A stretch of 64,000 nucleotides of DNA from a virus (IMGVR_UViG_3300010354_000082:1-64000), one strand, 5' to 3'. Positions 1-64,000 are shown, counted from the stretch's first letter. The notes: generated by a model not told the origin, from the sequence alone. Made by a program: numbers and translations.

Positions 1-1440
1 AACAACATCTCGGGGTCGTCGAGCGACTCCTGGCGGATTGGCATAACAGGTTCGGTGAGGATTGCCAATCCTGGTGCGGGCGCTTTCCCCGCAATGCCCG
101 GCACTGACGTCGACTTCTTCGTCTCTGGCAGTCAGGGCGGCAAGGGCACTTCCGGCGTCTCTGTCTTTGGCGGTGACGCCGTAATCTCAGGAACTCTCGT
201 CGTTGGCACTGGCTCGGTGACCATCGACTCCAACGAGATCCGATTCCTGGGTGGAGCGGCAAAAATCTTTAGCGGGTCTGGCGGTCTTACTTTTGCCGAT
301 TCTGGCAACGCTGGTGTCACCCTGACTTCTCTGGTCGCCGGCGGCGCAACCGCGGCAGGCTCTGACACTCAAGTGCAGTTCAACGATGGTGGATCTGCTT
401 TTGGAGCATCTGCAGACTTCAAATTCGCGAAGACGACCGGTGTTCTTTCTGTAGCCAACCTGATTGTCAGCGGGACTGGCAACTCGCTGGTGTCTTCGGG
501 CACGATCAGAGTGAAAGACGGAAGCGGAACCAATAAAGTCATTTTGACAACAGCGGGTGACGTCACAGGCTCGAACGCGCTTTTCAATGGAACAATTTCT
601 GCAACGGGTGTGATTAGCGGATCTAGCAACCTGCTAGCTGGTGGTGATCTCACGATTGCGGGTGACGCGAACGTGAACGGTGGTGATCTGATCACGACCG
701 CAACCATCGCAACAGTCTTCAACACCAATGCGACCACTGTCAACATCGCTGGCGCAGCCACAACAGTCAGTCTGGGCGCTGGTTCGGGAACAACAACGGT
801 AAATAACGGTCTCACTGTCAAGGGCGATCTCACCGTTCAGGGAACGACCACGACCATCGATACTCAGAACCTGCTTGTGAAAGACGCTATCATTGTCTTC
901 GCGTCAGGAACAGCTGGTCCCAATAAAGACGGAGGCATCGCAATCTTCTCAGGTTCTGCTGACGGAACTGACATGGTTTTCGGTAGAATCGGAAACGATA
1001 CCTGGGGTGTGGGAACGCTCGATACCCAGAACGGAACTGTAGCGTCTCTTACCTCTATGACCCCTGCTGCTCTTAGAGCTTCTACTTTCCAGGTAGGAGG
1101 TTCTTCTTCGACTCTTACGAGGGATGGAACTCAGCTCATTCTTTCGGGCAACGTCGTTGCTATCAGTGGAAGCTCTGTGAACTTCTCTGCTGATGGTGCA
1201 GGCATCGCGACCGTAAGCTCTGCAGGTCTTCTACCTCAGGCTGACGTCACCTACAACCTGGGCAGCCCGTCCAAACGCTGGCAGAACATCTACACCGGCG
1301 ACTTGCACCTTAGAAACGACAGGGGCGACTACACTCTCATCGAAGAGACAGACACACTCACTATCCGTTTCAACAAGACGGGTAAACGCTACCGTTTCGT
1401 CCTCGAGAGGGCGCCGGAGTTCGACGAGGAGCCTCTGTAG
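1..1440 (+). CDS. Tail-fibre-like virion protein, 5' end outside window
   Basis: The reading frame is open from base 1, so this is the C-terminal 479 residues of a longer protein; the GTG at 55 is unlikely to be the true start. The visible part is rich in Gly, Ser, Thr and Val in short beta-strand repeats. It contains GLTVKGDLTVQGTTTTI followed by a KDAIIVFASG segment, a pattern I know from fibre and structural proteins of T4-like marine phages. Near the end is LGSPSKRWQNIYTGDLHL, another common fibre motif, then a short charged tail. No enzymatic motif is visible. The likely role is a distal tail-fibre or other trimeric virion fibre that contacts the host. A strong terminator follows directly. 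The fibre class is well supported; the exact position in the virion is not known. Confidence 0.7.
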   Translation, partial: NNISGSSSDSWRIGITGSVRIANPGAGAFPAMPGTDVDFFVSGSQGGKGTSGVSVFGGDAVISGTLVVGTGSVTIDSNEIRFLGGAAKIFSGSGGLTFADSGNAGVTLTSLVAGGATAAGSDTQVQFNDGGSAFGASADFKFAKTTGVLSVANLIVSGTGNSLVSSGTIRVKDGSGTNKVILTTAGDVTGSNALFNGTISATGVISGSSNLLAGGDLTIAGDANVNGGDLITTATIATVFNTNATTVNIAGAATTVSLGAGSGTTTVNNGLTVKGDLTVQGTTTTIDTQNLLVKDAIIVFASGTAGPNKDGGIAIFSGSADGTDMVFGRIGNDTWGVGTLDTQNGTVASLTSMTPAALRASTFQVGGSSSTLTRDGTQLILSGNVVAISGSSVNFSADGAGIATVSSAGLLPQADVTYNLGSPSKRWQNIYTGDLHLRNDRGDYTLIEETDTLTIRFNKTGKRYRFVLERAPEFDEEPL

Positions 1441-1480
1441 AATTCACTGGTTCTCACTGAAGAACTGATGAATTAAATTA

Positions 1481-1530
1481 GAGAGCGTGCTCTAAATTTA
1501 CAAAAAGGCACGCTCTCTTTTATTTTTTCT
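1481..1530 (+). terminator. Rho-independent terminator after the fibre gene
   Basis: A perfect 10-bp stem (1481-1490 GAGAGCGTGC pairing with 1508-1517 GCACGCTCTC) encloses a 17-nt loop and is followed by a T-rich tract at 1518-1529. It lies 40 bases after the fibre stop codon and would separate fibre transcription from the glycan island. Confidence 0.88.
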
Positions 1531-1563
1531 ATACAATTGATCGCTGCGTAGGTATTGTCGACT

Positions 1564-3450
1564 ATGCTCAACAATCCTTTTGCAACGCAGAGCACAGTCA
1601 AAATTCCTGCTGACTGTGAGGTAGTTTTCGTAGCCGACTTTTTTGTCGAGGATCTCATCGGTGGCGCCGAGCTGACGACTGAGGCGCTCATCAAAGCTTC
1701 GCCCTTCAAAACTTTCAAAGTGAAGTCGAGAGACATCACGATGGAGACACTGGAGAGCGGACACCAGAAATTCTGGGTTTTCGGCAACTGGGCGGGTCTC
1801 AACCGTGACCTCATCCCATCGATCGTCGCCAACCTGAAATATTCAGTTCTAGAGTACGACTACAAATTCTGCAGGTATCGATCGCCTGAGAAGCACGAGA
1901 CTGCTGAGAACAAGCCCTGCGACTGCGAGAATGATCTCCAGGGCAAGCTCACGTCCACGTTCTATCTCGGTGCAAAATCTCTCTGGTGGATGTCTGAGAG
2001 ACAGCAGGCAAGATACCTGAAACGATTTCCGTTCCTGAGCGGAGTCTCGCAGACTGTCCTCTCCTCAGTGTTCGAAGAGGATTTCTGGATTCTGCTCAGA
2101 CAGTTGCGAGATAAAAACGCATCAGTCACTAGAAAAGGATGGATCGTCCTCGGCTCCTCTTCCTGGATCAAGGGGACTGATGACGCAGTCGACTGGTGCA
2201 CGACAGAGGGTCACGAGTACGAGATCATCAGCAGCCTCAGTCCGACAGACTTCCTCGAAAAGCTGTCGAGGGCCGAGGGTCTCGTCTACCTGCCGAAGGG
2301 TGGAGACACCTGTCCGAGAATGGTCATCGAGGCGAAACTCCTCGGCTGCAAGCTACACCTCAACGACAATGTCGAGCATGCAAATGAGGAATGGTTTACG
2401 TCCAGCGATCCTCTTGACACAGAGTCATATCTCTACGCTTCTCGTGAGACTTTCTGGAACGGGATACGACAGGGTATGGAATGGAAACCGACGGTGAGCG
2501 GATACACGACTGTGAGAAACTGCATCTCGCAAGCGTATCCCTGGGAAGACACCATCAATTCGATGCTCGGTTTCTGCGATGAAGTCGTCGTTCTTGACGG
2601 TGGTTCGACAGACGGGACTTGGGAGAGACTCCTGGAACTCGCGTCTTCCAACGAGAAGATCGTTGCCAAGCAGCTCGTCAGGGACTGGGAATCAAAGCGA
2701 TTCGCAGTGTTCGACGGTGCTCAGAAGGCTGAGGCGAGAAAACTCTGCACGAAAGAGTTCTGCTGGCAGATGGACTCCGATGAAGTCCTTCCCGAGAAAG
2801 ACTGGCCGAAAGTGAAAGCGATCTGCCAGAACCTCCACCCCGTCGTCGACCTTGTCTGCCTGCCAGTCGTAGAATACTGGGGGTCGAAAGAGAAAGTTCG
2901 ACTCGACATTACGCCCTGGAAATGGCGACTGAGCCGCAATCGTCCGCACATCACACACGGAATTCCCCAACAGCTGCGAATGACTGACGAGAGAGGCGAG
3001 CTCTACTCGAAGCCCGGAACTGATGGCTGCGATTACGTCCACGCCCAGACTGGCGAGCTCATTCCATTTGTCGGATTCTACACCGAAGACGCTCACAGGG
3101 CCCGTGCTGCCGCGATGTCCGGTGATGCTCAGTCTCTGCAGTCTTACGGAGCGTGGTTCCAAGCCGTCGTCGATCAGCTACCTTCGATTCGACACTACTC
3201 GTGGTTCGACATCGAGAGAAAGATCAAGACCTACAAGAATTTCTGGCAGCGACACTGGGAGAGTCTCTACAACATCGCACAGGAAGACACGGCCGAGAAC
3301 AACATGTTCTTTGACAAGCCATGGAGTGAGGTCACCGACGAGGAGATTGCAGCGCTGGCAAAGAGACTTGCCAGTGATCTCGGAGGTCACGTGTTTCACA
3401 CGAAGGTCGATTGGTCGAGACCCGCACCACACCTGACTGTGAGAGAGTAA
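1564..3450 (+). CDS. Two-domain glycosyltransferase (GT-B-like plus GT2)
   Basis: This protein of about 628 residues joins two glycosyltransferase-like halves. Residues 1-300 look like a GT-B enzyme: an opening strand (EVVFVADFFVEDLIGGAE), a second Rossmann-like start (GWIVLGSSSWIKG), and a donor-site-like stretch (GLVYLPKGGDTCPRMVIEA). From about residue 308 there is a GT2-type GT-A domain with VVVLDGGSTDGTWE and the metal-binding QMDSDE. The first half probably recognises one sugar step and the second adds another, but donors and acceptors cannot be read. The start is uncertain: ATG 1564 has a weak GTAGG about 11 bases upstream, and an in-frame TTG at 1555 is possible. It follows a terminator, so it may begin the glycan operon. 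Composition is closer to the flanking virion genes than to the AT-rich genes after it. Confidence 0.75.
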   Translation: MLNNPFATQSTVKIPADCEVVFVADFFVEDLIGGAELTTEALIKASPFKTFKVKSRDITMETLESGHQKFWVFGNWAGLNRDLIPSIVANLKYSVLEYDYKFCRYRSPEKHETAENKPCDCENDLQGKLTSTFYLGAKSLWWMSERQQARYLKRFPFLSGVSQTVLSSVFEEDFWILLRQLRDKNASVTRKGWIVLGSSSWIKGTDDAVDWCTTEGHEYEIISSLSPTDFLEKLSRAEGLVYLPKGGDTCPRMVIEAKLLGCKLHLNDNVEHANEEWFTSSDPLDTESYLYASRETFWNGIRQGMEWKPTVSGYTTVRNCISQAYPWEDTINSMLGFCDEVVVLDGGSTDGTWERLLELASSNEKIVAKQLVRDWESKRFAVFDGAQKAEARKLCTKEFCWQMDSDEVLPEKDWPKVKAICQNLHPVVDLVCLPVVEYWGSKEKVRLDITPWKWRLSRNRPHITHGIPQQLRMTDERGELYSKPGTDGCDYVHAQTGELIPFVGFYTEDAHRARAAAMSGDAQSLQSYGAWFQAVVDQLPSIRHYSWFDIERKIKTYKNFWQRHWESLYNIAQEDTAENNMFFDKPWSEVTDEEIAALAKRLASDLGGHVFHTKVDWSRPAPHLTVRE

Positions 3451-4307
3451 TGAAACTTGTGACTCAAGACTATGGATGTGGAACTTCTTCATCCATACTC
3501 GACTATGGCGTGACTGATGTCGTCATAGTGAGCGAAAGCTCATATGATCATGTCTTTGAAGTAGAAGACGATCTTCTTTTTATCGGTCACGATTTTCTCT
3601 TCTTTCTGTGGGACAATGAAGAGAAGCTAAAGCGGTGGCACGACAGAAAGGGAAAGTGGGAACACTGGGTGTGGTGTTTCGAAAGAGTAGATGCCATAGT
3701 TCCTATCTGGTATCAAAAAAGTCACTACTCTCTTGGTCTTGCCAAGACGTTTTGCAGTAGAATTTTGGCTTGTGATGAAGACGACTGCGACAAATACGGC
3801 TTCGATTGGCTACCGCAATGGGCATCCTGTAAGTTCAGTGAGAAGAAAAACACACTCCCGACTACAAACACTGCGCTATTTAGCGGTCAAGCAGCAAAGC
3901 CGGAGTACGCAGCTCGTACTTCTCTTTTGAGAGAAATCGTAGAAGACCCAGAAGTATCGAGCGATCTAAAAATAACAAATATCTCCAGAGATCTCGGTTG
4001 GGACGCCTACGTTGACAATCTTCTCATGCATTCCAGGGTCCTGAACCCTTTAGGTGTTCTCAAAGCCTTGAACACAAGGGCATATGAATCCATTTACTCA
4101 GGTCGTCTGTTATTACAACAGACAGTCGGAAATTACAAGCGTCATCAAAGTCTTCTAGCAGAAACAGAGAATGTGATGTTTTTTGAAACATTCGGTCAAT
4201 TGAAAAAGATTTTGATAGACACCAGAAATTTTTCCATAGTTTATGGCGGCTTTGAACATCATAACATTTATGCTAGGATGAAATCTATTGGAATAGAGAT
4301 CAAATAA
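3450..4307 (+). CDS. Putative GT-B glycosyltransferase, CgeB-like
   Basis: The ATG at 3450 shares its A with the TAA stop of the previous gene (TAATG), so translation is probably coupled. The product has 285 residues. The C-terminal third contains LMHSRVLNPLGVLKALNTRA followed by YESIYSGRLLLQQ and FFETFGQLKKIL. This resembles the donor-binding half of CgeB-like glycosyltransferases, where an asparagine-arginine segment precedes the nucleotide-sugar site. The N-terminal half is rich in aromatic residues and matches nothing I know. Base composition drops sharply here (a 60-base line at 3721 is 43% GC by hand count), marking the edge of the AT-rich block. Family assignment is by motif resemblance only; the substrate is unknown. 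Confidence 0.55.
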   Translation: MKLVTQDYGCGTSSSILDYGVTDVVIVSESSYDHVFEVEDDLLFIGHDFLFFLWDNEEKLKRWHDRKGKWEHWVWCFERVDAIVPIWYQKSHYSLGLAKTFCSRILACDEDDCDKYGFDWLPQWASCKFSEKKNTLPTTNTALFSGQAAKPEYAARTSLLREIVEDPEVSSDLKITNISRDLGWDAYVDNLLMHSRVLNPLGVLKALNTRAYESIYSGRLLLQQTVGNYKRHQSLLAETENVMFFETFGQLKKILIDTRNFSIVYGGFEHHNIYARMKSIGIEIK

Positions 4308-4384
4308 GAGCCTCTATTTCTCAAATCAACAGCAAAGTCAGAAATTCGTATTCTGCTTAATGAAACTAAAATTCTGGAGATAAG

Positions 4385-5074
4385 ATGAAAATGGGTCAAA
4401 TTACTGAGGTGAGCCTTGAAAGATGGCAGCAGGCTCAGACTGCTGAGCTCCTGTGCTGGGCACAGGAGCCTATTGATAGTGAGGACTGGAATTCTTGGTG
4501 GTCTTCAAAATTTTCCAATTACAACTTTCTTGCAAATGAGAACATCGACTCTGTGTATGAAGTAGGCTGCGGACCATACGCCAAGAACATCGAACACGTG
4601 TTTCAAGCGCTCGGTAAAATACCGAGTAGGGTATTGCTAGAGGATCCTCTTCTGAAAAGCTACTTGATTTTAGGAAAGAGCGTTGGAAGATTTCTCAGAA
4701 TGCCGAACGCAGTCCTACTTTCTCACCCCATGGAGAGTTTTACACTAGAGAAAGCAGGACTGCAGCCCGTAGATTTAGTAATCTGCAACAACGTTCTTGA
4801 CCACGTCAAGTCTGTTGAGGAATGTTTCTATCACATAGAGACAGCTCTCAAGCCCGGCGGAATTCTTGTTCTCGGTCAGGAGCTGACAAACGAGGAGGAC
4901 GAAAAAAATCATCCTGATCATGACGATGTCATGCACCCTATCATAATTGAAGAATCCAGTCTGGATAAATTTCTCAAACCTTACAAGACAATTAGACGTG
5001 AAGTTCTTAGTAGGGAAGAAGGAAGAAATCCTGACTATCATTACGGAACTCTTCTTTTTGTTGGAAGGAAGTAG
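4385..5074 (+). CDS. Class I SAM-dependent methyltransferase
   Basis: A 229-residue protein with the Rossmann methyltransferase signature: motif I VYEVGCGPYAKN near residue 58, an acidic second strand (VLLEDPLL), motif IV-like DLVICNNVLDHV and motif V/VI LKPGGILVLGQE. The group resembles methyltransferases of polysaccharide loci that act on sugars or sugar acids (Methyltransf_11/23 type). It has a GGAG Shine-Dalgarno six bases before ATG 4385; a second ATG lies two codons in. A 77-base gap precedes it, with no clear terminator or promoter that I can defend. Sitting between glycosyltransferases, it probably O-methylates a glycan residue, perhaps capping the chain. The target is inferred from context. 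Confidence 0.72.
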   Translation: MKMGQITEVSLERWQQAQTAELLCWAQEPIDSEDWNSWWSSKFSNYNFLANENIDSVYEVGCGPYAKNIEHVFQALGKIPSRVLLEDPLLKSYLILGKSVGRFLRMPNAVLLSHPMESFTLEKAGLQPVDLVICNNVLDHVKSVEECFYHIETALKPGGILVLGQELTNEEDEKNHPDHDDVMHPIIIEESSLDKFLKPYKTIRREVLSREEGRNPDYHYGTLLFVGRK

Positions 5075-5075
5075 T

Positions 5076-6038
5076 ATGATACGCAGCGACATTGGTGTAA
5101 TGATCGAGCTGGAACCTTGGTCTTCCTACGCTAGTAAGATCCCGCTTGTCGCTGTCGTTGGAATGATGGGGGAGTGGATGACCATTTATGCCTGTCTTCA
5201 ACAGGCATTGAAAAATTTTGATTATGTCATTGTCTGTGGCGACGGAGCTTCTCCTAAAGCAAGAAAGATGTTCGACAGTTTCATGTCGGATTATGCAACA
5301 GTGGTTAGCGGCAGAGTACAGTTTGTTGAGTTGGACAAGACAGATCCGTGGCCCTGGGTTGCAATGGTTAGACCAGGTGTAGAATACAAGGGCATATCAG
5401 ATGTCCCCGTGAAGTCTTGGTCAAAGGCGGGTTTCAAGAGATTCAATTACGCTAGAGCGATTTTCCCAAATTCCATCATGTGCTCTCTCCATTCGGACGT
5501 TGTGTTATTCGACGGCACTGGCGAAAGGATAAGGAAGAGAATGATGGGGATAGATGATCCGTTTTTTGATTCAGAGTGGTATTCCATGGTGACTATGAAC
5601 GACAAGAGGACGATAATGAGCATTCTTTCCGAAGATTCAGGACCAGGAAATCACAAGGGTCACCCTGCACTCAGACAAAGGAAAACTTACGACTACCCTG
5701 GAGACTGGGGTCTGATGTCGCTGTACGCGTCTTCTGTTCTTTCTGTTGGACCCGATCCTGGGGGACACGAAGCAGAATGTCTGTATCCTTGGAGCAGAAA
5801 GACACAGTGCGAAAAAAAGGGATGTGACGTTTCTGTTCCGCATGCAATACATTTCGAGTGGTTGAGGGATTCCTGCAGAAACAAGGATTTTTCGAGCGTG
5901 GCATGGAAGCATGTTAGCAGGGAATGGATAGAGAAAAATGACAACGATCTTGGAGATCAGTTTCATGTCATTGATGAAGTGTATTTCCCAGTAGATTTTA
6001 GAATAGACGAAAACAACATTTTGAGGATCTCAGAATGA
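5076..6038 (+). CDS. Putative GT-A-type glycosyltransferase
   Basis: A 320-residue protein starting at ATG 5076, one base after the preceding stop and behind AAGGAAG. The N-terminus (PLVAVVGMMGEWMTIYACLQ, then FDYVIVCGDGASPKARKMF) resembles the nucleotide-binding start of GT2/GT-A enzymes. A later NSIMCSLHSDVVLFDG could supply the DxD-like metal site. The C-terminal part is rich in Trp, His and Cys (LYPWSRKTQCEKKGCDV), which is unusual for GT2 enzymes. The fold assignment rests on these weak motifs and on the neighbours: it lies between a methyltransferase and a further transferase in a tight operon, and its stop overlaps the next ATG (ATGA). An uncharacterised glycan-modifying protein is the alternative. 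Confidence 0.5.
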   Translation: MIRSDIGVMIELEPWSSYASKIPLVAVVGMMGEWMTIYACLQQALKNFDYVIVCGDGASPKARKMFDSFMSDYATVVSGRVQFVELDKTDPWPWVAMVRPGVEYKGISDVPVKSWSKAGFKRFNYARAIFPNSIMCSLHSDVVLFDGTGERIRKRMMGIDDPFFDSEWYSMVTMNDKRTIMSILSEDSGPGNHKGHPALRQRKTYDYPGDWGLMSLYASSVLSVGPDPGGHEAECLYPWSRKTQCEKKGCDVSVPHAIHFEWLRDSCRNKDFSSVAWKHVSREWIEKNDNDLGDQFHVIDEVYFPVDFRIDENNILRISE

Positions 6039-6694
6039 AGCGTGTCATAGCTTTTTCACTGTGGGGCAAAAATCCGAAGTATTGTTTGGGCGCAGTTAAG
6101 AATGTCATCGAGGCAAGAAAATACTATCCTGGTTGGGAGTGCTGGTTCTACTGTGGAAAAAGCACGCCATCAGAAGTCATGCAGTCTCTAATGGACGAAG
6201 GCGCCAAAGTGATACTAAGAGATGAAGAAGGCGACTGGACAGGTATGTTTTGGCGATTTGAACCTATCACTAATCCCGAGGTAGAAGTTATGATCAGCAG
6301 AGATGCTGATTCAAGACTTTCTCGAAGAGAAGCGGTAGCAGTAAAAGAGTGGCTAGATTCTGGCAAACTATTTCACGTTATGAGAGACCATCCTGCACAT
6401 GCCACTGAAATTCTTGGAGGAATGTGGGGAGCTCGTAAGCCTATTCTCGGTGACCTGATGCATTTGATGAGAGCGTATGTCAAGGGAAATTTTTGGCAAG
6501 TTGACCAGAATTTCCTAAGAGAAGTTGTTTGGCCCAGAGTTTCCTATACTACACACACCAATGATGAGTTCTTTGCTAAGTCACCATTTCCAGAACCTCG
6601 CATCGGAGACGAGTTCGTTGGTCAAGTTTATGATGAGAATGATATTCCAAATTTCGAGTATGCAACTTCTCTTTTGAAAGCTCTGAATCAATGA
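6035..6694 (+). CDS. Putative small GT-A glycosyltransferase
   Basis: A 219-residue protein whose ATG overlaps the previous stop as ATGA. It begins with a hydrophobic strand (MKRVIAFSLWG). It then has a helix, EVMISRDADSRLSRREA, which carries a D-A-D metal-binding motif, and the conserved-looking HVMRDHPAHATEILGGMWG. I recognise this arrangement from short hypothetical proteins in polysaccharide clusters of bacteria, algae viruses and marine phages that are usually treated as glycosyltransferases. The aspartates fit metal and nucleotide-sugar binding and the final His/Asp pair may act on the acceptor. It is shorter than typical GT2 enzymes and lacks their C-terminal helices. Donor and acceptor are unknown. 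Confidence 0.55.
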   Translation: MKRVIAFSLWGKNPKYCLGAVKNVIEARKYYPGWECWFYCGKSTPSEVMQSLMDEGAKVILRDEEGDWTGMFWRFEPITNPEVEVMISRDADSRLSRREAVAVKEWLDSGKLFHVMRDHPAHATEILGGMWGARKPILGDLMHLMRAYVKGNFWQVDQNFLREVVWPRVSYTTHTNDEFFAKSPFPEPRIGDEFVGQVYDENDIPNFEYATSLLKALNQ

Positions 6695-7428
6695 AATTAA
6701 TTCGTGAATCAAAAACGTCTAATATCGTGGCTTATCATACACATCAAGGGTTCGGGGACCTGATAAGCTGCTCACCAATTGTCAATTATCTTTCTCGAGC
6801 TAATCCGTCGTTGAAAATTGTTATGATCACTCGATCAGAAACATACGCAAAAAACATACGTAGGTTTTGCTACCCAGAAGTTGAAGTTGCGTTTATGACT
6901 CAGTATCCTTCACATCAAGAAGCTGATCCGCGGATAGAAGTGGGATTAGTTGATTCTTGGGCAAATTATCATGATGTCTCACTTGTAAGATCTGGATTTG
7001 ACAGATATCGGTACGATGACTCTCAACCTTGGGACAAATCTTTCTACGAAAATGCTGGTGTTTTGTATGAAGCAAAATCAACTCATTTTCATCTACAAAG
7101 AGATGAAAAAAAAGAAAAAGAGGTCCGTGATCTGCTACAGATCAGCAAAGGCGAAAAATACGCGTTTGTGCATGATGATCCACAGAGAGGGCTAGTTTTC
7201 ACACCAGAAACCAGCACCAAGATTGTAAAAAATGCAAAGGAAGTTGACATAGCTGACATGGCTTGTGTTCTTGAGGGAGCATCTGAGCTTCATATGATGG
7301 GAAGTTCGCTATTATGTTTAGCTGACCTTCTCGGTCTTCCTCATGGCGAACAGGAGCTTTACTATTACACGTTTAGAGGCAATCTTAATGCTAGAGGAAA
7401 AGAAAAATGGAAGATTGTCTCTTCATGA
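6691..7428 (+). CDS. Putative GT9/heptosyltransferase-like protein
   Basis: A 245-residue protein overlapping the preceding gene by four bases (ATGA). The N-terminus has AYHTHQGFGDLISCSPIVNY, which resembles the glycine-rich start of GT9 heptosyltransferase-type GT-B folds (G-x-G-D followed by P-x-V). The C-terminal part has ADMACVLEGASELHMMGSS and LADLLGLPHGEQELYYY, like the donor-side segment where GT9 enzymes test whether a site is occupied. It is shorter than GT9 enzymes (about 330 residues), so it may be a reduced member. This gene is among the most AT-rich of the window (the line at 7081 is 35% GC by hand count). It probably adds one sugar to the phage glycan. The match is to the fold, not to a specific reaction. 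Confidence 0.5.
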   Translation: MKLIRESKTSNIVAYHTHQGFGDLISCSPIVNYLSRANPSLKIVMITRSETYAKNIRRFCYPEVEVAFMTQYPSHQEADPRIEVGLVDSWANYHDVSLVRSGFDRYRYDDSQPWDKSFYENAGVLYEAKSTHFHLQRDEKKEKEVRDLLQISKGEKYAFVHDDPQRGLVFTPETSTKIVKNAKEVDIADMACVLEGASELHMMGSSLLCLADLLGLPHGEQELYYYTFRGNLNARGKEKWKIVSS

Positions 7429-7461
7429 GAATCAAGACTTTTGTATGAAGAAGGTTCATCT

Positions 7462-8091
7462 ATGACTGCAAAATCTTACATCTTTGGCAATGGAGGGTTT
7501 GCTAGAGAGGTCTTTTTATTGGCTCAAGACTGCAATGTCGATATTGAAGCGCTGATTTGTCTAGAGACTAGCGGCTATTCAAAACTAAACGAGATCCTGG
7601 AACACGAATTTGATCCTACAGAAAAATTTCATGCCTATGTTGCAATAGGTCAACCAGCTATTAGAAGAAGTGTTGTGGAGAAACTTATCACCAAGTTTGG
7701 AGAAAAAATTACTTTTCCGAAATTGATACATCCTACTTCAAGAATCATGGGTCTAAGAGATGACAGCTTGGTTGGAGAAGGTTCGGTAATTTGCGCAAAC
7801 TGTGTGGTGACATCTGATGCAAAAATCGGAAAGTTTTCACAACTCAACTTACACACTACTATAGGTCATGATACAATCGTCGGTGATTACTTTACTACAG
7901 CACCAGGTGTGAACATTAGCGGTTGCTGTCTTCTTCAGCAAGAAGTTTATTTCGGAACGAATTCATGCACCAGAGAAAATATCGAAATTGTATCATCAGT
8001 CACAGTTGGGTGTGGTGCAGCAGTAGTAAAAAATATCACAGAGTCTGGAATTTATGCTGGCACTCCAGCAAGGAGAATTAAGCTTGGCTGA
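7462..8091 (+). CDS. NeuD/PglD-type sugar acyltransferase
   Basis: A 209-residue protein. I chose ATG 7462 because AGAAGG lies seven bases upstream; a TTG at 7441 is less likely. The N-terminal Rossmann-like part starts SYIFGNGGFAREVFLLAQD, typical of NeuD/PglD sugar O- or N-acyltransferases. The C-terminal half is a left-handed beta-helix of hexapeptide turns (IGHDTIVGDYFTTAPGVNIS, VTVGCGAAVVKN), ending in the usual YAGTPARRIKLG. Family members transfer acetyl from acetyl-CoA to an amino or hydroxyl group of a nucleotide sugar; the histidine in IGHD is at the position of the catalytic His. Close to a perosamine-synthase-like aminotransferase, N-acetylation of GDP-perosamine is an attractive role, but O-acetylation of another sugar is equally possible. 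Confidence 0.82.
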   Translation: MTAKSYIFGNGGFAREVFLLAQDCNVDIEALICLETSGYSKLNEILEHEFDPTEKFHAYVAIGQPAIRRSVVEKLITKFGEKITFPKLIHPTSRIMGLRDDSLVGEGSVICANCVVTSDAKIGKFSQLNLHTTIGHDTIVGDYFTTAPGVNISGCCLLQQEVYFGTNSCTRENIEIVSSVTVGCGAAVVKNITESGIYAGTPARRIKLG

Positions 8092-8392
8092 CACTTTCGG
8101 CGGATTGATTGATAAGTTGATCACTGTTGACATGAAGATGTGGAACAATCAAGAGCTTCTGTATGAGATTCGTCGAATGACGTTCGACGAATACAAGGGA
8201 AAATACTACTCTGATGAAAATGGTGCCCAACTTCTCTGGGAAAGCCTCAAGAAAGCGTGTGATCTCAACGTACAAAGAAATCAACTGATCGATGAGATCG
8301 ATGTAAAGATTACCGAGATGATTAGAGCAGCATCAGCTGGCGAAGATTTAGATTCAGGAAAATACGTTCAAAGAAAACATAAAACATACTGA
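8084..8392 (+). CDS. Small helical protein of polysaccharide loci
   Basis: I place the start at TTG 8084, inside the end of the acyltransferase gene, because AGGAG lies eight bases upstream and the sequence then reads (M)ADTFGGLIDKLITVDMKMW. An upstream in-frame ATG at 8054 lacks a comparable ribosome site. The 102-residue product is almost wholly helical, with charged segments (NVQRNQLIDEIDVKITEMI). Small proteins with the same opening pattern, S/TFGxLIDKLxxxxxKxW, occur next to glycosyltransferases in polysaccharide clusters (I recall DUF6165-like entries), but no reaction is known to me. It could be a chaperone or subunit of a neighbouring enzyme. No membrane segment or catalytic motif is visible. 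Confidence 0.6.
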   Translation: MADTFGGLIDKLITVDMKMWNNQELLYEIRRMTFDEYKGKYYSDENGAQLLWESLKKACDLNVQRNQLIDEIDVKITEMIRAASAGEDLDSGKYVQRKHKTY

Positions 8393-8398
8393 GAAGTT

Positions 8399-8465
8399 GT
8401 CTGAATTCATTCAGACTTGAAGTCATCGGGATTGGCGACATGATTAGCTTTGCTTCTCATGTCGC
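8399..8465 (+). other. Two hairpins in the 117-base gap before the aminotransferase
   Basis: Hairpin 1 is GTCTGAAT paired with ATTCAGAC (8399-8416, two-base loop or a six-base loop with a shorter stem). Hairpin 2 pairs GCGACATGA (8435-8443) with TCATGTCGC (8457-8465) around a 13-base loop. Neither is followed by a T tract, so they are not convincing terminators; they may be processing or stability signals. No other element was seen in this gap. Confidence 0.45.
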
Positions 8466-8509
8466 ATTGCATCAACTTGCAGAGATAGCGCAACGTATGT
8501 GAGACGACA

Positions 8510-9583
8510 ATGATCAAGATCTATGAGCCTTATTGCATAGCAGAATCTTCAACACTCGCTAAAGTGACTATTGACGCAGGTAGACTGACATGTCACAATG
8601 AAGAATTTCGTGATGTTGCAAATAGACTCACGAAATTGCACGATAGACCTGCCGTGCCTGTTTTCAATGGAACTTGCGCAACTCATCTCGCTTTCAAGGC
8701 AATGAAGATGAAAGTTCCTCGTCTAAAAAGGGTCATAGTTCCCAACAACGTTTACGTTGCTGCATGGAACTCTATGCTCATGGACGGAGATCTGGAGCTG
8801 GTGCCGATTGATGCCGATGACAAAACTTGGTGCGTAGACATCGAAAAATTGAGCAACGAATTGCGATCATCAGATCCAGAAGATACTGGCGTTCTTATCG
8901 TTCATAATGTCGGCGGAATAGTCAACGTACCGCGGTTAATTAGGGAATTTCCACATCACACATTCATAGAAGATAACTGCGAAGGCTTTCTTGGAAAGTA
9001 CGAAGGTAAACTTTCTGGAACAGCATCGTTAGCATCAAGCATCTCATTCTATGCAAACAAAACTATCACCTGTGGTGAAGGCGGCGCAGTCATCATCGAT
9101 CCTTCGCTACAAGAAATTATCGAAAGAACGCAGAGTCAAGGTCAAACAAGCACCAGATATGTTCACGACATACTTGCCTACAATTACAGGATGACGAATA
9201 CACAGGCAGCGATGCTGATAGGTCAACTTGATCTATTGAGTGAGATTGTCGAAAGAAAGAGCAGAATATTTGAGCTCTATAGGCAGCTTTTGTCTGAAAA
9301 GTTTGAATTTCAAGTTCCCGAAATGAACACTGTCCACTCTGGCTGGATGTTTGCAGTCAGAGTGAGAGGCGGCGACTATTATCAAATGTCCTTCGAAGAA
9401 AAATTCGAAACTCGTCCCATGTTCCACCCGATTTCAGTTCATCGTCATCTTTCTAAATTCGCTAAAGATGAGACAGTCGCCAAACAGCTTTCTAAAGAGT
9501 GCTTTATGCTTCCTTCTCATCCCGGTCTTACAGAAGATGACGTAAGAATTGTGACCAGCATTCTTAATGAGAAAGTAGCATGA
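8510..9583 (+). CDS. DegT/DnrJ/EryC1 aminotransferase, perosamine-synthase-like
   Basis: A 357-residue PLP-dependent sugar aminotransferase (fold type I). Lys184 lies in SFYANKTITCGEGGAV, the site that forms the PLP aldimine. That segment closely resembles the NKTITTGEGG stretch of GDP-perosamine synthases, more than other DegT groups. Also visible are the substrate-side VIVPNNVYVAAWNSML and the PLP-contacting IEDNCEGFLGKY. Such enzymes convert a 4-keto-6-deoxysugar nucleotide to the 4-amino sugar with glutamate as donor. The Gmd product encoded two genes downstream, GDP-4-keto-6-deoxymannose, is exactly the perosamine synthase substrate. The stop overlaps the next ATG (ATGA). The family is certain; GDP-perosamine as product is inferred from motif and context. 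Confidence 0.85.
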   Translation: MIKIYEPYCIAESSTLAKVTIDAGRLTCHNEEFRDVANRLTKLHDRPAVPVFNGTCATHLAFKAMKMKVPRLKRVIVPNNVYVAAWNSMLMDGDLELVPIDADDKTWCVDIEKLSNELRSSDPEDTGVLIVHNVGGIVNVPRLIREFPHHTFIEDNCEGFLGKYEGKLSGTASLASSISFYANKTITCGEGGAVIIDPSLQEIIERTQSQGQTSTRYVHDILAYNYRMTNTQAAMLIGQLDLLSEIVERKSRIFELYRQLLSEKFEFQVPEMNTVHSGWMFAVRVRGGDYYQMSFEEKFETRPMFHPISVHRHLSKFAKDETVAKQLSKECFMLPSHPGLTEDDVRIVTSILNEKVA

Positions 9584-10529
9584 ATTTCCTTGTCACTGGC
9601 GGAACTGGGCTTCTCGGTAGAGAAATTTTTCAATCCGACACAAGCGCTGTATGTCTTGGAACGAAAGACTGCAATCTTTTGTCACTGCGATCAGAAGATT
9701 CATTCAAGAACAAAATTTTAAAATTGAAAGAGAGTGGCGCAAAAATTGACGCTGTCATCCACTGCGCTGCAAGAGTCGGAGGTCTAAAAGCAAATACCGA
9801 TTGCGTTGCAGATTTTTTTGATGACAATGTTCGCATGAACATGAACGTTATCAATGCGTGCAAAGAAGAAAAATTAAAGCTTGTGTCCGTTCTTTCAACT
9901 TGCATTTATCCTGACTCCTCCTACGCAACGTATCCGCTCACAGAAGACCAGCTGCATCTTGGCCCTCCGCACTTTTCAAATTTCGGTTATGCCCATGCAA
10001 AGAGAATGCTAGAAGTTCAGAGCAGAGCATACCGTCAGCAGCATCATTGCAATTTTATTTCGGTGATACCCAATAATTTGTATGGCCCAAACGACAATTA
10101 TGATCTTGACAGCGGTCATGTCGTGCCATCTTTGATTCGCAAGTTCTATGAAGCAAAAATTCATAAACTCTCTTACGTAGAAATATGGGGCAGTGGAAAG
10201 CCCATCAGAGAGTTCACGTTTGCTAGAGACGCTGCGAGGATCATTCTTTGGCTTGCAGAAAACTACAGCGGTGAAGAGCCCGTAAACATTGGCAATCCAG
10301 ATTCCATTTCTATTGCGGAACTTGCTCGAATAATCTCAGAAGAAATTGATTACAAGGGTGATCATGTTTTCGACGTCAACAAGCCTGATGGCCAATTTCA
10401 AAAGCCTACCTCCAACAAAAAGCTTCGATCTCTCGGTTGGAATGGGACGTACACACCGCTTCGTGACGGTCTTCGAGAGACAATAAAGTCATTCATCGAT
10501 AGATACCCAAACGTCAAGGGTGTTATAGT

Positions 10530-10533
<4 letters not shown>
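9580..10533 (+). CDS. GDP-L-fucose-synthase-like NAD(P)-dependent epimerase/reductase
   Basis: A 317-residue extended short-chain dehydrogenase. It has the NADP-binding TGGTGLLG at residues 6-13, the [10 protein letters not shown] stretch typical of GDP-fucose synthase (Fcl/WcaG/GER1), the STCIYP segment carrying the active-site Ser, and YAHAKR giving the catalytic YxxxK pair. Downstream, [12 protein letters not shown] and [12 protein letters not shown] are also characteristic of this group. Fcl performs 3,5-epimerisation and 4-reduction of GDP-4-keto-6-deoxymannose to GDP-L-fucose. Here it sits between an aminotransferase that may use the same intermediate and Gmd that makes it, so the phage may feed two branches. 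Overlapping stop and start codons on both sides indicate one translational unit. Confidence 0.85.
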
Positions 10534-11512
<979 letters not shown>

Positions 11513-11516
<4 letters not shown>

Positions 11517-11541
11517 ACAATCTGCCGCTTGATGCTAGTAT
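11513..11541 (+). promoter_or_regulatory. Sigma70-type promoter for glf, predicted leaderless
   Basis: TTGAAC (11513-11518), a 17-base spacer and TAGTAT (11536-11541) give a near-consensus host-type promoter. The ATG of glf begins seven bases after the -10 box, where transcription would start, so the message would be leaderless. No Shine-Dalgarno is present before this ATG. The -35 box overlaps the gmd stop codon. Confidence 0.6.
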
Positions 11542-11547
11542 GTTCGT

Positions 11548-12645
11548 ATGTATGACTACATCATTGTCGGCTCTGGTCTCTTCGGTTCAATCTTCGCTCA
11601 CGAGGCTCGCCTCAAGGGCAAGACAGTCCTTGTCATTGACAAGCGAGGTCACATCGGTGGCAACTGCTACACTGAGAAACGGGAAGGCGTAGACGTTCAC
11701 GTCTACGGTCCGCACATTTTCCACACCTCTGACAAGCGTGTGTGGGACTTTATGAATCGATTCACGGCTTTCAACGGCTTCGTGAATCGTCCCAAGGTGA
11801 ACTACAACGGAAAGATTTTCTCTTTTCCGATCAACCTGATGACTCTCCACCAGCTGTGGGGCGTCAACACTCCTGACGAAGCACGACGCAAGCTCGATGA
11901 GGTCCGTGTCCCTTGCGAGAACCCTCGCAACTTGGAAGAGTGGATCCTTTCGCAGGTGGGTCGGGAGGTCTACGAGACATTCATCCACGGCTACACCAAG
12001 AAACAGTGGATGCGTGATCCCGTAGACCTCCCGGCATCGATTATCAAGCGCCTTCCCATTCGCCTGAATTTCGATGACAACTACTTCAACGACACCTACC
12101 AGGGAATCCCGGTCAACGGCTACACTGACATCTTTCACGGTCTGCTAGAGGGAGTAGATCTCGCTCTCGGCGAGGACTTCTTCCAGAATCGAGAGAAGTG
12201 GGAGAAGATGGGCAAGCGTGTCGTCTACACCGGTAAGATCGATGAATACTTCGGGTACGAACACGGCGAGCTCGACTATCGCACCCTGCGCTTCGAGCAC
12301 ACCGTGCAGGATGGTGACTATCAGGGCAACGCTGTCATCAACTACACCAACCCAGACATCCCCTACACTCGCATCACGGAGCACAAGTATTTCCAACCGC
12401 AGCTCCTTGATAAGACTCCGCGCACTGTCTGGACTCGAGAGTTTCCTGCAGAGTGGAATCGAGACGCTGTTCCCTACTACCCTGTAGGCGACGAGAAGAA
12501 CACCGAGATCTATCGCAAGTATCGCTCTCTTGCAGACTCGCAGTCAAACGTCCTTTTCGGAGGTCGTCTTGCCGAATACAAATACTACGATATGCACCAG
12601 GTCGTAGGATCAGCCCTCCAAAAATCAAGGAAAGAACTTGACTGA
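11548..12645 (+). CDS. glf: UDP-galactopyranose mutase
   Basis: A 365-residue flavoenzyme that interconverts UDP-galactopyranose and UDP-galactofuranose. The N-terminus has the FAD-binding IIVGSGLFGSIFAHEA with GxGxxG at 8-13, then DKRGHIGGNCYTE and VHVYGPHIFHT. The centre has YTKKQWMRDPVDLPASIIKR and the C-terminal part has YPVGDEKNTEIYRKY, which fit the substrate-arginine and flavin regions of Glf. Length is normal for bacterial Glf (about 370-390). It supplies UDP-Galf for a galactofuranosyltransferase that could be any of the transferases nearby. It appears to have its own leaderless promoter rather than a ribosome binding site, unlike most genes here. The next gene starts within its last codons. 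Confidence 0.95.
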   Translation: MYDYIIVGSGLFGSIFAHEARLKGKTVLVIDKRGHIGGNCYTEKREGVDVHVYGPHIFHTSDKRVWDFMNRFTAFNGFVNRPKVNYNGKIFSFPINLMTLHQLWGVNTPDEARRKLDEVRVPCENPRNLEEWILSQVGREVYETFIHGYTKKQWMRDPVDLPASIIKRLPIRLNFDDNYFNDTYQGIPVNGYTDIFHGLLEGVDLALGEDFFQNREKWEKMGKRVVYTGKIDEYFGYEHGELDYRTLRFEHTVQDGDYQGNAVINYTNPDIPYTRITEHKYFQPQLLDKTPRTVWTREFPAEWNRDAVPYYPVGDEKNTEIYRKYRSLADSQSNVLFGGRLAEYKYYDMHQVVGSALQKSRKELD

Positions 12646-13432
12646 CTTCCCAACTGGCAAGCCCCACGTGTCCTACTCAGAAGTGTCCTGTTGGACAGCG
12701 TGCGGCTGGAAACACAAGCTCACGTATGTCGACAAGGTCCCGCTGCCTGACCAGGACTGGATTCACGCGAATTTCGGGACTCACGTCCACGCCGGAGTCG
12801 AAAATTACCTGAAGACTCGGACGATGAACATCGAGGCTGTCACCCAGGCCATCGAGAAAGAGTGGATCGAAAAGGGCCGCAAGGAAATTGAGAAGTGGAA
12901 GACGTGGGCTCACAACATCCTCACCGACTTTCCGGGATGGATGGACGAGAATTTTCCGGGCTGGGAACTCCTCGGCGCCGAGCTCTCTCTCTACGAGGAC
13001 ATTCCCGAAGAGGAGTCGATCAAGTTCAAAGGATTTGTGGACTGCGTCATTCGCGCTCCCCTCAATGAGGAGAAGACACGCTGGAAAGTCTGGATTCTCG
13101 ACTGGAAGACGGGTCCTGCGTACGGGTGGAAGCGAGAGAAGCTCGAGGACGACCTCACACTCGCCCAGCTCTGGCTCTACAAGTCTTTCCTCACGCGCAA
13201 GCTCGATGTCAACAGTCGAGAAATGGGCTGCGCATTCGTGGTCCTGAAGAAGGGCGCGAAACCCGGATCGACCATTTCTCGCTATGACATCTCTGTCGGT
13301 CCCAAGCCGATGGAGAAGGGAGAAAAGATGGTCAGAAATATGGTCACCGGAGTCAGAAAGGGAAAGTTCATCAAAAACAAGTATTCTTGCGAGTGGTGTG
13401 ACTATCGCAAGGCAGGAATCTGCACGCCGTAA
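12638..13432 (+). CDS. Cas4/RecB-like PD-(D/E)XK nuclease with cysteine cluster
   Basis: A 264-residue protein starting at TTG 12638 behind AAGGAAAG and overlapping the glf stop. It has the PD-(D/E)XK core: Asp135 in KGFVDCVI, and Asp155 and Lys157 in WILDWKTG. A histidine-containing helix, GTHVHAGVENYL, lies upstream, and a QLWLYK helix follows as in RecB/Cas4 nucleases. Cys18/Cys22 near the start and Cys251, Cys254 and Cys262 at the end (CEWCDYRKAGIC) could hold an iron-sulfur cluster as in Cas4 and AddB. Members are DNA exonucleases used in recombination or genome processing. Its position between glf and glycosyltransferases is odd; it probably belongs to the replication or packaging set. 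No cas1/cas2 or CRISPR repeat is present, so a CRISPR role is not suggested. Confidence 0.8.
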   Translation: MTDFPTGKPHVSYSEVSCWTACGWKHKLTYVDKVPLPDQDWIHANFGTHVHAGVENYLKTRTMNIEAVTQAIEKEWIEKGRKEIEKWKTWAHNILTDFPGWMDENFPGWELLGAELSLYEDIPEEESIKFKGFVDCVIRAPLNEEKTRWKVWILDWKTGPAYGWKREKLEDDLTLAQLWLYKSFLTRKLDVNSREMGCAFVVLKKGAKPGSTISRYDISVGPKPMEKGEKMVRNMVTGVRKGKFIKNKYSCEWCDYRKAGICTP

Positions 13433-13441
13433 TACTTATTA
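13431..13441 (+). promoter_or_regulatory. Candidate late promoter motif
   Basis: AATACTTATTA begins at the stop codon of the nuclease gene. It is one of a set of related intergenic motifs in this window (consensus nATA[C/G][T/A]TAnTA) that I propose as -10-type late promoters read by the gp55-like factor. It precedes a hairpin leader and a glycosyltransferase gene. Confidence 0.5.
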
Positions 13442-13453
13442 CGTTTACAATCT

Positions 13454-13487
13454 TGCCTCGCGTAAGGATGATGGTTTACGCGAGGCA
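13454..13487 (+). promoter_or_regulatory. 12-bp leader hairpin hiding a Shine-Dalgarno
   Basis: TGCCTCGCGTAA (13454-13465) pairs perfectly with TTACGCGAGGCA (13476-13487) around a 10-base loop. The right arm contains GAGG, the only ribosome-binding-like sequence at a proper distance (five bases) from the TTG start at 13491. The short following sequence TCTTTG is a poor terminator tail, so translational control seems likelier than termination, though attenuation is possible. Confidence 0.5.
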
Positions 13488-13490
13488 TCT

Positions 13491-14735
13491 TTGCATAAGA
13501 AGAAAGTTCTAATTCTTTCCGATCACGCTCTCTCGACCAGCGGCGTCGCCACGCAGACGAGACATCTCGTCAACGGCCTCCTGCAGAAGGGTGGGTGGAC
13601 ATTCCGCCAGTTCGGCGCCGCTCTCAAGCACGCGAACTACCAGACGGTGATGGTGAACGAGGATTTCATCATCAAGCCCATTGACGGCTTTGGAGACAGA
13701 AATCTCCTGCGATCCGCGATCGTCAACGAGCGACCTGACGCGATTCTCATCTTCACAGACCCCAGGTTCTTCACCTGGCTGTTCGAAATGGAGGACGAGA
13801 TCCACCAGGTATGTCCTATCGCGTGGTGGCACGTGTGGGACAACTACCCGGCTCCCGAGTTCAACCGCCCGATGTACGAGGCGACAGACCTCATCAACTG
13901 TCACTCGTATCTCACATATGAAATTTGCAAGGGAATGTTCCCCGAGAAAACGAACTTCATTCCCCACGCAGTCCCAACGGGAATTTTCAAGTCTCTTCCG
14001 AAACAGGAAGTCGATGCGTGGAAGCTGCAGCTTCTCGGTCCAGAGCGCAAGGACCACTTCATCGCATTCTGGAACAACAGGAACGCGAGGAGAAAGCGAC
14101 CAGGCGACGTCCTCGAGTCCTGGAAGATCTTTCTCGACGAGCTGCAGGCGAAACACGGTCACAAGAAAGCGACTCTGCTGATGCACACCGATCCATTCGA
14201 TCAGGAGGGTCCAAATCTTCACGAAGTCTCGAGGATGCTCGGCATCAGTCAGAACGTCACCTACTCGACCGAGAGGATCGACTTTGACAAGATGAACGTC
14301 CTCTACAATGTCAGCGACGTGACGATCAATATCTCTTTTGCCGAAGGATTCGGTCTCTCGACTCTCGAGGCAATGACGATCGGCAAGCCCATTATCGCGC
14401 TGAAGACCGGCGGTCTTACCCGACAGGTCGTCGACCACCGCGACGGCTCGGAGAATGGAGTCGCCCTCCCTGTCGAGCTGCGAACGATCGTCGGGTCGCA
14501 GTCGGTCCCATACATCTACGAGGATTACGTCTCTGCAGAGACGACGGCGGCAGCGATTATGAAAATTTACGATCTCGGTCCCGAGGGTCGAGAGGCGCTC
14601 GGTAAGAAGGCACGCGAATACGTGGAATCGGAATTCTCGATGCAGGCGACCATCGACGCCTGGCACGAGTCTCTCAGCGCTCTCATTGAGAACTGGCGAG
14701 AGAAGAGAAAGAGTTGGACGGTGGAGGCGCTATGA
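13491..14735 (+). CDS. GT4 family glycosyltransferase
   Basis: A 414-residue GT-B enzyme. I chose TTG 13491 because the protein fold begins right after it, (M)HKKKVLILSDHALSTSGVA; the longer upstream reading overlaps the previous gene and crosses the intergenic hairpin. The C-terminal half has the retaining GT4 signature ISFAEGFGLSTLEAMTIGKP, with the E-x7-E pair that contacts the nucleotide sugar, and SYLTYEICKGMFPEKTNFIP marks the domain linker. Similar genes are common in T4-like cyanophages and related myoviruses. The start region is folded into a perfect hairpin and follows a candidate late promoter, so expression may be late and controlled at translation. It overlaps the next gene as ATGA. 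The sugar is unknown. Confidence 0.85.
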   Translation: MHKKKVLILSDHALSTSGVATQTRHLVNGLLQKGGWTFRQFGAALKHANYQTVMVNEDFIIKPIDGFGDRNLLRSAIVNERPDAILIFTDPRFFTWLFEMEDEIHQVCPIAWWHVWDNYPAPEFNRPMYEATDLINCHSYLTYEICKGMFPEKTNFIPHAVPTGIFKSLPKQEVDAWKLQLLGPERKDHFIAFWNNRNARRKRPGDVLESWKIFLDELQAKHGHKKATLLMHTDPFDQEGPNLHEVSRMLGISQNVTYSTERIDFDKMNVLYNVSDVTINISFAEGFGLSTLEAMTIGKPIIALKTGGLTRQVVDHRDGSENGVALPVELRTIVGSQSVPYIYEDYVSAETTAAAIMKIYDLGPEGREALGKKAREYVESEFSMQATIDAWHESLSALIENWREKRKSWTVEAL

Positions 14736-15880
14736 AAAAGTCGGTAGTCCTGAGAGCCCCGCTGCTCTCCAATTCTGGTTATGGAACCCACGCCCGACAG
14801 ATCTTTCGCTGGCTGGAGACGAGGAACGTTGAGATTGTTTCTGACATCCTCAACTGGGGCGCCACATCGTGGTTCCTCAACCACGATGCAGAGGGTGGAC
14901 TCGTCGGTAGGATCATCAATTCTGCGAAGCAGCCGTCGAAGACCCCTGACCTGATGATCTCCCTCCAGCTGCCGAACGAGTGGCAGCGTCTCCCAGGCGC
15001 AAAGTGCGTCGGTATGTCGGCGGTGGTGGAGACCGACAGATGTAATCCTGACTGGGTGAAAGCGTGCAATGAGATGGACAGGGTGATCGTTCCTTCGACA
15101 TTCTGTAAGAGTCTCATCAGCGCGTCGACGGCCGATGTCAGGGTCGTTCCGGAATCATTTCACGATGACATTGTGACGGCAGAGCCCCTGAACCTGCCGC
15201 AGGTGAAGACCAAGAAGAACTTTCTGCTCGTAGGTCAGCTGTCAGGTATCAAGCCCGAGCTCGACAGAAAGAACATCTTCTACACCGTCAAGTGGTTCTG
15301 CGAGGAATTCAAGGACAGTCCCGACGTCGGCCTGATCATCAAGACAAACCTCGGAACAAACTCGACGTTCAATAAGAACAACCTCCGAAACATCTTCACG
15401 AACCTCGTCAATGAAGTTCGTCGCGCCGGCAAGACACCGCCCATCTATCTCATCAACGGAGAGATGACGACTGCTGAGATTGCGTCGCTGTATCGAAGTC
15501 CGAAGGTCACGGGACTCCTATCACTCACCCGCGGAGAGGGATACGGTCTTCCGATTCTCGAGGCGGCTGCCTCCGACCTACCGGTCATCTGCACAGGATG
15601 GTCGGGTCACCTCGACTTTATGAATCGCGGCAAGTTCATCAGCGTCGAGCACGATCTCATCCCCGTTCCAACAGAGAAGGTAGACAATCAAATCTTCGTC
15701 CCGGGTTCTCAGTGGGCGATGCCCAAAGAGGCTGACGCAAAGAAGAAGATGAGAAAGTTTATGAATTCTCCTGAGATGCCGAAGAAGTGGGCTGCCGACC
15801 TCGGAAAACTTCTTCGCGCTGAATTCTCTTCTGAAGCGGTCTTCAAGTCATACGACAGAGAACTCGGTGACTTGCTATGA
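14732..15880 (+). CDS. GT4 family glycosyltransferase
   Basis: A 382-residue GT-B enzyme. ATG 14732 overlaps the previous stop as ATGA and follows a GGTGGAGG ribosome site, so it is preferred over the in-frame TTG at 14714. The N-terminus (VVLRAPLLSNSGYGTHARQI) gives the glycine-rich acceptor-side loop. The middle VGMSAVVETDRCNPDWV and VIVPSTFCKSLI are typical of this GT4 branch, and TRGEGYGLPILEAAASDLPV is the EX7E donor motif. It is probably the partner of the preceding GT4 gene, the two adding successive sugars in the cytoplasm to a virion protein or a lipid carrier. The next gene overlaps by four bases, tying the end of the glycan island to the sigma-factor operon. Confidence 0.85.
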   Translation: MKKSVVLRAPLLSNSGYGTHARQIFRWLETRNVEIVSDILNWGATSWFLNHDAEGGLVGRIINSAKQPSKTPDLMISLQLPNEWQRLPGAKCVGMSAVVETDRCNPDWVKACNEMDRVIVPSTFCKSLISASTADVRVVPESFHDDIVTAEPLNLPQVKTKKNFLLVGQLSGIKPELDRKNIFYTVKWFCEEFKDSPDVGLIIKTNLGTNSTFNKNNLRNIFTNLVNEVRRAGKTPPIYLINGEMTTAEIASLYRSPKVTGLLSLTRGEGYGLPILEAAASDLPVICTGWSGHLDFMNRGKFISVEHDLIPVPTEKVDNQIFVPGSQWAMPKEADAKKKMRKFMNSPEMPKKWAADLGKLLRAEFSSEAVFKSYDRELGDLL

Positions 15881-16167
15881 ACGAGATCGCTCTCTACGCC
15901 ATCATAGGACTCGAGACTTCGCTCCTTGTCGTGGCGTTTTTCTATCTCGCTCGGTTCTCGATGACACTCCTCAGATTCCAGGAGGAGATTGAGAAGTCTC
16001 TTGACTCTCTGGACGAGAGATACCGGTCAATCTCGAAGGTCCTTGAAATTCCGCTGTTCTACGACTCTCCTGAAGTGAGACGGGTAGTAGAGGACGTGAG
16101 AGCCTGTCGGGAGTCCATCCTCCAGGTCGCCCAGAAGCTCGGCCGCGTAGAGGAGGAAGAGTCTTGA
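15877..16167 (+). CDS. Small single-pass membrane protein with coiled coil
   Basis: A 96-residue protein with one strong hydrophobic segment (residues 5-27, within YAIIGLETSLLVVAFFYLAR) and a charged helical remainder (FQEEIEKSLDSLDERYRSI) likely to form a coiled coil in the cytoplasm. It lacks a cleavable signal peptide. It overlaps the preceding glycosyltransferase (ATGA) and the following sigma factor, so all three may be co-translated. I do not recognise a family. Possible roles are a membrane anchor for glycan enzymes or a spanin or holin accessory; nothing in the sequence decides this. Confidence 0.65.
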   Translation: MNEIALYAIIGLETSLLVVAFFYLARFSMTLLRFQEEIEKSLDSLDERYRSISKVLEIPLFYDSPEVRRVVEDVRACRESILQVAQKLGRVEEEES

Positions 16168-16886
16168 GAGGTAAGAAAAAGACGGGGACACCCGCAACGG
16201 CTTCGAAGACTCTCTACTTTGGTCCTGAAGTCCAGGAGTCGATGATCAAATTTCACAGGGAACCCATTCTAGAGAACAAGGAAGACATCTACATACGCGA
16301 GATTATGCCTGCGTTCAACAAGCTCGTAGAGAACCTGATCTTCATCTACGGATTCTCAAAGGGATTCGACAGCGTAAGCGAAGTGAAGTCCGACTGTGTG
16401 TGTTTCCTGTATGAGAATATGCACAAGTTCAACCCCGAGAGGGGAACAAAGGCGTTCTCGTATTTCAACGTGGTCGCTCGAAATTGGTTGATAAACAATT
16501 CCAAGCGAAGACACAAGGACGACGTCAGGAGCGTGTCTATCGACGATGTCTCCAGACTCTCGGCAGCTGACAGGAGGACAATCTCTCACCACTCGATCGC
16601 CCACTCGCCAGATGACGTTCTCATCGACAAGGGTCGAAAACAGAGAATCCTGGACGCTCTCGATGACATCGAGGACGATATGGTCGAACCGCACGAGATC
16701 TCTGTCATAGCAGCGCTGAAGACAATTTTCGAAAATTCCGAGGAGATCGATCTCCTCAGCAAGAGAGCGGTGTTCCTCTACATTCGAGAAATTTCTGGCG
16801 TCAATCACAAGCAGATGTCTGCGGCGATGTCATCGATCAGGAAGAAGTATCGAGAAGTGAACAATAGGGTGGGAGGTATCTTTTGA
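16164..16886 (+). CDS. gp55-like late-transcription sigma factor
   Basis: A 240-residue protein starting at TTG 16164, whose last two bases belong to the TGA of the gene before; GGAGG lies about seven bases upstream. The centre has MHKFNPERGTKAFSYFNVVA followed by RNWLINNSKRR, the region-2-like helix shared by T4 gp55 and bacterial sigma70 (core binding and -10 recognition). The C-terminal half is acidic and helical. gp55 replaces sigma70 on host RNA polymerase and reads T4 late promoters from a -10-type box (TATAAATA). It normally needs the gp45 clamp and gp33 coactivator, which are not in this window. It would read the motif set proposed here. Length is a little above T4 gp55 (185 residues). 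Confidence 0.82.
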   Translation: MRGKKKTGTPATASKTLYFGPEVQESMIKFHREPILENKEDIYIREIMPAFNKLVENLIFIYGFSKGFDSVSEVKSDCVCFLYENMHKFNPERGTKAFSYFNVVARNWLINNSKRRHKDDVRSVSIDDVSRLSAADRRTISHHSIAHSPDDVLIDKGRKQRILDALDDIEDDMVEPHEISVIAALKTIFENSEEIDLLSKRAVFLYIREISGVNHKQMSAAMSSIRKKYREVNNRVGGIF

Positions 16887-17242
16887 AGAGCGCAGCAAAG
16901 GCGATGAAGGATCTCCAGAACAAAGAGTCGAAGATGAAAAATTTCGGAGATCTCATCGATTCAATCGAGTCCGCAGACGAGAAGAAGAAGTTTCTCTGGA
17001 AGCAGATTTATGAGAACGCTGTCAGCGATCGGGAGCTCGCGAGCGTCCTCTACACGCAGCTCTTCTCTTCGAGCTCGGGCTCGACAAATGATCACAATAC
17101 TTACGGTCCAATGCTCGTCAGGTATCTCGAGAGAATGGGAAAGTGCACTGAGCAGCTCATCAAGCTTGCCGAGATGATCGACGACGCAGACAGGAGCACG
17201 ACAGCTCCGGAAGACATGTATGACGCGATCCAGGAGAAGTAA
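16883..17242 (+). CDS. Conserved-looking helical phage protein, unknown function
   Basis: A 119-residue protein starting at TTG 16883, overlapping the sigma-factor stop (TTGA) with GGGAGGT upstream. It is predominantly helical and charged (DSIESADEKKKFLWKQIYEN), with a central serine-rich loop (LFSSSSGSTND) and no recognisable catalytic motif. It lies between the late sigma factor and the baseplate spike, and its stop shares one base with the next ATG (TAATG). It could be a late-transcription accessory protein or a baseplate chaperone. I recognise no family. Confidence 0.6.
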   Translation: MKSAAKAMKDLQNKESKMKNFGDLIDSIESADEKKKFLWKQIYENAVSDRELASVLYTQLFSSSSGSTNDHNTYGPMLVRYLERMGKCTEQLIKLAEMIDDADRSTTAPEDMYDAIQEK

Positions 17243-18642
17243 TGGCAGAATTTTCACAGACACCGTTCGAGAAGGGTGTCGTAGTTGCTGTCTACACGGG
17301 TCCTGATAGCTGGCCCGAGATCAGCAGCACGATCAAGCTCTCGGGAATTCAGGTTCAGCTAGAAAGATTGCCGAGAAATAGCGTTGTCGTGAGAAGAATT
17401 GATCGCGGTGCCGACCTCACCAACGGAGGAAAGGGATCGTACGCTGTCTGCTACCCGTTTCTTTCGTCCCACATACAGATGCCCGTAAAACCCGCAGAAA
17501 CAGTCTGGGTCATCTTTGACAGGGACAACAAGAACCAAGGGTTCTGGATCTCCAGGGTCACTGGCGACGCTACTGCCGAGGATCTCAATTACAGTCATTT
17601 TGATAGAGGGTTTGTCGGTTCAGTCGAGAAAAAATCAATCGCCAACCCTCCACCGCCTCCTCCACTCGATGATTTTCCGAATAGCTCGCTTGCCAATGTT
17701 TCGGGAAGCAACCCTTACGACACCGTTCTTTCCGGTGCTATTGACTCCTACTCCTCGACGACCCTGCAACCCGTTCCGAGATACACAAAATTTCCAGGTG
17801 ATTTAGTCCTACACGGTTCTAACAATTCTGCCGTCTGTCTGACTGTCGACCGCGGCTGGAAAGAGTCCGACAATCCGACAGTCTCGCCATCCATTTCTTC
17901 AAGACGTCCTCGTCAATTTTCTGGGACTGTAGACATAATCGCTGGAAGAAGTCGCTGGCTGTCTAGAGGGGAGACGGGTCGCACTGTTCCGCCCGTGAGA
18001 CTCAACAGGAGAAATTTTCTCGAGGTCTCGAAGAGGCTCGAGGACTTTAGGTCATCGAAGAAAGCCGAGGGCGATCCTGACTTTTTCGATGACGCAGCAA
18101 GAGTCTATGTCAGCGAGAGCACCGACTTCGTCAGCAACTTTGATGTGTCTTCGGTCCTGCCGTCCCAGTTCGGTCCTGCCGCGCTTCCGTCTCCCACTTC
18201 CGCTGTCGTTGCAAAGGCCGATAACGTCTGCCTCATTGCGAGAAAGGACGACACTCACTCAATCAATGGCAGCGTGCACATCATCAAAGAGGGTGAGAAG
18301 GACAGCGATCTCTCTGCGATAATGATGACGTCGGAAGGAAACGTCAGGATAGCGGGAAATCAGATCTTCTTGGGAAGATCGACTGCCGACGGTGGTGAGG
18401 GCAGTGGCCCAGGGCCTGATGGATCACAACCCTATGTCAAATATCAGCAGCTCGAGACCCTGCTAGTGAACGTCATCAATGACGTCAGGACATTCTGCGA
18501 CACCCTTCTCACTCACACCACACCAGGATACGGCGCTCCATCGCTGCAGATCAATAACGCAGCGACCGCCCTGAGATCCGCAATGGACGCGAGAGAGTCT
18601 GAGATACCTACTGTGAAGTCAACCAGGATTTTTGGAGAGTGA
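17242..18642 (+). CDS. gp5-like baseplate hub/spike protein without lysozyme domain
   Basis: A 466-residue virion protein. Residues 1-110 look like the OB-fold of T4 gp5 (GVVVAVYTGPDSW, then CYPFLSSHIQMPVKPAETVW and FWISRV). A proline run (PPPPPP near residue 134) links to a middle domain. At residues 350-385 IAGNQIFLGRSTADG resembles the start of a triple-stranded beta-helix as in gp5C or VgrG. The muramidase domain that T4 gp5 carries between these parts is not visible: there is no gene-length room for its about 160 residues with the E-x8-D-x5-T pattern. The protein would form the membrane-piercing needle hub below the tail tube. It stands at the head of the baseplate genes (gp25, gp6). Confidence 0.65.
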   Translation: MAEFSQTPFEKGVVVAVYTGPDSWPEISSTIKLSGIQVQLERLPRNSVVVRRIDRGADLTNGGKGSYAVCYPFLSSHIQMPVKPAETVWVIFDRDNKNQGFWISRVTGDATAEDLNYSHFDRGFVGSVEKKSIANPPPPPPLDDFPNSSLANVSGSNPYDTVLSGAIDSYSSTTLQPVPRYTKFPGDLVLHGSNNSAVCLTVDRGWKESDNPTVSPSISSRRPRQFSGTVDIIAGRSRWLSRGETGRTVPPVRLNRRNFLEVSKRLEDFRSSKKAEGDPDFFDDAARVYVSESTDFVSNFDVSSVLPSQFGPAALPSPTSAVVAKADNVCLIARKDDTHSINGSVHIIKEGEKDSDLSAIMMTSEGNVRIAGNQIFLGRSTADGGEGSGPGPDGSQPYVKYQQLETLLVNVINDVRTFCDTLLTHTTPGYGAPSLQINNAATALRSAMDARESEIPTVKSTRIFGE

Positions 18643-18643
18643 G

Positions 18644-18877
18644 ATGCCGATTTCTACACCAGGCAAGCCTGCGCTAATGAATTCTGTCAAAGCGGCGTTC
18701 TCTGCTGCAAGGGACAGCGGGTCTCAAGACGGCGCAAATTCCGACGCTGTCATTGCGCAGCTGTCAACAGACATCACTGAGGCGATAGATGCGTACGTGA
18801 AATCCATCATCGTCCAGATAAACCCAGGTGGAATCACAGCTACCGGTGACGTAATAACGACTCCGCAGCTATCGTGA
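18644..18877 (+). CDS. Small baseplate-region protein
   Basis: A 77-residue protein starting at ATG 18644, just after the spike stop, with GGAGAG about seven bases upstream; an in-frame TTG at 18632 would overlap the spike gene. The sequence has a helical middle (KPALMNSVKAAFSAARDSG) and ends in a short strand-forming tail, IVQINPGGITATG. No family is recognised. By position between the gp5-like spike and gp25 it may be a spike tip, a chaperone or a tail-hub accessory protein. A candidate late promoter follows within 14 bases. Confidence 0.6.
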   Translation: MPISTPGKPALMNSVKAAFSAARDSGSQDGANSDAVIAQLSTDITEAIDAYVKSIIVQINPGGITATGDVITTPQLS

Positions 18878-18890
18878 GCTTCACTTCGTC

Positions 18891-18901
18891 AATACATAGT
18901 A
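18891..18901 (+). promoter_or_regulatory. Candidate late promoter before gp25
   Basis: AATACATAGTA lies 16 bases before the start codon of the gp25-like gene, in a 40-base gap. It matches the nATA[C/G][T/A]TAnTA set. No good -35 box is found at 16-18 bases upstream, as expected for a gp55-type promoter. Confidence 0.6.
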
Positions 18902-18917
18902 GTGACAAGGAGGTCCG

Positions 18918-19400
18918 TTGGCAACTGCAAAAGTCTATGACTTCCTCTCAGTAGGCGAGCGAGAATCGACTTACAGGAGAAGGACCAACGTCACTCAGCC
19001 ACAGGTCCCAATCGGCATCAAGACTCCCTTGGAAAAGGGTCAGGATGCCGACGGACTTTTCGTGATGCACAAGAATCTCGAAGACACGATCAGTGATAAC
19101 CTTCGAAATTTGCTGCTCACGAACCACGGCGAGCGCCTCTTTCGCTACGACTACGGTGCAAACCTTCGCGAGCTCGCTTTCGAGCTCGGCACCGAAGAAG
19201 GAGACACCGAAGCGATTCTCAGAATACGCGAGGCAGTCTCGAAATATCTTCCGTATGTGAACCTCCAGACTTTTGAATCGCGGCAGACTCCGTCGACATA
19301 CACCGAGCCTTCGAAAGTGATCGTAAAAGTCACTTACAGCGTTCCTGGAGTGAGTCAGAAACAGAGAGTAATTGAAGTCATCATTTCGGCGGTGAACTAA
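18918..19400 (+). CDS. Baseplate wedge protein, gp25-like
   Basis: A 160-residue protein starting at TTG 18918 behind an excellent AAGGAGGT site. The core is LLLTNHGERLFRYDYGANLR, the hallmark of the gp25/W-family baseplate wedge protein, where the glutamate and arginine clamp gp6 around the hub. Family proteins are 130-170 residues. gp25 joins the inner wedge of the baseplate and is needed to start sheath assembly, so this gene shows the phage has a contractile tail. The next gene, gp6-like, overlaps by one base (TAATG), preserving the T4-superfamily association. Confidence 0.93.
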   Translation: MATAKVYDFLSVGERESTYRRRTNVTQPQVPIGIKTPLEKGQDADGLFVMHKNLEDTISDNLRNLLLTNHGERLFRYDYGANLRELAFELGTEEGDTEAILRIREAVSKYLPYVNLQTFESRQTPSTYTEPSKVIVKVTYSVPGVSQKQRVIEVIISAVN

Positions 19401-21235
19401 TGGCAGGCAGCAGAGGGACCACAGCACAGCTACAGAGAAACTTTCTCGCCAAAGATTTCGTAGACATTCGCGCCGATCTCACCAGATACGCCTCGACTTT
19501 CTATTCGGATCAGATCAAGGACTTCTCTGAGTCGGGCCTCGGCGGCATGTTCATCGACCTCGCAGCCTCCGTCGGCGACACTATGAGTTTCTACCTCGAT
19601 CACCAGTTCAACGAGCTCTCGTGGACTGACGCCGTCGAGATCCAGAACATCGAACGTCACATCAACAACGCGGGCGTGAAGATCACGGGCGCGAGTCCCT
19701 CGACTGTCTCCCTCTCGTACTTCATCGAGGTCCCATCGACGCTGTCAAACGGTTCTTACGTCCCCCTCGCCACCGCGCTCCCCATCATCCAGGCGGGAAC
19801 AGTCGCCGCGTCAGCGGGCAGAATCTCATTCACTCTGATGGACGACATCAACTTCGGCGAGACAGACACTGACGGATTCCTGAAGGCGACAATCAGGGTG
19901 GGTGAGACGGACGCTTCGGGAAACCCGGCGACCTTTGTCCTCTCTCGAACGGGCACGGCGACGTCCTCCACTCGCAGGAGCGAGACCTTCCCAGTCCCAT
20001 CGGGATACAATCCGTTCTTCTCTGTCACGCTCACCAGCGCGAACGTGAGTCGCATAGTCTCTGTCACCGACTCCGAGGGGAACAACTACTACGAAGTCGA
20101 CTCTCTCACGCAGGACACCGTCTACGCGCCCGTCACGAACATCACGCAGGACTATCAGCTCGTCTCCGACACTCTGGAGGTCATTCCCGCGCCCCGGCGA
20201 TTCACGACCTCGACCTCTCTCGGCACGAGATCGACGTCCCTCACGTTCGGCGGCGGCGACAACGCGCTCACGGAAGACACTGTCTTTGACCCGTCGGACC
20301 TCGCTCTGCCCCTCTACGGTAGGAATCCCGTCGGCAGGTATTCCGTGGACCCGAATCGCCTGCTGAGGTCGAACACGCTCGGCATCGCGCCCTCCAACAC
20401 CACGCTCACTGTCACCTACGAATACGGCGGTGGACTCGATCACAACGTCGCAGCAAACTCCGTGAGGTCGATCACATCCCTCAGTATGATCTTCCCTGGG
20501 ATTCCGTCAAACTCCATCGCCGCCTCCGTCCGCGCCTCGACAGATGTCATCAACCCGAGCCCGTCATCCGGCGGCGCGTCCCAGCCCACGGTCGACGAAC
20601 TTCGTCTCCAGATACCCGCATCGAGAAACTCCCAGCTGAGAGTTGTCACGAAGGACGACCTTCTCGCTCGAGTCTACACACTGCCCACGAAATTCGGCAA
20701 GGTCAGCAAGGCGGGCTGCCGAATGAACCCGAACAACCCGCAGGCGAAGACCCTCTACATTCTCGGTTTCGACTCGGCGGGCAGGCTCACGAGAGCGTCG
20801 GACACCCTGAAGCTGAACCTGAGAAATTACCTCAACGGCCTGCGCCTGATTTCCGACGCTGTCGACATCGTGGACTCTCCGATCGTCAACGTCTCGGTGA
20901 GAGCGTCGGTAATTGTCGCTCCGTCGGCAATCTCCATCGAAGTCCTACAGGCCGTCGCCGCCGCGATCAGGAACGAACTCAACGTTGCAGAATTCCAGAT
21001 CGATCAGCCCATCATTATCGCCGATGTCGTGAGCGCGATCATCAACACGCCGGGCGTCCTCTCCCTCGTAAACCTGGAATTCTCCAACCGCTCTGGTAAT
21101 GTGGGAGACACCGTCTACTCCGACTACCAGTATGACATCGAGCTCGCGACGACGCGGGGTATCATCATCCCACCCCCGGGCGGCATTTTCGAGGTCAGGT
21201 ATCCAACCAGCGACGTCGTAGTCGCCTCCAGCTGA
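19400..21235 (+). CDS. Baseplate wedge protein, gp6/baseplate J-like
   Basis: A 611-residue protein beginning at the ATG that overlaps the gp25 stop. The N-terminus has NFLAKDFVDIRADLTRYAST and GLGGMFIDLAASVGDTMSFY, the conserved opening of T4 gp6-type wedge proteins, in which the inserted helix pair forms the wedge core. The C-terminal 200 residues (DDLLARVYTLPTKFGKVSKA onward) match the baseplate J-like dimerisation region. Two gp6 chains with gp25 form the ring that ties six wedges together. Length is close to T4 gp6 (660). Composition is about 60% GC (62% by hand count at line 19681). An eight-base gap separates it from the next gene. Confidence 0.9.
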   Translation: MAGSRGTTAQLQRNFLAKDFVDIRADLTRYASTFYSDQIKDFSESGLGGMFIDLAASVGDTMSFYLDHQFNELSWTDAVEIQNIERHINNAGVKITGASPSTVSLSYFIEVPSTLSNGSYVPLATALPIIQAGTVAASAGRISFTLMDDINFGETDTDGFLKATIRVGETDASGNPATFVLSRTGTATSSTRRSETFPVPSGYNPFFSVTLTSANVSRIVSVTDSEGNNYYEVDSLTQDTVYAPVTNITQDYQLVSDTLEVIPAPRRFTTSTSLGTRSTSLTFGGGDNALTEDTVFDPSDLALPLYGRNPVGRYSVDPNRLLRSNTLGIAPSNTTLTVTYEYGGGLDHNVAANSVRSITSLSMIFPGIPSNSIAASVRASTDVINPSPSSGGASQPTVDELRLQIPASRNSQLRVVTKDDLLARVYTLPTKFGKVSKAGCRMNPNNPQAKTLYILGFDSAGRLTRASDTLKLNLRNYLNGLRLISDAVDIVDSPIVNVSVRASVIVAPSAISIEVLQAVAAAIRNELNVAEFQIDQPIIIADVVSAIINTPGVLSLVNLEFSNRSGNVGDTVYSDYQYDIELATTRGIIIPPPGGIFEVRYPTSDVVVASS

Positions 21236-21242
21236 GGTCAAC

Positions 21243-22751
21243 TTGATAGTCATCACAACAGCGAGCGCAGACACTTACATCACCAACAAACTCATCGAGA
21301 CGATCCCGGCCGTCTCTGGTAATGTCGGTCGTGCGGGGACTGTCGACATTTTCAAACTCTACGACGAGTCGAATTACGTCACGGGCGCTCTCGAACTCTC
21401 TCGCGCTCTCATCAAATTTGACCTCGGACAGGTCGCTCTCCTCGCCTCATCTTCCATCGACATCGCAGACCCATCTTTCAGGGCCGTCGTGAGAATGCGC
21501 AGCCTGTCGGTCGGTCAGCCCACGCCGAGCAACTTCACGCTCGACCTCTACCCGCTCGCGAATCCGTTCGAAGAGGGAATCGGAAGGGACATCATTTCCT
21601 TCGCAGACGTCGACTACGCGAATTTCCTCCAGAGAATCTCAGGGTCATCGTGGAACGTCACGGGCGCCGCGGCGAGCGGCAGCCTGGGAGACTCCAACAT
21701 CGACTACTTTGTGAGCGGAAACCTACAGGACGGCCAGGGTCTCACCTCCCTTCGCGTGAGTCAAGTTTTCCAGACGGGTCTCGAGGACCTCACGATGGAC
21801 GTCACTCGCATCGTCTCTGCAACGATCGCGGGAGTCCTACCCGACAACGGATACAGGATCTCGTTCTCCGCAGCCCAAGAGTCCGACGGCGTGACAAGGT
21901 TCGTGAAGAGGTTCGCCTCGCGACACGTGAGAGACTTTTCGAACCGTCCGACTCTCACAATTTCCTACGACAACAGCGTGATCGACAATCACAGCTCGTC
22001 GTATTTCGACACTGCGAATTCTCTCGTGGTCCACAACACAGTGAGGGGACAGTATAGAAATTTCCTGTCAGGGACCGCGCTGACTCCCATCACGGGTCCG
22101 AACTGCGCCATTGTCAGGCTCGCGACGGGGTCCTACGTGAGCTACGTCACGGCGTCGCAGGTGGTGTGGGCGTCTCCAGTGACGGGAATCTACTCTGCGT
22201 CATTCACACTGCCAGCCGCGAGCACGGGCGTCATCACGGGCAGCGTCACCATCGCCGCTGCCCTCGCGGCGTCAGGGTCCATCACGCTCGACGAGCGCTG
22301 GACTTCGATCGATGGGACGGTGACTTTCTTCTCCGGGTCCATCACGGTCCAGGGAGTGAGCGCCGCCCCAGCGACCGGTGGACCTCGAAAACTGCGTCCC
22401 TCTGTCTTCTCCACCCCCGCGGGAGTCACTCGAGGAACGCCGGTCAGATTACGAGTCGCTTTCTTCGATGACTATGAGAATAACAAGGCGTCGAGGTTCC
22501 CAATAAGTCCCCGTCCGCTGCAGGTGAGCGAGGGGAGGCTGAGAATTCGCGACATCGTGACGGGCAGACTCCTGTTTGATTTCGATGATCCGGGTTCGAG
22601 ACTCTCGTGCGACACAGTGTCCAACTACTTCGATATCCAGACTCACGGGTTCCCGCTGGGGATTCCCCTGTCTGTCGAATTCCAGTTTGACATTGACGGC
22701 CAGAGGGTGCAGCTGACGAACGTCCCGTACAGACTGACTGTGAGCGAGTAA
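21243..22751 (+). CDS. Virion protein with DNRLRE-like beta domain
   Basis: A 502-residue protein starting at TTG 21243 behind GAGGT. The first 230 residues resemble the DNRLRE carbohydrate-binding-like beta sandwich: ADTYITNKLIE, then LSRALIKFDL, FTLDLYPLANPFEEGIGRDI and the closing NRPTLTISY. The rest is Ser/Thr/Gly-rich beta structure with Ig-like spacing. It lies directly after gp6 in the baseplate operon and overlaps the next gene by one base, so it is probably a peripheral baseplate or fibre-network protein. No enzyme motif is visible. The domain call is by strand pattern and key residues only. Confidence 0.6.
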   Translation: MIVITTASADTYITNKLIETIPAVSGNVGRAGTVDIFKLYDESNYVTGALELSRALIKFDLGQVALLASSSIDIADPSFRAVVRMRSLSVGQPTPSNFTLDLYPLANPFEEGIGRDIISFADVDYANFLQRISGSSWNVTGAAASGSLGDSNIDYFVSGNLQDGQGLTSLRVSQVFQTGLEDLTMDVTRIVSATIAGVLPDNGYRISFSAAQESDGVTRFVKRFASRHVRDFSNRPTLTISYDNSVIDNHSSSYFDTANSLVVHNTVRGQYRNFLSGTALTPITGPNCAIVRLATGSYVSYVTASQVVWASPVTGIYSASFTLPAASTGVITGSVTIAAALAASGSITLDERWTSIDGTVTFFSGSITVQGVSAAPATGGPRKLRPSVFSTPAGVTRGTPVRLRVAFFDDYENNKASRFPISPRPLQVSEGRLRIRDIVTGRLLFDFDDPGSRLSCDTVSNYFDIQTHGFPLGIPLSVEFQFDIDGQRVQLTNVPYRLTVSE

Positions 22752-25700
22752 TGCCGAGAGTCAAGAAAAATATCGACTACACGAAGACAGACACGCTGCT
22801 CTCGCTACAGGGCAGCAGCACCTCTGCCGGTCTTACGTCCGCTGATGGCTACGATCAGGCGCCGAGCTCCGCGTCGTTCAGGTTCTCGCCTCCGGGGTCG
22901 CCCCTTCGGTCAACGCAGCAGCTCCCCGTTGACTGGTCCAATTTTGCGAATCACACGTTCTTCAGCTCGGCTGTCGCAAACGTGAACGTTGCGTTCGATA
23001 AGATCATCAACAATTTTCCCTTTGACGGCACATTCAGAGAGATAGAAGATTTTTTTGATACCCTGACTGGCTACGAAGCCTACGTGTTCAACCTCTTTCC
23101 AAAGTCTCTCAACAGTCTTTCCTTTGTCGGCTCTTCTTACATCGATGTCACGGACTCTGCAGGCGCCCTGTATCCCGAGCTCTCGAGAAACATCACGGGC
23201 GCTTCGGTTCTTGACCCAGGACTTCTGTCGCTCTCTCTGCAGACCAAACTCTTCGTTCCCAACAGCAACAATGACAATCAAATAATTGCCCAGAGAGTGT
23301 CGTCAGGAAACGGATACACTCTTTTCGTGAGTCACTCAACAACCTCTAACGCTGAGGTGTATTTCAATTTCATTTCTGGATCGACGGCTCTATCCTGTTC
23401 TGCTTTCATAGAAAAGGGACAGTGGACCGACATAGCAGCCGTCATCAATCGTCGGCCCGGAATTCATCGATCACAGATCTATGTCAGCGGAACTCTTGCG
23501 GGAGAGTCGATGCCTGTCAGTGAGACGGGTCTCTTTACTGTCCTCTCTTCACCGCTCTACATCGGGTCGGGATCCAATCACGGGACGTTCACGTTCAACC
23601 AGGCGTTCAGCGGTTCACTCGATGACTTCAAAGTCTACGTCGGAAATAGGACACCTGATGAGATACGGGCGGCTGCAACGGGCCCCGCGGAGGCCAGCGA
23701 AAAACTTCGTCTCTACTACAAGTTCAACGAGCCAAGCGGATCCTACGACAGGAACTCATTCGTCATCGACTCATCAGGAAACGGTCTGCACTCGACAATC
23801 ACGGGTTTCTCATCAGCACTGAGAAATTCCAGCGCTCAGACCGGCGGTCCCTCAAATTTTGGCGAGAGACCTTCCTACAATCCTGTCCTTTTCCCGGACT
23901 ACGCAGATCTCATTACAATAAACTCGAATGCCCTAGAGTCTGCAAGAGACTATGACGCTAACAATCCCAACTACATAGTGAAACTCATTCCCGGTCACTA
24001 TCTCGAACAGGAACAGCGTGCAGTGGGACTTTCAACCGTTAACGGAGAGATCGGCAGGGACTTTTCCGATGGCGGAGACCTCCCACGCGCAACGCAGCTA
24101 GGCTCAGTCCAGCTGATAACTTCGCTTCTGCTCATCTGGGCAAAACAGTTCGATGAAATGAAAATGTTCATCGATCAGATGAGCAGACTGAACGCTGTCG
24201 GATACACTGAGACGGGAGGGATAGCTGACACTTTCATTCCGTATCTGGCAAGAGAATTCGGAATAGAACTGCCCAGGATGTTCAGTTCTCCAACGTACTT
24301 ACAATACATTCACGGAGACAACATCGAAGCTGATACTTCTATCGGTACAAACCCACTCTACGAGCTCGAAGCAGATGTCTGGCGTCGCATACTCGCGTCC
24401 TTACCTACGATAATAAAGAGCAAAGGAACGACAGACTCAGTGAAGAGTATCATCAGGTCTGTCGGGATTGATCCCGATGTGACTCTCAGGTTCAAGGAAT
24501 ACGGCGGCACTAGATCGGGCTACATAACTGGCAGAAAATCTTCCAAGAAGCTGATGAGAACGCTCTCGAGCGGAAGCTTTCTCGTGTCATCACCATATCT
24601 CAGCGCTTCGAGAGTCGAACCTGGCGTCCCTCTGCCGTCTGGTGGTGCAACGCCCACGTCCAGCGACGGGCTGCTGACGAGCGGAAGTTTCACTTTTGAG
24701 TCCCACTACCTGTTGGACAGCTCGAATGTTGCCGACTCATCACTCGTAAGACTCGCGACTACCGGATCTTTCAACGACAAGCCCATACTCTTCAACGTGA
24801 TCCTACAGCAATCGGGCACGATTGGCGGAGTCAACGGAAATATCACACTGAGCGGCTCATACTCGTCGGACACGTCAAATCCGCAGAGATTCTCTGTCGA
24901 GCTGTCGAATCTCCCAGTGTTCGATGGATACCCGTTCTATGTCTCTTTCGGTCGCAACAAGCTGTCTTCCGACACCAGCGAACTCTTTCTGAGATTCGGC
25001 AAGAGCATCGGTCAGAACCTCTTCGTCACCGAGTCGGTCTCTACGATAGTCATTCCGCCGTCATCTGACGTCCTGTCCAGCGTAGACTCTGTCAATAACG
25101 CAAGCGGAGCGTTCTTCGAGATCGGAAACTCGACGGTGACAACGAACGCGTCAAACAAATTTCTCAACTACTCCTCCCTTCCAGCGAGCTCGAGACTCGC
25201 AACTTTCGGCGGAAAAGTTTCGCAAGTGAGGTTCTGGTCAAAATACCTCTCCGGCAGCGAGTGGAATGAGCACGTGAAAAACCCGTTCAGCCTCGGTGTC
25301 AAGTCACCGTCTGTCAATTTCAACTTCGTGACGTCCGAGTCGGGATCGTTCGAGCGACTGCGGCTCGACTGCGGCTTCGATCAGCCCGTCACGGCATCCG
25401 ACGGCAGCGGAAACATCACTCTCACAGACTTCAGCCAGAATGGGTTTCACCTCTCTGGAACCGGATTCTCCCCGAGCTCGCCCGTCATCGGCGGCTTCGA
25501 GTTCCTGTCAAACCCCATTGACCCATACTTTGACGAGTCGTCCACTGACCAGAAAGTTCGAGTGAAATCTTGGGAGACGGAGTCCAACGTCGAGAGATAC
25601 GGTGGTCGACTCGGCGCGACATACACGATCGATCCTCACGAGAACTCTGTCGATGACAACAGGTTCGGCATAGAGATCAGCGTTGCACGAGCGCTGAACG

Positions 25701-26098
25701 AGGATATCGTGCTGATGCTCGGCGGTCACGAGCCCCTCGACAATCTCTACGGAAATTCGGCAGACGCTTTTTCGCTGGAATACACGGGCGAGAGACACCT
25801 GCGAGACATCTACTTCAATCGTCTCGTGGACGCTCCCGTCTACAACAACGTCTTTCTCTTTGCAAAGTGGTTCGAACTCAACCTCGAGCCGCTCATCGCG
25901 CAGATGCTGCCGTTCAACACAAATTTTCTTGGCAGCAATTTCGTAATCGAGAGTCACGCTCTCGAGAGAAAGAAAATCAAGTACGGGTGGTCAGACATCT
26001 ACCTCGGTCGCGAACAGCGAAGCCTGTCTAGAGCCGAGTTTGAGATTATGGGCGATGGAACTTCTATCACACTTTCTGCAGAAATGAGGAGGGCATAG
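22751..26098 (+). CDS. Large LamG-domain baseplate/tail protein
   Basis: A 1115-residue protein. Residues about 147-310 form a LamG/concanavalin-like lectin domain (LQTKLFVPNSNNDNQIIAQR to LYIGSGSNHGTFTFNQAFSG). A conserved helical core follows at about 475-580, with LLLIWAKQFDEMKMFIDQMS and DVWRRILASLPTIIKSKGTT. I recognise this core from large structural proteins of several myophage groups; a second lectin-like region comes after it (about 645-860). T4 gp7 (1032 residues) is of similar size and map position, but I see no direct gp7 signature. The likely role is a baseplate wedge arm with sugar-binding surfaces. Start and stop codons share one base with both neighbours. Confidence 0.68.
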   Translation: MPRVKKNIDYTKTDTLLSLQGSSTSAGLTSADGYDQAPSSASFRFSPPGSPLRSTQQLPVDWSNFANHTFFSSAVANVNVAFDKIINNFPFDGTFREIEDFFDTLTGYEAYVFNLFPKSLNSLSFVGSSYIDVTDSAGALYPELSRNITGASVLDPGLLSLSLQTKLFVPNSNNDNQIIAQRVSSGNGYTLFVSHSTTSNAEVYFNFISGSTALSCSAFIEKGQWTDIAAVINRRPGIHRSQIYVSGTLAGESMPVSETGLFTVLSSPLYIGSGSNHGTFTFNQAFSGSLDDFKVYVGNRTPDEIRAAATGPAEASEKLRLYYKFNEPSGSYDRNSFVIDSSGNGLHSTITGFSSALRNSSAQTGGPSNFGERPSYNPVLFPDYADLITINSNALESARDYDANNPNYIVKLIPGHYLEQEQRAVGLSTVNGEIGRDFSDGGDLPRATQLGSVQLITSLLLIWAKQFDEMKMFIDQMSRLNAVGYTETGGIADTFIPYLAREFGIELPRMFSSPTYLQYIHGDNIEADTSIGTNPLYELEADVWRRILASLPTIIKSKGTTDSVKSIIRSVGIDPDVTLRFKEYGGTRSGYITGRKSSKKLMRTLSSGSFLVSSPYLSASRVEPGVPLPSGGATPTSSDGLLTSGSFTFESHYLLDSSNVADSSLVRLATTGSFNDKPILFNVILQQSGTIGGVNGNITLSGSYSSDTSNPQRFSVELSNLPVFDGYPFYVSFGRNKLSSDTSELFLRFGKSIGQNLFVTESVSTIVIPPSSDVLSSVDSVNNASGAFFEIGNSTVTTNASNKFLNYSSLPASSRLATFGGKVSQVRFWSKYLSGSEWNEHVKNPFSLGVKSPSVNFNFVTSESGSFERLRLDCGFDQPVTASDGSGNITLTDFSQNGFHLSGTGFSPSSPVIGGFEFLSNPIDPYFDESSTDQKVRVKSWETESNVERYGGRLGATYTIDPHENSVDDNRFGIEISVARALNEDIVLMLGGHEPLDNLYGNSADAFSLEYTGERHLRDIYFNRLVDAPVYNNVFLFAKWFELNLEPLIAQMLPFNTNFLGSNFVIESHALERKKIKYGWSDIYLGREQRSLSRAEFEIMGDGTSITLSAEMRRA

Positions 26099-26931
26099 TG
26101 TCAACCATCACGAGCCTACAGGAGATTGACTCAGACACTTACCGTGAAGGTGTCAATATCCTTACCTATCAACAGTTCTTGAGGTCTCCGATTGCCCGTA
26201 TGAGACCCAACTCGCCGGACATCCTTGTCCACGCGGGTCGACTGGTGAGCGACAATTTCTTCGATGAGAACCTGCTCGATATGGGAATGGCGGGCTCGAT
26301 CACGAACGCGCCAAGTCCCTATTTGGAAGTGCGGACCCTCGGTGACGCTGATCCCGGATTGCCGGGATTCACTGATATGACCGACTTTCAGCCCGTCGCC
26401 TACCTTCTCGACGAGGGCACCGTGATGTATCCGTCGGTGATGAACGCCGGCGGGTTCTCAGATCCCATAAGGTCGAGCGGAATCGTCGGCATGTTCGAGT
26501 CGAGGGCTGAGATTGCCGTCGTCAATCCGACTCCTGGGTATGCGAAGCGCGGCATCAAGGCGTCGCCCTGCTGGACTGCGGAGGGCGCAGACAGGAAGAA
26601 TTACGCTATCGAGCAGCTCGTTCCGCGGTCGTACTCTGCACAGGAAGAAAAGTCACCCGCTTTCTTTGAAGTGGGGGCAGAAGAGATTTTCTGCCTTCTT
26701 GGAACGGTGACTTATCCCGACATGCTGCCCACTCCCGCGACATCGTTTGTCGATTCCTGTGACTCTTGCCTCGGCAGCTCGGTGAGCGATCCGCAAATCT
26801 CTGCTGTCCTCTCCGCGGGCACGCCGGGCAGTCCATACATACAACGAGACAAGATATCGTCGACTGCGGGATGGACAATTCTTAACAAAGCGAACGGAAC
26901 CGATTCAATAGTGTATAGCGACAGGACGTAA
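26098..26931 (+). CDS. Virion protein of unknown function
   Basis: A 277-residue protein starting at GTG 26098, sharing one base with the preceding TAG. The opening (SLQEIDSDTYREGVNILTYQ) is helical; the remainder is mixed, with several Pro/Gly turns and a cysteine cluster (FVDSCDSCLGSS) late in the chain. No family or catalytic site is recognised. It lies between two giant LamG proteins in a chain of overlapping genes, so it is most likely a small baseplate or tail subunit that joins them. The next gene begins one base after its stop. Confidence 0.6.
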   Translation: MSTITSLQEIDSDTYREGVNILTYQQFLRSPIARMRPNSPDILVHAGRLVSDNFFDENLLDMGMAGSITNAPSPYLEVRTLGDADPGLPGFTDMTDFQPVAYLLDEGTVMYPSVMNAGGFSDPIRSSGIVGMFESRAEIAVVNPTPGYAKRGIKASPCWTAEGADRKNYAIEQLVPRSYSAQEEKSPAFFEVGAEEIFCLLGTVTYPDMLPTPATSFVDSCDSCLGSSVSDPQISAVLSAGTPGSPYIQRDKISSTAGWTILNKANGTDSIVYSDRT

Positions 26932-26932
26932 A

Positions 26933-29900
26933 ATGGGAAAATTTGCAGGCGAGCTCGAACCCCTTCTCGATCTCAGGGAGCCCTTTGCAGTAGACCTGCG
27001 AGGCAAGATCTACAACCTGAGCTCGAGCCTTGTCCTGCAGCAGAGTCTACTCTACCCTTCCACGAGCCTCGCAGATGGGACAGCGTTCACTGGTGGGACA
27101 GGAACTGCCGCAACATTCGATCCAGGCAGCACGGGACTCACTCCCACTCCGAAGGGTCTTCTCTGCGGGACAACGAGCACAAAGTTCACGCTGCCGTCAC
27201 CCATTGCCGACTGCCTGAGCTTCGCTGCTCCCGAGCTCACGCTCTCTGTCTGGGTGAGTGGGTCTCTCCACTCTACGAAGGTCGGCGATCTTCACGAGAA
27301 GAGTTTCATCCAGTCATCTGGGTCTCTCGGCGTGCAGTTTCTCATCGGCAACTGGGACACCTCCGCAACACCGACAGCGTCGCATTTCCTCGCCGCAGTC
27401 TACAGCAAGCCCTCGACAGCAGCCGCGATGAACGTTGTCGCGTCGACTCACAGGACTGCGGGCAAGACGGGTCCCGCAGTGTGGGGATCGAACACGAGAA
27501 TGGGGTACCACGGCAGGACCGTGCAGGTCACCACGCCGCTGCCAGACAACAACAACCCGTTCGACGCTTCGAGACCCGGCTGGCACCACGTCGTCTATGT
27601 CCAGCGCGCCGCCCGCTCACCCGTCATACCGCCGACGCAGTTCCTCTTCAACCAGGCGACATCTCCCCTGCTGAACACCTCACAGACGGGAGACGAGGGT
27701 CGCTGCGAGATGTGGTTGGACGGCGAGCTCGTCTACACGACACCGACCTGGGGTCCGTTTCCTGAGGGTCACTCGCCATATTTCTACGAGGACGGGCTCG
27801 CCGGACTCAACGGCTCGACAACATCGAGATTCCTGGAGACAACGACGGACTCGAGCCTGTCCAACGCAACGACGGTCGCAAACAGAGTCCTCCGCCAGGC
27901 CGCGCCGTCTGCGTTCCTCTCCGGCAGCTCGGCAAACGGCGACGCGACAGCCCAGCTCGCAGTCTGGCGCCGAGCTCTCAGCGGAGAGGAGATCACTGCG
28001 ATCTATCGCGGGACCACCCAGGGAGTCTACACGACAGTCGGAACCTCATTCAGCTCGGCTCCCAAGCGCCTCATCGGACAGGATCCGGGCAGTCCGCTCT
28101 CGACTGCGAGGAACGTGGGCTTCAGCGACGGCGCTGGGACTGGAAAGTCTCCAGAATTTCGTGACCTCTCGAGCGGACTCGAGAGACTTGCGGGATCGAC
28201 CTATCAGGGAAATTTCCACTACAGTCCCTTTGGGACATCGACGCCCCTCTCTCTCACATCGGCAGTGATGACAGACGGCAGCACGATCGTCGGGTCACCC
28301 GCGAAGGTCTCGACCTTCAGGGACGTGAGCGATCCCACTCAGGGAATTGACGACCCTGAGTTTGTCATTCCGTCCGGATCCGCAGTCATCAGGATCTCCA
28401 TTCCGAATACCGACCCAAACGTTGCAGCGGGTCGCGCCCACAACTCTGGGACAGTCGACACATTTAGCTCGCAGGTGGGACTCGATGCTACGGGATCGAT
28501 GTGTATTGGCACGGGATTCCTCTACTACAGCCCGAAGCTCAAGAGGTGGGTCGAGAAGAGGGCTGACGGCGCAACGTCCTTCACATCCGACCGTCGCCTC
28601 GTGGTCGACTCAACGTCGGCGTCAAATTTCATCTTCCAGGTCTCTTCGAGCCGAGACACAGAAGTTGGAACCTACGGACGAAGGACAATGGTGAAGGTGG
28701 GCGGGACTCTCTCACAGTTCTCGTGGTCTCCGCAGTTCGGATACTTCTTCAACCACGTCGAGCACCTGCAGCAGGTGGGATACAGTCGGATCGGTTGGCC
28801 CACGAGCTTCTTTGGCGCCCCAAACGCCCCCAAGTATCACGCCTACGATCACGAGACCATAAAACTCAGCGACTACATCGACAGACCCTTCCTGCTCAAG
28901 AGGGTCGAACTTCGAGTTCCCGTAAAGTCAGAGAGGTATTTCGGCGCCAACGATTCCTACGACAACGGCGACGCGGCCTACAATCAGCAGGTGACCAACA
29001 AGAAGGACATCGACAATTACGTCTTCTTCCTCTATCGCCAGCGCCGAGTCTCGAGAGATCGCGACGGCTATCTGGACAGGGGGACTTCGAAGCGCTACCT
29101 CATCGCTTCGGCATCTGTCTGCTACTACAACTCTGCGTCTTTCGGCGGCGCCTTCAAGGACGGGTTCTTCACGCAGTCGAACTGGACATCGACTGACGCC
29201 TGGGTCCAAGCGCTCAGCGGGGCACTTGCGAGACCCGGAGACACGCTGGACTATTTCAGCCAGTCTCTCACGCAGATCTCGGGCAACAATCCCATCCTCC
29301 ACACGCCGCAGTACGCGAAAGAGTGGGGCGAGGACAGGTTCACGGGAGCAAACTACCAGATTTCAGAACTGTTTGCAGAGACAACGACGCTCAACCTCAC
29401 GATGTTTCCGACGGTGGTTCCTGACTGTCAGGTGTCTCCGAGTCTCATACCGTTCACCGGCTCAGGAATCACTCTTGACGCCAATGCATTCAGCGCCCGC
29501 GAGGGCGGCAGTGTAGTGGCGGGTTCGATAATTGGAATTTCGGGCGGTATGTACGTGACATCAGGAACGCGATCATCTCCGTCATCAACAAGCCCTGCGC
29601 CCTATCTTGCGCTAGTATCTCAGCGCTGGTTCGGCGGCAGTCGACCCGCGCAGATCGTATCATCGGAAGCAGTTGATCCATATGACACTGTCAGACTTCC
29701 GTCCAACAATAACAACGACGCAAAGGTCAATGGCAGCATGGATGCGAATGTCCACAATACGACAGCCTGGGTCGATGATGTGAAACTTGAGACCAATAGC
29801 GAAGGTTTTACGAGATACGGCGTGAGACTCAATCGCGGCTCATTCCAGTCCCAGGGTTTGAGTCTCGTTCCCCTGGGATACTCTGGTTCGGCAGATCCGA

Positions 29901-30625
29901 CGAGATTTATGACGCAGATGTCGATCGACCCGCAGAATGTGAACTCTCCCGTGCCGGCGGGCGGACGCGCAAACGTCTCACTGCGCGGTCGACAGACAAA
30001 TTTCGACAATCCGAACGGTTTCACGACTTCTCACGGCAACACGTACGGTGGATACTACGGTTGGAGGTTCATCTCCAATTTTCAGATTGGAGATTTCAGT
30101 GAGCGTCAGCAGTATTCTCCCACGCTTCTCGATCCTCACGACGAGCTCGTCATTGGTCTCGACGCAGGGACGTTCGGACCGCCCGATCTCGATGCGGACG
30201 ACCTTGTGGCAGACAACACAGGACCCACGACCGGATACACTCCGGCGGGTCTGCAGCCCGGCGGCACGAAGCGCGCTTTCAAGAACACGCACCTCAAAGA
30301 GGACTACAGAAAGACGCTGCCCCACTCGAGACTGAAAATCCTCACTGGCGAGGCGGAAATTGTCCTCATCGGAGACTTCTTGCAGGATCAGACTCCTACC
30401 GCCGTCCCGAGGTCGACTCCCGCCGGAGAGGGGATCACCCGAGTGGTCGGCGACGATCCTGTAGTAGACCAGAGCCTGCTGTTCAACCTCGACCTTCTCA
30501 GTGGGACTCTGCACACGAAAATTTTCACAGGTTCGGAAGGCCCGCAGGGTCTCATCGACGGTCAGTCGTCACCTGACTCTGCAAGAAGGTTTTTCCGCGA
30601 CGCTGGCAACAGGCGAGGGAACTAG
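26933..30625 (+). CDS. Giant LamG-domain virion protein
   Basis: A 1230-residue protein with ATG at 26933. Residues about 85-370 have the LamG pattern: FTLPSPIADCLSFAAPELTL, GWHHVVYVQR, EMWLDGELVYTTPTW and LAVWRRALSGEEITAIYRGT. The remaining 850 residues are beta-rich with many Ser, Gly, Asn and aromatic residues (YFFNHVEHLQQVGYSRIGWP), and show no enzymatic motif. It is the longest product in the baseplate block and is likely a side fibre or baseplate arm that displays a carbohydrate-binding domain. It shares its last base with the GTG of the next gene. The LamG call is good; the location in the virion is inferred from operon position. Confidence 0.65.
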   Translation: MGKFAGELEPLLDLREPFAVDLRGKIYNLSSSLVLQQSLLYPSTSLADGTAFTGGTGTAATFDPGSTGLTPTPKGLLCGTTSTKFTLPSPIADCLSFAAPELTLSVWVSGSLHSTKVGDLHEKSFIQSSGSLGVQFLIGNWDTSATPTASHFLAAVYSKPSTAAAMNVVASTHRTAGKTGPAVWGSNTRMGYHGRTVQVTTPLPDNNNPFDASRPGWHHVVYVQRAARSPVIPPTQFLFNQATSPLLNTSQTGDEGRCEMWLDGELVYTTPTWGPFPEGHSPYFYEDGLAGLNGSTTSRFLETTTDSSLSNATTVANRVLRQAAPSAFLSGSSANGDATAQLAVWRRALSGEEITAIYRGTTQGVYTTVGTSFSSAPKRLIGQDPGSPLSTARNVGFSDGAGTGKSPEFRDLSSGLERLAGSTYQGNFHYSPFGTSTPLSLTSAVMTDGSTIVGSPAKVSTFRDVSDPTQGIDDPEFVIPSGSAVIRISIPNTDPNVAAGRAHNSGTVDTFSSQVGLDATGSMCIGTGFLYYSPKLKRWVEKRADGATSFTSDRRLVVDSTSASNFIFQVSSSRDTEVGTYGRRTMVKVGGTLSQFSWSPQFGYFFNHVEHLQQVGYSRIGWPTSFFGAPNAPKYHAYDHETIKLSDYIDRPFLLKRVELRVPVKSERYFGANDSYDNGDAAYNQQVTNKKDIDNYVFFLYRQRRVSRDRDGYLDRGTSKRYLIASASVCYYNSASFGGAFKDGFFTQSNWTSTDAWVQALSGALARPGDTLDYFSQSLTQISGNNPILHTPQYAKEWGEDRFTGANYQISELFAETTTLNLTMFPTVVPDCQVSPSLIPFTGSGITLDANAFSAREGGSVVAGSIIGISGGMYVTSGTRSSPSSTSPAPYLALVSQRWFGGSRPAQIVSSEAVDPYDTVRLPSNNNNDAKVNGSMDANVHNTTAWVDDVKLETNSEGFTRYGVRLNRGSFQSQGLSLVPLGYSGSADPTRFMTQMSIDPQNVNSPVPAGGRANVSLRGRQTNFDNPNGFTTSHGNTYGGYYGWRFISNFQIGDFSERQQYSPTLLDPHDELVIGLDAGTFGPPDLDADDLVADNTGPTTGYTPAGLQPGGTKRAFKNTHLKEDYRKTLPHSRLKILTGEAEIVLIGDFLQDQTPTAVPRSTPAGEGITRVVGDDPVVDQSLLFNLDLLSGTLHTKIFTGSEGPQGLIDGQSSPDSARRFFRDAGNRRGN

Positions 30626-31500
30626 TGGCATCCAATTTCAGCAATTACTTTCAGAAGGCGTACACGCGAAAGCCGCACTTTGACGAGCTTGTCTACGGCT
30701 TCAACGGCACGAGCGGGTCACAGCGAATGGACGGCTCGAAGCAGGCCATTGGATACGTTGACTATGTCGGCACGGGTATCTCGATTACCAGATCGACCCT
30801 GGACAATGACGGATTTTCCATCACGGGATCCTATTACGGGACTCCCACGATCCACATCTCAGATGTGAAGATCGACGTTGACAACAGCTACACTGATGGT
30901 CAATACTTCATTTCTTCAAGCAACGAAGTCTGGCTCAGATTGAACGCTAGCGTCATCTCGGGATTGACCATTCGTCCAGATTCTTTGATGAGTTATCTTG
31001 CAAGCGTGATCAACATTCACAGGCTCTCACCCAGCAACACGGGACCTCCGATCATCGCCACTAGCAGCGGATCGTCTCTGATTCTCACGCAAGTAGATCC
31101 TGGACCCGCCGGCAACATCTGCATGGTCACTAATCTGGGACTATCCGCTGACTTTGAATTTACCGATTTCTCGGGAGGCGACGGCCTCGGCGGCGGTCCC
31201 TACGCAATTTCCTGGGCACCTGTGACAGGAACGGCAGTCGCAACGGGAGTTCGAATCGAGTCTTCCTACGTTCTCTCCCCCGTCCGTCACGGACAGCTCA
31301 CAGACACATTCTACGCACCACCAGATCACTACGTCTACGGTCCGCGCGAGGCCCCACTCGTAAAGTCAAATTTCACGGGCTCGATCGTGATCTCTTCCAA
31401 TCGCGACGAGCACTCTCGCATCTTTTCGAGATATCAGGACGGTGACCCTGGCGAGTCTTACACACTGGCAATCGATCCTACGTTCACGCCGCTCTCATAA
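30625..31500 (+). CDS. Virion protein with a PGPAGN-type beta domain
   Basis: A 291-residue protein from GTG 30625 (overlapping the previous TAG). Residues about 75-188 form a beta domain ending LILTQVDPGPAGNICMVTNL and FTDFSGGDG. The same pattern occurs in the large LamG protein at 42670-45420 (VTIIQARPGPGGN and SNSFTGG). I know similar Q-x-x-x-G-x-x-GN...FTGG modules from phage fibre and structural proteins. The N-terminal part (YTRKPHFDELVYGFNGTSGS) and C-terminal part (FSRYQDGDPGESYTLAI) are unique here. It closes the overlapping run of baseplate genes and is followed by a 49-base gap with a possible promoter. Its precise role is unknown. Confidence 0.6.
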   Translation: MASNFSNYFQKAYTRKPHFDELVYGFNGTSGSQRMDGSKQAIGYVDYVGTGISITRSTLDNDGFSITGSYYGTPTIHISDVKIDVDNSYTDGQYFISSSNEVWLRLNASVISGLTIRPDSLMSYLASVINIHRLSPSNTGPPIIATSSGSSLILTQVDPGPAGNICMVTNLGLSADFEFTDFSGGDGLGGGPYAISWAPVTGTAVATGVRIESSYVLSPVRHGQLTDTFYAPPDHYVYGPREAPLVKSNFTGSIVISSNRDEHSRIFSRYQDGDPGESYTLAIDPTFTPLS

Positions 31501-31528
31501 TTCACATCCCGCGCCTTTGTAGTACAAT
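31501..31528 (+). promoter_or_regulatory. Possible sigma70-type promoter
   Basis: TTCACA (31501-31506), 16 bases, TACAAT (31523-31528). Transcription would start near 31535, giving a leader of about 15 bases before ATG 31550. The match is fair but lies in a structural-gene region, so a chance match is possible. Confidence 0.35.
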
Positions 31529-31549
31529 GGCAAGGGACTAGTTATCAGC

Positions 31550-32440
31550 ATGGCTGGAATACTCGACGGCAAATCTAGAATTATGGACGGGCAGCTCACT
31601 CTTCGGGGTCGAGCTGCTCTTGTCGCTGGCGGCATCAACGTCAAATACGTCTCATTCTCGGACATTGGCGCCCACTACGAGGACGCAGGCGACGGCACGG
31701 CAGCTACCCCGCTGCCAATCGGAATGGAGGCATTCAGCACTCCCAACGACGAGATTACCGTCACTTCCGATGAGTACGGAACGCAGAACGCCTTCTCAGG
31801 CAACGGATATGGAATCCTGAGAAACGGTGAGATACAGAGCGATCTGACATCTTCCATTCTGACGTTCCTGTATTCGGGCTCTCTGGAATCATTCGATAAC
31901 CAGCGACTCATCTCCACACGAGACGTTCTCTTCGATGACCCGGGACTTGTGATAAGTCCAGAGTCGTTATCTTTTCGTGTGACAGACACTTCTCCATTTT
32001 TAAAAGATGAACCCAGCATCGCGTCAGTGGATCAAATTGAAGGACTGTTTGCAGACAAGCGTCTCAGAAGGTCAAAAAGATTTCTCTATCTACCCCCGAT
32101 TCAAAGAACGATCTCGACAGTTGGCAATGAAGTCCAGCTTGGAAACTACGTAGACATTCGAGAAAAAGCTATTGACGAGCAAGAGCTTGAGCAGACAATC
32201 GCTGCGTTGCCCCGACAAAGCATGAATTTTTCCAAATACACCAATAGGAACGAGTTGGCCATTCAACTATTCGAAAGTTCTAGCGCTGGCTTGATAAAGC
32301 TGGACATAGTCAACTACGGTCATCTTGAAAAGAAAGACGATTCTGGAAAACAGAGAGATCTTTACTTTGTTGGGAAGCTTTTAGAAGATTCTTACGGAAA
32401 TCCTACTTTCGTGAACTTGTTCGACTTGGTGATAAAGTGA
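31550..32440 (+). CDS. Virion protein, paralogue of the protein at 40657
   Basis: A 296-residue protein from ATG 31550. The N-terminus, ILDGKSRIMDGQLTLRGRAA then YVSFSDIGAHYED, matches the opening of the protein at 40657-41364 (VDAVLTDLGRRLLA, then RRFSLADDEVDYG) in spacing and key residues (L-T-x-x-G-R, then F-S-x-x-D...Y). The pair therefore share an N-terminal module. The second half is more polar and helical. The first 400 bases are GC-rich like the genes before it, but from about 31960 the gene turns AT-rich, and that composition continues for nearly 9 kb. No enzyme motif is seen. It is probably a tail or baseplate subunit. Confidence 0.6.
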   Translation: MAGILDGKSRIMDGQLTLRGRAALVAGGINVKYVSFSDIGAHYEDAGDGTAATPLPIGMEAFSTPNDEITVTSDEYGTQNAFSGNGYGILRNGEIQSDLTSSILTFLYSGSLESFDNQRLISTRDVLFDDPGLVISPESLSFRVTDTSPFLKDEPSIASVDQIEGLFADKRLRRSKRFLYLPPIQRTISTVGNEVQLGNYVDIREKAIDEQELEQTIAALPRQSMNFSKYTNRNELAIQLFESSSAGLIKLDIVNYGHLEKKDDSGKQRDLYFVGKLLEDSYGNPTFVNLFDLVIK

Positions 32441-34725
32441 AAGCTCTAATTCGCAATGTGGAAAATTTTCTGAGAATAGAAAATCCGCCTTTCAGAGATG
32501 CTGCTATCTTCGAAGAAGATCAAGTTAGCAAGATAAGGTTCACCATCAGATTCGCTTTCAATGCAGTGATCGCTGCAAATGACGGAAACCCCACTGTCAA
32601 GCTAAGACTTCTTAGGGCGCAATCCTCTCCTTCGAAATCCTTGGCAGCATCGAAATATTTTTCGCTTAAAACCATAGGAGAAAGGGCGAAATTCTACTCC
32701 GAGATGGACGGCTCAGATGTCATCTACAAACAAGACTTCAACATTCTCAGATCGCTACCAGACGACAAGTTGTCGTCTCTAAAAAATGGACTCCCCATCA
32801 ATTACGAATACACTACCAGCGTTCAAGTTGTCTCCGATTCCCTAGAAACAGAGAGCGAAGACCCACTTGCAACCAGAAAGTATCTGATTGGTCTACTAGA
32901 AAAGGGAATTGATCCTGCAGCAATAAGCGAAAATTTTCCTGTCATTGACGCCACAAGGGGAATCGAAGATAAGCATACTGCTAGTAGAGAGTCGAACTAC
33001 ACGAGACAAGTTGAGAAAAAAAGCTCACAAACACTGAGCAGCGTCAACAGTGAATTTGCTCTTTTTGAACAAGAGGTCGTTATGGATCTCGATAAATTTT
33101 CTAAAGCAACAGTCTACGAATTTTTGTATGCTGGATTTCGAGAAAGAAGGCCCACAAGAAGTAGAGTTCTCATCAACGTTGACGCTTCCAGTATCATAGC
33201 AAAAATTCGCGGATACACCGAGACGACTCAGACTAAATCATTCGAGAAAAGAATAGACTCTGTTTATGCAATCGTTCCTGACGCATTCACCGAAGCAAGA
33301 CTCTCAGTTCCTAAGATTAGCAGAGTTGTCAAGTTGCTAGACTCAGGAGAGTATTCTACAAATTTTACAGGATTGATATCAGGTCGCCCGTCTTCTTCAA
33401 ATGGAAGAAGCAAATTCACTGCAAGGCAAGAGCCCGACATCTTTCCGTTCTACATTCAGGAAAACGCTGGTGTAGTTGAAGCAAAGATAGACAGACTACC
33501 ACCTGAAACGATAAGAGTCGATGTTCTTGCCAGAGTCTTGTCAGCAGGACAAGGAAGATATTCAATAGTCGGAAGCTTATCAACAGGATTCTCAAGCTCC
33601 GTATCTATTCCCCTCAACCTTTCAGCGAATGACACGAAATATGAAATCAGAATTGCTGCTTGTGACATTCATTCGAGAGTAACGCAGAGTAGCAACTCTA
33701 TCATCTATGATAGCAAGCGAACATTTTCCGGAGCGACCCTGTCTGTCACGTCACCAGAAAGCGCCGGACAAAAAAGGAAAAAAGTTTTTGTAAGTGCTAC
33801 TCTCACGTCATCTGGAAGACAAGACCTCGTCAATATCATCGAGCAATTGAACTCCGCCGGGATAAGCAGCGACATAATCGCGTCGATAAAGAATGATCCA
33901 ACATCATACTCACAAATTTTCTCATTCAGAGCTGAAATCATAACGCTTTCCGACGGAAAGCAGACGTTTTCGCAAGAATTCTCGCCTGGAAATGCTGCGG
34001 CTGCTGTTGAATACTCGTTCAACTCAACTGATCCAGTTGGGACTGTTCTCACAATTTCTCTTGGTATGAAGTCTCCTGATGCACTCGTACCTGCACAATC
34101 TAGATACAGATTCGGAAAATTTGCAGGCAGGTTTAGACAGTCTCAGCCATCAGCTGCTTCTATTGAAAGAAATCAAAAGTCTGGTGAAAGCTTCGATTAC
34201 GTTGACACAGGAATCAAAAAGACAATTTTGATATCGGATTCAAGTCAGCCAGACACCATCAGCAACATAGAGGTCTCAAAAACATTTCGCAGCTCCGTTC
34301 TTCTAAGCTGGAAGTATGATGGACCCGTTCGAGAAGTAGATCACTTTCAAGTCTTCGGTTCGTACGAAGGGTATGAGTGTTTACTGGGCTGCTCTTTTCT
34401 TTCTCTTTCCTTCGAAGACAAAATTCTTGCGAATAGAGTCGGGTCTGTCACCTACAGCGTAAGACCGATCTTTCTCAACATGGTCCCAGGAAATCGAGCG
34501 TCGATAACTATCAAGAATGAAAAATCTCTACCAGACATACTAGACAGCACGTTCTCACAAGGAAAATCTTGGTTGCCAATTACTTACGAATCAGAGAGAA
34601 AAAAGCAGGCAGAGTCTGATTTTGAAGTGAGACAATCGCAAAACGACCTTGTAGTGTCGCCAAACTCCATAAAAAGAAAATTTGTGCAGCGAGTTCCTGC
34701 AAGAAGCAAAGGAGGACCAAGCTAA
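32437..34725 (+). CDS. Large AT-rich virion protein with C-terminal FN3-like domain
   Basis: A 762-residue protein from GTG 32437, overlapping the previous stop by four bases. The N-terminal 350 residues are mixed helix and strand with many charged residues; an internal segment (FYIQENAGVVEAKIDRLPPE) begins a beta region. Residues about 605-690 look like a fibronectin type III sandwich, with ISNIEVSKTFRSSVLLSWKY and VDHFQVFG followed by VTYSVRPIF. The C-terminal tail is basic. It is the first of three consecutive AT-rich genes that seem to act together. FN3 folds are common in phage tail proteins and may bind carbohydrates or other virion parts. I do not recognise the whole protein, and no catalytic motif is seen. 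Confidence 0.6.
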   Translation: MKALIRNVENFLRIENPPFRDAAIFEEDQVSKIRFTIRFAFNAVIAANDGNPTVKLRLLRAQSSPSKSLAASKYFSLKTIGERAKFYSEMDGSDVIYKQDFNILRSLPDDKLSSLKNGLPINYEYTTSVQVVSDSLETESEDPLATRKYLIGLLEKGIDPAAISENFPVIDATRGIEDKHTASRESNYTRQVEKKSSQTLSSVNSEFALFEQEVVMDLDKFSKATVYEFLYAGFRERRPTRSRVLINVDASSIIAKIRGYTETTQTKSFEKRIDSVYAIVPDAFTEARLSVPKISRVVKLLDSGEYSTNFTGLISGRPSSSNGRSKFTARQEPDIFPFYIQENAGVVEAKIDRLPPETIRVDVLARVLSAGQGRYSIVGSLSTGFSSSVSIPLNLSANDTKYEIRIAACDIHSRVTQSSNSIIYDSKRTFSGATLSVTSPESAGQKRKKVFVSATLTSSGRQDLVNIIEQLNSAGISSDIIASIKNDPTSYSQIFSFRAEIITLSDGKQTFSQEFSPGNAAAAVEYSFNSTDPVGTVLTISLGMKSPDALVPAQSRYRFGKFAGRFRQSQPSAASIERNQKSGESFDYVDTGIKKTILISDSSQPDTISNIEVSKTFRSSVLLSWKYDGPVREVDHFQVFGSYEGYECLLGCSFLSLSFEDKILANRVGSVTYSVRPIFLNMVPGNRASITIKNEKSLPDILDSTFSQGKSWLPITYESERKKQAESDFEVRQSQNDLVVSPNSIKRKFVQRVPARSKGGPS

Positions 34726-37700
34726 ATGGCTGTCAGCAAAGTAACAGTTGGATCTCTAATAGCAGTCCAGTCCGACAAGCAGATAATTCAGCAGCTTCCT
34801 CTGGAAAGTTTACCAGAAAAATCATTATCCACTGCGCTTCCGCCGAACGTTCCCATTCAAGCAGACTCATACTTCGCTAGAGAATCTATCGGTTCTGTAG
34901 CTACGGAGTCGAGCTTTGGGATAACTTTAAGAGACACGACTAGCATTCCTCTACAACCAGCAGTCAATTCTGTCGGCAAAGATTTCTCGCTTTCCGTTGA
35001 AAGACCACACATTCTCGTGACGGCCGATATCACACCTTCTTTTTCTGCAGAAGACAGAGCCAGTGCTGTCGAGTCTATAGAACAAAGTCTTGATGTTCTC
35101 AGGATAGATCAAGATCTAAATGACGCAGACTATGCATATCTAATGGGTAAAATAGAGAGTGAGAATGAAGGCACAATTGCAGATTTGAAAGACGCGCTTT
35201 CAAAGACCCAAGAAAATGTTGAGAAATTTCTTGACTCAATCTCTAGAATGTCAGCAGCAGGGTCTGAGTTCTCTTATAGAATGGATTTTACGAAGAATTG
35301 GGAAAATTTTGTAGACAACGTAAATGAAAAAAGAAAGAGATACTCAAGTAGATTCGACAGTCAGCAAGAAGCAATTTCTTTCGACAAGGAAAAAGATACC
35401 AGCAGCTCGATAATTTTGAAAGTGCAGAATGGTCTGAATGCTATTGATACAACAAGACCAGAAGCCGAAGTTATTCAACGATTGATCAACGAAGGAACGG
35501 TTCATTCAACGTTGACAGTTACTACAGTAGCGGGCTCTAGTTACGATTCTTTGAATTCTCTGCAAAAATTTGCCGTGTGCTGTGAAGTCATTTCGAAATT
35601 GTTCTCATCAGAATTCACACGCCTAAAATTCGGTGAGAGATCTTCACGAAATGTGACCCTTCCAATAGCTGCAGATTCTCGAAATCGTAAATTGCTGTTT
35701 GAAAGCAAGAACTTTCTACTTGATGAAAACTCTGGCCCTTTATCATCGGGACGCGCTTTGTTGAACGTCGCGAATAGACACTCCACACTAGATCTGCAGG
35801 AAGCGTTAGCATCATCCATCAGGGATTCCATCGATAGCTACGAGTCTTCTTCGTCATTGAATGAGACGATCAACAATTACGATTCCATTGCTTCTCCAAT
35901 ACTCGAGTCAGCAATTCGTAGCTCAACAAACAGTGCTTCATCTTTGAAAAGAATATCCGAAATCTATGATTCGATAGACGAAATTACAAGACACAAGCTT
36001 GCAACGGGTTTCCCAAGAGAGTCTTGCACGTCAATTGATCTCTTCCTGGAGTTTCTTTCATTTTTGAGTGATTGCTTTCCTTCATATCGGGAAAGCAATT
36101 ACGATACATCATTCGAAGAATATGAGATGATCAATGCTTGCCTGATTTCTCTTGGGACAAAAAGGAGCGGAGCGGACGAACAAATATCAGGACTCGTCAG
36201 AGGAATTTTGCTTGCCTCTGCTCTCGATGATGAGTATTCATGGGCAGAGCCCGTTGCTTTTGATACGGTCACAAATATTGAAACTGTGACATCTGTGGAT
36301 GGAGAAGAAAAAAGATCGCAAACAGCAACTGGTCAAGTAACTTTTCAAGGCGGTAATCCCAGCGTTTCAAAGAGCTTCTTTTACGGTCCACTGTATGGAG
36401 AGGAAAAGAGAAGAAAATTGATTCCACCAATGTCCAGAGCTTTTGCATCTGAATGGCTCAAAAACGCAGACGAGGCCGCGATAGACGGCGACGGTTACTT
36501 TCCAAGATTTTTTACTTACGGGATATCAGAAAGAACAGATTTCGATGAGATAAGAAGAAGCAAGCAGAGTAATACTTCCGTGACAGTCGAAGTAAGAACT
36601 TCGCGTGGAGGGTTGAGCTATGAGCTGCCGGGAAACAGCAGAACATTTTTCAACAAAAACTTGCCATATGATGAAGCTAGAATTCTTTACGTTGACAGAG
36701 GGCGTAGAGAAGGAGAGTTAGACGAAACCAGAAGCGTCACTGTTGCTCCGCTCGACAAGCTCGAGCTCGCAATGAAAGTCTTCGGAAAGTCCAGAAAAAG
36801 CTTGCTGTCAACGTCAATTAAAGACTTGTACTCAAGGATCGTAAAAAAATTCAACGAAGCTTTCAAACTGCAAGATCAACCGAGCTCTTTCTTAGAACCG
36901 CAGACAAAAAATGTCATATCAAAAAACTCGGTCTACGATCTCATTTACGAAGCAATCGCAAACCTGGTGTTGTATTTTGTGGATCCTTCAACGACTTTAG
37001 ACGCATATCAAGGAACAACTACACGTTCGAGCGAATCTGAAATCACAGCAAAAATTTACTACCACCCAGGTTACTATCGGGTCGTAAGAGAGTCGACAGT
37101 CTCGAACCCAGACGCAACAGACTACTACGCTTGGTGGGAAGCAAAAGATTCGTTGTGGTATGCGGAGCAACTGTCAAGCATTGCTGGAGATGTGTCGTCC
37201 AGACTTAGCGATCTGGAATCATCCAGAACTCGCACTTTTGGAGAAACATCATTCAAGACTCAAATTCCGTTCGTGAACGACCTGACCAACAAAACAGTAG
37301 TCGATACTCAGTCGAAATACACACCAGTCGCGATACTTCAACTGGTCAGCGAAATCGCCAATTCATCAGCTTCAATTCTTGAATCTACTATCAATAGAGA
37401 GCTAAAAGTTCTGAAAGAAACTGATATCGCGCTAACGCAAGAAGAAAAAATCGACTCTCTAAAGAGTCTGACGCCAGCTTCAGTCAGCGCCTCACGCCTG
37501 AAGTACCACATGTCCAGAAAATTGACGATGAGAGAATTCGAAAATCGTATTGAGAAAAAGTCTGTCCTGCTGGACATATCGGCTGCAAAATGGTTTTTTA
37601 ATTGCTTTCAAGAGACTACCGATGTTTCCAGAGTAATTGCTGTCGGCTTACCCCATGGATTCTATGACAAGATTTCAAGACAGGCACTGGAAGTCAATTC

Positions 37701-38919
37701 TTTTGATCTGACTTTGAAAAACCCTGACAAGACTAGAAATTATCGCTACTACAAAGTCTCTGCAGATGTCCAGTCGATGTTAAGTGAAGCGAACACTAGA
37801 ACGACTGGAATGCTAGCAGCATTTCATCCGTACATTCACATCGAACAGTACGATCTCTTCACTGATGAAGATTTTGTAGACTTCGGACAGCCAGGCTATG
37901 AACTTTTGGTCGTGCTAAGACTCGGTAGAAGGTTCAACATCTACCATTACGACGTCTTGAATGGAAAGTGGAAACTTTCGACTTTGCCGGAGCTATCGGA
38001 TTTTTTGTCATCCATCGGAATAGTGAATGCCGAAGAGCAGCAAAAAATACTGTATTGTCATGTAATGGACTCTGTTCTAAGGTCGACATTCAGGATAACA
38101 TCTGGTATGGAAATTTCTGCAGATTCTTTGGGAACTCCATTAAGAGAAGGCAGCAGAAGCGATATGAACGTAGCTTTGCGAATAATGCAATCTGGATCAG
38201 GGACTCTGATACCCAGAGGAAACATGAAAGCAGCAGATTTTTTGACTCGGAATTTGAACGGAAATTACGGAATAATTCCATACTCAAGACTTAGAGGAGA
38301 GTCGATGAATTCGACGAATCCTTCCGATCACAGTCTTCTTGTTAGATTCTTGAAAACAAGAATCTTCACGAAGTCTTCTCTTCCAAGAGAAGTCATAGTT
38401 CCTTCCGCTTTCGAAAGAGTCTACTTTTTCAACGTCTTTACGTTGATCCCAATAGACGCAGCTATTCAAATTTCGTTCGAGGCAGAGGTCCCGAGAGAAG
38501 CTGATGTGGGAACAGGAAGCAGAAGGAATAGAAATGGAAATAGACTTTCGCAAGAGTCTTTCAGTGACTTGAGCATTGAGACAGAGTCAACTGCTACCGA
38601 AGAGTTGACCAGAAGACAGCTGGAAATAGAAAAAATTGAGTCTGAAATTGAAGCAGGAAACTTTACAGGTGGACGTGGCTCTCAACCGGGTCCACGAACC
38701 CCCATGGGTCTTCCACGTCCACGAATTCCCAGCGACTTCGTGGAAGACGATCCACGCAATGTCGGTTCAGGTCGCAGCGACCTGAACATTCAGGAATTTA
38801 TCAGCGACGGCGGCGCGGCAGGCAATAGCCTCACGAATAGAGATCGAAATAGCTCACGTGGTAGCGGTTCAGCATCCGCCGGCGGAGGGCCGAGCAATCC
38901 TGGAACTGGCAGAATATGA
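34726..38919 (+). CDS. Giant AT-rich protein of unknown function
   Basis: At 1397 residues this is the largest product in the window; ATG 34726 follows the previous stop directly. The first half is strongly helical and Ser/Glu/Asp-rich (SAEDRASAVESIEQSLDVLR), suggesting long coiled or bundled helices. The C-terminal third is more globular (YELLVVLRLGRRFNIYHYDV). The last 100 residues are low-complexity Gly/Ser/Pro/Arg (for example GSQPGPRTPMGLPRPRIP), probably disordered. There is no transmembrane segment, no lysozyme or peptidase motif and no tape-measure-like hydrophobic stretch. Composition is about 40% GC (hand count of line 35221). A structural scaffold, an injected internal protein or a fibre-base component are all possible; none can be chosen from the sequence. 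Confidence 0.6.
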   Translation: MAVSKVTVGSLIAVQSDKQIIQQLPLESLPEKSLSTALPPNVPIQADSYFARESIGSVATESSFGITLRDTTSIPLQPAVNSVGKDFSLSVERPHILVTADITPSFSAEDRASAVESIEQSLDVLRIDQDLNDADYAYLMGKIESENEGTIADLKDALSKTQENVEKFLDSISRMSAAGSEFSYRMDFTKNWENFVDNVNEKRKRYSSRFDSQQEAISFDKEKDTSSSIILKVQNGLNAIDTTRPEAEVIQRLINEGTVHSTLTVTTVAGSSYDSLNSLQKFAVCCEVISKLFSSEFTRLKFGERSSRNVTLPIAADSRNRKLLFESKNFLLDENSGPLSSGRALLNVANRHSTLDLQEALASSIRDSIDSYESSSSLNETINNYDSIASPILESAIRSSTNSASSLKRISEIYDSIDEITRHKLATGFPRESCTSIDLFLEFLSFLSDCFPSYRESNYDTSFEEYEMINACLISLGTKRSGADEQISGLVRGILLASALDDEYSWAEPVAFDTVTNIETVTSVDGEEKRSQTATGQVTFQGGNPSVSKSFFYGPLYGEEKRRKLIPPMSRAFASEWLKNADEAAIDGDGYFPRFFTYGISERTDFDEIRRSKQSNTSVTVEVRTSRGGLSYELPGNSRTFFNKNLPYDEARILYVDRGRREGELDETRSVTVAPLDKLELAMKVFGKSRKSLLSTSIKDLYSRIVKKFNEAFKLQDQPSSFLEPQTKNVISKNSVYDLIYEAIANLVLYFVDPSTTLDAYQGTTTRSSESEITAKIYYHPGYYRVVRESTVSNPDATDYYAWWEAKDSLWYAEQLSSIAGDVSSRLSDLESSRTRTFGETSFKTQIPFVNDLTNKTVVDTQSKYTPVAILQLVSEIANSSASILESTINRELKVLKETDIALTQEEKIDSLKSLTPASVSASRLKYHMSRKLTMREFENRIEKKSVLLDISAAKWFFNCFQETTDVSRVIAVGLPHGFYDKISRQALEVNSFDLTLKNPDKTRNYRYYKVSADVQSMLSEANTRTTGMLAAFHPYIHIEQYDLFTDEDFVDFGQPGYELLVVLRLGRRFNIYHYDVLNGKWKLSTLPELSDFLSSIGIVNAEEQQKILYCHVMDSVLRSTFRITSGMEISADSLGTPLREGSRSDMNVALRIMQSGSGTLIPRGNMKAADFLTRNLNGNYGIIPYSRLRGESMNSTNPSDHSLLVRFLKTRIFTKSSLPREVIVPSAFERVYFFNVFTLIPIDAAIQISFEAEVPREADVGTGSRRNRNGNRLSQESFSDLSIETESTATEELTRRQLEIEKIESEIEAGNFTGGRGSQPGPRTPMGLPRPRIPSDFVEDDPRNVGSGRSDLNIQEFISDGGAAGNSLTNRDRNSSRGSGSASAGGGPSNPGTGRI

Positions 38920-38931
38920 TCGGAGAATGAA

Positions 38932-40599
38932 ATGACATCAATCAAGTCCAACAAATCGATTATCAATTCGCTATTTTCGTCGCCTTCAAATCTCAACGTA
39001 AGATTTGACTACTTGAAATATTCTGCTGACGAGACAATTAGCGAATTTGCCGAAGGGCTCAGAAAAGTGAGCTTGTCATTCGGAATTCCGCCAGCGATGA
39101 ATGTTGACTCTACCGAAAGATGGAAAGAATTTTTTCAAGGCACACCAATTCATAGAATCGGTGATTTATCTTCAAATTTGTTCACGTGTCTCTCGGTGAA
39201 AGACACAGCTCTTCTTAAAAGAGCGCAAGATTCTTTTTTGAGATCTTGCAAACTTAGATCGATTGCAGGCAGTCTCAGTGATAAGTCATATGCTCTCTCA
39301 GCAGAACTAAGTCTCGAACGCAATGGACCGTCTTCTGAAGAAATACAAGCGATTGCATCCAGCGATCAATCTCGAGGGTTGATCTACTATAGTGTTGATA
39401 GAGTCATTCAATCGACAAGATACTCTAAGGCAAACGGAATACATGTCAGCGCTACGATAAGCAACAAAGTCATTCATGAAATTGCTTACAAAACAGAAGA
39501 GATAAACTACAAAATCTCTCCTACTTCGATAGGTTTGCTGGCAAACGAATCTACTTTACAGAAACAGTCTGAGGAGAGAAGCAGGGGCAGCTCTTACTTT
39601 CCAGGAGAAATAGAGACGTATTTCGAACCAACAGAAAGAGCTGCTCCAGAAGAAATAACTTTGATCTGCTTCTTGATAGAGAGGTCTGAAAATCTGACTA
39701 GCGGAGAGAAGAACAAAGTTCTTTTCTATTCGCCTCCGACTGTAGGGCTATTCGTCGATACGAGCGTAAGATACGGCTCATCGTACACTTACACCGTAAG
39801 CGCAGTCTACTCTGCAAAGGTAGAATCTATTTCACCGTTGAGTGACTCTTTAGAAGAGTATGAGATTCTTGTAAGTTCTCTTCCTTCCAATGTCGCTACC
39901 ATTTTCACGATTGAGAAAGTGCCGCCCCCGCCACCAGTAGATATCAGATTTAGATTTGACCAGACTAAAGGCGAATTTTCTGTAAGCTGGGAGTTCCCGG
40001 TCAATAGACCACAGGACATTACAAGATTTCAAGTCTTCAGGAGAAGAGACGAAAACGAACCGTTCTTGCTTTTGAAAGAGTTTGACTTCGACGTCAGCGA
40101 GAGAACTTTTTACAGACCCGACGCGCCGCTTCAAGTGAATGTTGCTAGATCAGAATATCCAGTTCGTCGATTTATCGATAGGGACTTCGGTAGATCTTCG
40201 AGATACATCTACGCAATCTGCAGCGTAGATGCTCACGGATACGTTTCTAATTACTCTTCGCAGTATGAGGTTTCTTTTGACGTGAGAAATCGAGGACTAA
40301 GAGTCAAATGTCTCTCTCCGTCAGGCGCTCCGCGACCGTATCCCAACATGTATTTCGATACTATCACGCCCCTTGTCGAAGACTCGATAACCCGAGGTAA
40401 TATTTCATCAGTAGATTTTGTTTTTGACCCCGAATACCTCACTGTGCTAAAGAGAATGAGAAGCATGAATTTTTTGAAGTATTCTGACGAAGCAAAATAC
40501 TACATGAGCGTCCTAGATACTACAAGAGCGGAACAGATCTCTGTTCCTATCGAAATCGTAGAAGACAGAATAGACCCGCCATCTGCGGACGCCATTTGA
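38932..40599 (+). CDS. AT-rich virion protein with FN3-like domain
   Basis: A 555-residue protein, 12 bases after the giant gene, with GGAG before ATG 38932. Residues about 331-440 form a probable FN3 domain: a proline hinge (VPPPPPVDIRF), the core strand GEFSVSWEFPVNRPQDITRF, the hallmark QVFRRRD, and YIYAICSVDAHGYVSNYSSQ with the tyrosine corner. This region matches the FN3 segment of the protein at 32437-34725 in layout. The N-terminal half has helices rich in Ser and Lys. It ends the AT-rich module; the next gene is GC-rich again. It is likely a structural component working with its two neighbours; the whole-protein family is not recognised. Confidence 0.6.
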   Translation: MTSIKSNKSIINSLFSSPSNLNVRFDYLKYSADETISEFAEGLRKVSLSFGIPPAMNVDSTERWKEFFQGTPIHRIGDLSSNLFTCLSVKDTALLKRAQDSFLRSCKLRSIAGSLSDKSYALSAELSLERNGPSSEEIQAIASSDQSRGLIYYSVDRVIQSTRYSKANGIHVSATISNKVIHEIAYKTEEINYKISPTSIGLLANESTLQKQSEERSRGSSYFPGEIETYFEPTERAAPEEITLICFLIERSENLTSGEKNKVLFYSPPTVGLFVDTSVRYGSSYTYTVSAVYSAKVESISPLSDSLEEYEILVSSLPSNVATIFTIEKVPPPPPVDIRFRFDQTKGEFSVSWEFPVNRPQDITRFQVFRRRDENEPFLLLKEFDFDVSERTFYRPDAPLQVNVARSEYPVRRFIDRDFGRSSRYIYAICSVDAHGYVSNYSSQYEVSFDVRNRGLRVKCLSPSGAPRPYPNMYFDTITPLVEDSITRGNISSVDFVFDPEYLTVLKRMRSMNFLKYSDEAKYYMSVLDTTRAEQISVPIEIVEDRIDPPSADAI

Positions 40600-40656
40600 G
40601 CCAAGACTCGATTTACAATCTCTACGCGAGTTGAAAAGTAGAGGATAGGAAAGTCA

Positions 40657-41364
40657 ATGGGTTTTCTAGACAATTCGAACGCCAACATCATCGTCGACGC
40701 GGTCCTCACGGATCTCGGCAGGCGTCTCCTCGCAGCGAACGACAACTCTTTCTCTATTCGGAGGTTCTCTCTCGCGGACGATGAGGTCGACTACGGGATC
40801 ATCACACAGTTCGGTCTTTCGGTGGGCAAGGAGAAGATCGAAAAGAACACGCCGATTTTCGAAGCCCAGACAAATGCAGACCTCGCTCTGAAATACAACT
40901 GCGTCTCTCTCAGCGCCGTTGCACTGACGGCCTATCCGACCCTGTCTCTCGCCAGCACTGGCGGAGCCACTATTACGGGTAATGCAGTGAGTATCATTGC
41001 GTCATCGGTCCAACCATTCACGCAGGTGCAGGTCTCGCAAAATCCTCCTTCCGGCCTTGCAACAGTGAGCAGCGAACTGAGAGAGGACGGTTTCTACGTG
41101 AAAGTCAATCGTAGATTTCTTTCTCTTGGTTCTCGACCCGAATACTCGCAGCCGAACGGAGTCGACGTGTACCTATCGACGGCTACCAACGGAAGCTCTG
41201 GTAATCCGACTTCGACATTCAGGCTCGCAACGGTTCTCGCCAACACGAGTACCGACTTCACTACATTCGGCAACGGCTCGACAATCATCACACCAGTCAA
41301 GATCGTCGGGGTGAGGACGGGCATCACGATAGACCTCAACGTCAGCATCGCCAAGAGCAGCTGA
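40657..41364 (+). CDS. Virion protein, paralogue of the protein at 31550
   Basis: A 235-residue protein from ATG 40657 in a 57-base gap, with AGGAAAG upstream. The opening, NANIIVDAVLTDLGRRLLAA then FSIRRFSLADDEVDYGI, is the module shared with the protein at 31550-32440 and familiar from structural proteins of T4-like marine phages. The C-terminal part is a compact beta domain (YFSAL-like strands around NGVDVYLSTATNGSSG). No catalytic motif is present. It starts a GC-rich fibre operon of three genes. It is probably a tail-fibre attachment or baseplate rim protein. Confidence 0.6.
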   Translation: MGFLDNSNANIIVDAVLTDLGRRLLAANDNSFSIRRFSLADDEVDYGIITQFGLSVGKEKIEKNTPIFEAQTNADLALKYNCVSLSAVALTAYPTLSLASTGGATITGNAVSIIASSVQPFTQVQVSQNPPSGLATVSSELREDGFYVKVNRRFLSLGSRPEYSQPNGVDVYLSTATNGSSGNPTSTFRLATVLANTSTDFTTFGNGSTIITPVKIVGVRTGITIDLNVSIAKSS

Positions 41365-41379
41365 TCGGAGTCATAGCAG

Positions 41380-42660
41380 ATGGCAATTTTCAAGGATCTC
41401 GACATCAGCACAGACATCACGACTGCGAGAACACAGCTCGCGCAGCTCGTGGACATCGTGCAGCAGGACATTTCCGGATCTAGCACGAGAAAGCAGTACG
41501 CGATCTTTGTCACTGCGTCATCCGACTCGGTCCAGACTTACTCGGTGACGTCATCGCTCTTCCAGACTGTCTACGATCAGGACTACACGTTGCAGGTCTC
41601 TAACGCGATGTTCGACCTCACCGTGGGACTCTTCTACAGCGGCTCGACAGTCCTCACTGCGTCATCGGGCATCGACTCCAACGGCAAGCGTCTCTTCCCG
41701 TCGACGTCTCTGATGATGCGCGAGAAGACCGAGATGTATCGCCTCTTTGCTGGCAAGCTGCTCGGTGACTCCGACTCCTCTTTCTTTGCTCCCGTCTCAT
41801 CGACAACGACGACTGATAGGATCGACGAGGCGCTCTTCATCTCTTTCAAGAGACTCTTCTCTCGCGACGGAATCCGACGCAACACTTTTGCGATGCGCTT
41901 CTATTCTTCCGGTACTCTGGACGGTAGCCCCGACGCCACGGCATACGAAAAGCTGCAAACCAACGGCTACACGGGCAGCAACCTCACCAGCACGTCAATT
42001 TCCGGCAGCTCGATCTTCACGGACTCCACGGAGGCGTCCAACCTGCAGACTCTTTTCGGCGGCAGAGTGGGATCGATCGTCAATGCTGCAAACACCGACC
42101 AGAAGGTCGGGCTCCTGTGGTACGATGCGGGCGTCGCAGTCCTCGATCTCAAGAAGGTCTGTTGGTCGACGCAGCACGTCTCGGGTGTCATCAGCGCAGT
42201 GACGGGCGCGACAGCTCCTGCGCTGAGCAACCAGACAATCATCGGTAGCGGAGCGTTCCCGTCTTCCAATCCTTCTGCGACTCTCATTCCCGACCTGCTC
42301 GTTTCCTCTTCGATGGATGATCTCGCGAACTACTTTGCAACGACCCGATTCCAGAGCGGCTCTCTCACGGGCATCACGTTTCAGAACGAGACTTCCATCA
42401 ACAGCACGCTCTTCTTCTGCAGGGCAAACGCTGACGAGTTCAACTACTCGAACAACCCGACATACTTCAACGATGCTGGCGAGCTCGTAGTGATGAAAGC
42501 CCAGAGCACGTCTACGAATAATCAAGTTCCGTTCACGTATCCGACGACCATCGGTCTCTACGATGAGCAGAACAGGCTTCTCGCTGTTGCCAAGTTCTCT
42601 AGACCCATTGAAAAGAACGCTGAGAAGGACCTCACGGTACGCGTAAGGCTCGACTTCTGA
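41380..42660 (+). CDS. Virion fibre/baseplate-associated protein
   Basis: A 426-residue protein from ATG 41380. The N-terminus, MAIFKDLDISTDITTARTQL, and the middle MMREKTEMYRLFAGKLLGD look like structural proteins of T4-like marine phages. The C-terminal end TTIGLYDEQNRLLAVAKFSR followed by PIEKNAEKDLTVRVRLDF is a module repeated at the end of the next protein (TRVNLHDENLNIVGKAELAQ, PIAKRLSDKFVIKVKFDF). This suggests both proteins dock to the same partner by that tail. The rest is Ser/Thr-rich beta structure. No enzyme motif is visible. It lies 15 bases after the previous gene, in the same operon. Confidence 0.62.
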   Translation: MAIFKDLDISTDITTARTQLAQLVDIVQQDISGSSTRKQYAIFVTASSDSVQTYSVTSSLFQTVYDQDYTLQVSNAMFDLTVGLFYSGSTVLTASSGIDSNGKRLFPSTSLMMREKTEMYRLFAGKLLGDSDSSFFAPVSSTTTTDRIDEALFISFKRLFSRDGIRRNTFAMRFYSSGTLDGSPDATAYEKLQTNGYTGSNLTSTSISGSSIFTDSTEASNLQTLFGGRVGSIVNAANTDQKVGLLWYDAGVAVLDLKKVCWSTQHVSGVISAVTGATAPALSNQTIIGSGAFPSSNPSATLIPDLLVSSSMDDLANYFATTRFQSGSLTGITFQNETSINSTLFFCRANADEFNYSNNPTYFNDAGELVVMKAQSTSTNNQVPFTYPTTIGLYDEQNRLLAVAKFSRPIEKNAEKDLTVRVRLDF

Positions 42661-42669
42661 GGGGGCCTC

Positions 42670-45420
42670 GTGTCACTGCTCAAGGCTTCAACTGGCCTTT
42701 TCGAAAATTACACGTTCATTGCGCGACCTGAGCGGGAGTTCTCGTCATCATCCAGCGGCGTGACAGGGGCTATCCGCCTCTTTCCACAGGCGAGCCCATC
42801 TGAAAAGATGGATCCCGAGGCGATGACGAGAGTGGTACAGAAGCTCAGTGGGTCTTCCCTGGGTGGTATTGCCGCTTTTGATGAATCAAGAGCAATCTTT
42901 ACTACGCTCAATCTTGTGACACGTTCCGATGGTGAACCTGAGTATTTCGTTTCTGTTCGAGATTTCGTGTCTGATCCTCGACAGCGTAAGACTCTCGAGA
43001 TCGTAAGATCGACGCCCCCGCTTTTCCTTACGAGCTCTAATGACATCACCACGGGAACTCTCGAATTCAACACGCTGCGACGTGTCCTGTTCCCACACTA
43101 CGCTACAGCGTATCCCTCTGCCTACTGGGGATACGCGAATTACCTCTGCCTCAACTTCATCTCCGGATCGACGTTCAGCAACAATGCCGCGCTCATCTAC
43201 GCTAATCCGACGGGCTCTGACGGCACGTCTCTCCTGACACCTTCAGGGGCGTTCACACTAGAGACATACATCAAGCCCACTGCTAGGGTTTCCGGAACTT
43301 ATCACGCCGGTACGATCTTTCACGTATCATCGTCATTCGCTCTTTCGCTCGTGAGTGGCTCCAGTGTCGATCCCTACGGTCGACCCGCGTCATTCAGACT
43401 TATGCTGCAGCTGAGTCACAGCGCCGACATTCCACCGAGCTCGGTCGATCTCACAGTAGCGAACAACGCGAGAGTCTTTCCACAAGATCTCATCTTCCTC
43501 AGCGATGAGTCTATCACGTTCAACGGCTGGCACCACGCCGCTGTCAGGTGGGGCGGATCGTCTGTCGACTCCGGCACCGGGTCTTTCTTCATCGATGGCG
43601 TGAGATCCGGAGATTTCAGCATTCCCTCGGCTTCAGTGACTCGAACAGATTACTCTCCTGAGAATTCGAACGCCCTCTTCATCGGAAATTATTATGAGGG
43701 CTCGAACAATTCTTCGAATGCGATCAGAGGATTCTTCGACACGACCACCGCAGGCATTGAGGGATTCACAGCGCCCTTCACCTCGCCTCCCACATTTCCG
43801 ACTCACACGATGCGCCACGGCCTCGGCGCAGAGATTCACGAGACCAGGTTCTGGGAGAGCTATCGTTCTGCAGAGCAGATAGTCTCGGGAACGCTCACGG
43901 GATACCCGTCAGGATCCGGACCACTCTTCTACCTCGGTCCACACTTCGTTCACGAGTCTCCTGATCGTGACGTTCTGCTGACGCCGTTCTTGGCCGTAAT
44001 TTCTTCTTCGATAAATACGCCATTCGTCCGACAGCTTTCGCTCGGTTTCGGCGGACACGTCATCAATACTGAGAATCATCTCAGAGAATTGGTCACGGGA
44101 TACTATCCGCGCCACCTGAACATGACGGCGTCTACAGCCGCAGGCGCACCTGCTGGCTTGACGGTCAACGACATACTCTTCGCAACGAGCTCGGTAGTTC
44201 GCAAAAACCTTCTCATTATGCCCTGCGACAATGGAAAATTCACACCGCACTGGGAGAATCTCTTCACTTCTTCGCTGACACCTCACTATAGGTTTGACAA
44301 TCCTGGATTTGTCGATGTGTCTAGACTCTCCACGGGAAGCGGGACCGTGAGCGCCGGAGACAGATTCCTTCTTGAGGGTGAATTCTTCTTTCGAGCGACA
44401 GTAGACTTGACGCACAATTTTGCGGGAACCTCTTTTTATGCAGGAAAAGAATTTACGCTTGAGTCAACAACCGGAAACAAAAAAACTTATGTCTTTGACA
44501 ACGGATCGGTCCCCTATGTTACTGGACAAGTTGTCGGTTTTCTAAGAAAAATAATAATCCAGATTGGCTCTGGAGTGTCGACTGTCGATGCTATAGCGGA
44601 AGAAACCTTAAATGCAATAACTGGTGATACAGGACAACCCACTGAGTTTATCGTTGTCAGGACTGGCGGCAAAGTGACGATAATACAGGCACGTCCTGGA
44701 CCCGGCGGTAATACCATAATCGAAAATAATTTCCCAGAATTATTTAGTCCGCTAACTCTTAGTTCTAATTCATTCACGGGTGGAGAATTGATCGACCCGT
44801 CTCCTGATTTTGCGTTTTCTAGTCATACTGGCGACAACGCGTCCGAACTTCCCGCTTGCATCCTCACTGCAAACGACTCGTCCTACCTCGCCACGCTCTT
44901 CGACGCTTCGAACCTCTTCTACGGCAGCAAGATCCACCCGGGAACTTTCGAGATTGTCGATCCGTCATTCACGGGATCTGCAGGGCTCCTCTCTGTTCGT
45001 CTCCGCGACAACGGAATGGGCGGCCTCTACCGCGCCGACGCGACGACTCCCCACGCAAAGTGGAACTCTGTCGGGACGCTCCTCTACGAAGAGGGACTCG
45101 CCGTCGTCACGAGCCCGTATCTCGGTGACCTCTACGGCAAGGACAACTTCAGCGTGAAATTCCGCGGCGAGCAGCCCATCACAGTCCTCAGCACGAACGT
45201 CACGGTCCCAGCCTTCCAGATCAACTCGAGTTCCCTGCCGTCCTACCTGCCGCTCACGGCCTCCAACTACGCCAACGAGGACGGCAACCCGATGACATAC
45301 ATCACTCGAGTGAACCTGCACGACGAGAACCTGAACATCGTCGGGAAGGCAGAGCTCGCGCAGCCGATCGCCAAGCGACTCTCCGACAAGTTTGTCATCA
45401 AGGTGAAATTTGACTTCTGA
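42670..45420 (+). CDS. LamG-domain tail-fibre-like protein with AT-rich insert
   Basis: A 916-residue protein from GTG 42670. Residues about 195-400 form a LamG domain (TLETYIKPTARVSGTY, GWHHAAVRWGGSS, FFIDGVRSGDF, HETRFWESYRSAEQI). Residues about 583-707 are a separate beta domain with VTIIQARPGPGGNTIIENNF and SNSFTGGEL, also found in the protein at 30625. That segment (44390-44820) is AT-rich (38-42% GC in two counted lines), while the DNA right after is 60%, so it looks inserted. The C-terminal TRVNLHDENLNIVGKAELAQ plus KVKFDF tail matches the preceding gene. The likely role is a receptor-binding fibre or adhesin with lectin activity. The last bases overlap the resolvase start. Confidence 0.65.
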   Translation: MSLLKASTGLFENYTFIARPEREFSSSSSGVTGAIRLFPQASPSEKMDPEAMTRVVQKLSGSSLGGIAAFDESRAIFTTLNLVTRSDGEPEYFVSVRDFVSDPRQRKTLEIVRSTPPLFLTSSNDITTGTLEFNTLRRVLFPHYATAYPSAYWGYANYLCLNFISGSTFSNNAALIYANPTGSDGTSLLTPSGAFTLETYIKPTARVSGTYHAGTIFHVSSSFALSLVSGSSVDPYGRPASFRLMLQLSHSADIPPSSVDLTVANNARVFPQDLIFLSDESITFNGWHHAAVRWGGSSVDSGTGSFFIDGVRSGDFSIPSASVTRTDYSPENSNALFIGNYYEGSNNSSNAIRGFFDTTTAGIEGFTAPFTSPPTFPTHTMRHGLGAEIHETRFWESYRSAEQIVSGTLTGYPSGSGPLFYLGPHFVHESPDRDVLLTPFLAVISSSINTPFVRQLSLGFGGHVINTENHLRELVTGYYPRHLNMTASTAAGAPAGLTVNDILFATSSVVRKNLLIMPCDNGKFTPHWENLFTSSLTPHYRFDNPGFVDVSRLSTGSGTVSAGDRFLLEGEFFFRATVDLTHNFAGTSFYAGKEFTLESTTGNKKTYVFDNGSVPYVTGQVVGFLRKIIIQIGSGVSTVDAIAEETLNAITGDTGQPTEFIVVRTGGKVTIIQARPGPGGNTIIENNFPELFSPLTLSSNSFTGGELIDPSPDFAFSSHTGDNASELPACILTANDSSYLATLFDASNLFYGSKIHPGTFEIVDPSFTGSAGLLSVRLRDNGMGGLYRADATTPHAKWNSVGTLLYEEGLAVVTSPYLGDLYGKDNFSVKFRGEQPITVLSTNVTVPAFQINSSSLPSYLPLTASNYANEDGNPMTYITRVNLHDENLNIVGKAELAQPIAKRLSDKFVIKVKFDF

Positions 45421-45952
45421 CAAGGTCTATCTCGGTCTCGACATCTCGACATCTTCGACGGGCTGGGCTCTCGTCCGCGCCGACGGCTCTCCCATCGACA
45501 TCGGCTGGTTTGACATTGCGGGAATCGAGGGAATGTATCTGAAGGCTGCCGAGGTCGAGAGGGGTCTTCGTGCCCTTCCGCGTCCCGATGGAATCTTTGT
45601 CGAGGAGAACGTCCTCGGCTTCAGTTCAGGCGGCTCGACTGCTCACGTCATCGTCACCCTCGCAAAGTTCAACGCCGTCGTCTCTCACACTTGCTGGAGA
45701 ATCTGGGACATTCCGCCCGTGTCGATACCGGCGATCAGGGCCCGCAGCCTCGTGGGTCTCAAGGTTCCTCGCGGTGAGAACGTGAAAGAGCACGTCCTGC
45801 GCTGGGCATCCTCGAGATCCGACCAGCGGTTCTGGCCCACGCGCCTCATCAAGACCGGAAAGAGAAAGGGGCTCGAGGTCCCAGTCCAGGGCTGCTTTGA
45901 CGCCGCCGACGCGTTCCTTCTTGCAAACGCGGGCTTGAAAACCCTGTCCTGA
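45410..45952 (+). CDS. RuvC-like Holliday junction resolvase
   Basis: A 180-residue RNase H-fold nuclease starting at TTG 45410 within the end of the fibre gene, with AAGGTG upstream. The first strand VYLGLDISTSSTGWALV gives the catalytic Asp and the usual S/T-x-T-G. GIFVEENVLGFSSGG supplies the Glu on strand 4, and the last helix DAADAFLLANA holds the final acidic residues. These are the RuvC/poxvirus-type resolvase landmarks, and the length fits. It cuts branched DNA during recombination and before packaging, the job done by endonuclease VII in T4. It opens the recombination block and ends within the promoter region of the primase gene. Confidence 0.85.
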   Translation: MTSDKVYLGLDISTSSTGWALVRADGSPIDIGWFDIAGIEGMYLKAAEVERGLRALPRPDGIFVEENVLGFSSGGSTAHVIVTLAKFNAVVSHTCWRIWDIPPVSIPAIRARSLVGLKVPRGENVKEHVLRWASSRSDQRFWPTRLIKTGKRKGLEVPVQGCFDAADAFLLANAGLKTLS

Positions 45953-45963
45953 CCGAGTATAGT
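45935..45963 (+). promoter_or_regulatory. Sigma70-type promoter for the primase gene, predicted leaderless
   Basis: TTGAAA (45935-45940), a 17-base spacer and TATAGT (45958-45963) are close to consensus. The primase ATG at 45970 is seven bases from the -10 box, at the expected transcription start, and no Shine-Dalgarno lies between. The layout is identical to the glf promoter. Confidence 0.65.
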
Positions 45964-45969
45964 CTTGGT

Positions 45970-46923
45970 ATGCTGGATGCAAACGAACGCTTGAAGTATC
46001 TCTCGGGTGCTCTCGGAACGGGTCACCTGAGCAGGGATGGTCTCAATGCAAGTTTCCGCTGCCCGAAATGCGGGCACAAGGACAAATTCAAGCTCGTTGT
46101 GAAGCTTGATGATGAGAAGTGGCACTGCTGGGTCTGCGGCATCAAGGGCGGCTCAGTAGCGTCACTTCTCGCAAAACACGCAAAGGAGCATCGAAGTGGC
46201 TGGATACAGCGATTCGGCACGGTCGAACAGAAAAAGTTCATCGACGAACCAGAGAAAGAAGAGATTCTCCAGCTGCCTGATGGGTTTCTCCCGCTCGTGG
46301 GAACCAGACTCGATCCCGACTTCTCAGCTGTCGCCAGGTATCTTGACGATCGAGGAGTGGGGGAAAGAGAGATCTGGCGCTACAGGATTGGGACCACTCT
46401 CAGAGGTCGGTGCCGCCGCCGGGCAGTCATCACATCGTACGACTGCGATGGGAAGCTGAACTACTGGACAGGCAGGGCGATAGACGATACTTCGACAGTG
46501 AAGTATGTGAACCCCAGGGTAGAGAGGCGCGACGTCATCTTCAACGAGATTGACATCGACTGGACTCGCGAGCTCACTCTCGTGGAAGGTCCCTTCGATC
46601 TCATTTCCATCGGTGGAAATTCCACCTGTCTTCTCGGTTCGAGCCTCTCTACCTATCACGCTCTCTTTCAGCGCATCGTCGGCAATCAGACACCAGTCGT
46701 CCTTGCTCTCGACAGCGATATGAAGAAAAAATCTCACGACATAGCCAAGTTGTTGTTCACACACGGCGTTTCCGTAAGAATCTTAGATACAGGCACATAC
46801 AAGGACGTGGGAGAAATGCCCGCAGAAGTCCTACAGGAAGCGCACCAGTCAGCGTCTTCGTGGAACCCTAACGACAGACTCTTCCACCTCATTCGCAACA
46901 TCACTTCGGGGTCAATGTTTTGA
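45970..46923 (+). CDS. DnaG-type DNA primase (zinc finger plus TOPRIM)
   Basis: A 317-residue primase. The N-terminal zinc-binding part has Cys31/Cys34 in CPKCGHKDKF and Cys53/Cys56 in WHCWVCG, the template-reading finger. The TOPRIM catalytic region has LTLVEGPFDLISIGG (Glu) and VVLALDSDMKKKSHD (DxD), which coordinate the metal ions for RNA primer synthesis. It is the size of T4 gp61 (342) and lacks a fused helicase. It lies between the resolvase and the recombination nuclease, and probably acts with a replicative helicase encoded elsewhere. It appears to be read from a leaderless sigma70-type promoter, so early expression by host polymerase is likely. Confidence 0.9.
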   Translation: MLDANERLKYLSGALGTGHLSRDGLNASFRCPKCGHKDKFKLVVKLDDEKWHCWVCGIKGGSVASLLAKHAKEHRSGWIQRFGTVEQKKFIDEPEKEEILQLPDGFLPLVGTRLDPDFSAVARYLDDRGVGEREIWRYRIGTTLRGRCRRRAVITSYDCDGKLNYWTGRAIDDTSTVKYVNPRVERRDVIFNEIDIDWTRELTLVEGPFDLISIGGNSTCLLGSSLSTYHALFQRIVGNQTPVVLALDSDMKKKSHDIAKLLFTHGVSVRILDTGTYKDVGEMPAEVLQEAHQSASSWNPNDRLFHLIRNITSGSMF

Positions 46924-49900
46924 GAACCTACAAGATCTGCCACCTTGCCGACGTTCACTGGCGCGGACTCTCGCGACACGAAGAGTATCGGACCGTCTTC
47001 AAGAAAATGTTCGAGGACCTCCGACAGGAGGGGGTCGACGCGATCGTCATCGCCGGGGACATCGTCCACACGAAGACACAGGGAATCTCTCCCGAGGTCA
47101 TCGACCACCTCACGTGGTGGTTCAAGTCATTCGCGGAAATTGCGCCCACCTACGTCACGCTCGGCAACCACGACGGTCTCATTCACAACCCAGACCGCCA
47201 GGACGCCATCGGTCCGATCATCAACGCGATCGGCAGTGACAGGATTCACTTTATGAAAAAGTCGGGGAACTATCCGACTCATATGAAGGGCGTCCGGATT
47301 GCGAACTTCTCTCCCTTCGACGAGGAGGGGTGGGACGACATCGACCGGAAGGGTGAGACTGTCATCGCGATCTTTCACGGCGTGGTGAAGGGCGCGTTCA
47401 CCGACTCCGACTACGCCACCGAGGGTGAGGTCGACCTGAGTCTCTTCGAGGGGTGTCACTACGGGATGTTCGGCGACATCCACAAACACCAGTTCCTCGA
47501 CCGCGACGGTCGCTTCGCCTACCCGGGCTCGACCATCCAGCAGAATTTCGGGGAGTCGCAGGACAAGGGATACCTCCTCTGGGAAATTTCTGGTCCCAAC
47601 TCGTTCAGCGTCGAGCGCCGAGTTCTCGAGTCTCCCCACCCATACGTCACTGTCCAGTGGGCGGGATCGGTAGATGAGACGATCGAGTCGCTCGCCACCT
47701 GTCGCCGCGGCAGTCGCATCAGGGTCTCCTCCAGCGAGAATCTCCTACAGGAAGAGATCAAACAGCTCTCTGCCTACCTGAAAGAGACCCTCGAGGCGCC
47801 TGAGATTGTCTGGAAGTGGGACACCGAGGTGAACAGGTCTGCAGCGACCGAGCGCCTGGAGAACACTCGAAAGAGCCTGCGCGACATCGAGGCGCACCGC
47901 CCGCTCCTCATCGCAGCGCTGAAGGACGAGACCGACATCGACAAGTATCTCGATGTCGTCGGCAAGACTCTCAGTCGCCTCGAGGACGACGAGGAGATCG
48001 TGAGGAACCAGAAGTGGACCCTCGACAAGCTCGAGTGGGAGAACACTTTCTCCTACGGCAAGGACAACGTCATCGACTTCAAGGGTCTCTCGGGCGTCGT
48101 CGGCATCTTCGGTCGCAACAGGATCGGCAAGTCATCGATCCCAGGGACGATGATGTACGCGCTCTTCAACGCGAGCGACCGCGGCGTCCTGAAGCCGATG
48201 AACATCGTCAACACCCGCAAGGGTCACTGCATGGCGTCGGCAGAATTCCGCGTCGACGGAGTCCCATACAGGATCGAGCGGATGACTGCGAAGTCCACGA
48301 ATCGCAAGGGAGTCACGAACGCATCGACCCAGCTGAACTTCTTCAAGATGAACGAGACGGGAGACACTGAGTCTGACCTCACGGGCGAGCAGCGGAAAGA
48401 CTCTGAAAAGGTCCTCCGCAGTCTCGTGGGAACGTCATCTGACTTTCTCCTCACCTCCTTCGCTTCCCAGGGCGAGATGAACACCTTCATCAAGCAGGGC
48501 GCGACACAGAGAAAAGCGCAGCTCGCTCGATTCCTCGACCTCCAGGTCCTCGAGAACGTCTTTCTGAAACTGAAAGAGGACTCGCAGTCCCTGAAGGGGG
48601 TCCTCAAGAGTCTCCCTGACAGGAATTTCCGACTCATTCGCACAGAACTCCTCGACACGATCGCGAGCTGCGACACGAAGATCACTTCTGCTGACCAGGA
48701 GATTGTTCGCCTCGACGAGGAGAGGACGACTCTCAACCAGCGCCTCGCAGGCGTCGAGGAGAAGAAGGGATACACGCAGGACGACGTCGACGACATCGAG
48801 CGCCAGCTGAAAACCGTCAGGACTCGCCTCACCTCCGAGAAGGAGTCGCTCGCCGAGTGCGAGTCCAAGGTCACGGATCTTACGAGAAAGATCGCGGCAA
48901 TCGAACAGATCAAACTCAAGTTCCCCATCGAGGAAATGAACGCGAGAATTGCCGAGCACACGCAGCTCGAGAAGCGCAGCGTCGAGGCGAAACACCTCGT
49001 GGACCGCGAGTCCATCGTCCTCTCCTCTCAGGAAAAGTCCGCTTCCCGTCTCAGCGAGGTTCCCTGCGGAGAGAATTTCCCGACCTGCAAGTTCATCCGC
49101 GACTCCGTGAAGGACAAGAAACTCATCGAGTCCCAGAAGCAGAAATTACAGGAACTCAAGGACTCTCTCCGCGCGATCACCAACGCCCTGAAGTCGAACG
49201 ACATCGACGAGGCGGTGGAGAGGGTGAAGAAATACAACGACGCGATGACGAAAGAGAGAGTCTTCGTCTCCGAGAAGTCGGCCCTCGAGTCTCGAATCTC
49301 TCTCCTGAAGGACGGCATCGAGAAACTCATCTCCCGGTCCGTCTCGCTGGAGAGCAGCCTCGCACACGCTCGAGCCCACATTTCCGACTCCCCTGAGGTC
49401 GAGATCGCCTCGCAGAACCGCCGCCGCCTCGCAGAGGTCGACAGGATGCTGCGAGAGGCCCGCCAGGCCGTCGTCGACTGCAACAAGCGCAAGGCTGTCA
49501 GCCAGGAGAAGATGCAGACTCTCGATGAAGAGGAGCGCCGCCTCGCAGAAGTGAAGTCCCAGTGGACTTTCTATGAAAAGTTGCTCGGGGCGTATAACAA
49601 AGACGGCATTCCGATGATGATTATCAGGAATGAACTACCTCGAATCAACGAAGAAATCGCTAAGATTCTTCACGGCATCACTGGATTCACCGTCATTCTC
49701 GAGACTGACGAGTCTGGTTCTGACCTCGACATCTCCATCGACTACGGAGACTCCCGTCGTCCCATCGAGATGGGCTCGGGAATGGAGAAGATGCTCGCGT
49801 CGATGGCGATCCGCGTGGCGCTCATCAACATCTCGAGCCTGCCCAAGTCCGATATGCTCATCATCGACGAGGGCTTCGGGGCGCTCGATGAGCAGAACGT

Positions 49901-50066
49901 TGAGGCGTGCAACAAGCTGCTCCACTCTCTCAAGCGGTTTTTCAAGACAATCCTCGTCATCTCCCACGTCGATGCTGTGAAGGATGCTGTCGATGGGTTC
50001 ATTGAGGTCACAACGAGAGGGGCAGATGCACATGTTAGCACCGCTGATTCAATACCGAGTAATTAG
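46920..50066 (+). CDS. Fused SbcD-SbcC (gp47-gp46) recombination nuclease/ATPase
   Basis: A single 1048-residue chain that joins what are two proteins in T4 and bacteria. Residues 1-340 are the Mre11/SbcD phosphoesterase: Asp11/His13 in LADVHWRG, AGDIVH (Asp47), LGNHD (83-85), IFHG and FGDIHKH. From about residue 365 the chain is SbcC/Rad50: the domain start WENTFSYGKDNVIDFKGL, Walker A GRNRIGKSS (398-406), a long coiled coil, a hook-like Cys716-x6-Cys723 (PCGENFPTCKF), a signature-like MGSGMEKMLAS and Walker B MLIIDEGFGALD (979-990). It processes DNA ends for recombination-dependent replication. It starts at TTG overlapping the primase stop (TTGA). No frame break was found. Confidence 0.9.
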   Translation: MRTYKICHLADVHWRGLSRHEEYRTVFKKMFEDLRQEGVDAIVIAGDIVHTKTQGISPEVIDHLTWWFKSFAEIAPTYVTLGNHDGLIHNPDRQDAIGPIINAIGSDRIHFMKKSGNYPTHMKGVRIANFSPFDEEGWDDIDRKGETVIAIFHGVVKGAFTDSDYATEGEVDLSLFEGCHYGMFGDIHKHQFLDRDGRFAYPGSTIQQNFGESQDKGYLLWEISGPNSFSVERRVLESPHPYVTVQWAGSVDETIESLATCRRGSRIRVSSSENLLQEEIKQLSAYLKETLEAPEIVWKWDTEVNRSAATERLENTRKSLRDIEAHRPLLIAALKDETDIDKYLDVVGKTLSRLEDDEEIVRNQKWTLDKLEWENTFSYGKDNVIDFKGLSGVVGIFGRNRIGKSSIPGTMMYALFNASDRGVLKPMNIVNTRKGHCMASAEFRVDGVPYRIERMTAKSTNRKGVTNASTQLNFFKMNETGDTESDLTGEQRKDSEKVLRSLVGTSSDFLLTSFASQGEMNTFIKQGATQRKAQLARFLDLQVLENVFLKLKEDSQSLKGVLKSLPDRNFRLIRTELLDTIASCDTKITSADQEIVRLDEERTTLNQRLAGVEEKKGYTQDDVDDIERQLKTVRTRLTSEKESLAECESKVTDLTRKIAAIEQIKLKFPIEEMNARIAEHTQLEKRSVEAKHLVDRESIVLSSQEKSASRLSEVPCGENFPTCKFIRDSVKDKKLIESQKQKLQELKDSLRAITNALKSNDIDEAVERVKKYNDAMTKERVFVSEKSALESRISLLKDGIEKLISRSVSLESSLAHARAHISDSPEVEIASQNRRRLAEVDRMLREARQAVVDCNKRKAVSQEKMQTLDEEERRLAEVKSQWTFYEKLLGAYNKDGIPMMIIRNELPRINEEIAKILHGITGFTVILETDESGSDLDISIDYGDSRRPIEMGSGMEKMLASMAIRVALINISSLPKSDMLIIDEGFGALDEQNVEACNKLLHSLKRFFKTILVISHVDAVKDAVDGFIEVTTRGADAHVSTADSIPSN

Positions 50067-50280
50067 TCCAGGACTCCCAAGAGTCGCATCGTTCTGTCCC
50101 ATCTGCAAGTCAGCAGTCGGAGACCTCACCGATGTAGAGTCGATGGAGTCTGCCGGCTGCTGTCGCGCTTGCGAGCAGGAATTCTACGAGCCCCGGCGCG
50201 AGGAATGGGTCCTCGGCTGGCGTCCCGCACAGAAAGACATCGAGGCCGCCAGGGAATCGAGAATCTTTGTGGCGCGGTGA
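50032..50280 (+). CDS. Small zinc-ribbon-like protein
   Basis: An 82-residue protein. I chose ATG 50032, with GAGGGG about nine bases upstream, over the ATG at 50026 and longer reading inside the SbcC end. It contains SFCPICKSAVGD and AGCCRACEQEF, a C-x2-C...C-C-x2-C arrangement likely to bind one zinc ion. The remainder is short and charged (WVLGWRPAQKDIEAARESR). Zinc ribbons this size usually bind nucleic acid or transcription proteins. It overlaps the end of the nuclease gene and precedes a candidate late promoter at its own stop codon. Its role is unknown; it may be a small transcription or replication accessory. Confidence 0.65.
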   Translation: MLAPLIQYRVISPGLPRVASFCPICKSAVGDLTDVESMESAGCCRACEQEFYEPRREEWVLGWRPAQKDIEAARESRIFVAR

Positions 50281-50290
50281 ATACTTATTG
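50280..50290 (+). promoter_or_regulatory. Candidate late promoter before the terminase operon
   Basis: AATACTTATTG starts on the stop codon of the zinc-ribbon gene, 13 bases before ATG 50304, and nearly repeats the motif at 13431. It would drive the terminase and portal genes. Confidence 0.55.
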
Positions 50291-50303
50291 ATCTGGAGTG
50301 AAA

Positions 50304-50669
50304 ATGAACTACAATCATCTCGCGCAGGCTCTCGAGTGCTGCAAGGGTTCCAAGGACGGCACGACGTCCATCACTTACAAGATTCTCGGTGGTGACAACG
50401 TTGAGCTCTGCTACACGTGCGTTGTTCACTTCGCTTCCGAGCACTCATTCCGCGCTCAGCAGGAACGAGAGGCTGATCGCGCAAAGGCGATGCTTCGCGA
50501 AGCGACAAAGATGGTGAAGAAGGAATTCAAGTCAATCTCTGGCAGCGAGCTGAACCTGAAGCAGATCGCTGGGTCTGAGAACGACTCTATCGAGATCATT
50601 CAGGCAACTGCTCACAACCCGCGTCGCATCGCCTACTACAGGTTTAGGACCTCTTTCTCGGTGACCTGA
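50304..50669 (+). CDS. Conserved-position unknown protein upstream of terminase
   Basis: A 121-residue protein. ATG 50304 has GGAG five bases upstream; a GTG two codons earlier overlaps that site and is less likely. The chain has four cysteines in the first 40 residues (ECCKG and CYTCVV), a charged central helix (READRAKAMLREATKMVKKE) and a strand-rich end (RIAYYRFRTSFSVT). No family is recognised. Its place directly before the terminase large subunit, behind a late promoter, makes a packaging role possible (T4 has the small subunit gp16 at this place), but it lacks a recognisable small-terminase helix-turn-helix. It could equally be a DNA-binding accessory. Confidence 0.6.
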   Translation: MNYNHLAQALECCKGSKDGTTSITYKILGGDNVELCYTCVVHFASEHSFRAQQEREADRAKAMLREATKMVKKEFKSISGSELNLKQIAGSENDSIEIIQATAHNPRRIAYYRFRTSFSVT

Positions 50670-50673
50670 TCCG

Positions 50674-52254
50674 ATGCCTACCACAAAGCAGGCGCAGGTC
50701 AATGAGATAATCAAGTGCGGCAAGGATCCCGTCCACTTCATCAACAAGTGGACGAAGATCACGCACCCCGAGAAAGGTCTCATCAAGTTCAGCACCTACC
50801 CATTCCAGGACAGGTGTGTCAAAGAATTTGCAAAGCACCGCTTCAACATCGTTCTCAAGAGTCGACAGCTCGGACTATCGACGGTGACTGCTGCGTTCGC
50901 TCTCTGGCGAGCAATCTTCTACAAGGAAAAGAACATCCTCGTCATTGCGACGAAGCTGTCGACAGCAGCAAACTTCATCAGAAAGGTGAAGACGATGTTG
51001 ACAGCCCTGCCGCCATGGCTGCTCATTCCCGAGATTGTCTCGGAAACGAAGACGGGGATAGAATTCTCGAACGGCTCAGTGATCAAGGCGGTCCCAACGT
51101 CGGAGGACGCCGGTCGTTCTGAAGCCCTGTCGCTCCTCATCATCGACGAGGCTGCGTTCATCAGAAACTTCGAGGAACTCTGGAAGGGTCTCTACCCCAC
51201 GCTGTCGACGGGTGGTGCGGCAATCATCCTCAGCACCCCCAACGGCGTGGGAAATCAGTATCACAAGCTGTGGATAGACGCAGAGACTCGAGTCTCCGAC
51301 TTCAATCCCATCAAACTTATGTGGGACGTCCACCCAGAGCGAGACCAGGCGTGGTTCGACAAGGAATCACGCCAGATGACAAGAAAACAGGTCGCGCAGG
51401 AGCTCCTGTGCGACTTTGCCTCGTCAGGCGACACTTACCTGACGGCAGAGGATTTCGAGAGGATACGGACTTCCTCGAGGAGTCCGATAGAGAAGACGGG
51501 TCCCAGCAACAACGTCTGGATCTGGAAATACCCGCTGCCCGACCACAAGTATGTGATTTCTGCCGATGTCTCGCGAGGGGACGCTGCCGACTTCTCTGCC
51601 TTCCACGTGATCGACATCAACGAGTCCGAGCAGGTCTGCGAGTTCAAGGGCAAGATACCGCCCGATCAGCTCGGAATTCTCCTCGCAGAGTTCGGCAATC
51701 GCTACAACAAGGCGCTCGTCTGTCCGGAGAACAACACGTACGGGTTCTCGACAATCACGAAACTTCGAGACATCGGCTACCCGAACCTCCACCTCAACGA
51801 CAGGCGCTACCAGTATGCGGTCGACGTGCCCATTGGCAAGTTCGGTTTCACGACATCAGCCTCGAGCCGCGGCACGGCGCTCACCAAGCTCGAAGAACAC
51901 CTCCGCACGGGCGTCCTGAAGGTCTATTCCGTCAGGCTCATAGAGGAAATGCGGACTTTCGTCTGGCAGGGCGACACGCCCCGAGCGCAGAAGGGGTTCA
52001 ACGACGACCTCGTGATGTCTCTTGCCATCGGCTCGACCCTCTATGAGCCCGTCGCAGGAGGGGAAAAGAAGGTCGGCGGCACCCACACCGCGATGCTCGC
52101 AGCTTTCGGAGTGAACAAGTCGCAGCCGCAGCGTCCGCCACCGGTCTACATGGGTAACCCGTTCGCACCGCGGGGATACGATCCACGAATGCACGAAGAT
52201 TCCACGCAGGCAAACGTTCCGATCCCACCGGGCCTCGCCTGGCTTTACAAATAG
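50674..52254 (+). CDS. Terminase large subunit, gp17-like
   Basis: A 526-residue packaging motor. The ATPase part has the adenine-binding YPFQDR (42-47), a Walker A variant SRQLGLST (63-70, T4-type with no classic GxxxxGK), Walker B LLIIDEA (154-160) with the catalytic Glu, and the coupling motif ILSTPNGVG. The nuclease part starts YVISADVSRGDAADFSAFHV, giving the first metal-binding Asp of the RNase H-like fold, followed by CPENNTYG and a final NDDLVMSLAI with the last acidic pair. Length is somewhat below T4 gp17 (610). It cuts concatemers and pumps DNA through the portal encoded next. It begins four bases after the preceding gene. Confidence 0.94.
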   Translation: MPTTKQAQVNEIIKCGKDPVHFINKWTKITHPEKGLIKFSTYPFQDRCVKEFAKHRFNIVLKSRQLGLSTVTAAFALWRAIFYKEKNILVIATKLSTAANFIRKVKTMLTALPPWLLIPEIVSETKTGIEFSNGSVIKAVPTSEDAGRSEALSLLIIDEAAFIRNFEELWKGLYPTLSTGGAAIILSTPNGVGNQYHKLWIDAETRVSDFNPIKLMWDVHPERDQAWFDKESRQMTRKQVAQELLCDFASSGDTYLTAEDFERIRTSSRSPIEKTGPSNNVWIWKYPLPDHKYVISADVSRGDAADFSAFHVIDINESEQVCEFKGKIPPDQLGILLAEFGNRYNKALVCPENNTYGFSTITKLRDIGYPNLHLNDRRYQYAVDVPIGKFGFTTSASSRGTALTKLEEHLRTGVLKVYSVRLIEEMRTFVWQGDTPRAQKGFNDDLVMSLAIGSTLYEPVAGGEKKVGGTHTAMLAAFGVNKSQPQRPPPVYMGNPFAPRGYDPRMHEDSTQANVPIPPGLAWLYK

Positions 52255-52265
52255 CCGACAGGAAC

Positions 52266-52276
52266 GATAGTTACAG
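52266..52276 (+). promoter_or_regulatory. Weak late-promoter-like motif before portal
   Basis: GATAGTTACAG, 13 bases before GTG 52290, keeps the ATA--TA core of the proposed late motif and resembles the copy before the capsid gene. The match is partial. Confidence 0.3.
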
Positions 52277-52289
52277 ATAGGAGTCTGCA

Positions 52290-54203
52290 GTGGCAAAACA
52301 ACAAGGGAATCTTTTCTCAAGACTGACCAAACTCTTCAGGAGCGGTCCGGTCATCAGGAGAAAAGTCAAGAATCAGAGCGAGCCGACGGCATCTTCGGCC
52401 TACGAAATTTTCAAGAGAAACGTCTCAGACGTCTACGCGAGCACCGTGAGCGCATACGGCGCGTACGATCGAATGAGTCGCTACTCTGACTTCTCGGAAA
52501 TGGAGGCGACTCCCGAGATCGCGTCGGCCCTCGACATCTACGCCGAGGAGACCGCCTCCCAGGACGACATCGGCCGAGTCCTCCACGTCTACTCCGAGAA
52601 CCGCGCCGTCCAGGAACTCCTGACGAACCTCTTTGACGACGTCCTGAACGTCAATTTCAACCTCCCGATGTGGGTGAGAAACCTCTGCAAGTATGGAGAT
52701 TTCTTTCTCTTCAACGACGTCGACCCGCAGTATGGCGTCATCAACGCGTATCCGATTCCCATCGCGGAGATCGAGCGCGAGGAGGGATACGACCCGAAGG
52801 ATCCGACCGCCGTCCGCTTTCGCTGGATGACTCGCGGCAATACGACGCTCGAGAACTGGCAGGTGACCCATTTCCGTCTCCTCGGCAACGACGCTTTCCT
52901 CCCCTACGGAGCGTCAGTCCTCGAGTCCGCCCGTCGCATCTGGAGACAGCTCATCCTCATCGAGGACGCGATGCTCGTGTATCGCATCGTCCGAGCGCCA
53001 GAGCGCAGGATCTTCTACATCGATGTCGGAAACGTTCCGCCCGATGAGATCGAGAACTACATGCAGCAGACTCAGACGAGCCTGAAGCGCAACAAGGCGA
53101 TCGATCAGTCGACGGGCAAGCTCGACCTCAGATACAATCCTCTCGCCGTCGATGATGACTACTTCATTCCCGTCCGCGGTGGAGAGTCGGGAACGAAGAT
53201 CGAGACGCTCGCGGGCGGTCAGAATGCCGCAGCAGTCGAGGACGTTCAATACATCCAGAAGAAACTCTTTGCTGCGCTGAAAATCCCAAAAGCGTATCTC
53301 GGCTACGATGAGGACATCGGTGCAAAGGCGACGCTCGCCCAGGAGGACATTCGCTTCTCGAGGACAATCGCGAGAATCCAGAAGGTCATCATCTCTGAGC
53401 TCAACAAGCTCGCGATGATCCATCTCTACTCTCACGGCTTCACAGACGATGATCTTCTCAACTTTCACCTGAGTCTCAACAACCCGTCTTCTGTTGCGCA
53501 GCTTCAGAAGCTCGAGCTCATCAAGACAAAGTTCGAAATTGCCGGCGCGGCCCCCGAGGGAGCTGTCGATCGCCAGTGGATTCGCAAGAACATCCTCGGA
53601 CTCACTGACGAGGAAATCAAGAAAGTGAAGGACGGCAGGAAGCTCGATAAGATCGAAGACGCCGAGATTGAAGCAGCGCAGCCGGAATCTGGCGGCGGTG
53701 AGGCTGCTGCTGGTCCAGCAGCCGGTGGTGAGGAGCCCGCTGCTGGTGGTGAGGAGCCCGCAGCTGGTGGCGGCGAAGACCTCTTCTCGGGTGACTACAA
53801 GGAAGGTCCCATCCTCGGAGAGGTCGACGAGTTTCCGATCAAGCCCTCGACTGAGGCGAAGAACGTCTTCGGCGGCCGACGCAAGAAGAAACCCCAGCGC
53901 TCATCGAACGCGAAGGCCGAGATTCCAGACTTTCTCGTAATGACGATGGACAAGCGTCCGCAGTCGACGATGAACGAGCCCTACGGTCCGTCCAATATGC
54001 GCAAGGGCATCTGGGAGGATGACCGTCCGTCTCTCGCTACCGCGATGTTCGGTGAGTCTCCAATTCCAAGAAAGACACCAGAGGTGAATTCTCTTCTAAG
54101 TTTGCTCGGTAGAGAGATAGATACTAAGAGGAGCGCTACACGCTCTGTCCTACGAGAAGACTTGCTATCCAAAGAAATTGGAGAGTCCGACGACAATGAG
54201 TAG
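52290..54203 (+). CDS. Portal protein, gp20-like
   Basis: A 637-residue portal subunit from GTG 52290 with AGGAG upstream. The family core is clear: MSRYSDFSEMEATPEIASAL and DIYAEETASQDDIGRVLHVY, LPMWVRNLCKYGDFFLFNDV, RAPERRIFYIDVGN and KIPKAYLGYDEDIGAKATLA, as in T4 gp20 (524). Twelve copies form the head vertex through which DNA passes and where the prohead starts. The extra length is at the C-terminus: a low-complexity GGEEPAA repeat (near residues 475-495) and a basic linker, then a short helical tail. The tail includes IGE followed by S, a possible site for the phage protease. The next gene starts within its last codons. Confidence 0.93.
   Translation: MAKQQGNLFSRLTKLFRSGPVIRRKVKNQSEPTASSAYEIFKRNVSDVYASTVSAYGAYDRMSRYSDFSEMEATPEIASALDIYAEETASQDDIGRVLHVYSENRAVQELLTNLFDDVLNVNFNLPMWVRNLCKYGDFFLFNDVDPQYGVINAYPIPIAEIEREEGYDPKDPTAVRFRWMTRGNTTLENWQVTHFRLLGNDAFLPYGASVLESARRIWRQLILIEDAMLVYRIVRAPERRIFYIDVGNVPPDEIENYMQQTQTSLKRNKAIDQSTGKLDLRYNPLAVDDDYFIPVRGGESGTKIETLAGGQNAAAVEDVQYIQKKLFAALKIPKAYLGYDEDIGAKATLAQEDIRFSRTIARIQKVIISELNKLAMIHLYSHGFTDDDLLNFHLSLNNPSSVAQLQKLELIKTKFEIAGAAPEGAVDRQWIRKNILGLTDEEIKKVKDGRKLDKIEDAEIEAAQPESGGGEAAAGPAAGGEEPAAGGEEPAAGGGEDLFSGDYKEGPILGEVDEFPIKPSTEAKNVFGGRRKKKPQRSSNAKAEIPDFLVMTMDKRPQSTMNEPYGPSNMRKGIWEDDRPSLATAMFGESPIPRKTPEVNSLLSLLGREIDTKRSATRSVLREDLLSKEIGESDDNE
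53724..53770 (+). repeat. 21-base tandem repeat in portal gene
   Basis: GGTGGTGAGGAGCCCGC occurs at 53724-53740 and again at 53745-53761 (21-base period), followed by a partial third copy. It encodes G-G-E-E-P-A-A repeats in a flexible linker. In-frame slippage could change the copy number. Confidence 0.75.
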
Positions 54204-55041
54204 TCACAACAAGAAGCGGAATGTCGGGCTGATCTACGAGCAACTCATTCGGTACGCCTCCAAGTGCATTCTTGAAGGGCGGACAGAGAGGGCCGAGATC
54301 GCCATGCAGATCCTGAAAGAGCACTTTCGTCCTGGCACTGAGCTCTACAAAGAGTTCAGACTTTTCAACGCGCTCATTCAGACCACTGTTCCCACAGAAG
54401 CTCTCGCTCTCAGAGTGCTCGAGGAAGCTCGCAAGGCTGCAACGACTCACGACAGCGGAAGACTCGACACCGAGAAGAGCGCGCTCATCAGAAACATCAA
54501 CAAGCGAATCGACTTCCCGGGATTCTTCGATATGAGAATTCCCGAGTATCGAAAGCTCGCTACGGTCCAGACTCTTCTCAATGACTGGCGCTCTACCGAC
54601 TCGGCATTCTCAGCCCAGCGCGTCGTCTACGAGGGCAAGGTCGTCGCCCACCTCACCGAGAAGGTAGAGGCGCCGAAGATCGTGAAGAAGAGCGAAGTGA
54701 CGTCCCTCTCCCTCAAGCTTATGCAGGAGAAGCTCGAGAGGAAATACTCATCGAGCCTCACGGCTGAGCAGATCAAGCTCATCAACCTCTACGTGAAAGC
54801 CTCGACCCGAGGCGACGCGAAGCCGCTGATGGAGGCCTGCACGAGCATCAAGTCGCGTGCTGTCCGCGCTCTCGACCAGCTCCGCAGGGAGAAGGGCGAG
54901 GGGATCATCACGGAGAAGGTCGATCCAGTGAAGAAGGAAGTCGAGTCGCTTCCCAACCAGAACATTCAAGAGGGCGATCTCACGAAATACCTGACGCTCA
55001 TCAAACTCATCTCGGAGGCGGAGGACAAAGATGTCAAGTGA
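54196..55041 (+). CDS. Probable prohead core/assembly protein between portal and protease
   Basis: A 281-residue protein. ATG 54196 sits inside the portal end (eight-base overlap) with GGAGAG ten bases upstream; a TTG at 54178 is a weaker choice. The start, NKKRNVGLIYEQLIRYASKC, is a pattern I know from unknown proteins at this place in T4-like phages. The rest is mostly helical and basic/acidic mixed (KSEVTSLSLKLMQEKLERKY). It lies between portal and protease, where T4 has the small core proteins gp67 and gp68, but it is longer than either. The C-terminal LISEAEDKDVK contains I-S-E before A, which fits the protease site. A core or portal-associated assembly role is likely but inferred. Confidence 0.7.
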   Translation: MSSHNKKRNVGLIYEQLIRYASKCILEGRTERAEIAMQILKEHFRPGTELYKEFRLFNALIQTTVPTEALALRVLEEARKAATTHDSGRLDTEKSALIRNINKRIDFPGFFDMRIPEYRKLATVQTLLNDWRSTDSAFSAQRVVYEGKVVAHLTEKVEAPKIVKKSEVTSLSLKLMQEKLERKYSSSLTAEQIKLINLYVKASTRGDAKPLMEACTSIKSRAVRALDQLRREKGEGIITEKVDPVKKEVESLPNQNIQEGDLTKYLTLIKLISEAEDKDVK

Positions 55042-55654
55042 TAAGAAACTGCTCACAGAGTGGGCGGCCTGGTCATACACTCCCGAGATGATCAAGGAGA
55101 GCCGCGAGAAGCACGCTGGCAAGATTATGATGAAGGGTATCCTGCAGAAGGCCGAGACCCTCAACCAGAACGGTCGCGTCTACCCCCTCTCCATTCTCGA
55201 GCGCGAAGTTCGCAACTACCAGAAGTTCATTCGCGAGAACCGTGCCCTCGGCGAGTGCGACCACCCAGAGAGCTCTGTCGTCGAACTCAAGAAAGTGAGT
55301 CACATCATTCGCGAGGCGTGGATGGAGGGCAACGTCTGCTACGGAACTGTCGAGATCCTCGACACTCCGATGGGTAAGATCCTCCAGAGCCTCGTGGAAT
55401 CGGGCGTCACTCTCGGCATCTCTTCCCGCGGCGTGGGCTCCACCAAGCGCGACGGCGACTCCCAGGTCGTCCAGGAAGATTTTCAGCTCATCTGCTGGGA
55501 CTTCGTTGCCGAGCCCTCGACTCCCGGCGCGTTTATGATGGCTGAGGGTAAAAGAATTTCTGACGCTGACCTCCGAAAGACCTTCACTCGGGGTGACAGG
55601 ATCGATAGAGTCTTCAATGAAGTCCTATCGTGGAGGAAGAGTGACAAGAAATGA
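55031..55654 (+). CDS. Prohead protease, gp21-like
   Basis: A 207-residue serine protease of the T4 gp21 family. MKGILQKAETLNQNGRVYPL is the typical opening; His78 in LGECDHPES and Ser131/Ser132 in LGISSRGVGS give the candidate catalytic residues, and QLICWDFVAEPSTPGAFM is also conserved. It is enclosed in the prohead, activates itself, then cuts scaffold, capsid and core proteins after L/I-x-E and finally destroys itself. Length matches T4 gp21 (212). It overlaps the preceding gene by 11 bases and the following by 14, which suggests tightly linked stoichiometry. Confidence 0.93.
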   Translation: MSSDKKLLTEWAAWSYTPEMIKESREKHAGKIMMKGILQKAETLNQNGRVYPLSILEREVRNYQKFIRENRALGECDHPESSVVELKKVSHIIREAWMEGNVCYGTVEILDTPMGKILQSLVESGVTLGISSRGVGSTKRDGDSQVVQEDFQLICWDFVAEPSTPGAFMMAEGKRISDADLRKTFTRGDRIDRVFNEVLSWRKSDKK

Positions 55655-56084
55655 ATTGAAAGAGCTCGTGAAAGAGTGTCTGCTCGAGATTATCATCGAG
55701 GGCAGCCCTAGCACTGTCGTCGAGAGCGTGAGAGAGAGGAACAGCAAGCCGCAGGTCCCACAGCCCGCCCCCGCTCGCCGTCCCGCTCTCGATCTCATCC
55801 ACCCGAAGGGCAGACCCGCGTCCTCGTCGTCGGTCCTTCCTCCCGCAGGCACTCGTCCCCGTCCGAGTCCTGCGAACTACAAGGAGCTCGTGGGTGGTAA
55901 CGATGTGATGGCGTCGGTCTTTGCCGACACCGCCGCCTCGGGTCTCGTGGAGTCTCTCGGGACGCCCGGACAGAAAACGAGCAATCCGATAGTCGATACT
56001 GGTGTCGATCCCAACCTCTTCGAGGGAGCGTCAAATTGGTCTGCACTCGCATTTGCAGAACCGACAAGAACTCGCTCGAGGTGA
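55641..56084 (+). CDS. Small head-region protein with protease-type N-terminus
   Basis: A 147-residue protein from GTG 55641, inside the protease end, with GGAGGA four bases upstream. The first 20 residues are a charged helix, (M)TRNELKELVKECLLEIIIE, ending I-I-E before Gly21, which fits a gp21-type cleavage site. The rest is Pro/Ser/Arg-rich (PQPAPARRPALDL) and ends with a structured tail NLFEGASNWSALAFAE. No family is recognised. The layout of a short helical lead then L/I-x-E recurs in the next gene and within the scaffold, suggesting a matured internal head protein or minor core protein. Confidence 0.6.
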   Translation: MTRNELKELVKECLLEIIIEGSPSTVVESVRERNSKPQVPQPAPARRPALDLIHPKGRPASSSSVLPPAGTRPRPSPANYKELVGGNDVMASVFADTAASGLVESLGTPGQKTSNPIVDTGVDPNLFEGASNWSALAFAEPTRTRSR

Positions 56085-56094
56085 ATACATACTA
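56084..56094 (+). promoter_or_regulatory. Candidate late promoter in head operon
   Basis: AATACATACTA begins at the stop codon of the preceding gene, 27 bases before ATG 56122. Good match to the proposed late motif. Confidence 0.58.
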
Positions 56095-56121
56095 AATGAG
56101 CAAATAGCTCCGGAGAGAAAA

Positions 56122-56415
56122 ATGTCGAAGACCCTCACACTCACCCCCGCCCTCCTGCGCAGAATCGTTCTAGAGGAGAAGCGGAAGATTCTGGAAGCGA
56201 AGAAGCAGCAGAACGAGCTCGATGTCCCCGCGGCCGAAGAGGTCGGCGCTGATGAGTATGCAGACTCTCTCGAGGCGCACAAGGACTTCACTGTGAAGGA
56301 AACTGCCCAGCGCCAGTATCGCGATCTCACCCTCGAAGAGAGCCGCCTCGCGGCCCGCCTCGAGAAGATCCGTGAGAGCAAGCGCGCTGTCCGCGCCCGC
56401 CTCGCCCGTCGCTAA
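56122..56415 (+). CDS. Small charged head-region protein
   Basis: A 97-residue protein. I chose ATG 56122 because GGAG lies seven bases before it and a candidate late promoter sits in the gap; the longer upstream reading overlaps the previous gene and that gap. It is almost entirely helical and highly charged: MSKTLTLTPALLRRIVLEEK, then RKILEAKKQQN, ending with ESRLAARLEKIRESKRAV and a basic C-terminus. I-L-E followed by A at residues 23-26 fits a gp21-type site and would release a 25-residue leader. T4 gp67/gp68 prohead core proteins are similar in size and charge, so an internal core protein is a fair guess. No direct family match. Confidence 0.65.
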   Translation: MSKTLTLTPALLRRIVLEEKRKILEAKKQQNELDVPAAEEVGADEYADSLEAHKDFTVKETAQRQYRDLTLEESRLAARLEKIRESKRAVRARLARR

Positions 56416-56443
56416 ATTGAGAAACTAACAAGGAGGAACGGAA

Positions 56444-56941
56444 ATGGGAAGGACATACACATACCCGACCATCAAGACGGTCGGCTCGACCACGAGGTCG
56501 CCCGGCACATCTGACACCGCCAACCTCCAGTCGATGTTTCCAGCGACACCGGGTCTCACGACCGACACCGCGGCCTACAAGCAGCAGGCGCTTGACCTGC
56601 TGCAGGACGGCACCGTCGTCGAGAACCTCCAGGTGGGCAACTACAACCGCGACTTCACCGGCGCACCGAACTATGCCGATGTCCCCACGGGCGCCGGCGG
56701 CCTGCCCGCGTCTCCCTGGGTTCCCAACCCTGTGAGCCCCGGCGAGGGCTCGGTGAACCCGTCGGACATGGCCGCCCCTCCCGAGGGCTATGGCACTGTC
56801 CCGACAAACGGCGCTCACGCGGGCGCCTCGACCACCGTCACGGCAGAGGGTCGCAACCCCGCGACTTCCTCCACCAATATGGCGGCTCGAGTCTCTCCGG
56901 CGAACCTCGGTCAGTCTCCCGCCACTCAGAATGCGTCCTAA
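56444..56941 (+). CDS. Pro/Gly/Ala-rich small head protein
   Basis: A 165-residue protein from ATG 56444 with a very strong AAGGAGG site. The sequence is low in charge and rich in Pro, Gly, Ala, Thr and Ser (NPVSPGEGSVNPSDMAAPPE), so mostly unstructured, with one short helix (AAYKQQALDLLQDGTVVENL). No family is known to me. It lies among small head genes between the protease and the scaffold. A minor capsid or internal head protein is the best guess. The next gene starts inside its last codons. Confidence 0.6.
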   Translation: MGRTYTYPTIKTVGSTTRSPGTSDTANLQSMFPATPGLTTDTAAYKQQALDLLQDGTVVENLQVGNYNRDFTGAPNYADVPTGAGGLPASPWVPNPVSPGEGSVNPSDMAAPPEGYGTVPTNGAHAGASTTVTAEGRNPATSSTNMAARVSPANLGQSPATQNAS

Positions 56942-57488
56942 GTCACTCTGGGAAGCGATCGGCGGCGGCCCCGCCAACTTCCCCAACTATGATGCCCGGA
57001 CTGGTCTCGGCTATGGGACCCAGTCCGGGTTTCACGCTCACAGGCAGTATCAGGGGACCTATCCCTATCGCGAGCCGCTCAGCGACAACGAGGAGGCGGC
57101 AAACGATGCGGAGCACGATCCTGAGCTCGATGTGAAGGTGAGCAAGAAGGTCTCAGCGTATGTCCCGTCGGATCCGCTCGCCACGAAAAAGTCAGACCCG
57201 TTCTACTATTTCGGCGCTGCAACTCGCTTCGAGTCATTCGTCAGAAACCCCACGCGGGGATCGATGGTCCCGAAGCCCGATCTCTACAAGGGCAGGGACA
57301 GCGGGCTCGTGGGCAGCAACGCCTGGCAGGTCACGAAGCCCGTCCTCAACACGTCATCGACCCCTCACGGAACCCAGTTCGCCTCTATCCTACCTGATCC
57401 GAGCGATGACCAGGAAGAGGCACCAGAGCTGATGAAGCTCCGTGGGCTCATCAGAGCTATTTTCGATGAAAATGAGTCGAAAAGATAA
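56931..57488 (+). CDS. Unknown head-region protein
   Basis: A 185-residue protein. ATG 56931 overlaps the previous gene by 11 bases and begins MRPKSLWEAIGGGPANFPNY; the open frame extends further upstream, but only as an Arg/Pro-rich shadow of the previous gene. The chain has DPFYYFGAATRFESFVRNPT, several short helices and an acidic C-terminal helix (PELMKLRGLIRAIFDENESK). It has no strong ribosome site, so translation is probably coupled to the gene before. A structural role in the head is inferred from its place just before the scaffold; no family is recognised. Confidence 0.6.
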   Translation: MRPKSLWEAIGGGPANFPNYDARTGLGYGTQSGFHAHRQYQGTYPYREPLSDNEEAANDAEHDPELDVKVSKKVSAYVPSDPLATKKSDPFYYFGAATRFESFVRNPTRGSMVPKPDLYKGRDSGLVGSNAWQVTKPVLNTSSTPHGTQFASILPDPSDDQEEAPELMKLRGLIRAIFDENESKR

Positions 57489-57505
57489 TTTTCACTCTTG
57501 ACTGC

Positions 57506-57516
57506 CATACTTAGTA
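57506..57516 (+). promoter_or_regulatory. Candidate late promoter before scaffold
   Basis: CATACTTAGTA lies 15 bases before ATG 57532 in a 43-base gap. It matches the proposed late consensus. Confidence 0.6.
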
Positions 57517-57531
57517 GCACGGAGAATAGAA

Positions 57532-59301
57532 ATGCCCACTCTCTATGACGAAGCCATTGCCGACGCTAAAGAGCTCGTGCGGATGGCCGAAGAGAATGCC
57601 ACCAACCGCCTCATCGAAGCTGTCGCGCCCCGCATTCGCAAGATCGTTGAGAAGCGTCTCACGGAGACCACCAACGAAGATGATGACATCGACTCGATCG
57701 TCGCTTCCCTCGACACTTCCGGCGAAGAGGAAGAAGAGATGGAAGATATGCCCGCTGACGATGCCGGCGAAATGGACGACCTCGAAGGCGAAGAGGAAGA
57801 CGAATTCGAAGACGAAGAGGACGAAGAGTTCGATATGGACTCATTCTCTTCGGCAGGTGGAATGGCTTCTTTCCCGATGAAGGGCGTCAAGAAGATCAAC
57901 ATCGAGTTCGAAGGCGACAAGATGCTCACTGATGAGGGCGTCGAGCTCACGAACGAATCGATCAACACTTTGCTGGGCATCATCGATGGCAAGGGCAGTC
58001 TGAAGGACCGCATCCGTGAAGCCAGGATGGAGCTCAAGCTCATTGGAAGGGCACTCGGCGCCCTTAATGAAGGCAGAACCGGTAGGACAGCTGCGCTTCG
58101 AATTGTCGAGAACTTCAACAACATCCTGCGGAAATCCCTGGGTTTCCAGGGAGAGCTCAACGACATTCCGCGTGGAACGTTGCGAGAGTCCTCTTCGAGT
58201 GAGATGAACCTACTGCTAAAGGAGATCAAGATCATGTCTACGAGATCACTGTTGCGCACCCTCCTCGAGAGGGAAGAGGCGAAGACCCGCTCCGCCAGCC
58301 GTCGTCGGACCCTGCGTGAGGCCGACGAGGACGAAGATGAAGCTGCTGCCGATGACGAGGGCGGCGGTGACGAGGGCGGTGACGATGAGGGCGGTGACGA
58401 TGAGGGCGATGTCGATGTTGACGCCGTGAAGTCCGCTATCGAGTCTCTCGCTGCTGCTGTCGGTATGGAAGTGAAGGCTTCCGACGAAGGCGGTGACGAA
58501 GGCGGTGACGAAGGCGGCGACGACGAGGGTGGCGACGAGGAAATCAGCCTCGAGGCCGACGAGGGCGTCTATGAGATGGATATGGACGAGGAGATGGACG
58601 AAGAAATGGAAGGGATGCATATGGAGTCCCGTCGCCGCGGCGCTCGTCGCGAGACCGTCTTCACCGTCAACGAGTCCCAGCTCCGTCAGGAACTGCAGCG
58701 CCTCCGCGCCCGCCGCCTCCGCGAGGAAATCGAGCCCACCAGCGCTTTCGGCGGTGAGCCCGAGGAAGAGTTCTCTTCTTACGACGACGTTGAGCTCAAT
58801 GCCAACGTGAGCGAGGCCGACGCCCCGAAGGCGAAGAAGGAAGCCGACAAGGCGAAGAAGGAAGCCGACAAGGCAAAGGCCGAGGCTGCTGACGCTAAGA
58901 AGGAAGCAATGGAGGAGGCCCGCAAGAATCGGGCTCTCACTGGTCGCCTGCAAGAGGCGACAGCGGCAATCAACGAGCTGCGCCGCGAGCTCAACGAACA
59001 GAAGCTCTTCAACGCCAAGCTTCTGTACGTCAACAAGTTGATGCAGAACGCCGCTCTGCCCCAGTCGAAACTGAAGGCTGTGGTCGAGGCTCTCGATTCT
59101 GCAAAGACACTGCGCGAGGCGAACCTCCTCTACAAGAGCCTGAACGAGTCCCTCTCTCGGACCTCGGGCAGCCTCTCAGAGGGTGCGAACAGGACAGTGG
59201 GCAGCTCCTCAAGATCGACGCGGCCAGGTGGTATGGTCAATGAATCCGTCGGTGAGACTGATCGCTGGGCTGTTCTGGCCGGCATCGGGACAAAGGCCTG
59301 A
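57532..59301 (+). CDS. Prohead scaffold/core protein, gp22-like, extended
   Basis: A 589-residue acidic protein. The N-terminus, LYDEAIADAKELVRMAEENA, and the C-terminal LNEQKLFNAKLLYVNKLMQN with KTLREANLLYKSLNESL are the two conserved ends of gp22-type scaffolds of T4-like phages. Between them lie long Glu/Asp tracts, Gly-Asp-Glu repeats and a KKEADKA coiled coil. T4 gp22 has 269 residues, so this is about twice as long. An additional domain (about 130-234) precedes an internal in-frame ATG with its own AAGGAG. The scaffold fills the prohead and is digested by the gp21 protease; L-R-E before Ala264 is one candidate site. It follows a candidate late promoter. Confidence 0.85.
   Translation: MPTLYDEAIADAKELVRMAEENATNRLIEAVAPRIRKIVEKRLTETTNEDDDIDSIVASLDTSGEEEEEMEDMPADDAGEMDDLEGEEEDEFEDEEDEEFDMDSFSSAGGMASFPMKGVKKINIEFEGDKMLTDEGVELTNESINTLLGIIDGKGSLKDRIREARMELKLIGRALGALNEGRTGRTAALRIVENFNNILRKSLGFQGELNDIPRGTLRESSSSEMNLLLKEIKIMSTRSLLRTLLEREEAKTRSASRRRTLREADEDEDEAAADDEGGGDEGGDDEGGDDEGDVDVDAVKSAIESLAAAVGMEVKASDEGGDEGGDEGGDDEGGDEEISLEADEGVYEMDMDEEMDEEMEGMHMESRRRGARRETVFTVNESQLRQELQRLRARRLREEIEPTSAFGGEPEEEFSSYDDVELNANVSEADAPKAKKEADKAKKEADKAKAEAADAKKEAMEEARKNRALTGRLQEATAAINELRRELNEQKLFNAKLLYVNKLMQNAALPQSKLKAVVEALDSAKTLREANLLYKSLNESLSRTSGSLSEGANRTVGSSSRSTRPGGMVNESVGETDRWAVLAGIGTKA
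58219..58236 (+). promoter_or_regulatory. Internal ribosome site and in-frame ATG in scaffold gene
   Basis: AAGGAG (58219-58224) lies nine bases before ATG 58234, which is codon 235 of the scaffold frame. The residues that follow (MSTRSLLRTLLEREEAKTRS) look like a normal protein start. A second, 355-residue scaffold product is possible. Confidence 0.45.
58351..58540 (+). repeat. Gly-Asp-Glu coding repeats in scaffold gene
   Basis: Two arrays of 9- to 12-base units (GGCGGTGACGAA/GGCGGTGACGATGAG types) at 58351-58410 and 58481-58540 encode G-G-D-E(-G/D) repeats. They make flexible acidic linkers and are prone to slippage. Confidence 0.75.
58831..58872 (+). repeat. 21-base tandem duplication in scaffold gene
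   Basis: GCGAAGAAGGAAGCCGACAAG occurs twice in direct succession (58831-58851 and 58852-58872), encoding A-K-K-E-A-D-K repeats, then a diverged third unit. It forms three seven-residue turns of a coiled coil. Confidence 0.8.
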
Positions 59302-59323
59302 CCAGGGCCGGAACAATCAGTCA

Positions 59324-59334
59324 GATAGTTAGTC
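59324..59334 (+). promoter_or_regulatory. Weak late-promoter-like motif before capsid gene
   Basis: GATAGTTAGTC, 27 bases before ATG 59362, keeps the ATA--TA core. The following leader is A-rich and unstructured with a GGAG site, as expected for a highly translated gene. Confidence 0.35.
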
Positions 59335-59361
59335 AAACCAACAAACAGGAGAAATAAGAAA

Positions 59362-61248
59362 ATGTCGAAGGCATTCACACTAGACCAGCTCGCCGAGGGC
59401 ATCCGCGATCGTCACCTCGGTGCCGAGGGCCGCAGGCTCCTCGAGAAGTGGAACCGCACCGGTCTCCTCCGCGGCCTCGATGGCGTCCGCAAGGAGAACA
59501 TGGCTCGCCTGCTGGAGAACCAGACCGCCCAGATCCTGAAGGAAGCGAACTCCCTCGGCGGCGGCGCGGGCTCCTCGTCCTCCTCGGGCGACATCCGCGG
59601 CTTCACCAATATCGCGTTCCCGATCGTCCGTCGCGTCTTTGGCGGTCTCGTTGCGAACGACCTCGTCAGCATCCAGCCGATGAGCCTGCCCTCCGGCCTG
59701 CTCTTCTACCTGGACTACACCTACGGCAACAACCGCGGCGGTCAGACAGGCATCAACGGCAGCGATACCGTGGGTCAGAAAGCGACCTACGCCGTCGGTC
59801 AGTCGATCTACAACAACCCCACTGGTAAGGGCATCCAGTCGGGCTCGCTCGGTGTCGGTGGTCAGTATGACCTCGTCGGTACGAGCTACTCGAAGGTCCA
59901 CAGTGGCAGCTCACTCGCCAATGCAGTCGGCACCGCAACCTTCTCTGCGGGCACCACCCTGCTGTCGACTTCCGGTTCTGATGGTCGCCTGTTGCAGTTC
60001 GATCCCCAGATCTCCAACCTGATCGATAACAGCTCGGGCAAGTTCGTCGCCGCGGTGCTGAAGTTTAGTTCAGCCAACTTCGGCTCGCAGGTCGACTCGA
60101 CGATGGTGAAAGAGTTCGCTCTCGTCCTCACTGGCACTGCGAACGGTGCCAAGGACGTTGCCGCGTTGCCGCAGTCTGTCCAGGGCGGCGTCGGCGTCAT
60201 CAACGTGCGCCGACTCAACCAGCTCGGCACCTGGGACACTGGCACGAGCACCTTCACTGCGAACTCTTTCGCCCCTCTCGGCGGTTCCGATTCCGCAGTT
60301 CTGATGATCGTCTCGGGCACAAGCTTCGCTCCCGACGCCTTCTGCCAGGACTACAGAGTCACCCACCCGATCGCCGCGGCTCTGAACATCGACTCCACGG
60401 ACGGCTCGGCTCTCACCATCCCGAGCTTCGAGTCGGACTTCGGCGCGAGCCCCTCGCCGCAGATCCCCGAGATCGACATCAAGATCGAGTCCATCAGCGT
60501 CACCGCCGATACCCGCAAGCTCCGCGCTCGCTGGTCTCCGGAACTCGCGCAGGACCTGAACGCGTACCACTCGCTGGACGCTGAGGTCGAGCTCACCCAG
60601 ATCCTGAGCGAGCAGATTGCTCTCGAGCTCGATCGCGAGATCCTGAACGACCTGCTCACCGGCGGCACCGGCGCGAACTACTTCTGGTCCCGCGCTCCCG
60701 GTAAGTTCATCAACAAGACGAGCGGCGTCGAGGTCTCTCGCACTACCACCCTCACCCCCGGCCCGGCCTTCACCGGCACCGTTCGCGAGTGGTACGAGAC
60801 CCTCACCGAGACCATCATCGACGTGGCGAACGAGATCCACAGGAAGACTCTCCGCGGCTCGGCGAACTTCATCGTCGTCAGCCCCGACGTCGCCACCATC
60901 CTCGAGGCCTCGGTGCTCTACAAGCCCGTCTACTCGATCGATGGCAGCGGCCAGGTCGGCTCCCCGATGACCATCGGCGCTGAGAAGATCGGCACCCTGA
61001 GCAACCGCTTCACCGTCTACAAGGATCCCTACTTCCCCCGGAACAAGATCCTCGTCGGCTACAAGGGCGGCAGCTACCTGGAGACCGGCTACGTCTACGC
61101 CCCCTACGTGCCGTTGATCGTCACCCCGACGATCTTCGCTCCCGAGGACTTCACTCCTCGTAAGGGCGTGATGACCCGCTACGGCAAGAAGATGATCCGT
61201 TCGGACTTCTTCGGCACGGTCACCTGCCTCGATATGAACATCATCTGA
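59362..61248 (+). CDS. Major capsid protein, gp23-like
   Basis: A 628-residue capsid protein. RGFTNIAFPIVRRVFGGLVA followed by LVSIQPMSLPSGLLFYLDYT is the gp23 signature at the start of the mature HK97-type fold, and the end (GVMTRYGKKMIRSDFFGTVT) is equally typical. The first 61 residues are a cleaved delta peptide: L-K-E before Ala62 in QILKEANSLGG fits the gp21 site and lies close to the T4 position (Glu65). It is about 100 residues longer than T4 gp23 (521); the extra sequence seems to lie in the middle (residues 170-340), probably an insertion domain exposed on the shell. Strong codon bias and a clean leader point to high expression. A UUCG-loop terminator follows. Confidence 0.95.
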   Translation: MSKAFTLDQLAEGIRDRHLGAEGRRLLEKWNRTGLLRGLDGVRKENMARLLENQTAQILKEANSLGGGAGSSSSSGDIRGFTNIAFPIVRRVFGGLVANDLVSIQPMSLPSGLLFYLDYTYGNNRGGQTGINGSDTVGQKATYAVGQSIYNNPTGKGIQSGSLGVGGQYDLVGTSYSKVHSGSSLANAVGTATFSAGTTLLSTSGSDGRLLQFDPQISNLIDNSSGKFVAAVLKFSSANFGSQVDSTMVKEFALVLTGTANGAKDVAALPQSVQGGVGVINVRRLNQLGTWDTGTSTFTANSFAPLGGSDSAVLMIVSGTSFAPDAFCQDYRVTHPIAAALNIDSTDGSALTIPSFESDFGASPSPQIPEIDIKIESISVTADTRKLRARWSPELAQDLNAYHSLDAEVELTQILSEQIALELDREILNDLLTGGTGANYFWSRAPGKFINKTSGVEVSRTTTLTPGPAFTGTVREWYETLTETIIDVANEIHRKTLRGSANFIVVSPDVATILEASVLYKPVYSIDGSGQVGSPMTIGAEKIGTLSNRFTVYKDPYFPRNKILVGYKGGSYLETGYVYAPYVPLIVTPTIFAPEDFTPRKGVMTRYGKKMIRSDFFGTVTCLDMNII

Positions 61249-61293
61249 GCTGACTGCCCTTGACCCGAAAGAGTCGGGGCTCAACTCACACGG

Positions 61294-61326
61294 GCGGTGC
61301 TCCTTCGGGAGCACCGCTTTTGTTTT
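61294..61326 (+). terminator. Rho-independent terminator after major capsid gene
   Basis: GCGGTGCTCC (61294-61303) and GGAGCACCGC (61308-61317) pair perfectly around a stable TTCG tetraloop, followed by TTTTGTTTT. A weaker CCCGA/TCGGG hairpin lies just before it (about 61264-61278). This is the strongest terminator in the window. Confidence 0.93.
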
Positions 61327-61354
61327 GAATTCGAAATTAATCGTCCTGCAAGAG

Positions 61355-61365
61355 CATACCTATAG
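61355..61365 (+). promoter_or_regulatory. Possible late promoter for the post-capsid gene
   Basis: CATACCTATAG is a fair match to the proposed late motif, placed 30 bases after the capsid terminator. Transcription would start near 61370, at the edge of the structured leader. Confidence 0.4.
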
Positions 61366-61371
61366 ACAAGC

Positions 61372-61440
61372 CCGATCCATTGTGATCAACCTGACCCGAC
61401 GGGGGATCGGAAGCTTTCGGCCAAAAGGAGGATCACAATG
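61372..61440 (+). promoter_or_regulatory. Structured leader that can mask a start codon
   Basis: CATTGTGATC (61378-61387) is perfectly complementary over 10 bases to GATCACAATG (61431-61440), which contains the ATG and abuts the AAGGAG site. A competing hairpin pairs CCGATCC (61372-61378) with GGATCGG (61404-61410). Its loop holds the left arm of the first pairing, so the two structures would compete. Confidence 0.5.
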
Positions 61441-61893
61441 CCCAAGGTAGTATACACAGCAGCGCGGGGTCTCGTTCAGGAAGCGGGATCAGGTTTTAGC
61501 GTCACTAGCGACTTGGCTCTTACAGGGGGCCTCACAGCCTCGGGGGCTGTTTCACTTGCCTCAACTTTCGGTCTGACTGACATCGGCGCAAAGACGGCCG
61601 GTGCTGCCGCCGGCGGTGAGGGAGGCTCGACTGCTGTCACGAACGTCATCACGATTGCAACCGTTGGAAACGCCAACGATGGTCTGAAGCTTCCGGCCGG
61701 TGTGGCGGGCGACGTGCGAATTGTCCACAATTTGAGCGCAAACGCTCCGAAAATTTACACTGCTGGAACGGACAAAATTAACGGGTCTGATCCGGGTGGT
61801 TCGGGCGATGCTACTGTTGTCGCCGCCTCGAAGACAACAATCTTTATCTTCACGGGTGCGACTCGTGGTTGGGTCACTGTGATCAGCGCCTGA
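61438..61893 (+). CDS. Small structural protein after the capsid gene
   Basis: A 151-residue protein from ATG 61438 behind AAGGAGG. The sequence is low in charge and beta-rich: SDLALTGGLTASGAVSLAST, VTNVITIATVGNANDGLKLP, AGVAGDVRIVHNLSANAPKI and TTIFIFTGATRGWVTVISA. This pattern is known to me from small phage decoration or head-fibre proteins, in which a trimeric strand domain sits on the capsid, but no named family is certain. It stands alone between two terminators, with its own leader that can cover the start codon, so its amount may be controlled separately from the capsid protein. Confidence 0.65.
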   Translation: MPKVVYTAARGLVQEAGSGFSVTSDLALTGGLTASGAVSLASTFGLTDIGAKTAGAAAGGEGGSTAVTNVITIATVGNANDGLKLPAGVAGDVRIVHNLSANAPKIYTAGTDKINGSDPGGSGDATVVAASKTTIFIFTGATRGWVTVISA

Positions 61894-61911
61894 TCTAATA
61901 CATCACTTCGG

Positions 61912-61946
61912 CTGGGAGTCTCGATGGCTCCCAGTCGTTGTTTTTA
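61912..61946 (+). terminator. Rho-independent terminator
   Basis: CTGGGAG (61912-61918) pairs with CTCCCAG (61928-61934) around a nine-base loop, followed by TCGTTGTTTTTA. With the capsid terminator it brackets the small structural gene. A partial late-like motif, AATACATCAC, lies just upstream at 61897. Confidence 0.8.
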
Positions 61947-61991
61947 GTTCAACGTCAGCGCGAGTCACCTATTTACAAGTGGGGGATCACG

Positions 61992-63161
61992 ATGGCAACC
62001 TTCGCAAGCACTCTCAGCCCTACGCCCTTCGGCTTCTTTGACTCCGACTCGCAGTTCCAGTCGGAGGCCGACGCGATGGTCACGTTCGTCAAGAGGAAGC
62101 TCGGCGACGACATCCTCTCGGTGGAGCTCACGTCGAAGCAGATCTGGGCGTGCTTCGAGGAGGCGTTCTGCGAGTATGGCGCGATCGTCAATCAATACCA
62201 GGCGAAGTCCCAGCTCGGCAATCTCATCGGCTCGGCCACGGGGTCTCTCGAGGGAATGGAGCAGAAATATCCCCGTGAGACCCTCGAATTCGCTCTCAAG
62301 CTCGCTGAGCCCTACGCCGCCACGGCGGGCCTCGGTGGGTCCTACAACACGACGTCGGGCTCCATCCAACTCCAGCAGCGTCGGCAGGACTACGACCTCT
62401 ACACCGATCTCGTCGACGGCTCGGGCACGCCGCTCTTCTCTTCGTCGCACAACCCAGGCCGCGGCAAGCTGCGAATCTTCGAGGTGATGCACTACAGCCC
62501 ACAGGCAGCCTACCGCTTCTTCGATACCACGAGCGCGATCAACTACCTCAACAACGAGTTCGCCTTCGAGTCTTTCACACCAGAGACGGTCTTCTACGTC
62601 CTGCCCGTCTTCGAGGACATCCTCCGCGGCGGCCAGATGGCGATGTCGAACAAGGTCCGCAGATCGAACTACAGCTACCAGATCATCGGCAAGAACCTGC
62701 GAATCTTCCCGGCTCCCGTCGCCGACATCCCGCCGAAGCTGTGGATCAACGTGGGATTCCCGCAGGACCCACTCGCTCCCGACATCCCCGATCCCTCGAT
62801 CTGGGGCGTGAGCAACCTGTCGAACATTCCCTTCGGCAACTTCGCCTACAGCAGGATCAACTCGATCGGCAGGCAGTGGACCCGTCAGTACACGCTCGCA
62901 CTCTGCAAGGAACTCCTCGGCCTCGTGCGCTCGAAGTTCGGCAGCGTTCCGATCCCGGGCGGCGAGCTCCAGCTGAACGGCAGCGATCTCGTCACCGCAG
63001 GCCGCGATGAGAAGGACAAGCTCGTCACCCAGCTGAAGGAGATGCTCGAGTCCCTCACCTACGACAAGCTCATCGAGGCCCAGGCTCTCGAGGTCGAGAA
63101 CATTCGCAAGACCCTCCTCGCCGTGCCGATCCCGATGGGCCGCGCGATCAGGATAGGTTGA
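61992..63161 (+). CDS. Neck/connector or head-completion virion protein
   Basis: A 389-residue protein; ATG 61992 has GGGGGA five bases upstream, so the longer reading from 61938 through the terminator tail is rejected. The opening, STLSPTPFGFFDSDSQFQSE then MVTFVKRKLGDDILSVELTS, and the middle FDTTSAINYLNNEFAFESFT with FYVLPVFEDILRGGQMAMSN are conserved in T4-like phages as a virion protein in the place of the T4 neck genes 13-14. It has no enzymatic motif. It is likely to sit between portal and tail, closing the filled head. The following gene starts after four bases. The family is recognised by pattern; its gp13 equivalence is inferred from order. Confidence 0.7.
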   Translation: MATFASTLSPTPFGFFDSDSQFQSEADAMVTFVKRKLGDDILSVELTSKQIWACFEEAFCEYGAIVNQYQAKSQLGNLIGSATGSLEGMEQKYPRETLEFALKLAEPYAATAGLGGSYNTTSGSIQLQQRRQDYDLYTDLVDGSGTPLFSSSHNPGRGKLRIFEVMHYSPQAAYRFFDTTSAINYLNNEFAFESFTPETVFYVLPVFEDILRGGQMAMSNKVRRSNYSYQIIGKNLRIFPAPVADIPPKLWINVGFPQDPLAPDIPDPSIWGVSNLSNIPFGNFAYSRINSIGRQWTRQYTLALCKELLGLVRSKFGSVPIPGGELQLNGSDLVTAGRDEKDKLVTQLKEMLESLTYDKLIEAQALEVENIRKTLLAVPIPMGRAIRIG

Positions 63162-63165
63162 GCCG

Positions 63166-63819
63166 ATGGCGCGTCTCTTCATCACCGAGAGGGAGCTCGA
63201 TCTCATCTCCGACCTCACGAAGGAAGTCATCAAGGACGTCATCGGCCAGCGGGTCTTCTACTACCGCGTCCGGGAAGACCTCACGACCGTCCACGATGTC
63301 TACAGCGAGTCGCAGGACAAGGTCCTCGATCCGCCCCTCGAGATTGACGCGCTCGTCGAGTGGACGTCCCCCGAGGTGAACACCGGACAGTTCGGCTCAG
63401 AGACCCGCGGCGTCGTCACCGTGATGATCCACCAGCGGGACATCCTCGACAAGGGGATCGTGGTCCGCGAGGGCGACTACTTCTCCTACGGCCCGACATT
63501 CTACGAGATTACCTCGACAATTCCCATCAGCAAAATCTTCGGTCAGATCGAACACCTGACGGGCTACAAGCTCACGGGCAAGCAGGCTCGCGAGGGTCTC
63601 ATCGCCCAGCGTCCCCACGGTCCCCTCGGCGAGGAATTCACAGACGCCGACGCCGTCCAGGACACCTTCGAGCAGCAGCGCGGCGCCGCGTCAAACACTC
63701 TCGGCCCGACAAACGACACTCGAGCCCTCCAGGAGAAGGGTGTCCTCGAGGCGCCCCTCTCCGCTCCCCGTCGGGTGGTCGAGGACGCCACGGGCTCGTC
63801 CTTCTACGGAGATGAGTGA
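63166..63819 (+). CDS. Neck/head-closure protein
   Basis: A 217-residue protein from ATG 63166. The core, ITERELDLISDLTKEVIKDV then GQRVFYYRVREDLTTVHDVY and EIDALVEWTSPEVNTGQFGS, followed by REGDYFSYGPTFYEITS and FGQIEHLTGYKLTGKQAREG, is a pattern I know from head-closure or neck proteins of T4-like and related myophages. The C-terminal 60 residues are charged and probably flexible. With the gene before, it probably forms the neck ring that accepts the tail. Its stop overlaps the next ATG (TGATG). Confidence 0.72.
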   Translation: MARLFITERELDLISDLTKEVIKDVIGQRVFYYRVREDLTTVHDVYSESQDKVLDPPLEIDALVEWTSPEVNTGQFGSETRGVVTVMIHQRDILDKGIVVREGDYFSYGPTFYEITSTIPISKIFGQIEHLTGYKLTGKQAREGLIAQRPHGPLGEEFTDADAVQDTFEQQRGAASNTLGPTNDTRALQEKGVLEAPLSAPRRVVEDATGSSFYGDE

Positions 63820-64000
63820 TGCAGACTCGCTACGACAAGAACCGCAGCGTTCCGGGAGTCCTTCCGAGCGGCTACGAGGGAACGAACACCGCCACGAACT
63901 TCGAGCTGCCGTCCTGCGGGATCGAGGACGTCGATCGCGCGTTCTTCGAACTCTTCGACAGGGTCCTCCCGTTCAGCTACCGCGCGCAGAAGGACTCTGA
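63819..64000 (+). CDS. Start of a structural protein, 3' end outside window
   Basis: An open frame begins at ATG 63819, which overlaps the previous stop (ATG shares A with TGA), and runs to the window end: 60 full codons. It reads MQTRYDKNRSVPGVLPSGYE then NFELPSCGIEDVDRAFFELF and DRVLPFSYRAQKDS. The CGIEDVDRAxFxLFD stretch is one I associate with a conserved T4-like structural protein encoded near the neck genes. A different frame crossing the same bases is a shadow of the preceding gene. The product continues past the window, so length and function cannot be fixed. Confidence 0.7.
   Translation, partial: MQTRYDKNRSVPGVLPSGYEGTNTATNFELPSCGIEDVDRAFFELFDRVLPFSYRAQKDS

Follow-up and report, generated by a model that had tools for sequence, protein, structure and literature searches.

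The late promoter of phage T4, TATAAATA, which is used with gp55, consists of a single -10-type element with no -35 box (PMC1524935, PMC2988020, PMC7892883). Published late-promoter dialects comprise TATAAATA, NATAAATA and CTAAATA (PMC1524935, PMC2984593, PMC2988020), of which NATAAATA, with a relaxed position -13, is that of RB49, KVP40 and cyanophage S-PM2 (PMC1524935, PMC2984593), and CTAAATA is that of Aeh1, a precedent for a shifted dialect alongside a diverged gp55 (PMC1524935). In the T4 complex the bases at -12, -9 and -8 are flipped into pockets of gp55, where Y97 stacks on A(-12), N13 and H95 contact A(-9), and T99 bonds A(-8) (PMC7892883).

In this study we analysed a stretch of 64,000 nucleotides (the window) from a 64,813-base virus contig that carries T4-type genes for portal, major capsid protein, terminase, head protease, baseplate wedge, primase and a fused gp46/47-like protein, the last a single 1048-aa open reading frame (46920-50066) joining gp47- and gp46-like nuclease subunits (phrog_100, phrog_77). 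Its major capsid protein has less than 60% identity to that of every named phage, the closest by this measure being Microcystis phage Mel-JY01, Flavobacterium phage immuto and Rhodothermus phage RM378. Uncultured relatives are numerous, and several colinear ones, with GC contents of 37 to 54%, were compared. A block of nucleotide-sugar genes (an aminotransferase, two epimerases and UDP-galactopyranose mutase) lies within the phage at 7441-12645, and the closest relatives have no counterparts of the window genes at 3.4-9.6 kb.

The window has in common with T4 a single -10-type element with A-T-A at -12 to -10 and T-A at -7/-6, its position before structural genes, and an encoded gp55 homologue; it differs in that -13 is free, A(-9) is disfavoured and -8 is T or A. 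We consider it very probable that in this phage, a distant T4-superfamily member, the sites serve as late promoters composed of a -10 element alone and recognized by a gp55-type sigma factor. Under this model the promoter would lack a -35 box and read n(-13) A(-12) T(-11) A(-10) [not A](-9) [T/A](-8) T(-7) A(-6). The sigma factor encoded at 16164 would use its sigma-region-2 domain to attach to the core RNA polymerase of the host and would recognize the non-template strand once melted. Transcripts would start about 6 nt past the last A and begin with a short leader containing the Shine-Dalgarno sequence. That the 16164 protein reads the motif, where transcription starts and that it does so late are points we infer. 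The features concerned are collected in Table 1.

Table 1. Genes and promoter sites in the window, with the sequences at the corresponding places in relatives
Feature	Position	Strand	Remarks	Counterparts in relatives
Late promoter core AATACTTA (predicted)	13431..13438	+	-13 to -6 in T4 numbering; before glycosyltransferase gene	AATACTTA in G011 and G012; GATAATTA in G003
gp55-like late sigma factor, 240 aa	16164..16886	+	sigma region 2-type domain about 17-125; conserved C-terminal helical domain about 146-240	
Late promoter core AATACATA (predicted)	18891..18898	+	before gp25-like baseplate wedge gene (18918)	kept in G010, G011 and G003; ATACCTA in G012
gp25-like baseplate wedge gene	18918..19400	+	phrog_261, 1.1e-10; downstream of site 18891	
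Late promoter core AATACTTA (predicted)	50280..50287	+	before small gene directly upstream of large terminase gene	ATACATA in G003; ATAGTTA in G012
Terminase large subunit	50674..52254	+	phrog_2, 7e-49	
Late promoter core GATAGTTA (predicted)	52266..52273	+	before portal gene; conserved	ATAGATA in G003; ATAGTTA in G012
Portal gene	52290..54203	+	phrog_213, 2e-74; downstream of site 52266	
Match GATAGATA	54116..54123	+	inside conserved C-terminal coding part of portal gene	
Late promoter core AATACATA (predicted)	56084..56091	+	before 97-aa head-region gene (start 56122/56123)	ATACATA in G003, G012 and L007; ATAGTTA in G004
Late promoter core CATACTTA (predicted)	57506..57513	+	before scaffold-position gene 57532	ATACATA in G003, G012 and G004; ATAGATA in G008; ATAGTTA in L007
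Scaffold-position gene	57532..59301	+	position only, directly upstream of major capsid gene	
Doubtful site GATAGTTA	59324..59331	+	before major capsid gene	not conserved in L001-L005 (closest relatives)
Major capsid protein	59362..61248	+	phrog_138, 1.3e-72	
Probable variant late promoter CATACCTA	61355..61362	+	then conserved 5' leader of gene 61438	ATACCTA in G003; ATAGTTA, same place, in G004 and G005

The original prediction described a recurring nATA[C/G][T/A]TAnTA motif at five sites, all of which are present at the positions given, on the plus strand and either within a short gap or at a stop codon; site 13431, for example, overlaps the codon that ends the exonuclease gene before it. 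What counts, shuffles and conservation uphold is the core, the 8-mer nATA[C/G][A/T]TA, and the trailing 3' nTA is not kept in relatives. ATASWTANTA has five matches in the window, all on the plus strand (0.11 expected from shuffles), namely four of the previously listed sites and one at 54117, which is probably a coding coincidence; site 50280 deviates at the last base. By computation, ATA[CG][AT]TA occurs 11 times on the plus strand. Of these copies, 9 precede a start codon by 20-75 nt (binomial p 4e-11) and 7 fall in gaps (p 1e-8); the minus strand has 4 copies, none near a start. Enrichment before genes, as predicted, is clear against shuffled sequence, with 7 core copies at gap-preceded genes, as against 0.27 on average and never more than 3 when the sequence was dinucleotide-shuffled 2000 times. 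A search of the window against Rfam gave no match.

Since the pattern in the window was picked after inspection, the independent tests of orthologue conservation, 7-mer ranking and de novo discovery weigh more. In three diverged relatives (37-50% GC), 10 of 12 orthologues of site-bearing genes carry the motif, compared with 2 of 86 other orthologues (p 3e-10). The core is kept in place in G003 before gp25, the pre-terminase gene, the portal gene, gene 56122 and the scaffold-position gene, and G012 keeps it at the same five genes except gp25; G011, which has no coverage of the head region, keeps the gp25 site. The gap DNA around the conserved cores has diverged. Two of the three weaker copies that had been listed, 52266 and 61355 (ATACCTA), are likewise kept in relatives, and the third, 59324, is not; the major capsid gene itself has no conserved site of its own. 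Placement before structural genes, on one strand and maintained between diverged phages, supports the proposal of a late promoter class.

When 7-mers were ranked without bias over 261 upstream gaps of four genomes, ATACATA came first (20 versus 2.5 expected; antisense 2). In the gaps of the four genomes ATASWTA occurs 42 times in the sense and 8 times in the antisense direction, at 16-54 times its density in coding sequence, the comparison of genes with gaps having come out in favour of the motif. Expectation-maximization (EM) on the small window set alone returned the Shine-Dalgarno sequence or weak patterns, and pooled and wider sets were therefore used: seeded at random on 468 gaps from 80 capsid-related loci of the wider family, it recovered ATA-n-T-TA de novo in about 48% of gaps, with a log-likelihood of 338 as against 32-46 for shuffled gaps. 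A short, degenerate motif chosen by eye might owe its recurrence to chance or to the AT-rich composition of gaps, an explanation to which the shuffles, antisense counts, coding densities and orthologous conservation leave a negligible probability.

The same pipeline returned ATAAATA as the top 7-mer in T4 (14 versus 2.3 expected), and ATAAATA was found in sense and antisense 5 and 0 times in S-CAM9 and 15 and 1 times in HTVC008M, a pelagimyophage, contrary to the failed late-promoter prediction of a pelagimyophage study (PMC7029224); these three controls validate the pipeline. RM378 gave weak TATTTA-type signals only (31 gaps). The strand specificity of the sites and their position upstream of the Shine-Dalgarno sequence would also suit a signal selected in the mRNA and not in the DNA, for instance one for RNA processing or ribosome standby, and mapped T4 5' ends can be processed ends (PMC2988020). 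However, the core fits the A-T-A..T-A frame of the T4 late promoter, in T4 itself the known promoter is picked up by the pipeline at the corresponding place, and no RNA structure is tied to the motif, which makes a transcript-level signal very improbable.

A motif of this kind could, alternatively, be a -10 box, ordinary or extended, that the primary sigma factor of the host reads, and an AT-rich -10-like element, a weak enrichment of TG at -15/-14 and weak preferences at -33/-32 and -28 to -26 are what such sigma-70-type promoters might leave. Over 281 sites selected with ATANWTA, however, no -35 box was found, and information stays at or below 0.13 bit at each position upstream of the core and at or below 0.2 bit at all non-core positions, in agreement with the earlier remark that a good -35 box is absent. 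TAnnnT does not occur in register, TTGACA/TATAAT with 15-19 bp spacing does not occur at the sites, and the TG signal comes in part from the stop codon of the preceding gene. Further evidence comes from G003, where a separate class of two-box elements, of the types CCTGT(A/T)C and GTGATTATATT or TAACAGATC, precedes 21 genes and the late core precedes 29, with no gene carrying both (3.1 expected), and from the shifts of the same frame between gp55-bearing lineages. Recognition by the host sigma factor is very improbable.

The G003 genes behind the late core include those for tail tube and tail sheath, and some late-type sites stand before genes that are not necessarily late, such as thymidine kinase. 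The two-box class looks like an early promoter plus leader: at 187-246 kb of the record (L094-L097), CCTGT(A/T)C and then GTGATTATATT or TAACAGATCTCATCACGGAG stand ahead of short genes.

Several features were observed beside the sites. Between site 13431 and the glycosyltransferase start lies a strong hairpin (13453-13490, about -22 kcal/mol) with a GAGG Shine-Dalgarno sequence in its 3' arm; G011 retains this hairpin, and so does G012, where the changes are compensatory. Directly after site 61355, the conserved 5' leader of gene 61438 (61363-61440; no Rfam match) has its Shine-Dalgarno sequence enclosed by GTGATC...GATCAC, a pairing kept through compensatory change as GTGAAC...GTTCAC in G004 and G005. 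A recurrent N-terminal signature like LRRMVRREILRE, possibly a signal for capsid targeting or for cleavage by the prohead protease, is found in genes behind late sites at 55593-56415 of the window and in G003 genes 200439, 201621, 229505 and 252468. The scaffold-position gene gave no significant match in a PHROG search.

The motif varies between relatives. ATAGTTA is the main form in G002 and G005, ATAGTTA and ATATTTA occur together in G006 and G008, G019 and G020 have ATATTTA, and G017 and G018 have CTATTTA. Among cultured relatives, Mel-JY01 has ATATTTA, and immuto ATATTTA and ATAATTA, before genes; both encode a gp55-like gene at the same locus, before the baseplate wedge genes, and both differ from the window in having A/T and not C/G at -9, and Q or S at the position of T99. 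In the literature searched we found no promoter report for either phage.

The original prediction had assigned C or G to the fifth position of the 8-mer (-9) and T or A to the next. The latter assignment stands; the former is in part an effect of base composition, since the share of C/G at -9 climbs with genome GC (rho 0.56). A specific new preference for C/G is weakened by this correlation, although C/G exceeds the expectation from composition (198 versus 137 of 385). G011, a low-GC relative, has C at all 3 of its sites. The position is better read as relaxed, disfavouring A (38 of the 281 ATANWTA-selected sites), with C/G favoured in GC-rich genomes.

ATAAATA shows no strand bias in the gaps of the four genomes (3 sense, 4 antisense), and the motif departs from the exact consensus TATAAATA or NATAAATA, which makes it a variant and not a member of the T4 consensus class. 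RB49, KVP40 and S-PM2 retain A(-9) and A(-8), unlike this phage, and the change in Aeh1 is at -12, not at -9/-8; CTATTTA of G017 and G018 combines both changes. A dialect with -9 other than A and T/A at -8 was not found in the literature searched, with subscription papers lying outside it. The proposal of an altered T4-type late promoter is supported, with the refinement that the dialect is shared by a large, little-studied family of related phages and is not restricted to one phage.

A gp55-like gene had been suggested at 16164, and it is a real gp55 homologue. The gene alone matches phrog_234 weakly (0.032), and 6 of 8 members of its family match that profile (best 2e-4). By computation, a 36-member profile of the 16164-type family aligns with annotated gp55 proteins over 113 columns (hhalign 95.6%, E 1.1e-8), beginning near the N terminus of both. 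The commonest Pfam match among the members is PF04542 (13 of 36), the top Foldseek matches of the 16164 model are sigma factors, weak at E 0.017 or worse, and a PDB sequence search with gp55-like profiles returned nothing relevant. In immuto the gp55-like gene lies at the same locus, syntenic with gp25 and gp6.

Aligned with T4 gp55, Y97 corresponds to Y100, which is invariant in the family, and A(-12) is kept in most dialects. H95 is replaced by F98, as by F in the cyanophage gp55 proteins aligned here, and T99 by N102, a position at which most family members have N, S, G or Q. The altered bases at -9 and -8 would be those read by altered residues, a correlation over few lineages with G017 as an exception. 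A one-residue rule, by which T99 would determine A at -8, agrees with the contrast between T4, cyanophage and pelagiphage on one side and most of the 16164-type family on the other; it is broken by G017, which has T at this position, yet uses CTATTTA.

Late transcription in T4 requires gp33 and the sliding clamp gp45. Among 5-7 records of relatives searched, neither the clamp (PF02916, PF09116, phrog_223) nor gp33 (phrog_254) was detected, which leaves the T4 activation route unsupported; clamp-loader-like ATPases are present in two of them. The C-terminal clamp-binding motif of T4 gp55 is SLDFLYE, and by eye we saw none of this type in the 16164-type C terminus. This does not exclude membership in the gp55 family, because the annotated cyanophage and Ochrobactrum gp55 proteins aligned here also lack the T4 form. 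The 240-aa sigma factor differs further in its conserved C-terminal helical domain, which has no counterpart in T4 gp55 and whose best fold match is a sigma region 4 domain (E 2.0, not significant). Because gp33 and the clamp were undetected, the domain is conserved and that match is its best, one might speculate that the sigma factor is self-contained, its C-terminal domain replacing gp33 at the beta-flap with no clamp activation of the T4 type, and that its pocket drifted along with the promoter to give lineage-specific dialects. We regard this scheme as rather unlikely.

The findings provide a consensus for the late promoters of T4-related phages from a large environmental branch, by which late genes can be recognized in the genomes of uncultured phages; a search for the T4 consensus will overlook promoters of this dialect. 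The promoter bases that changed belong to the set drawn into pockets of T4 gp55 in the solved structure, and for this reason the co-evolution of sigma pocket and promoter becomes a testable question.
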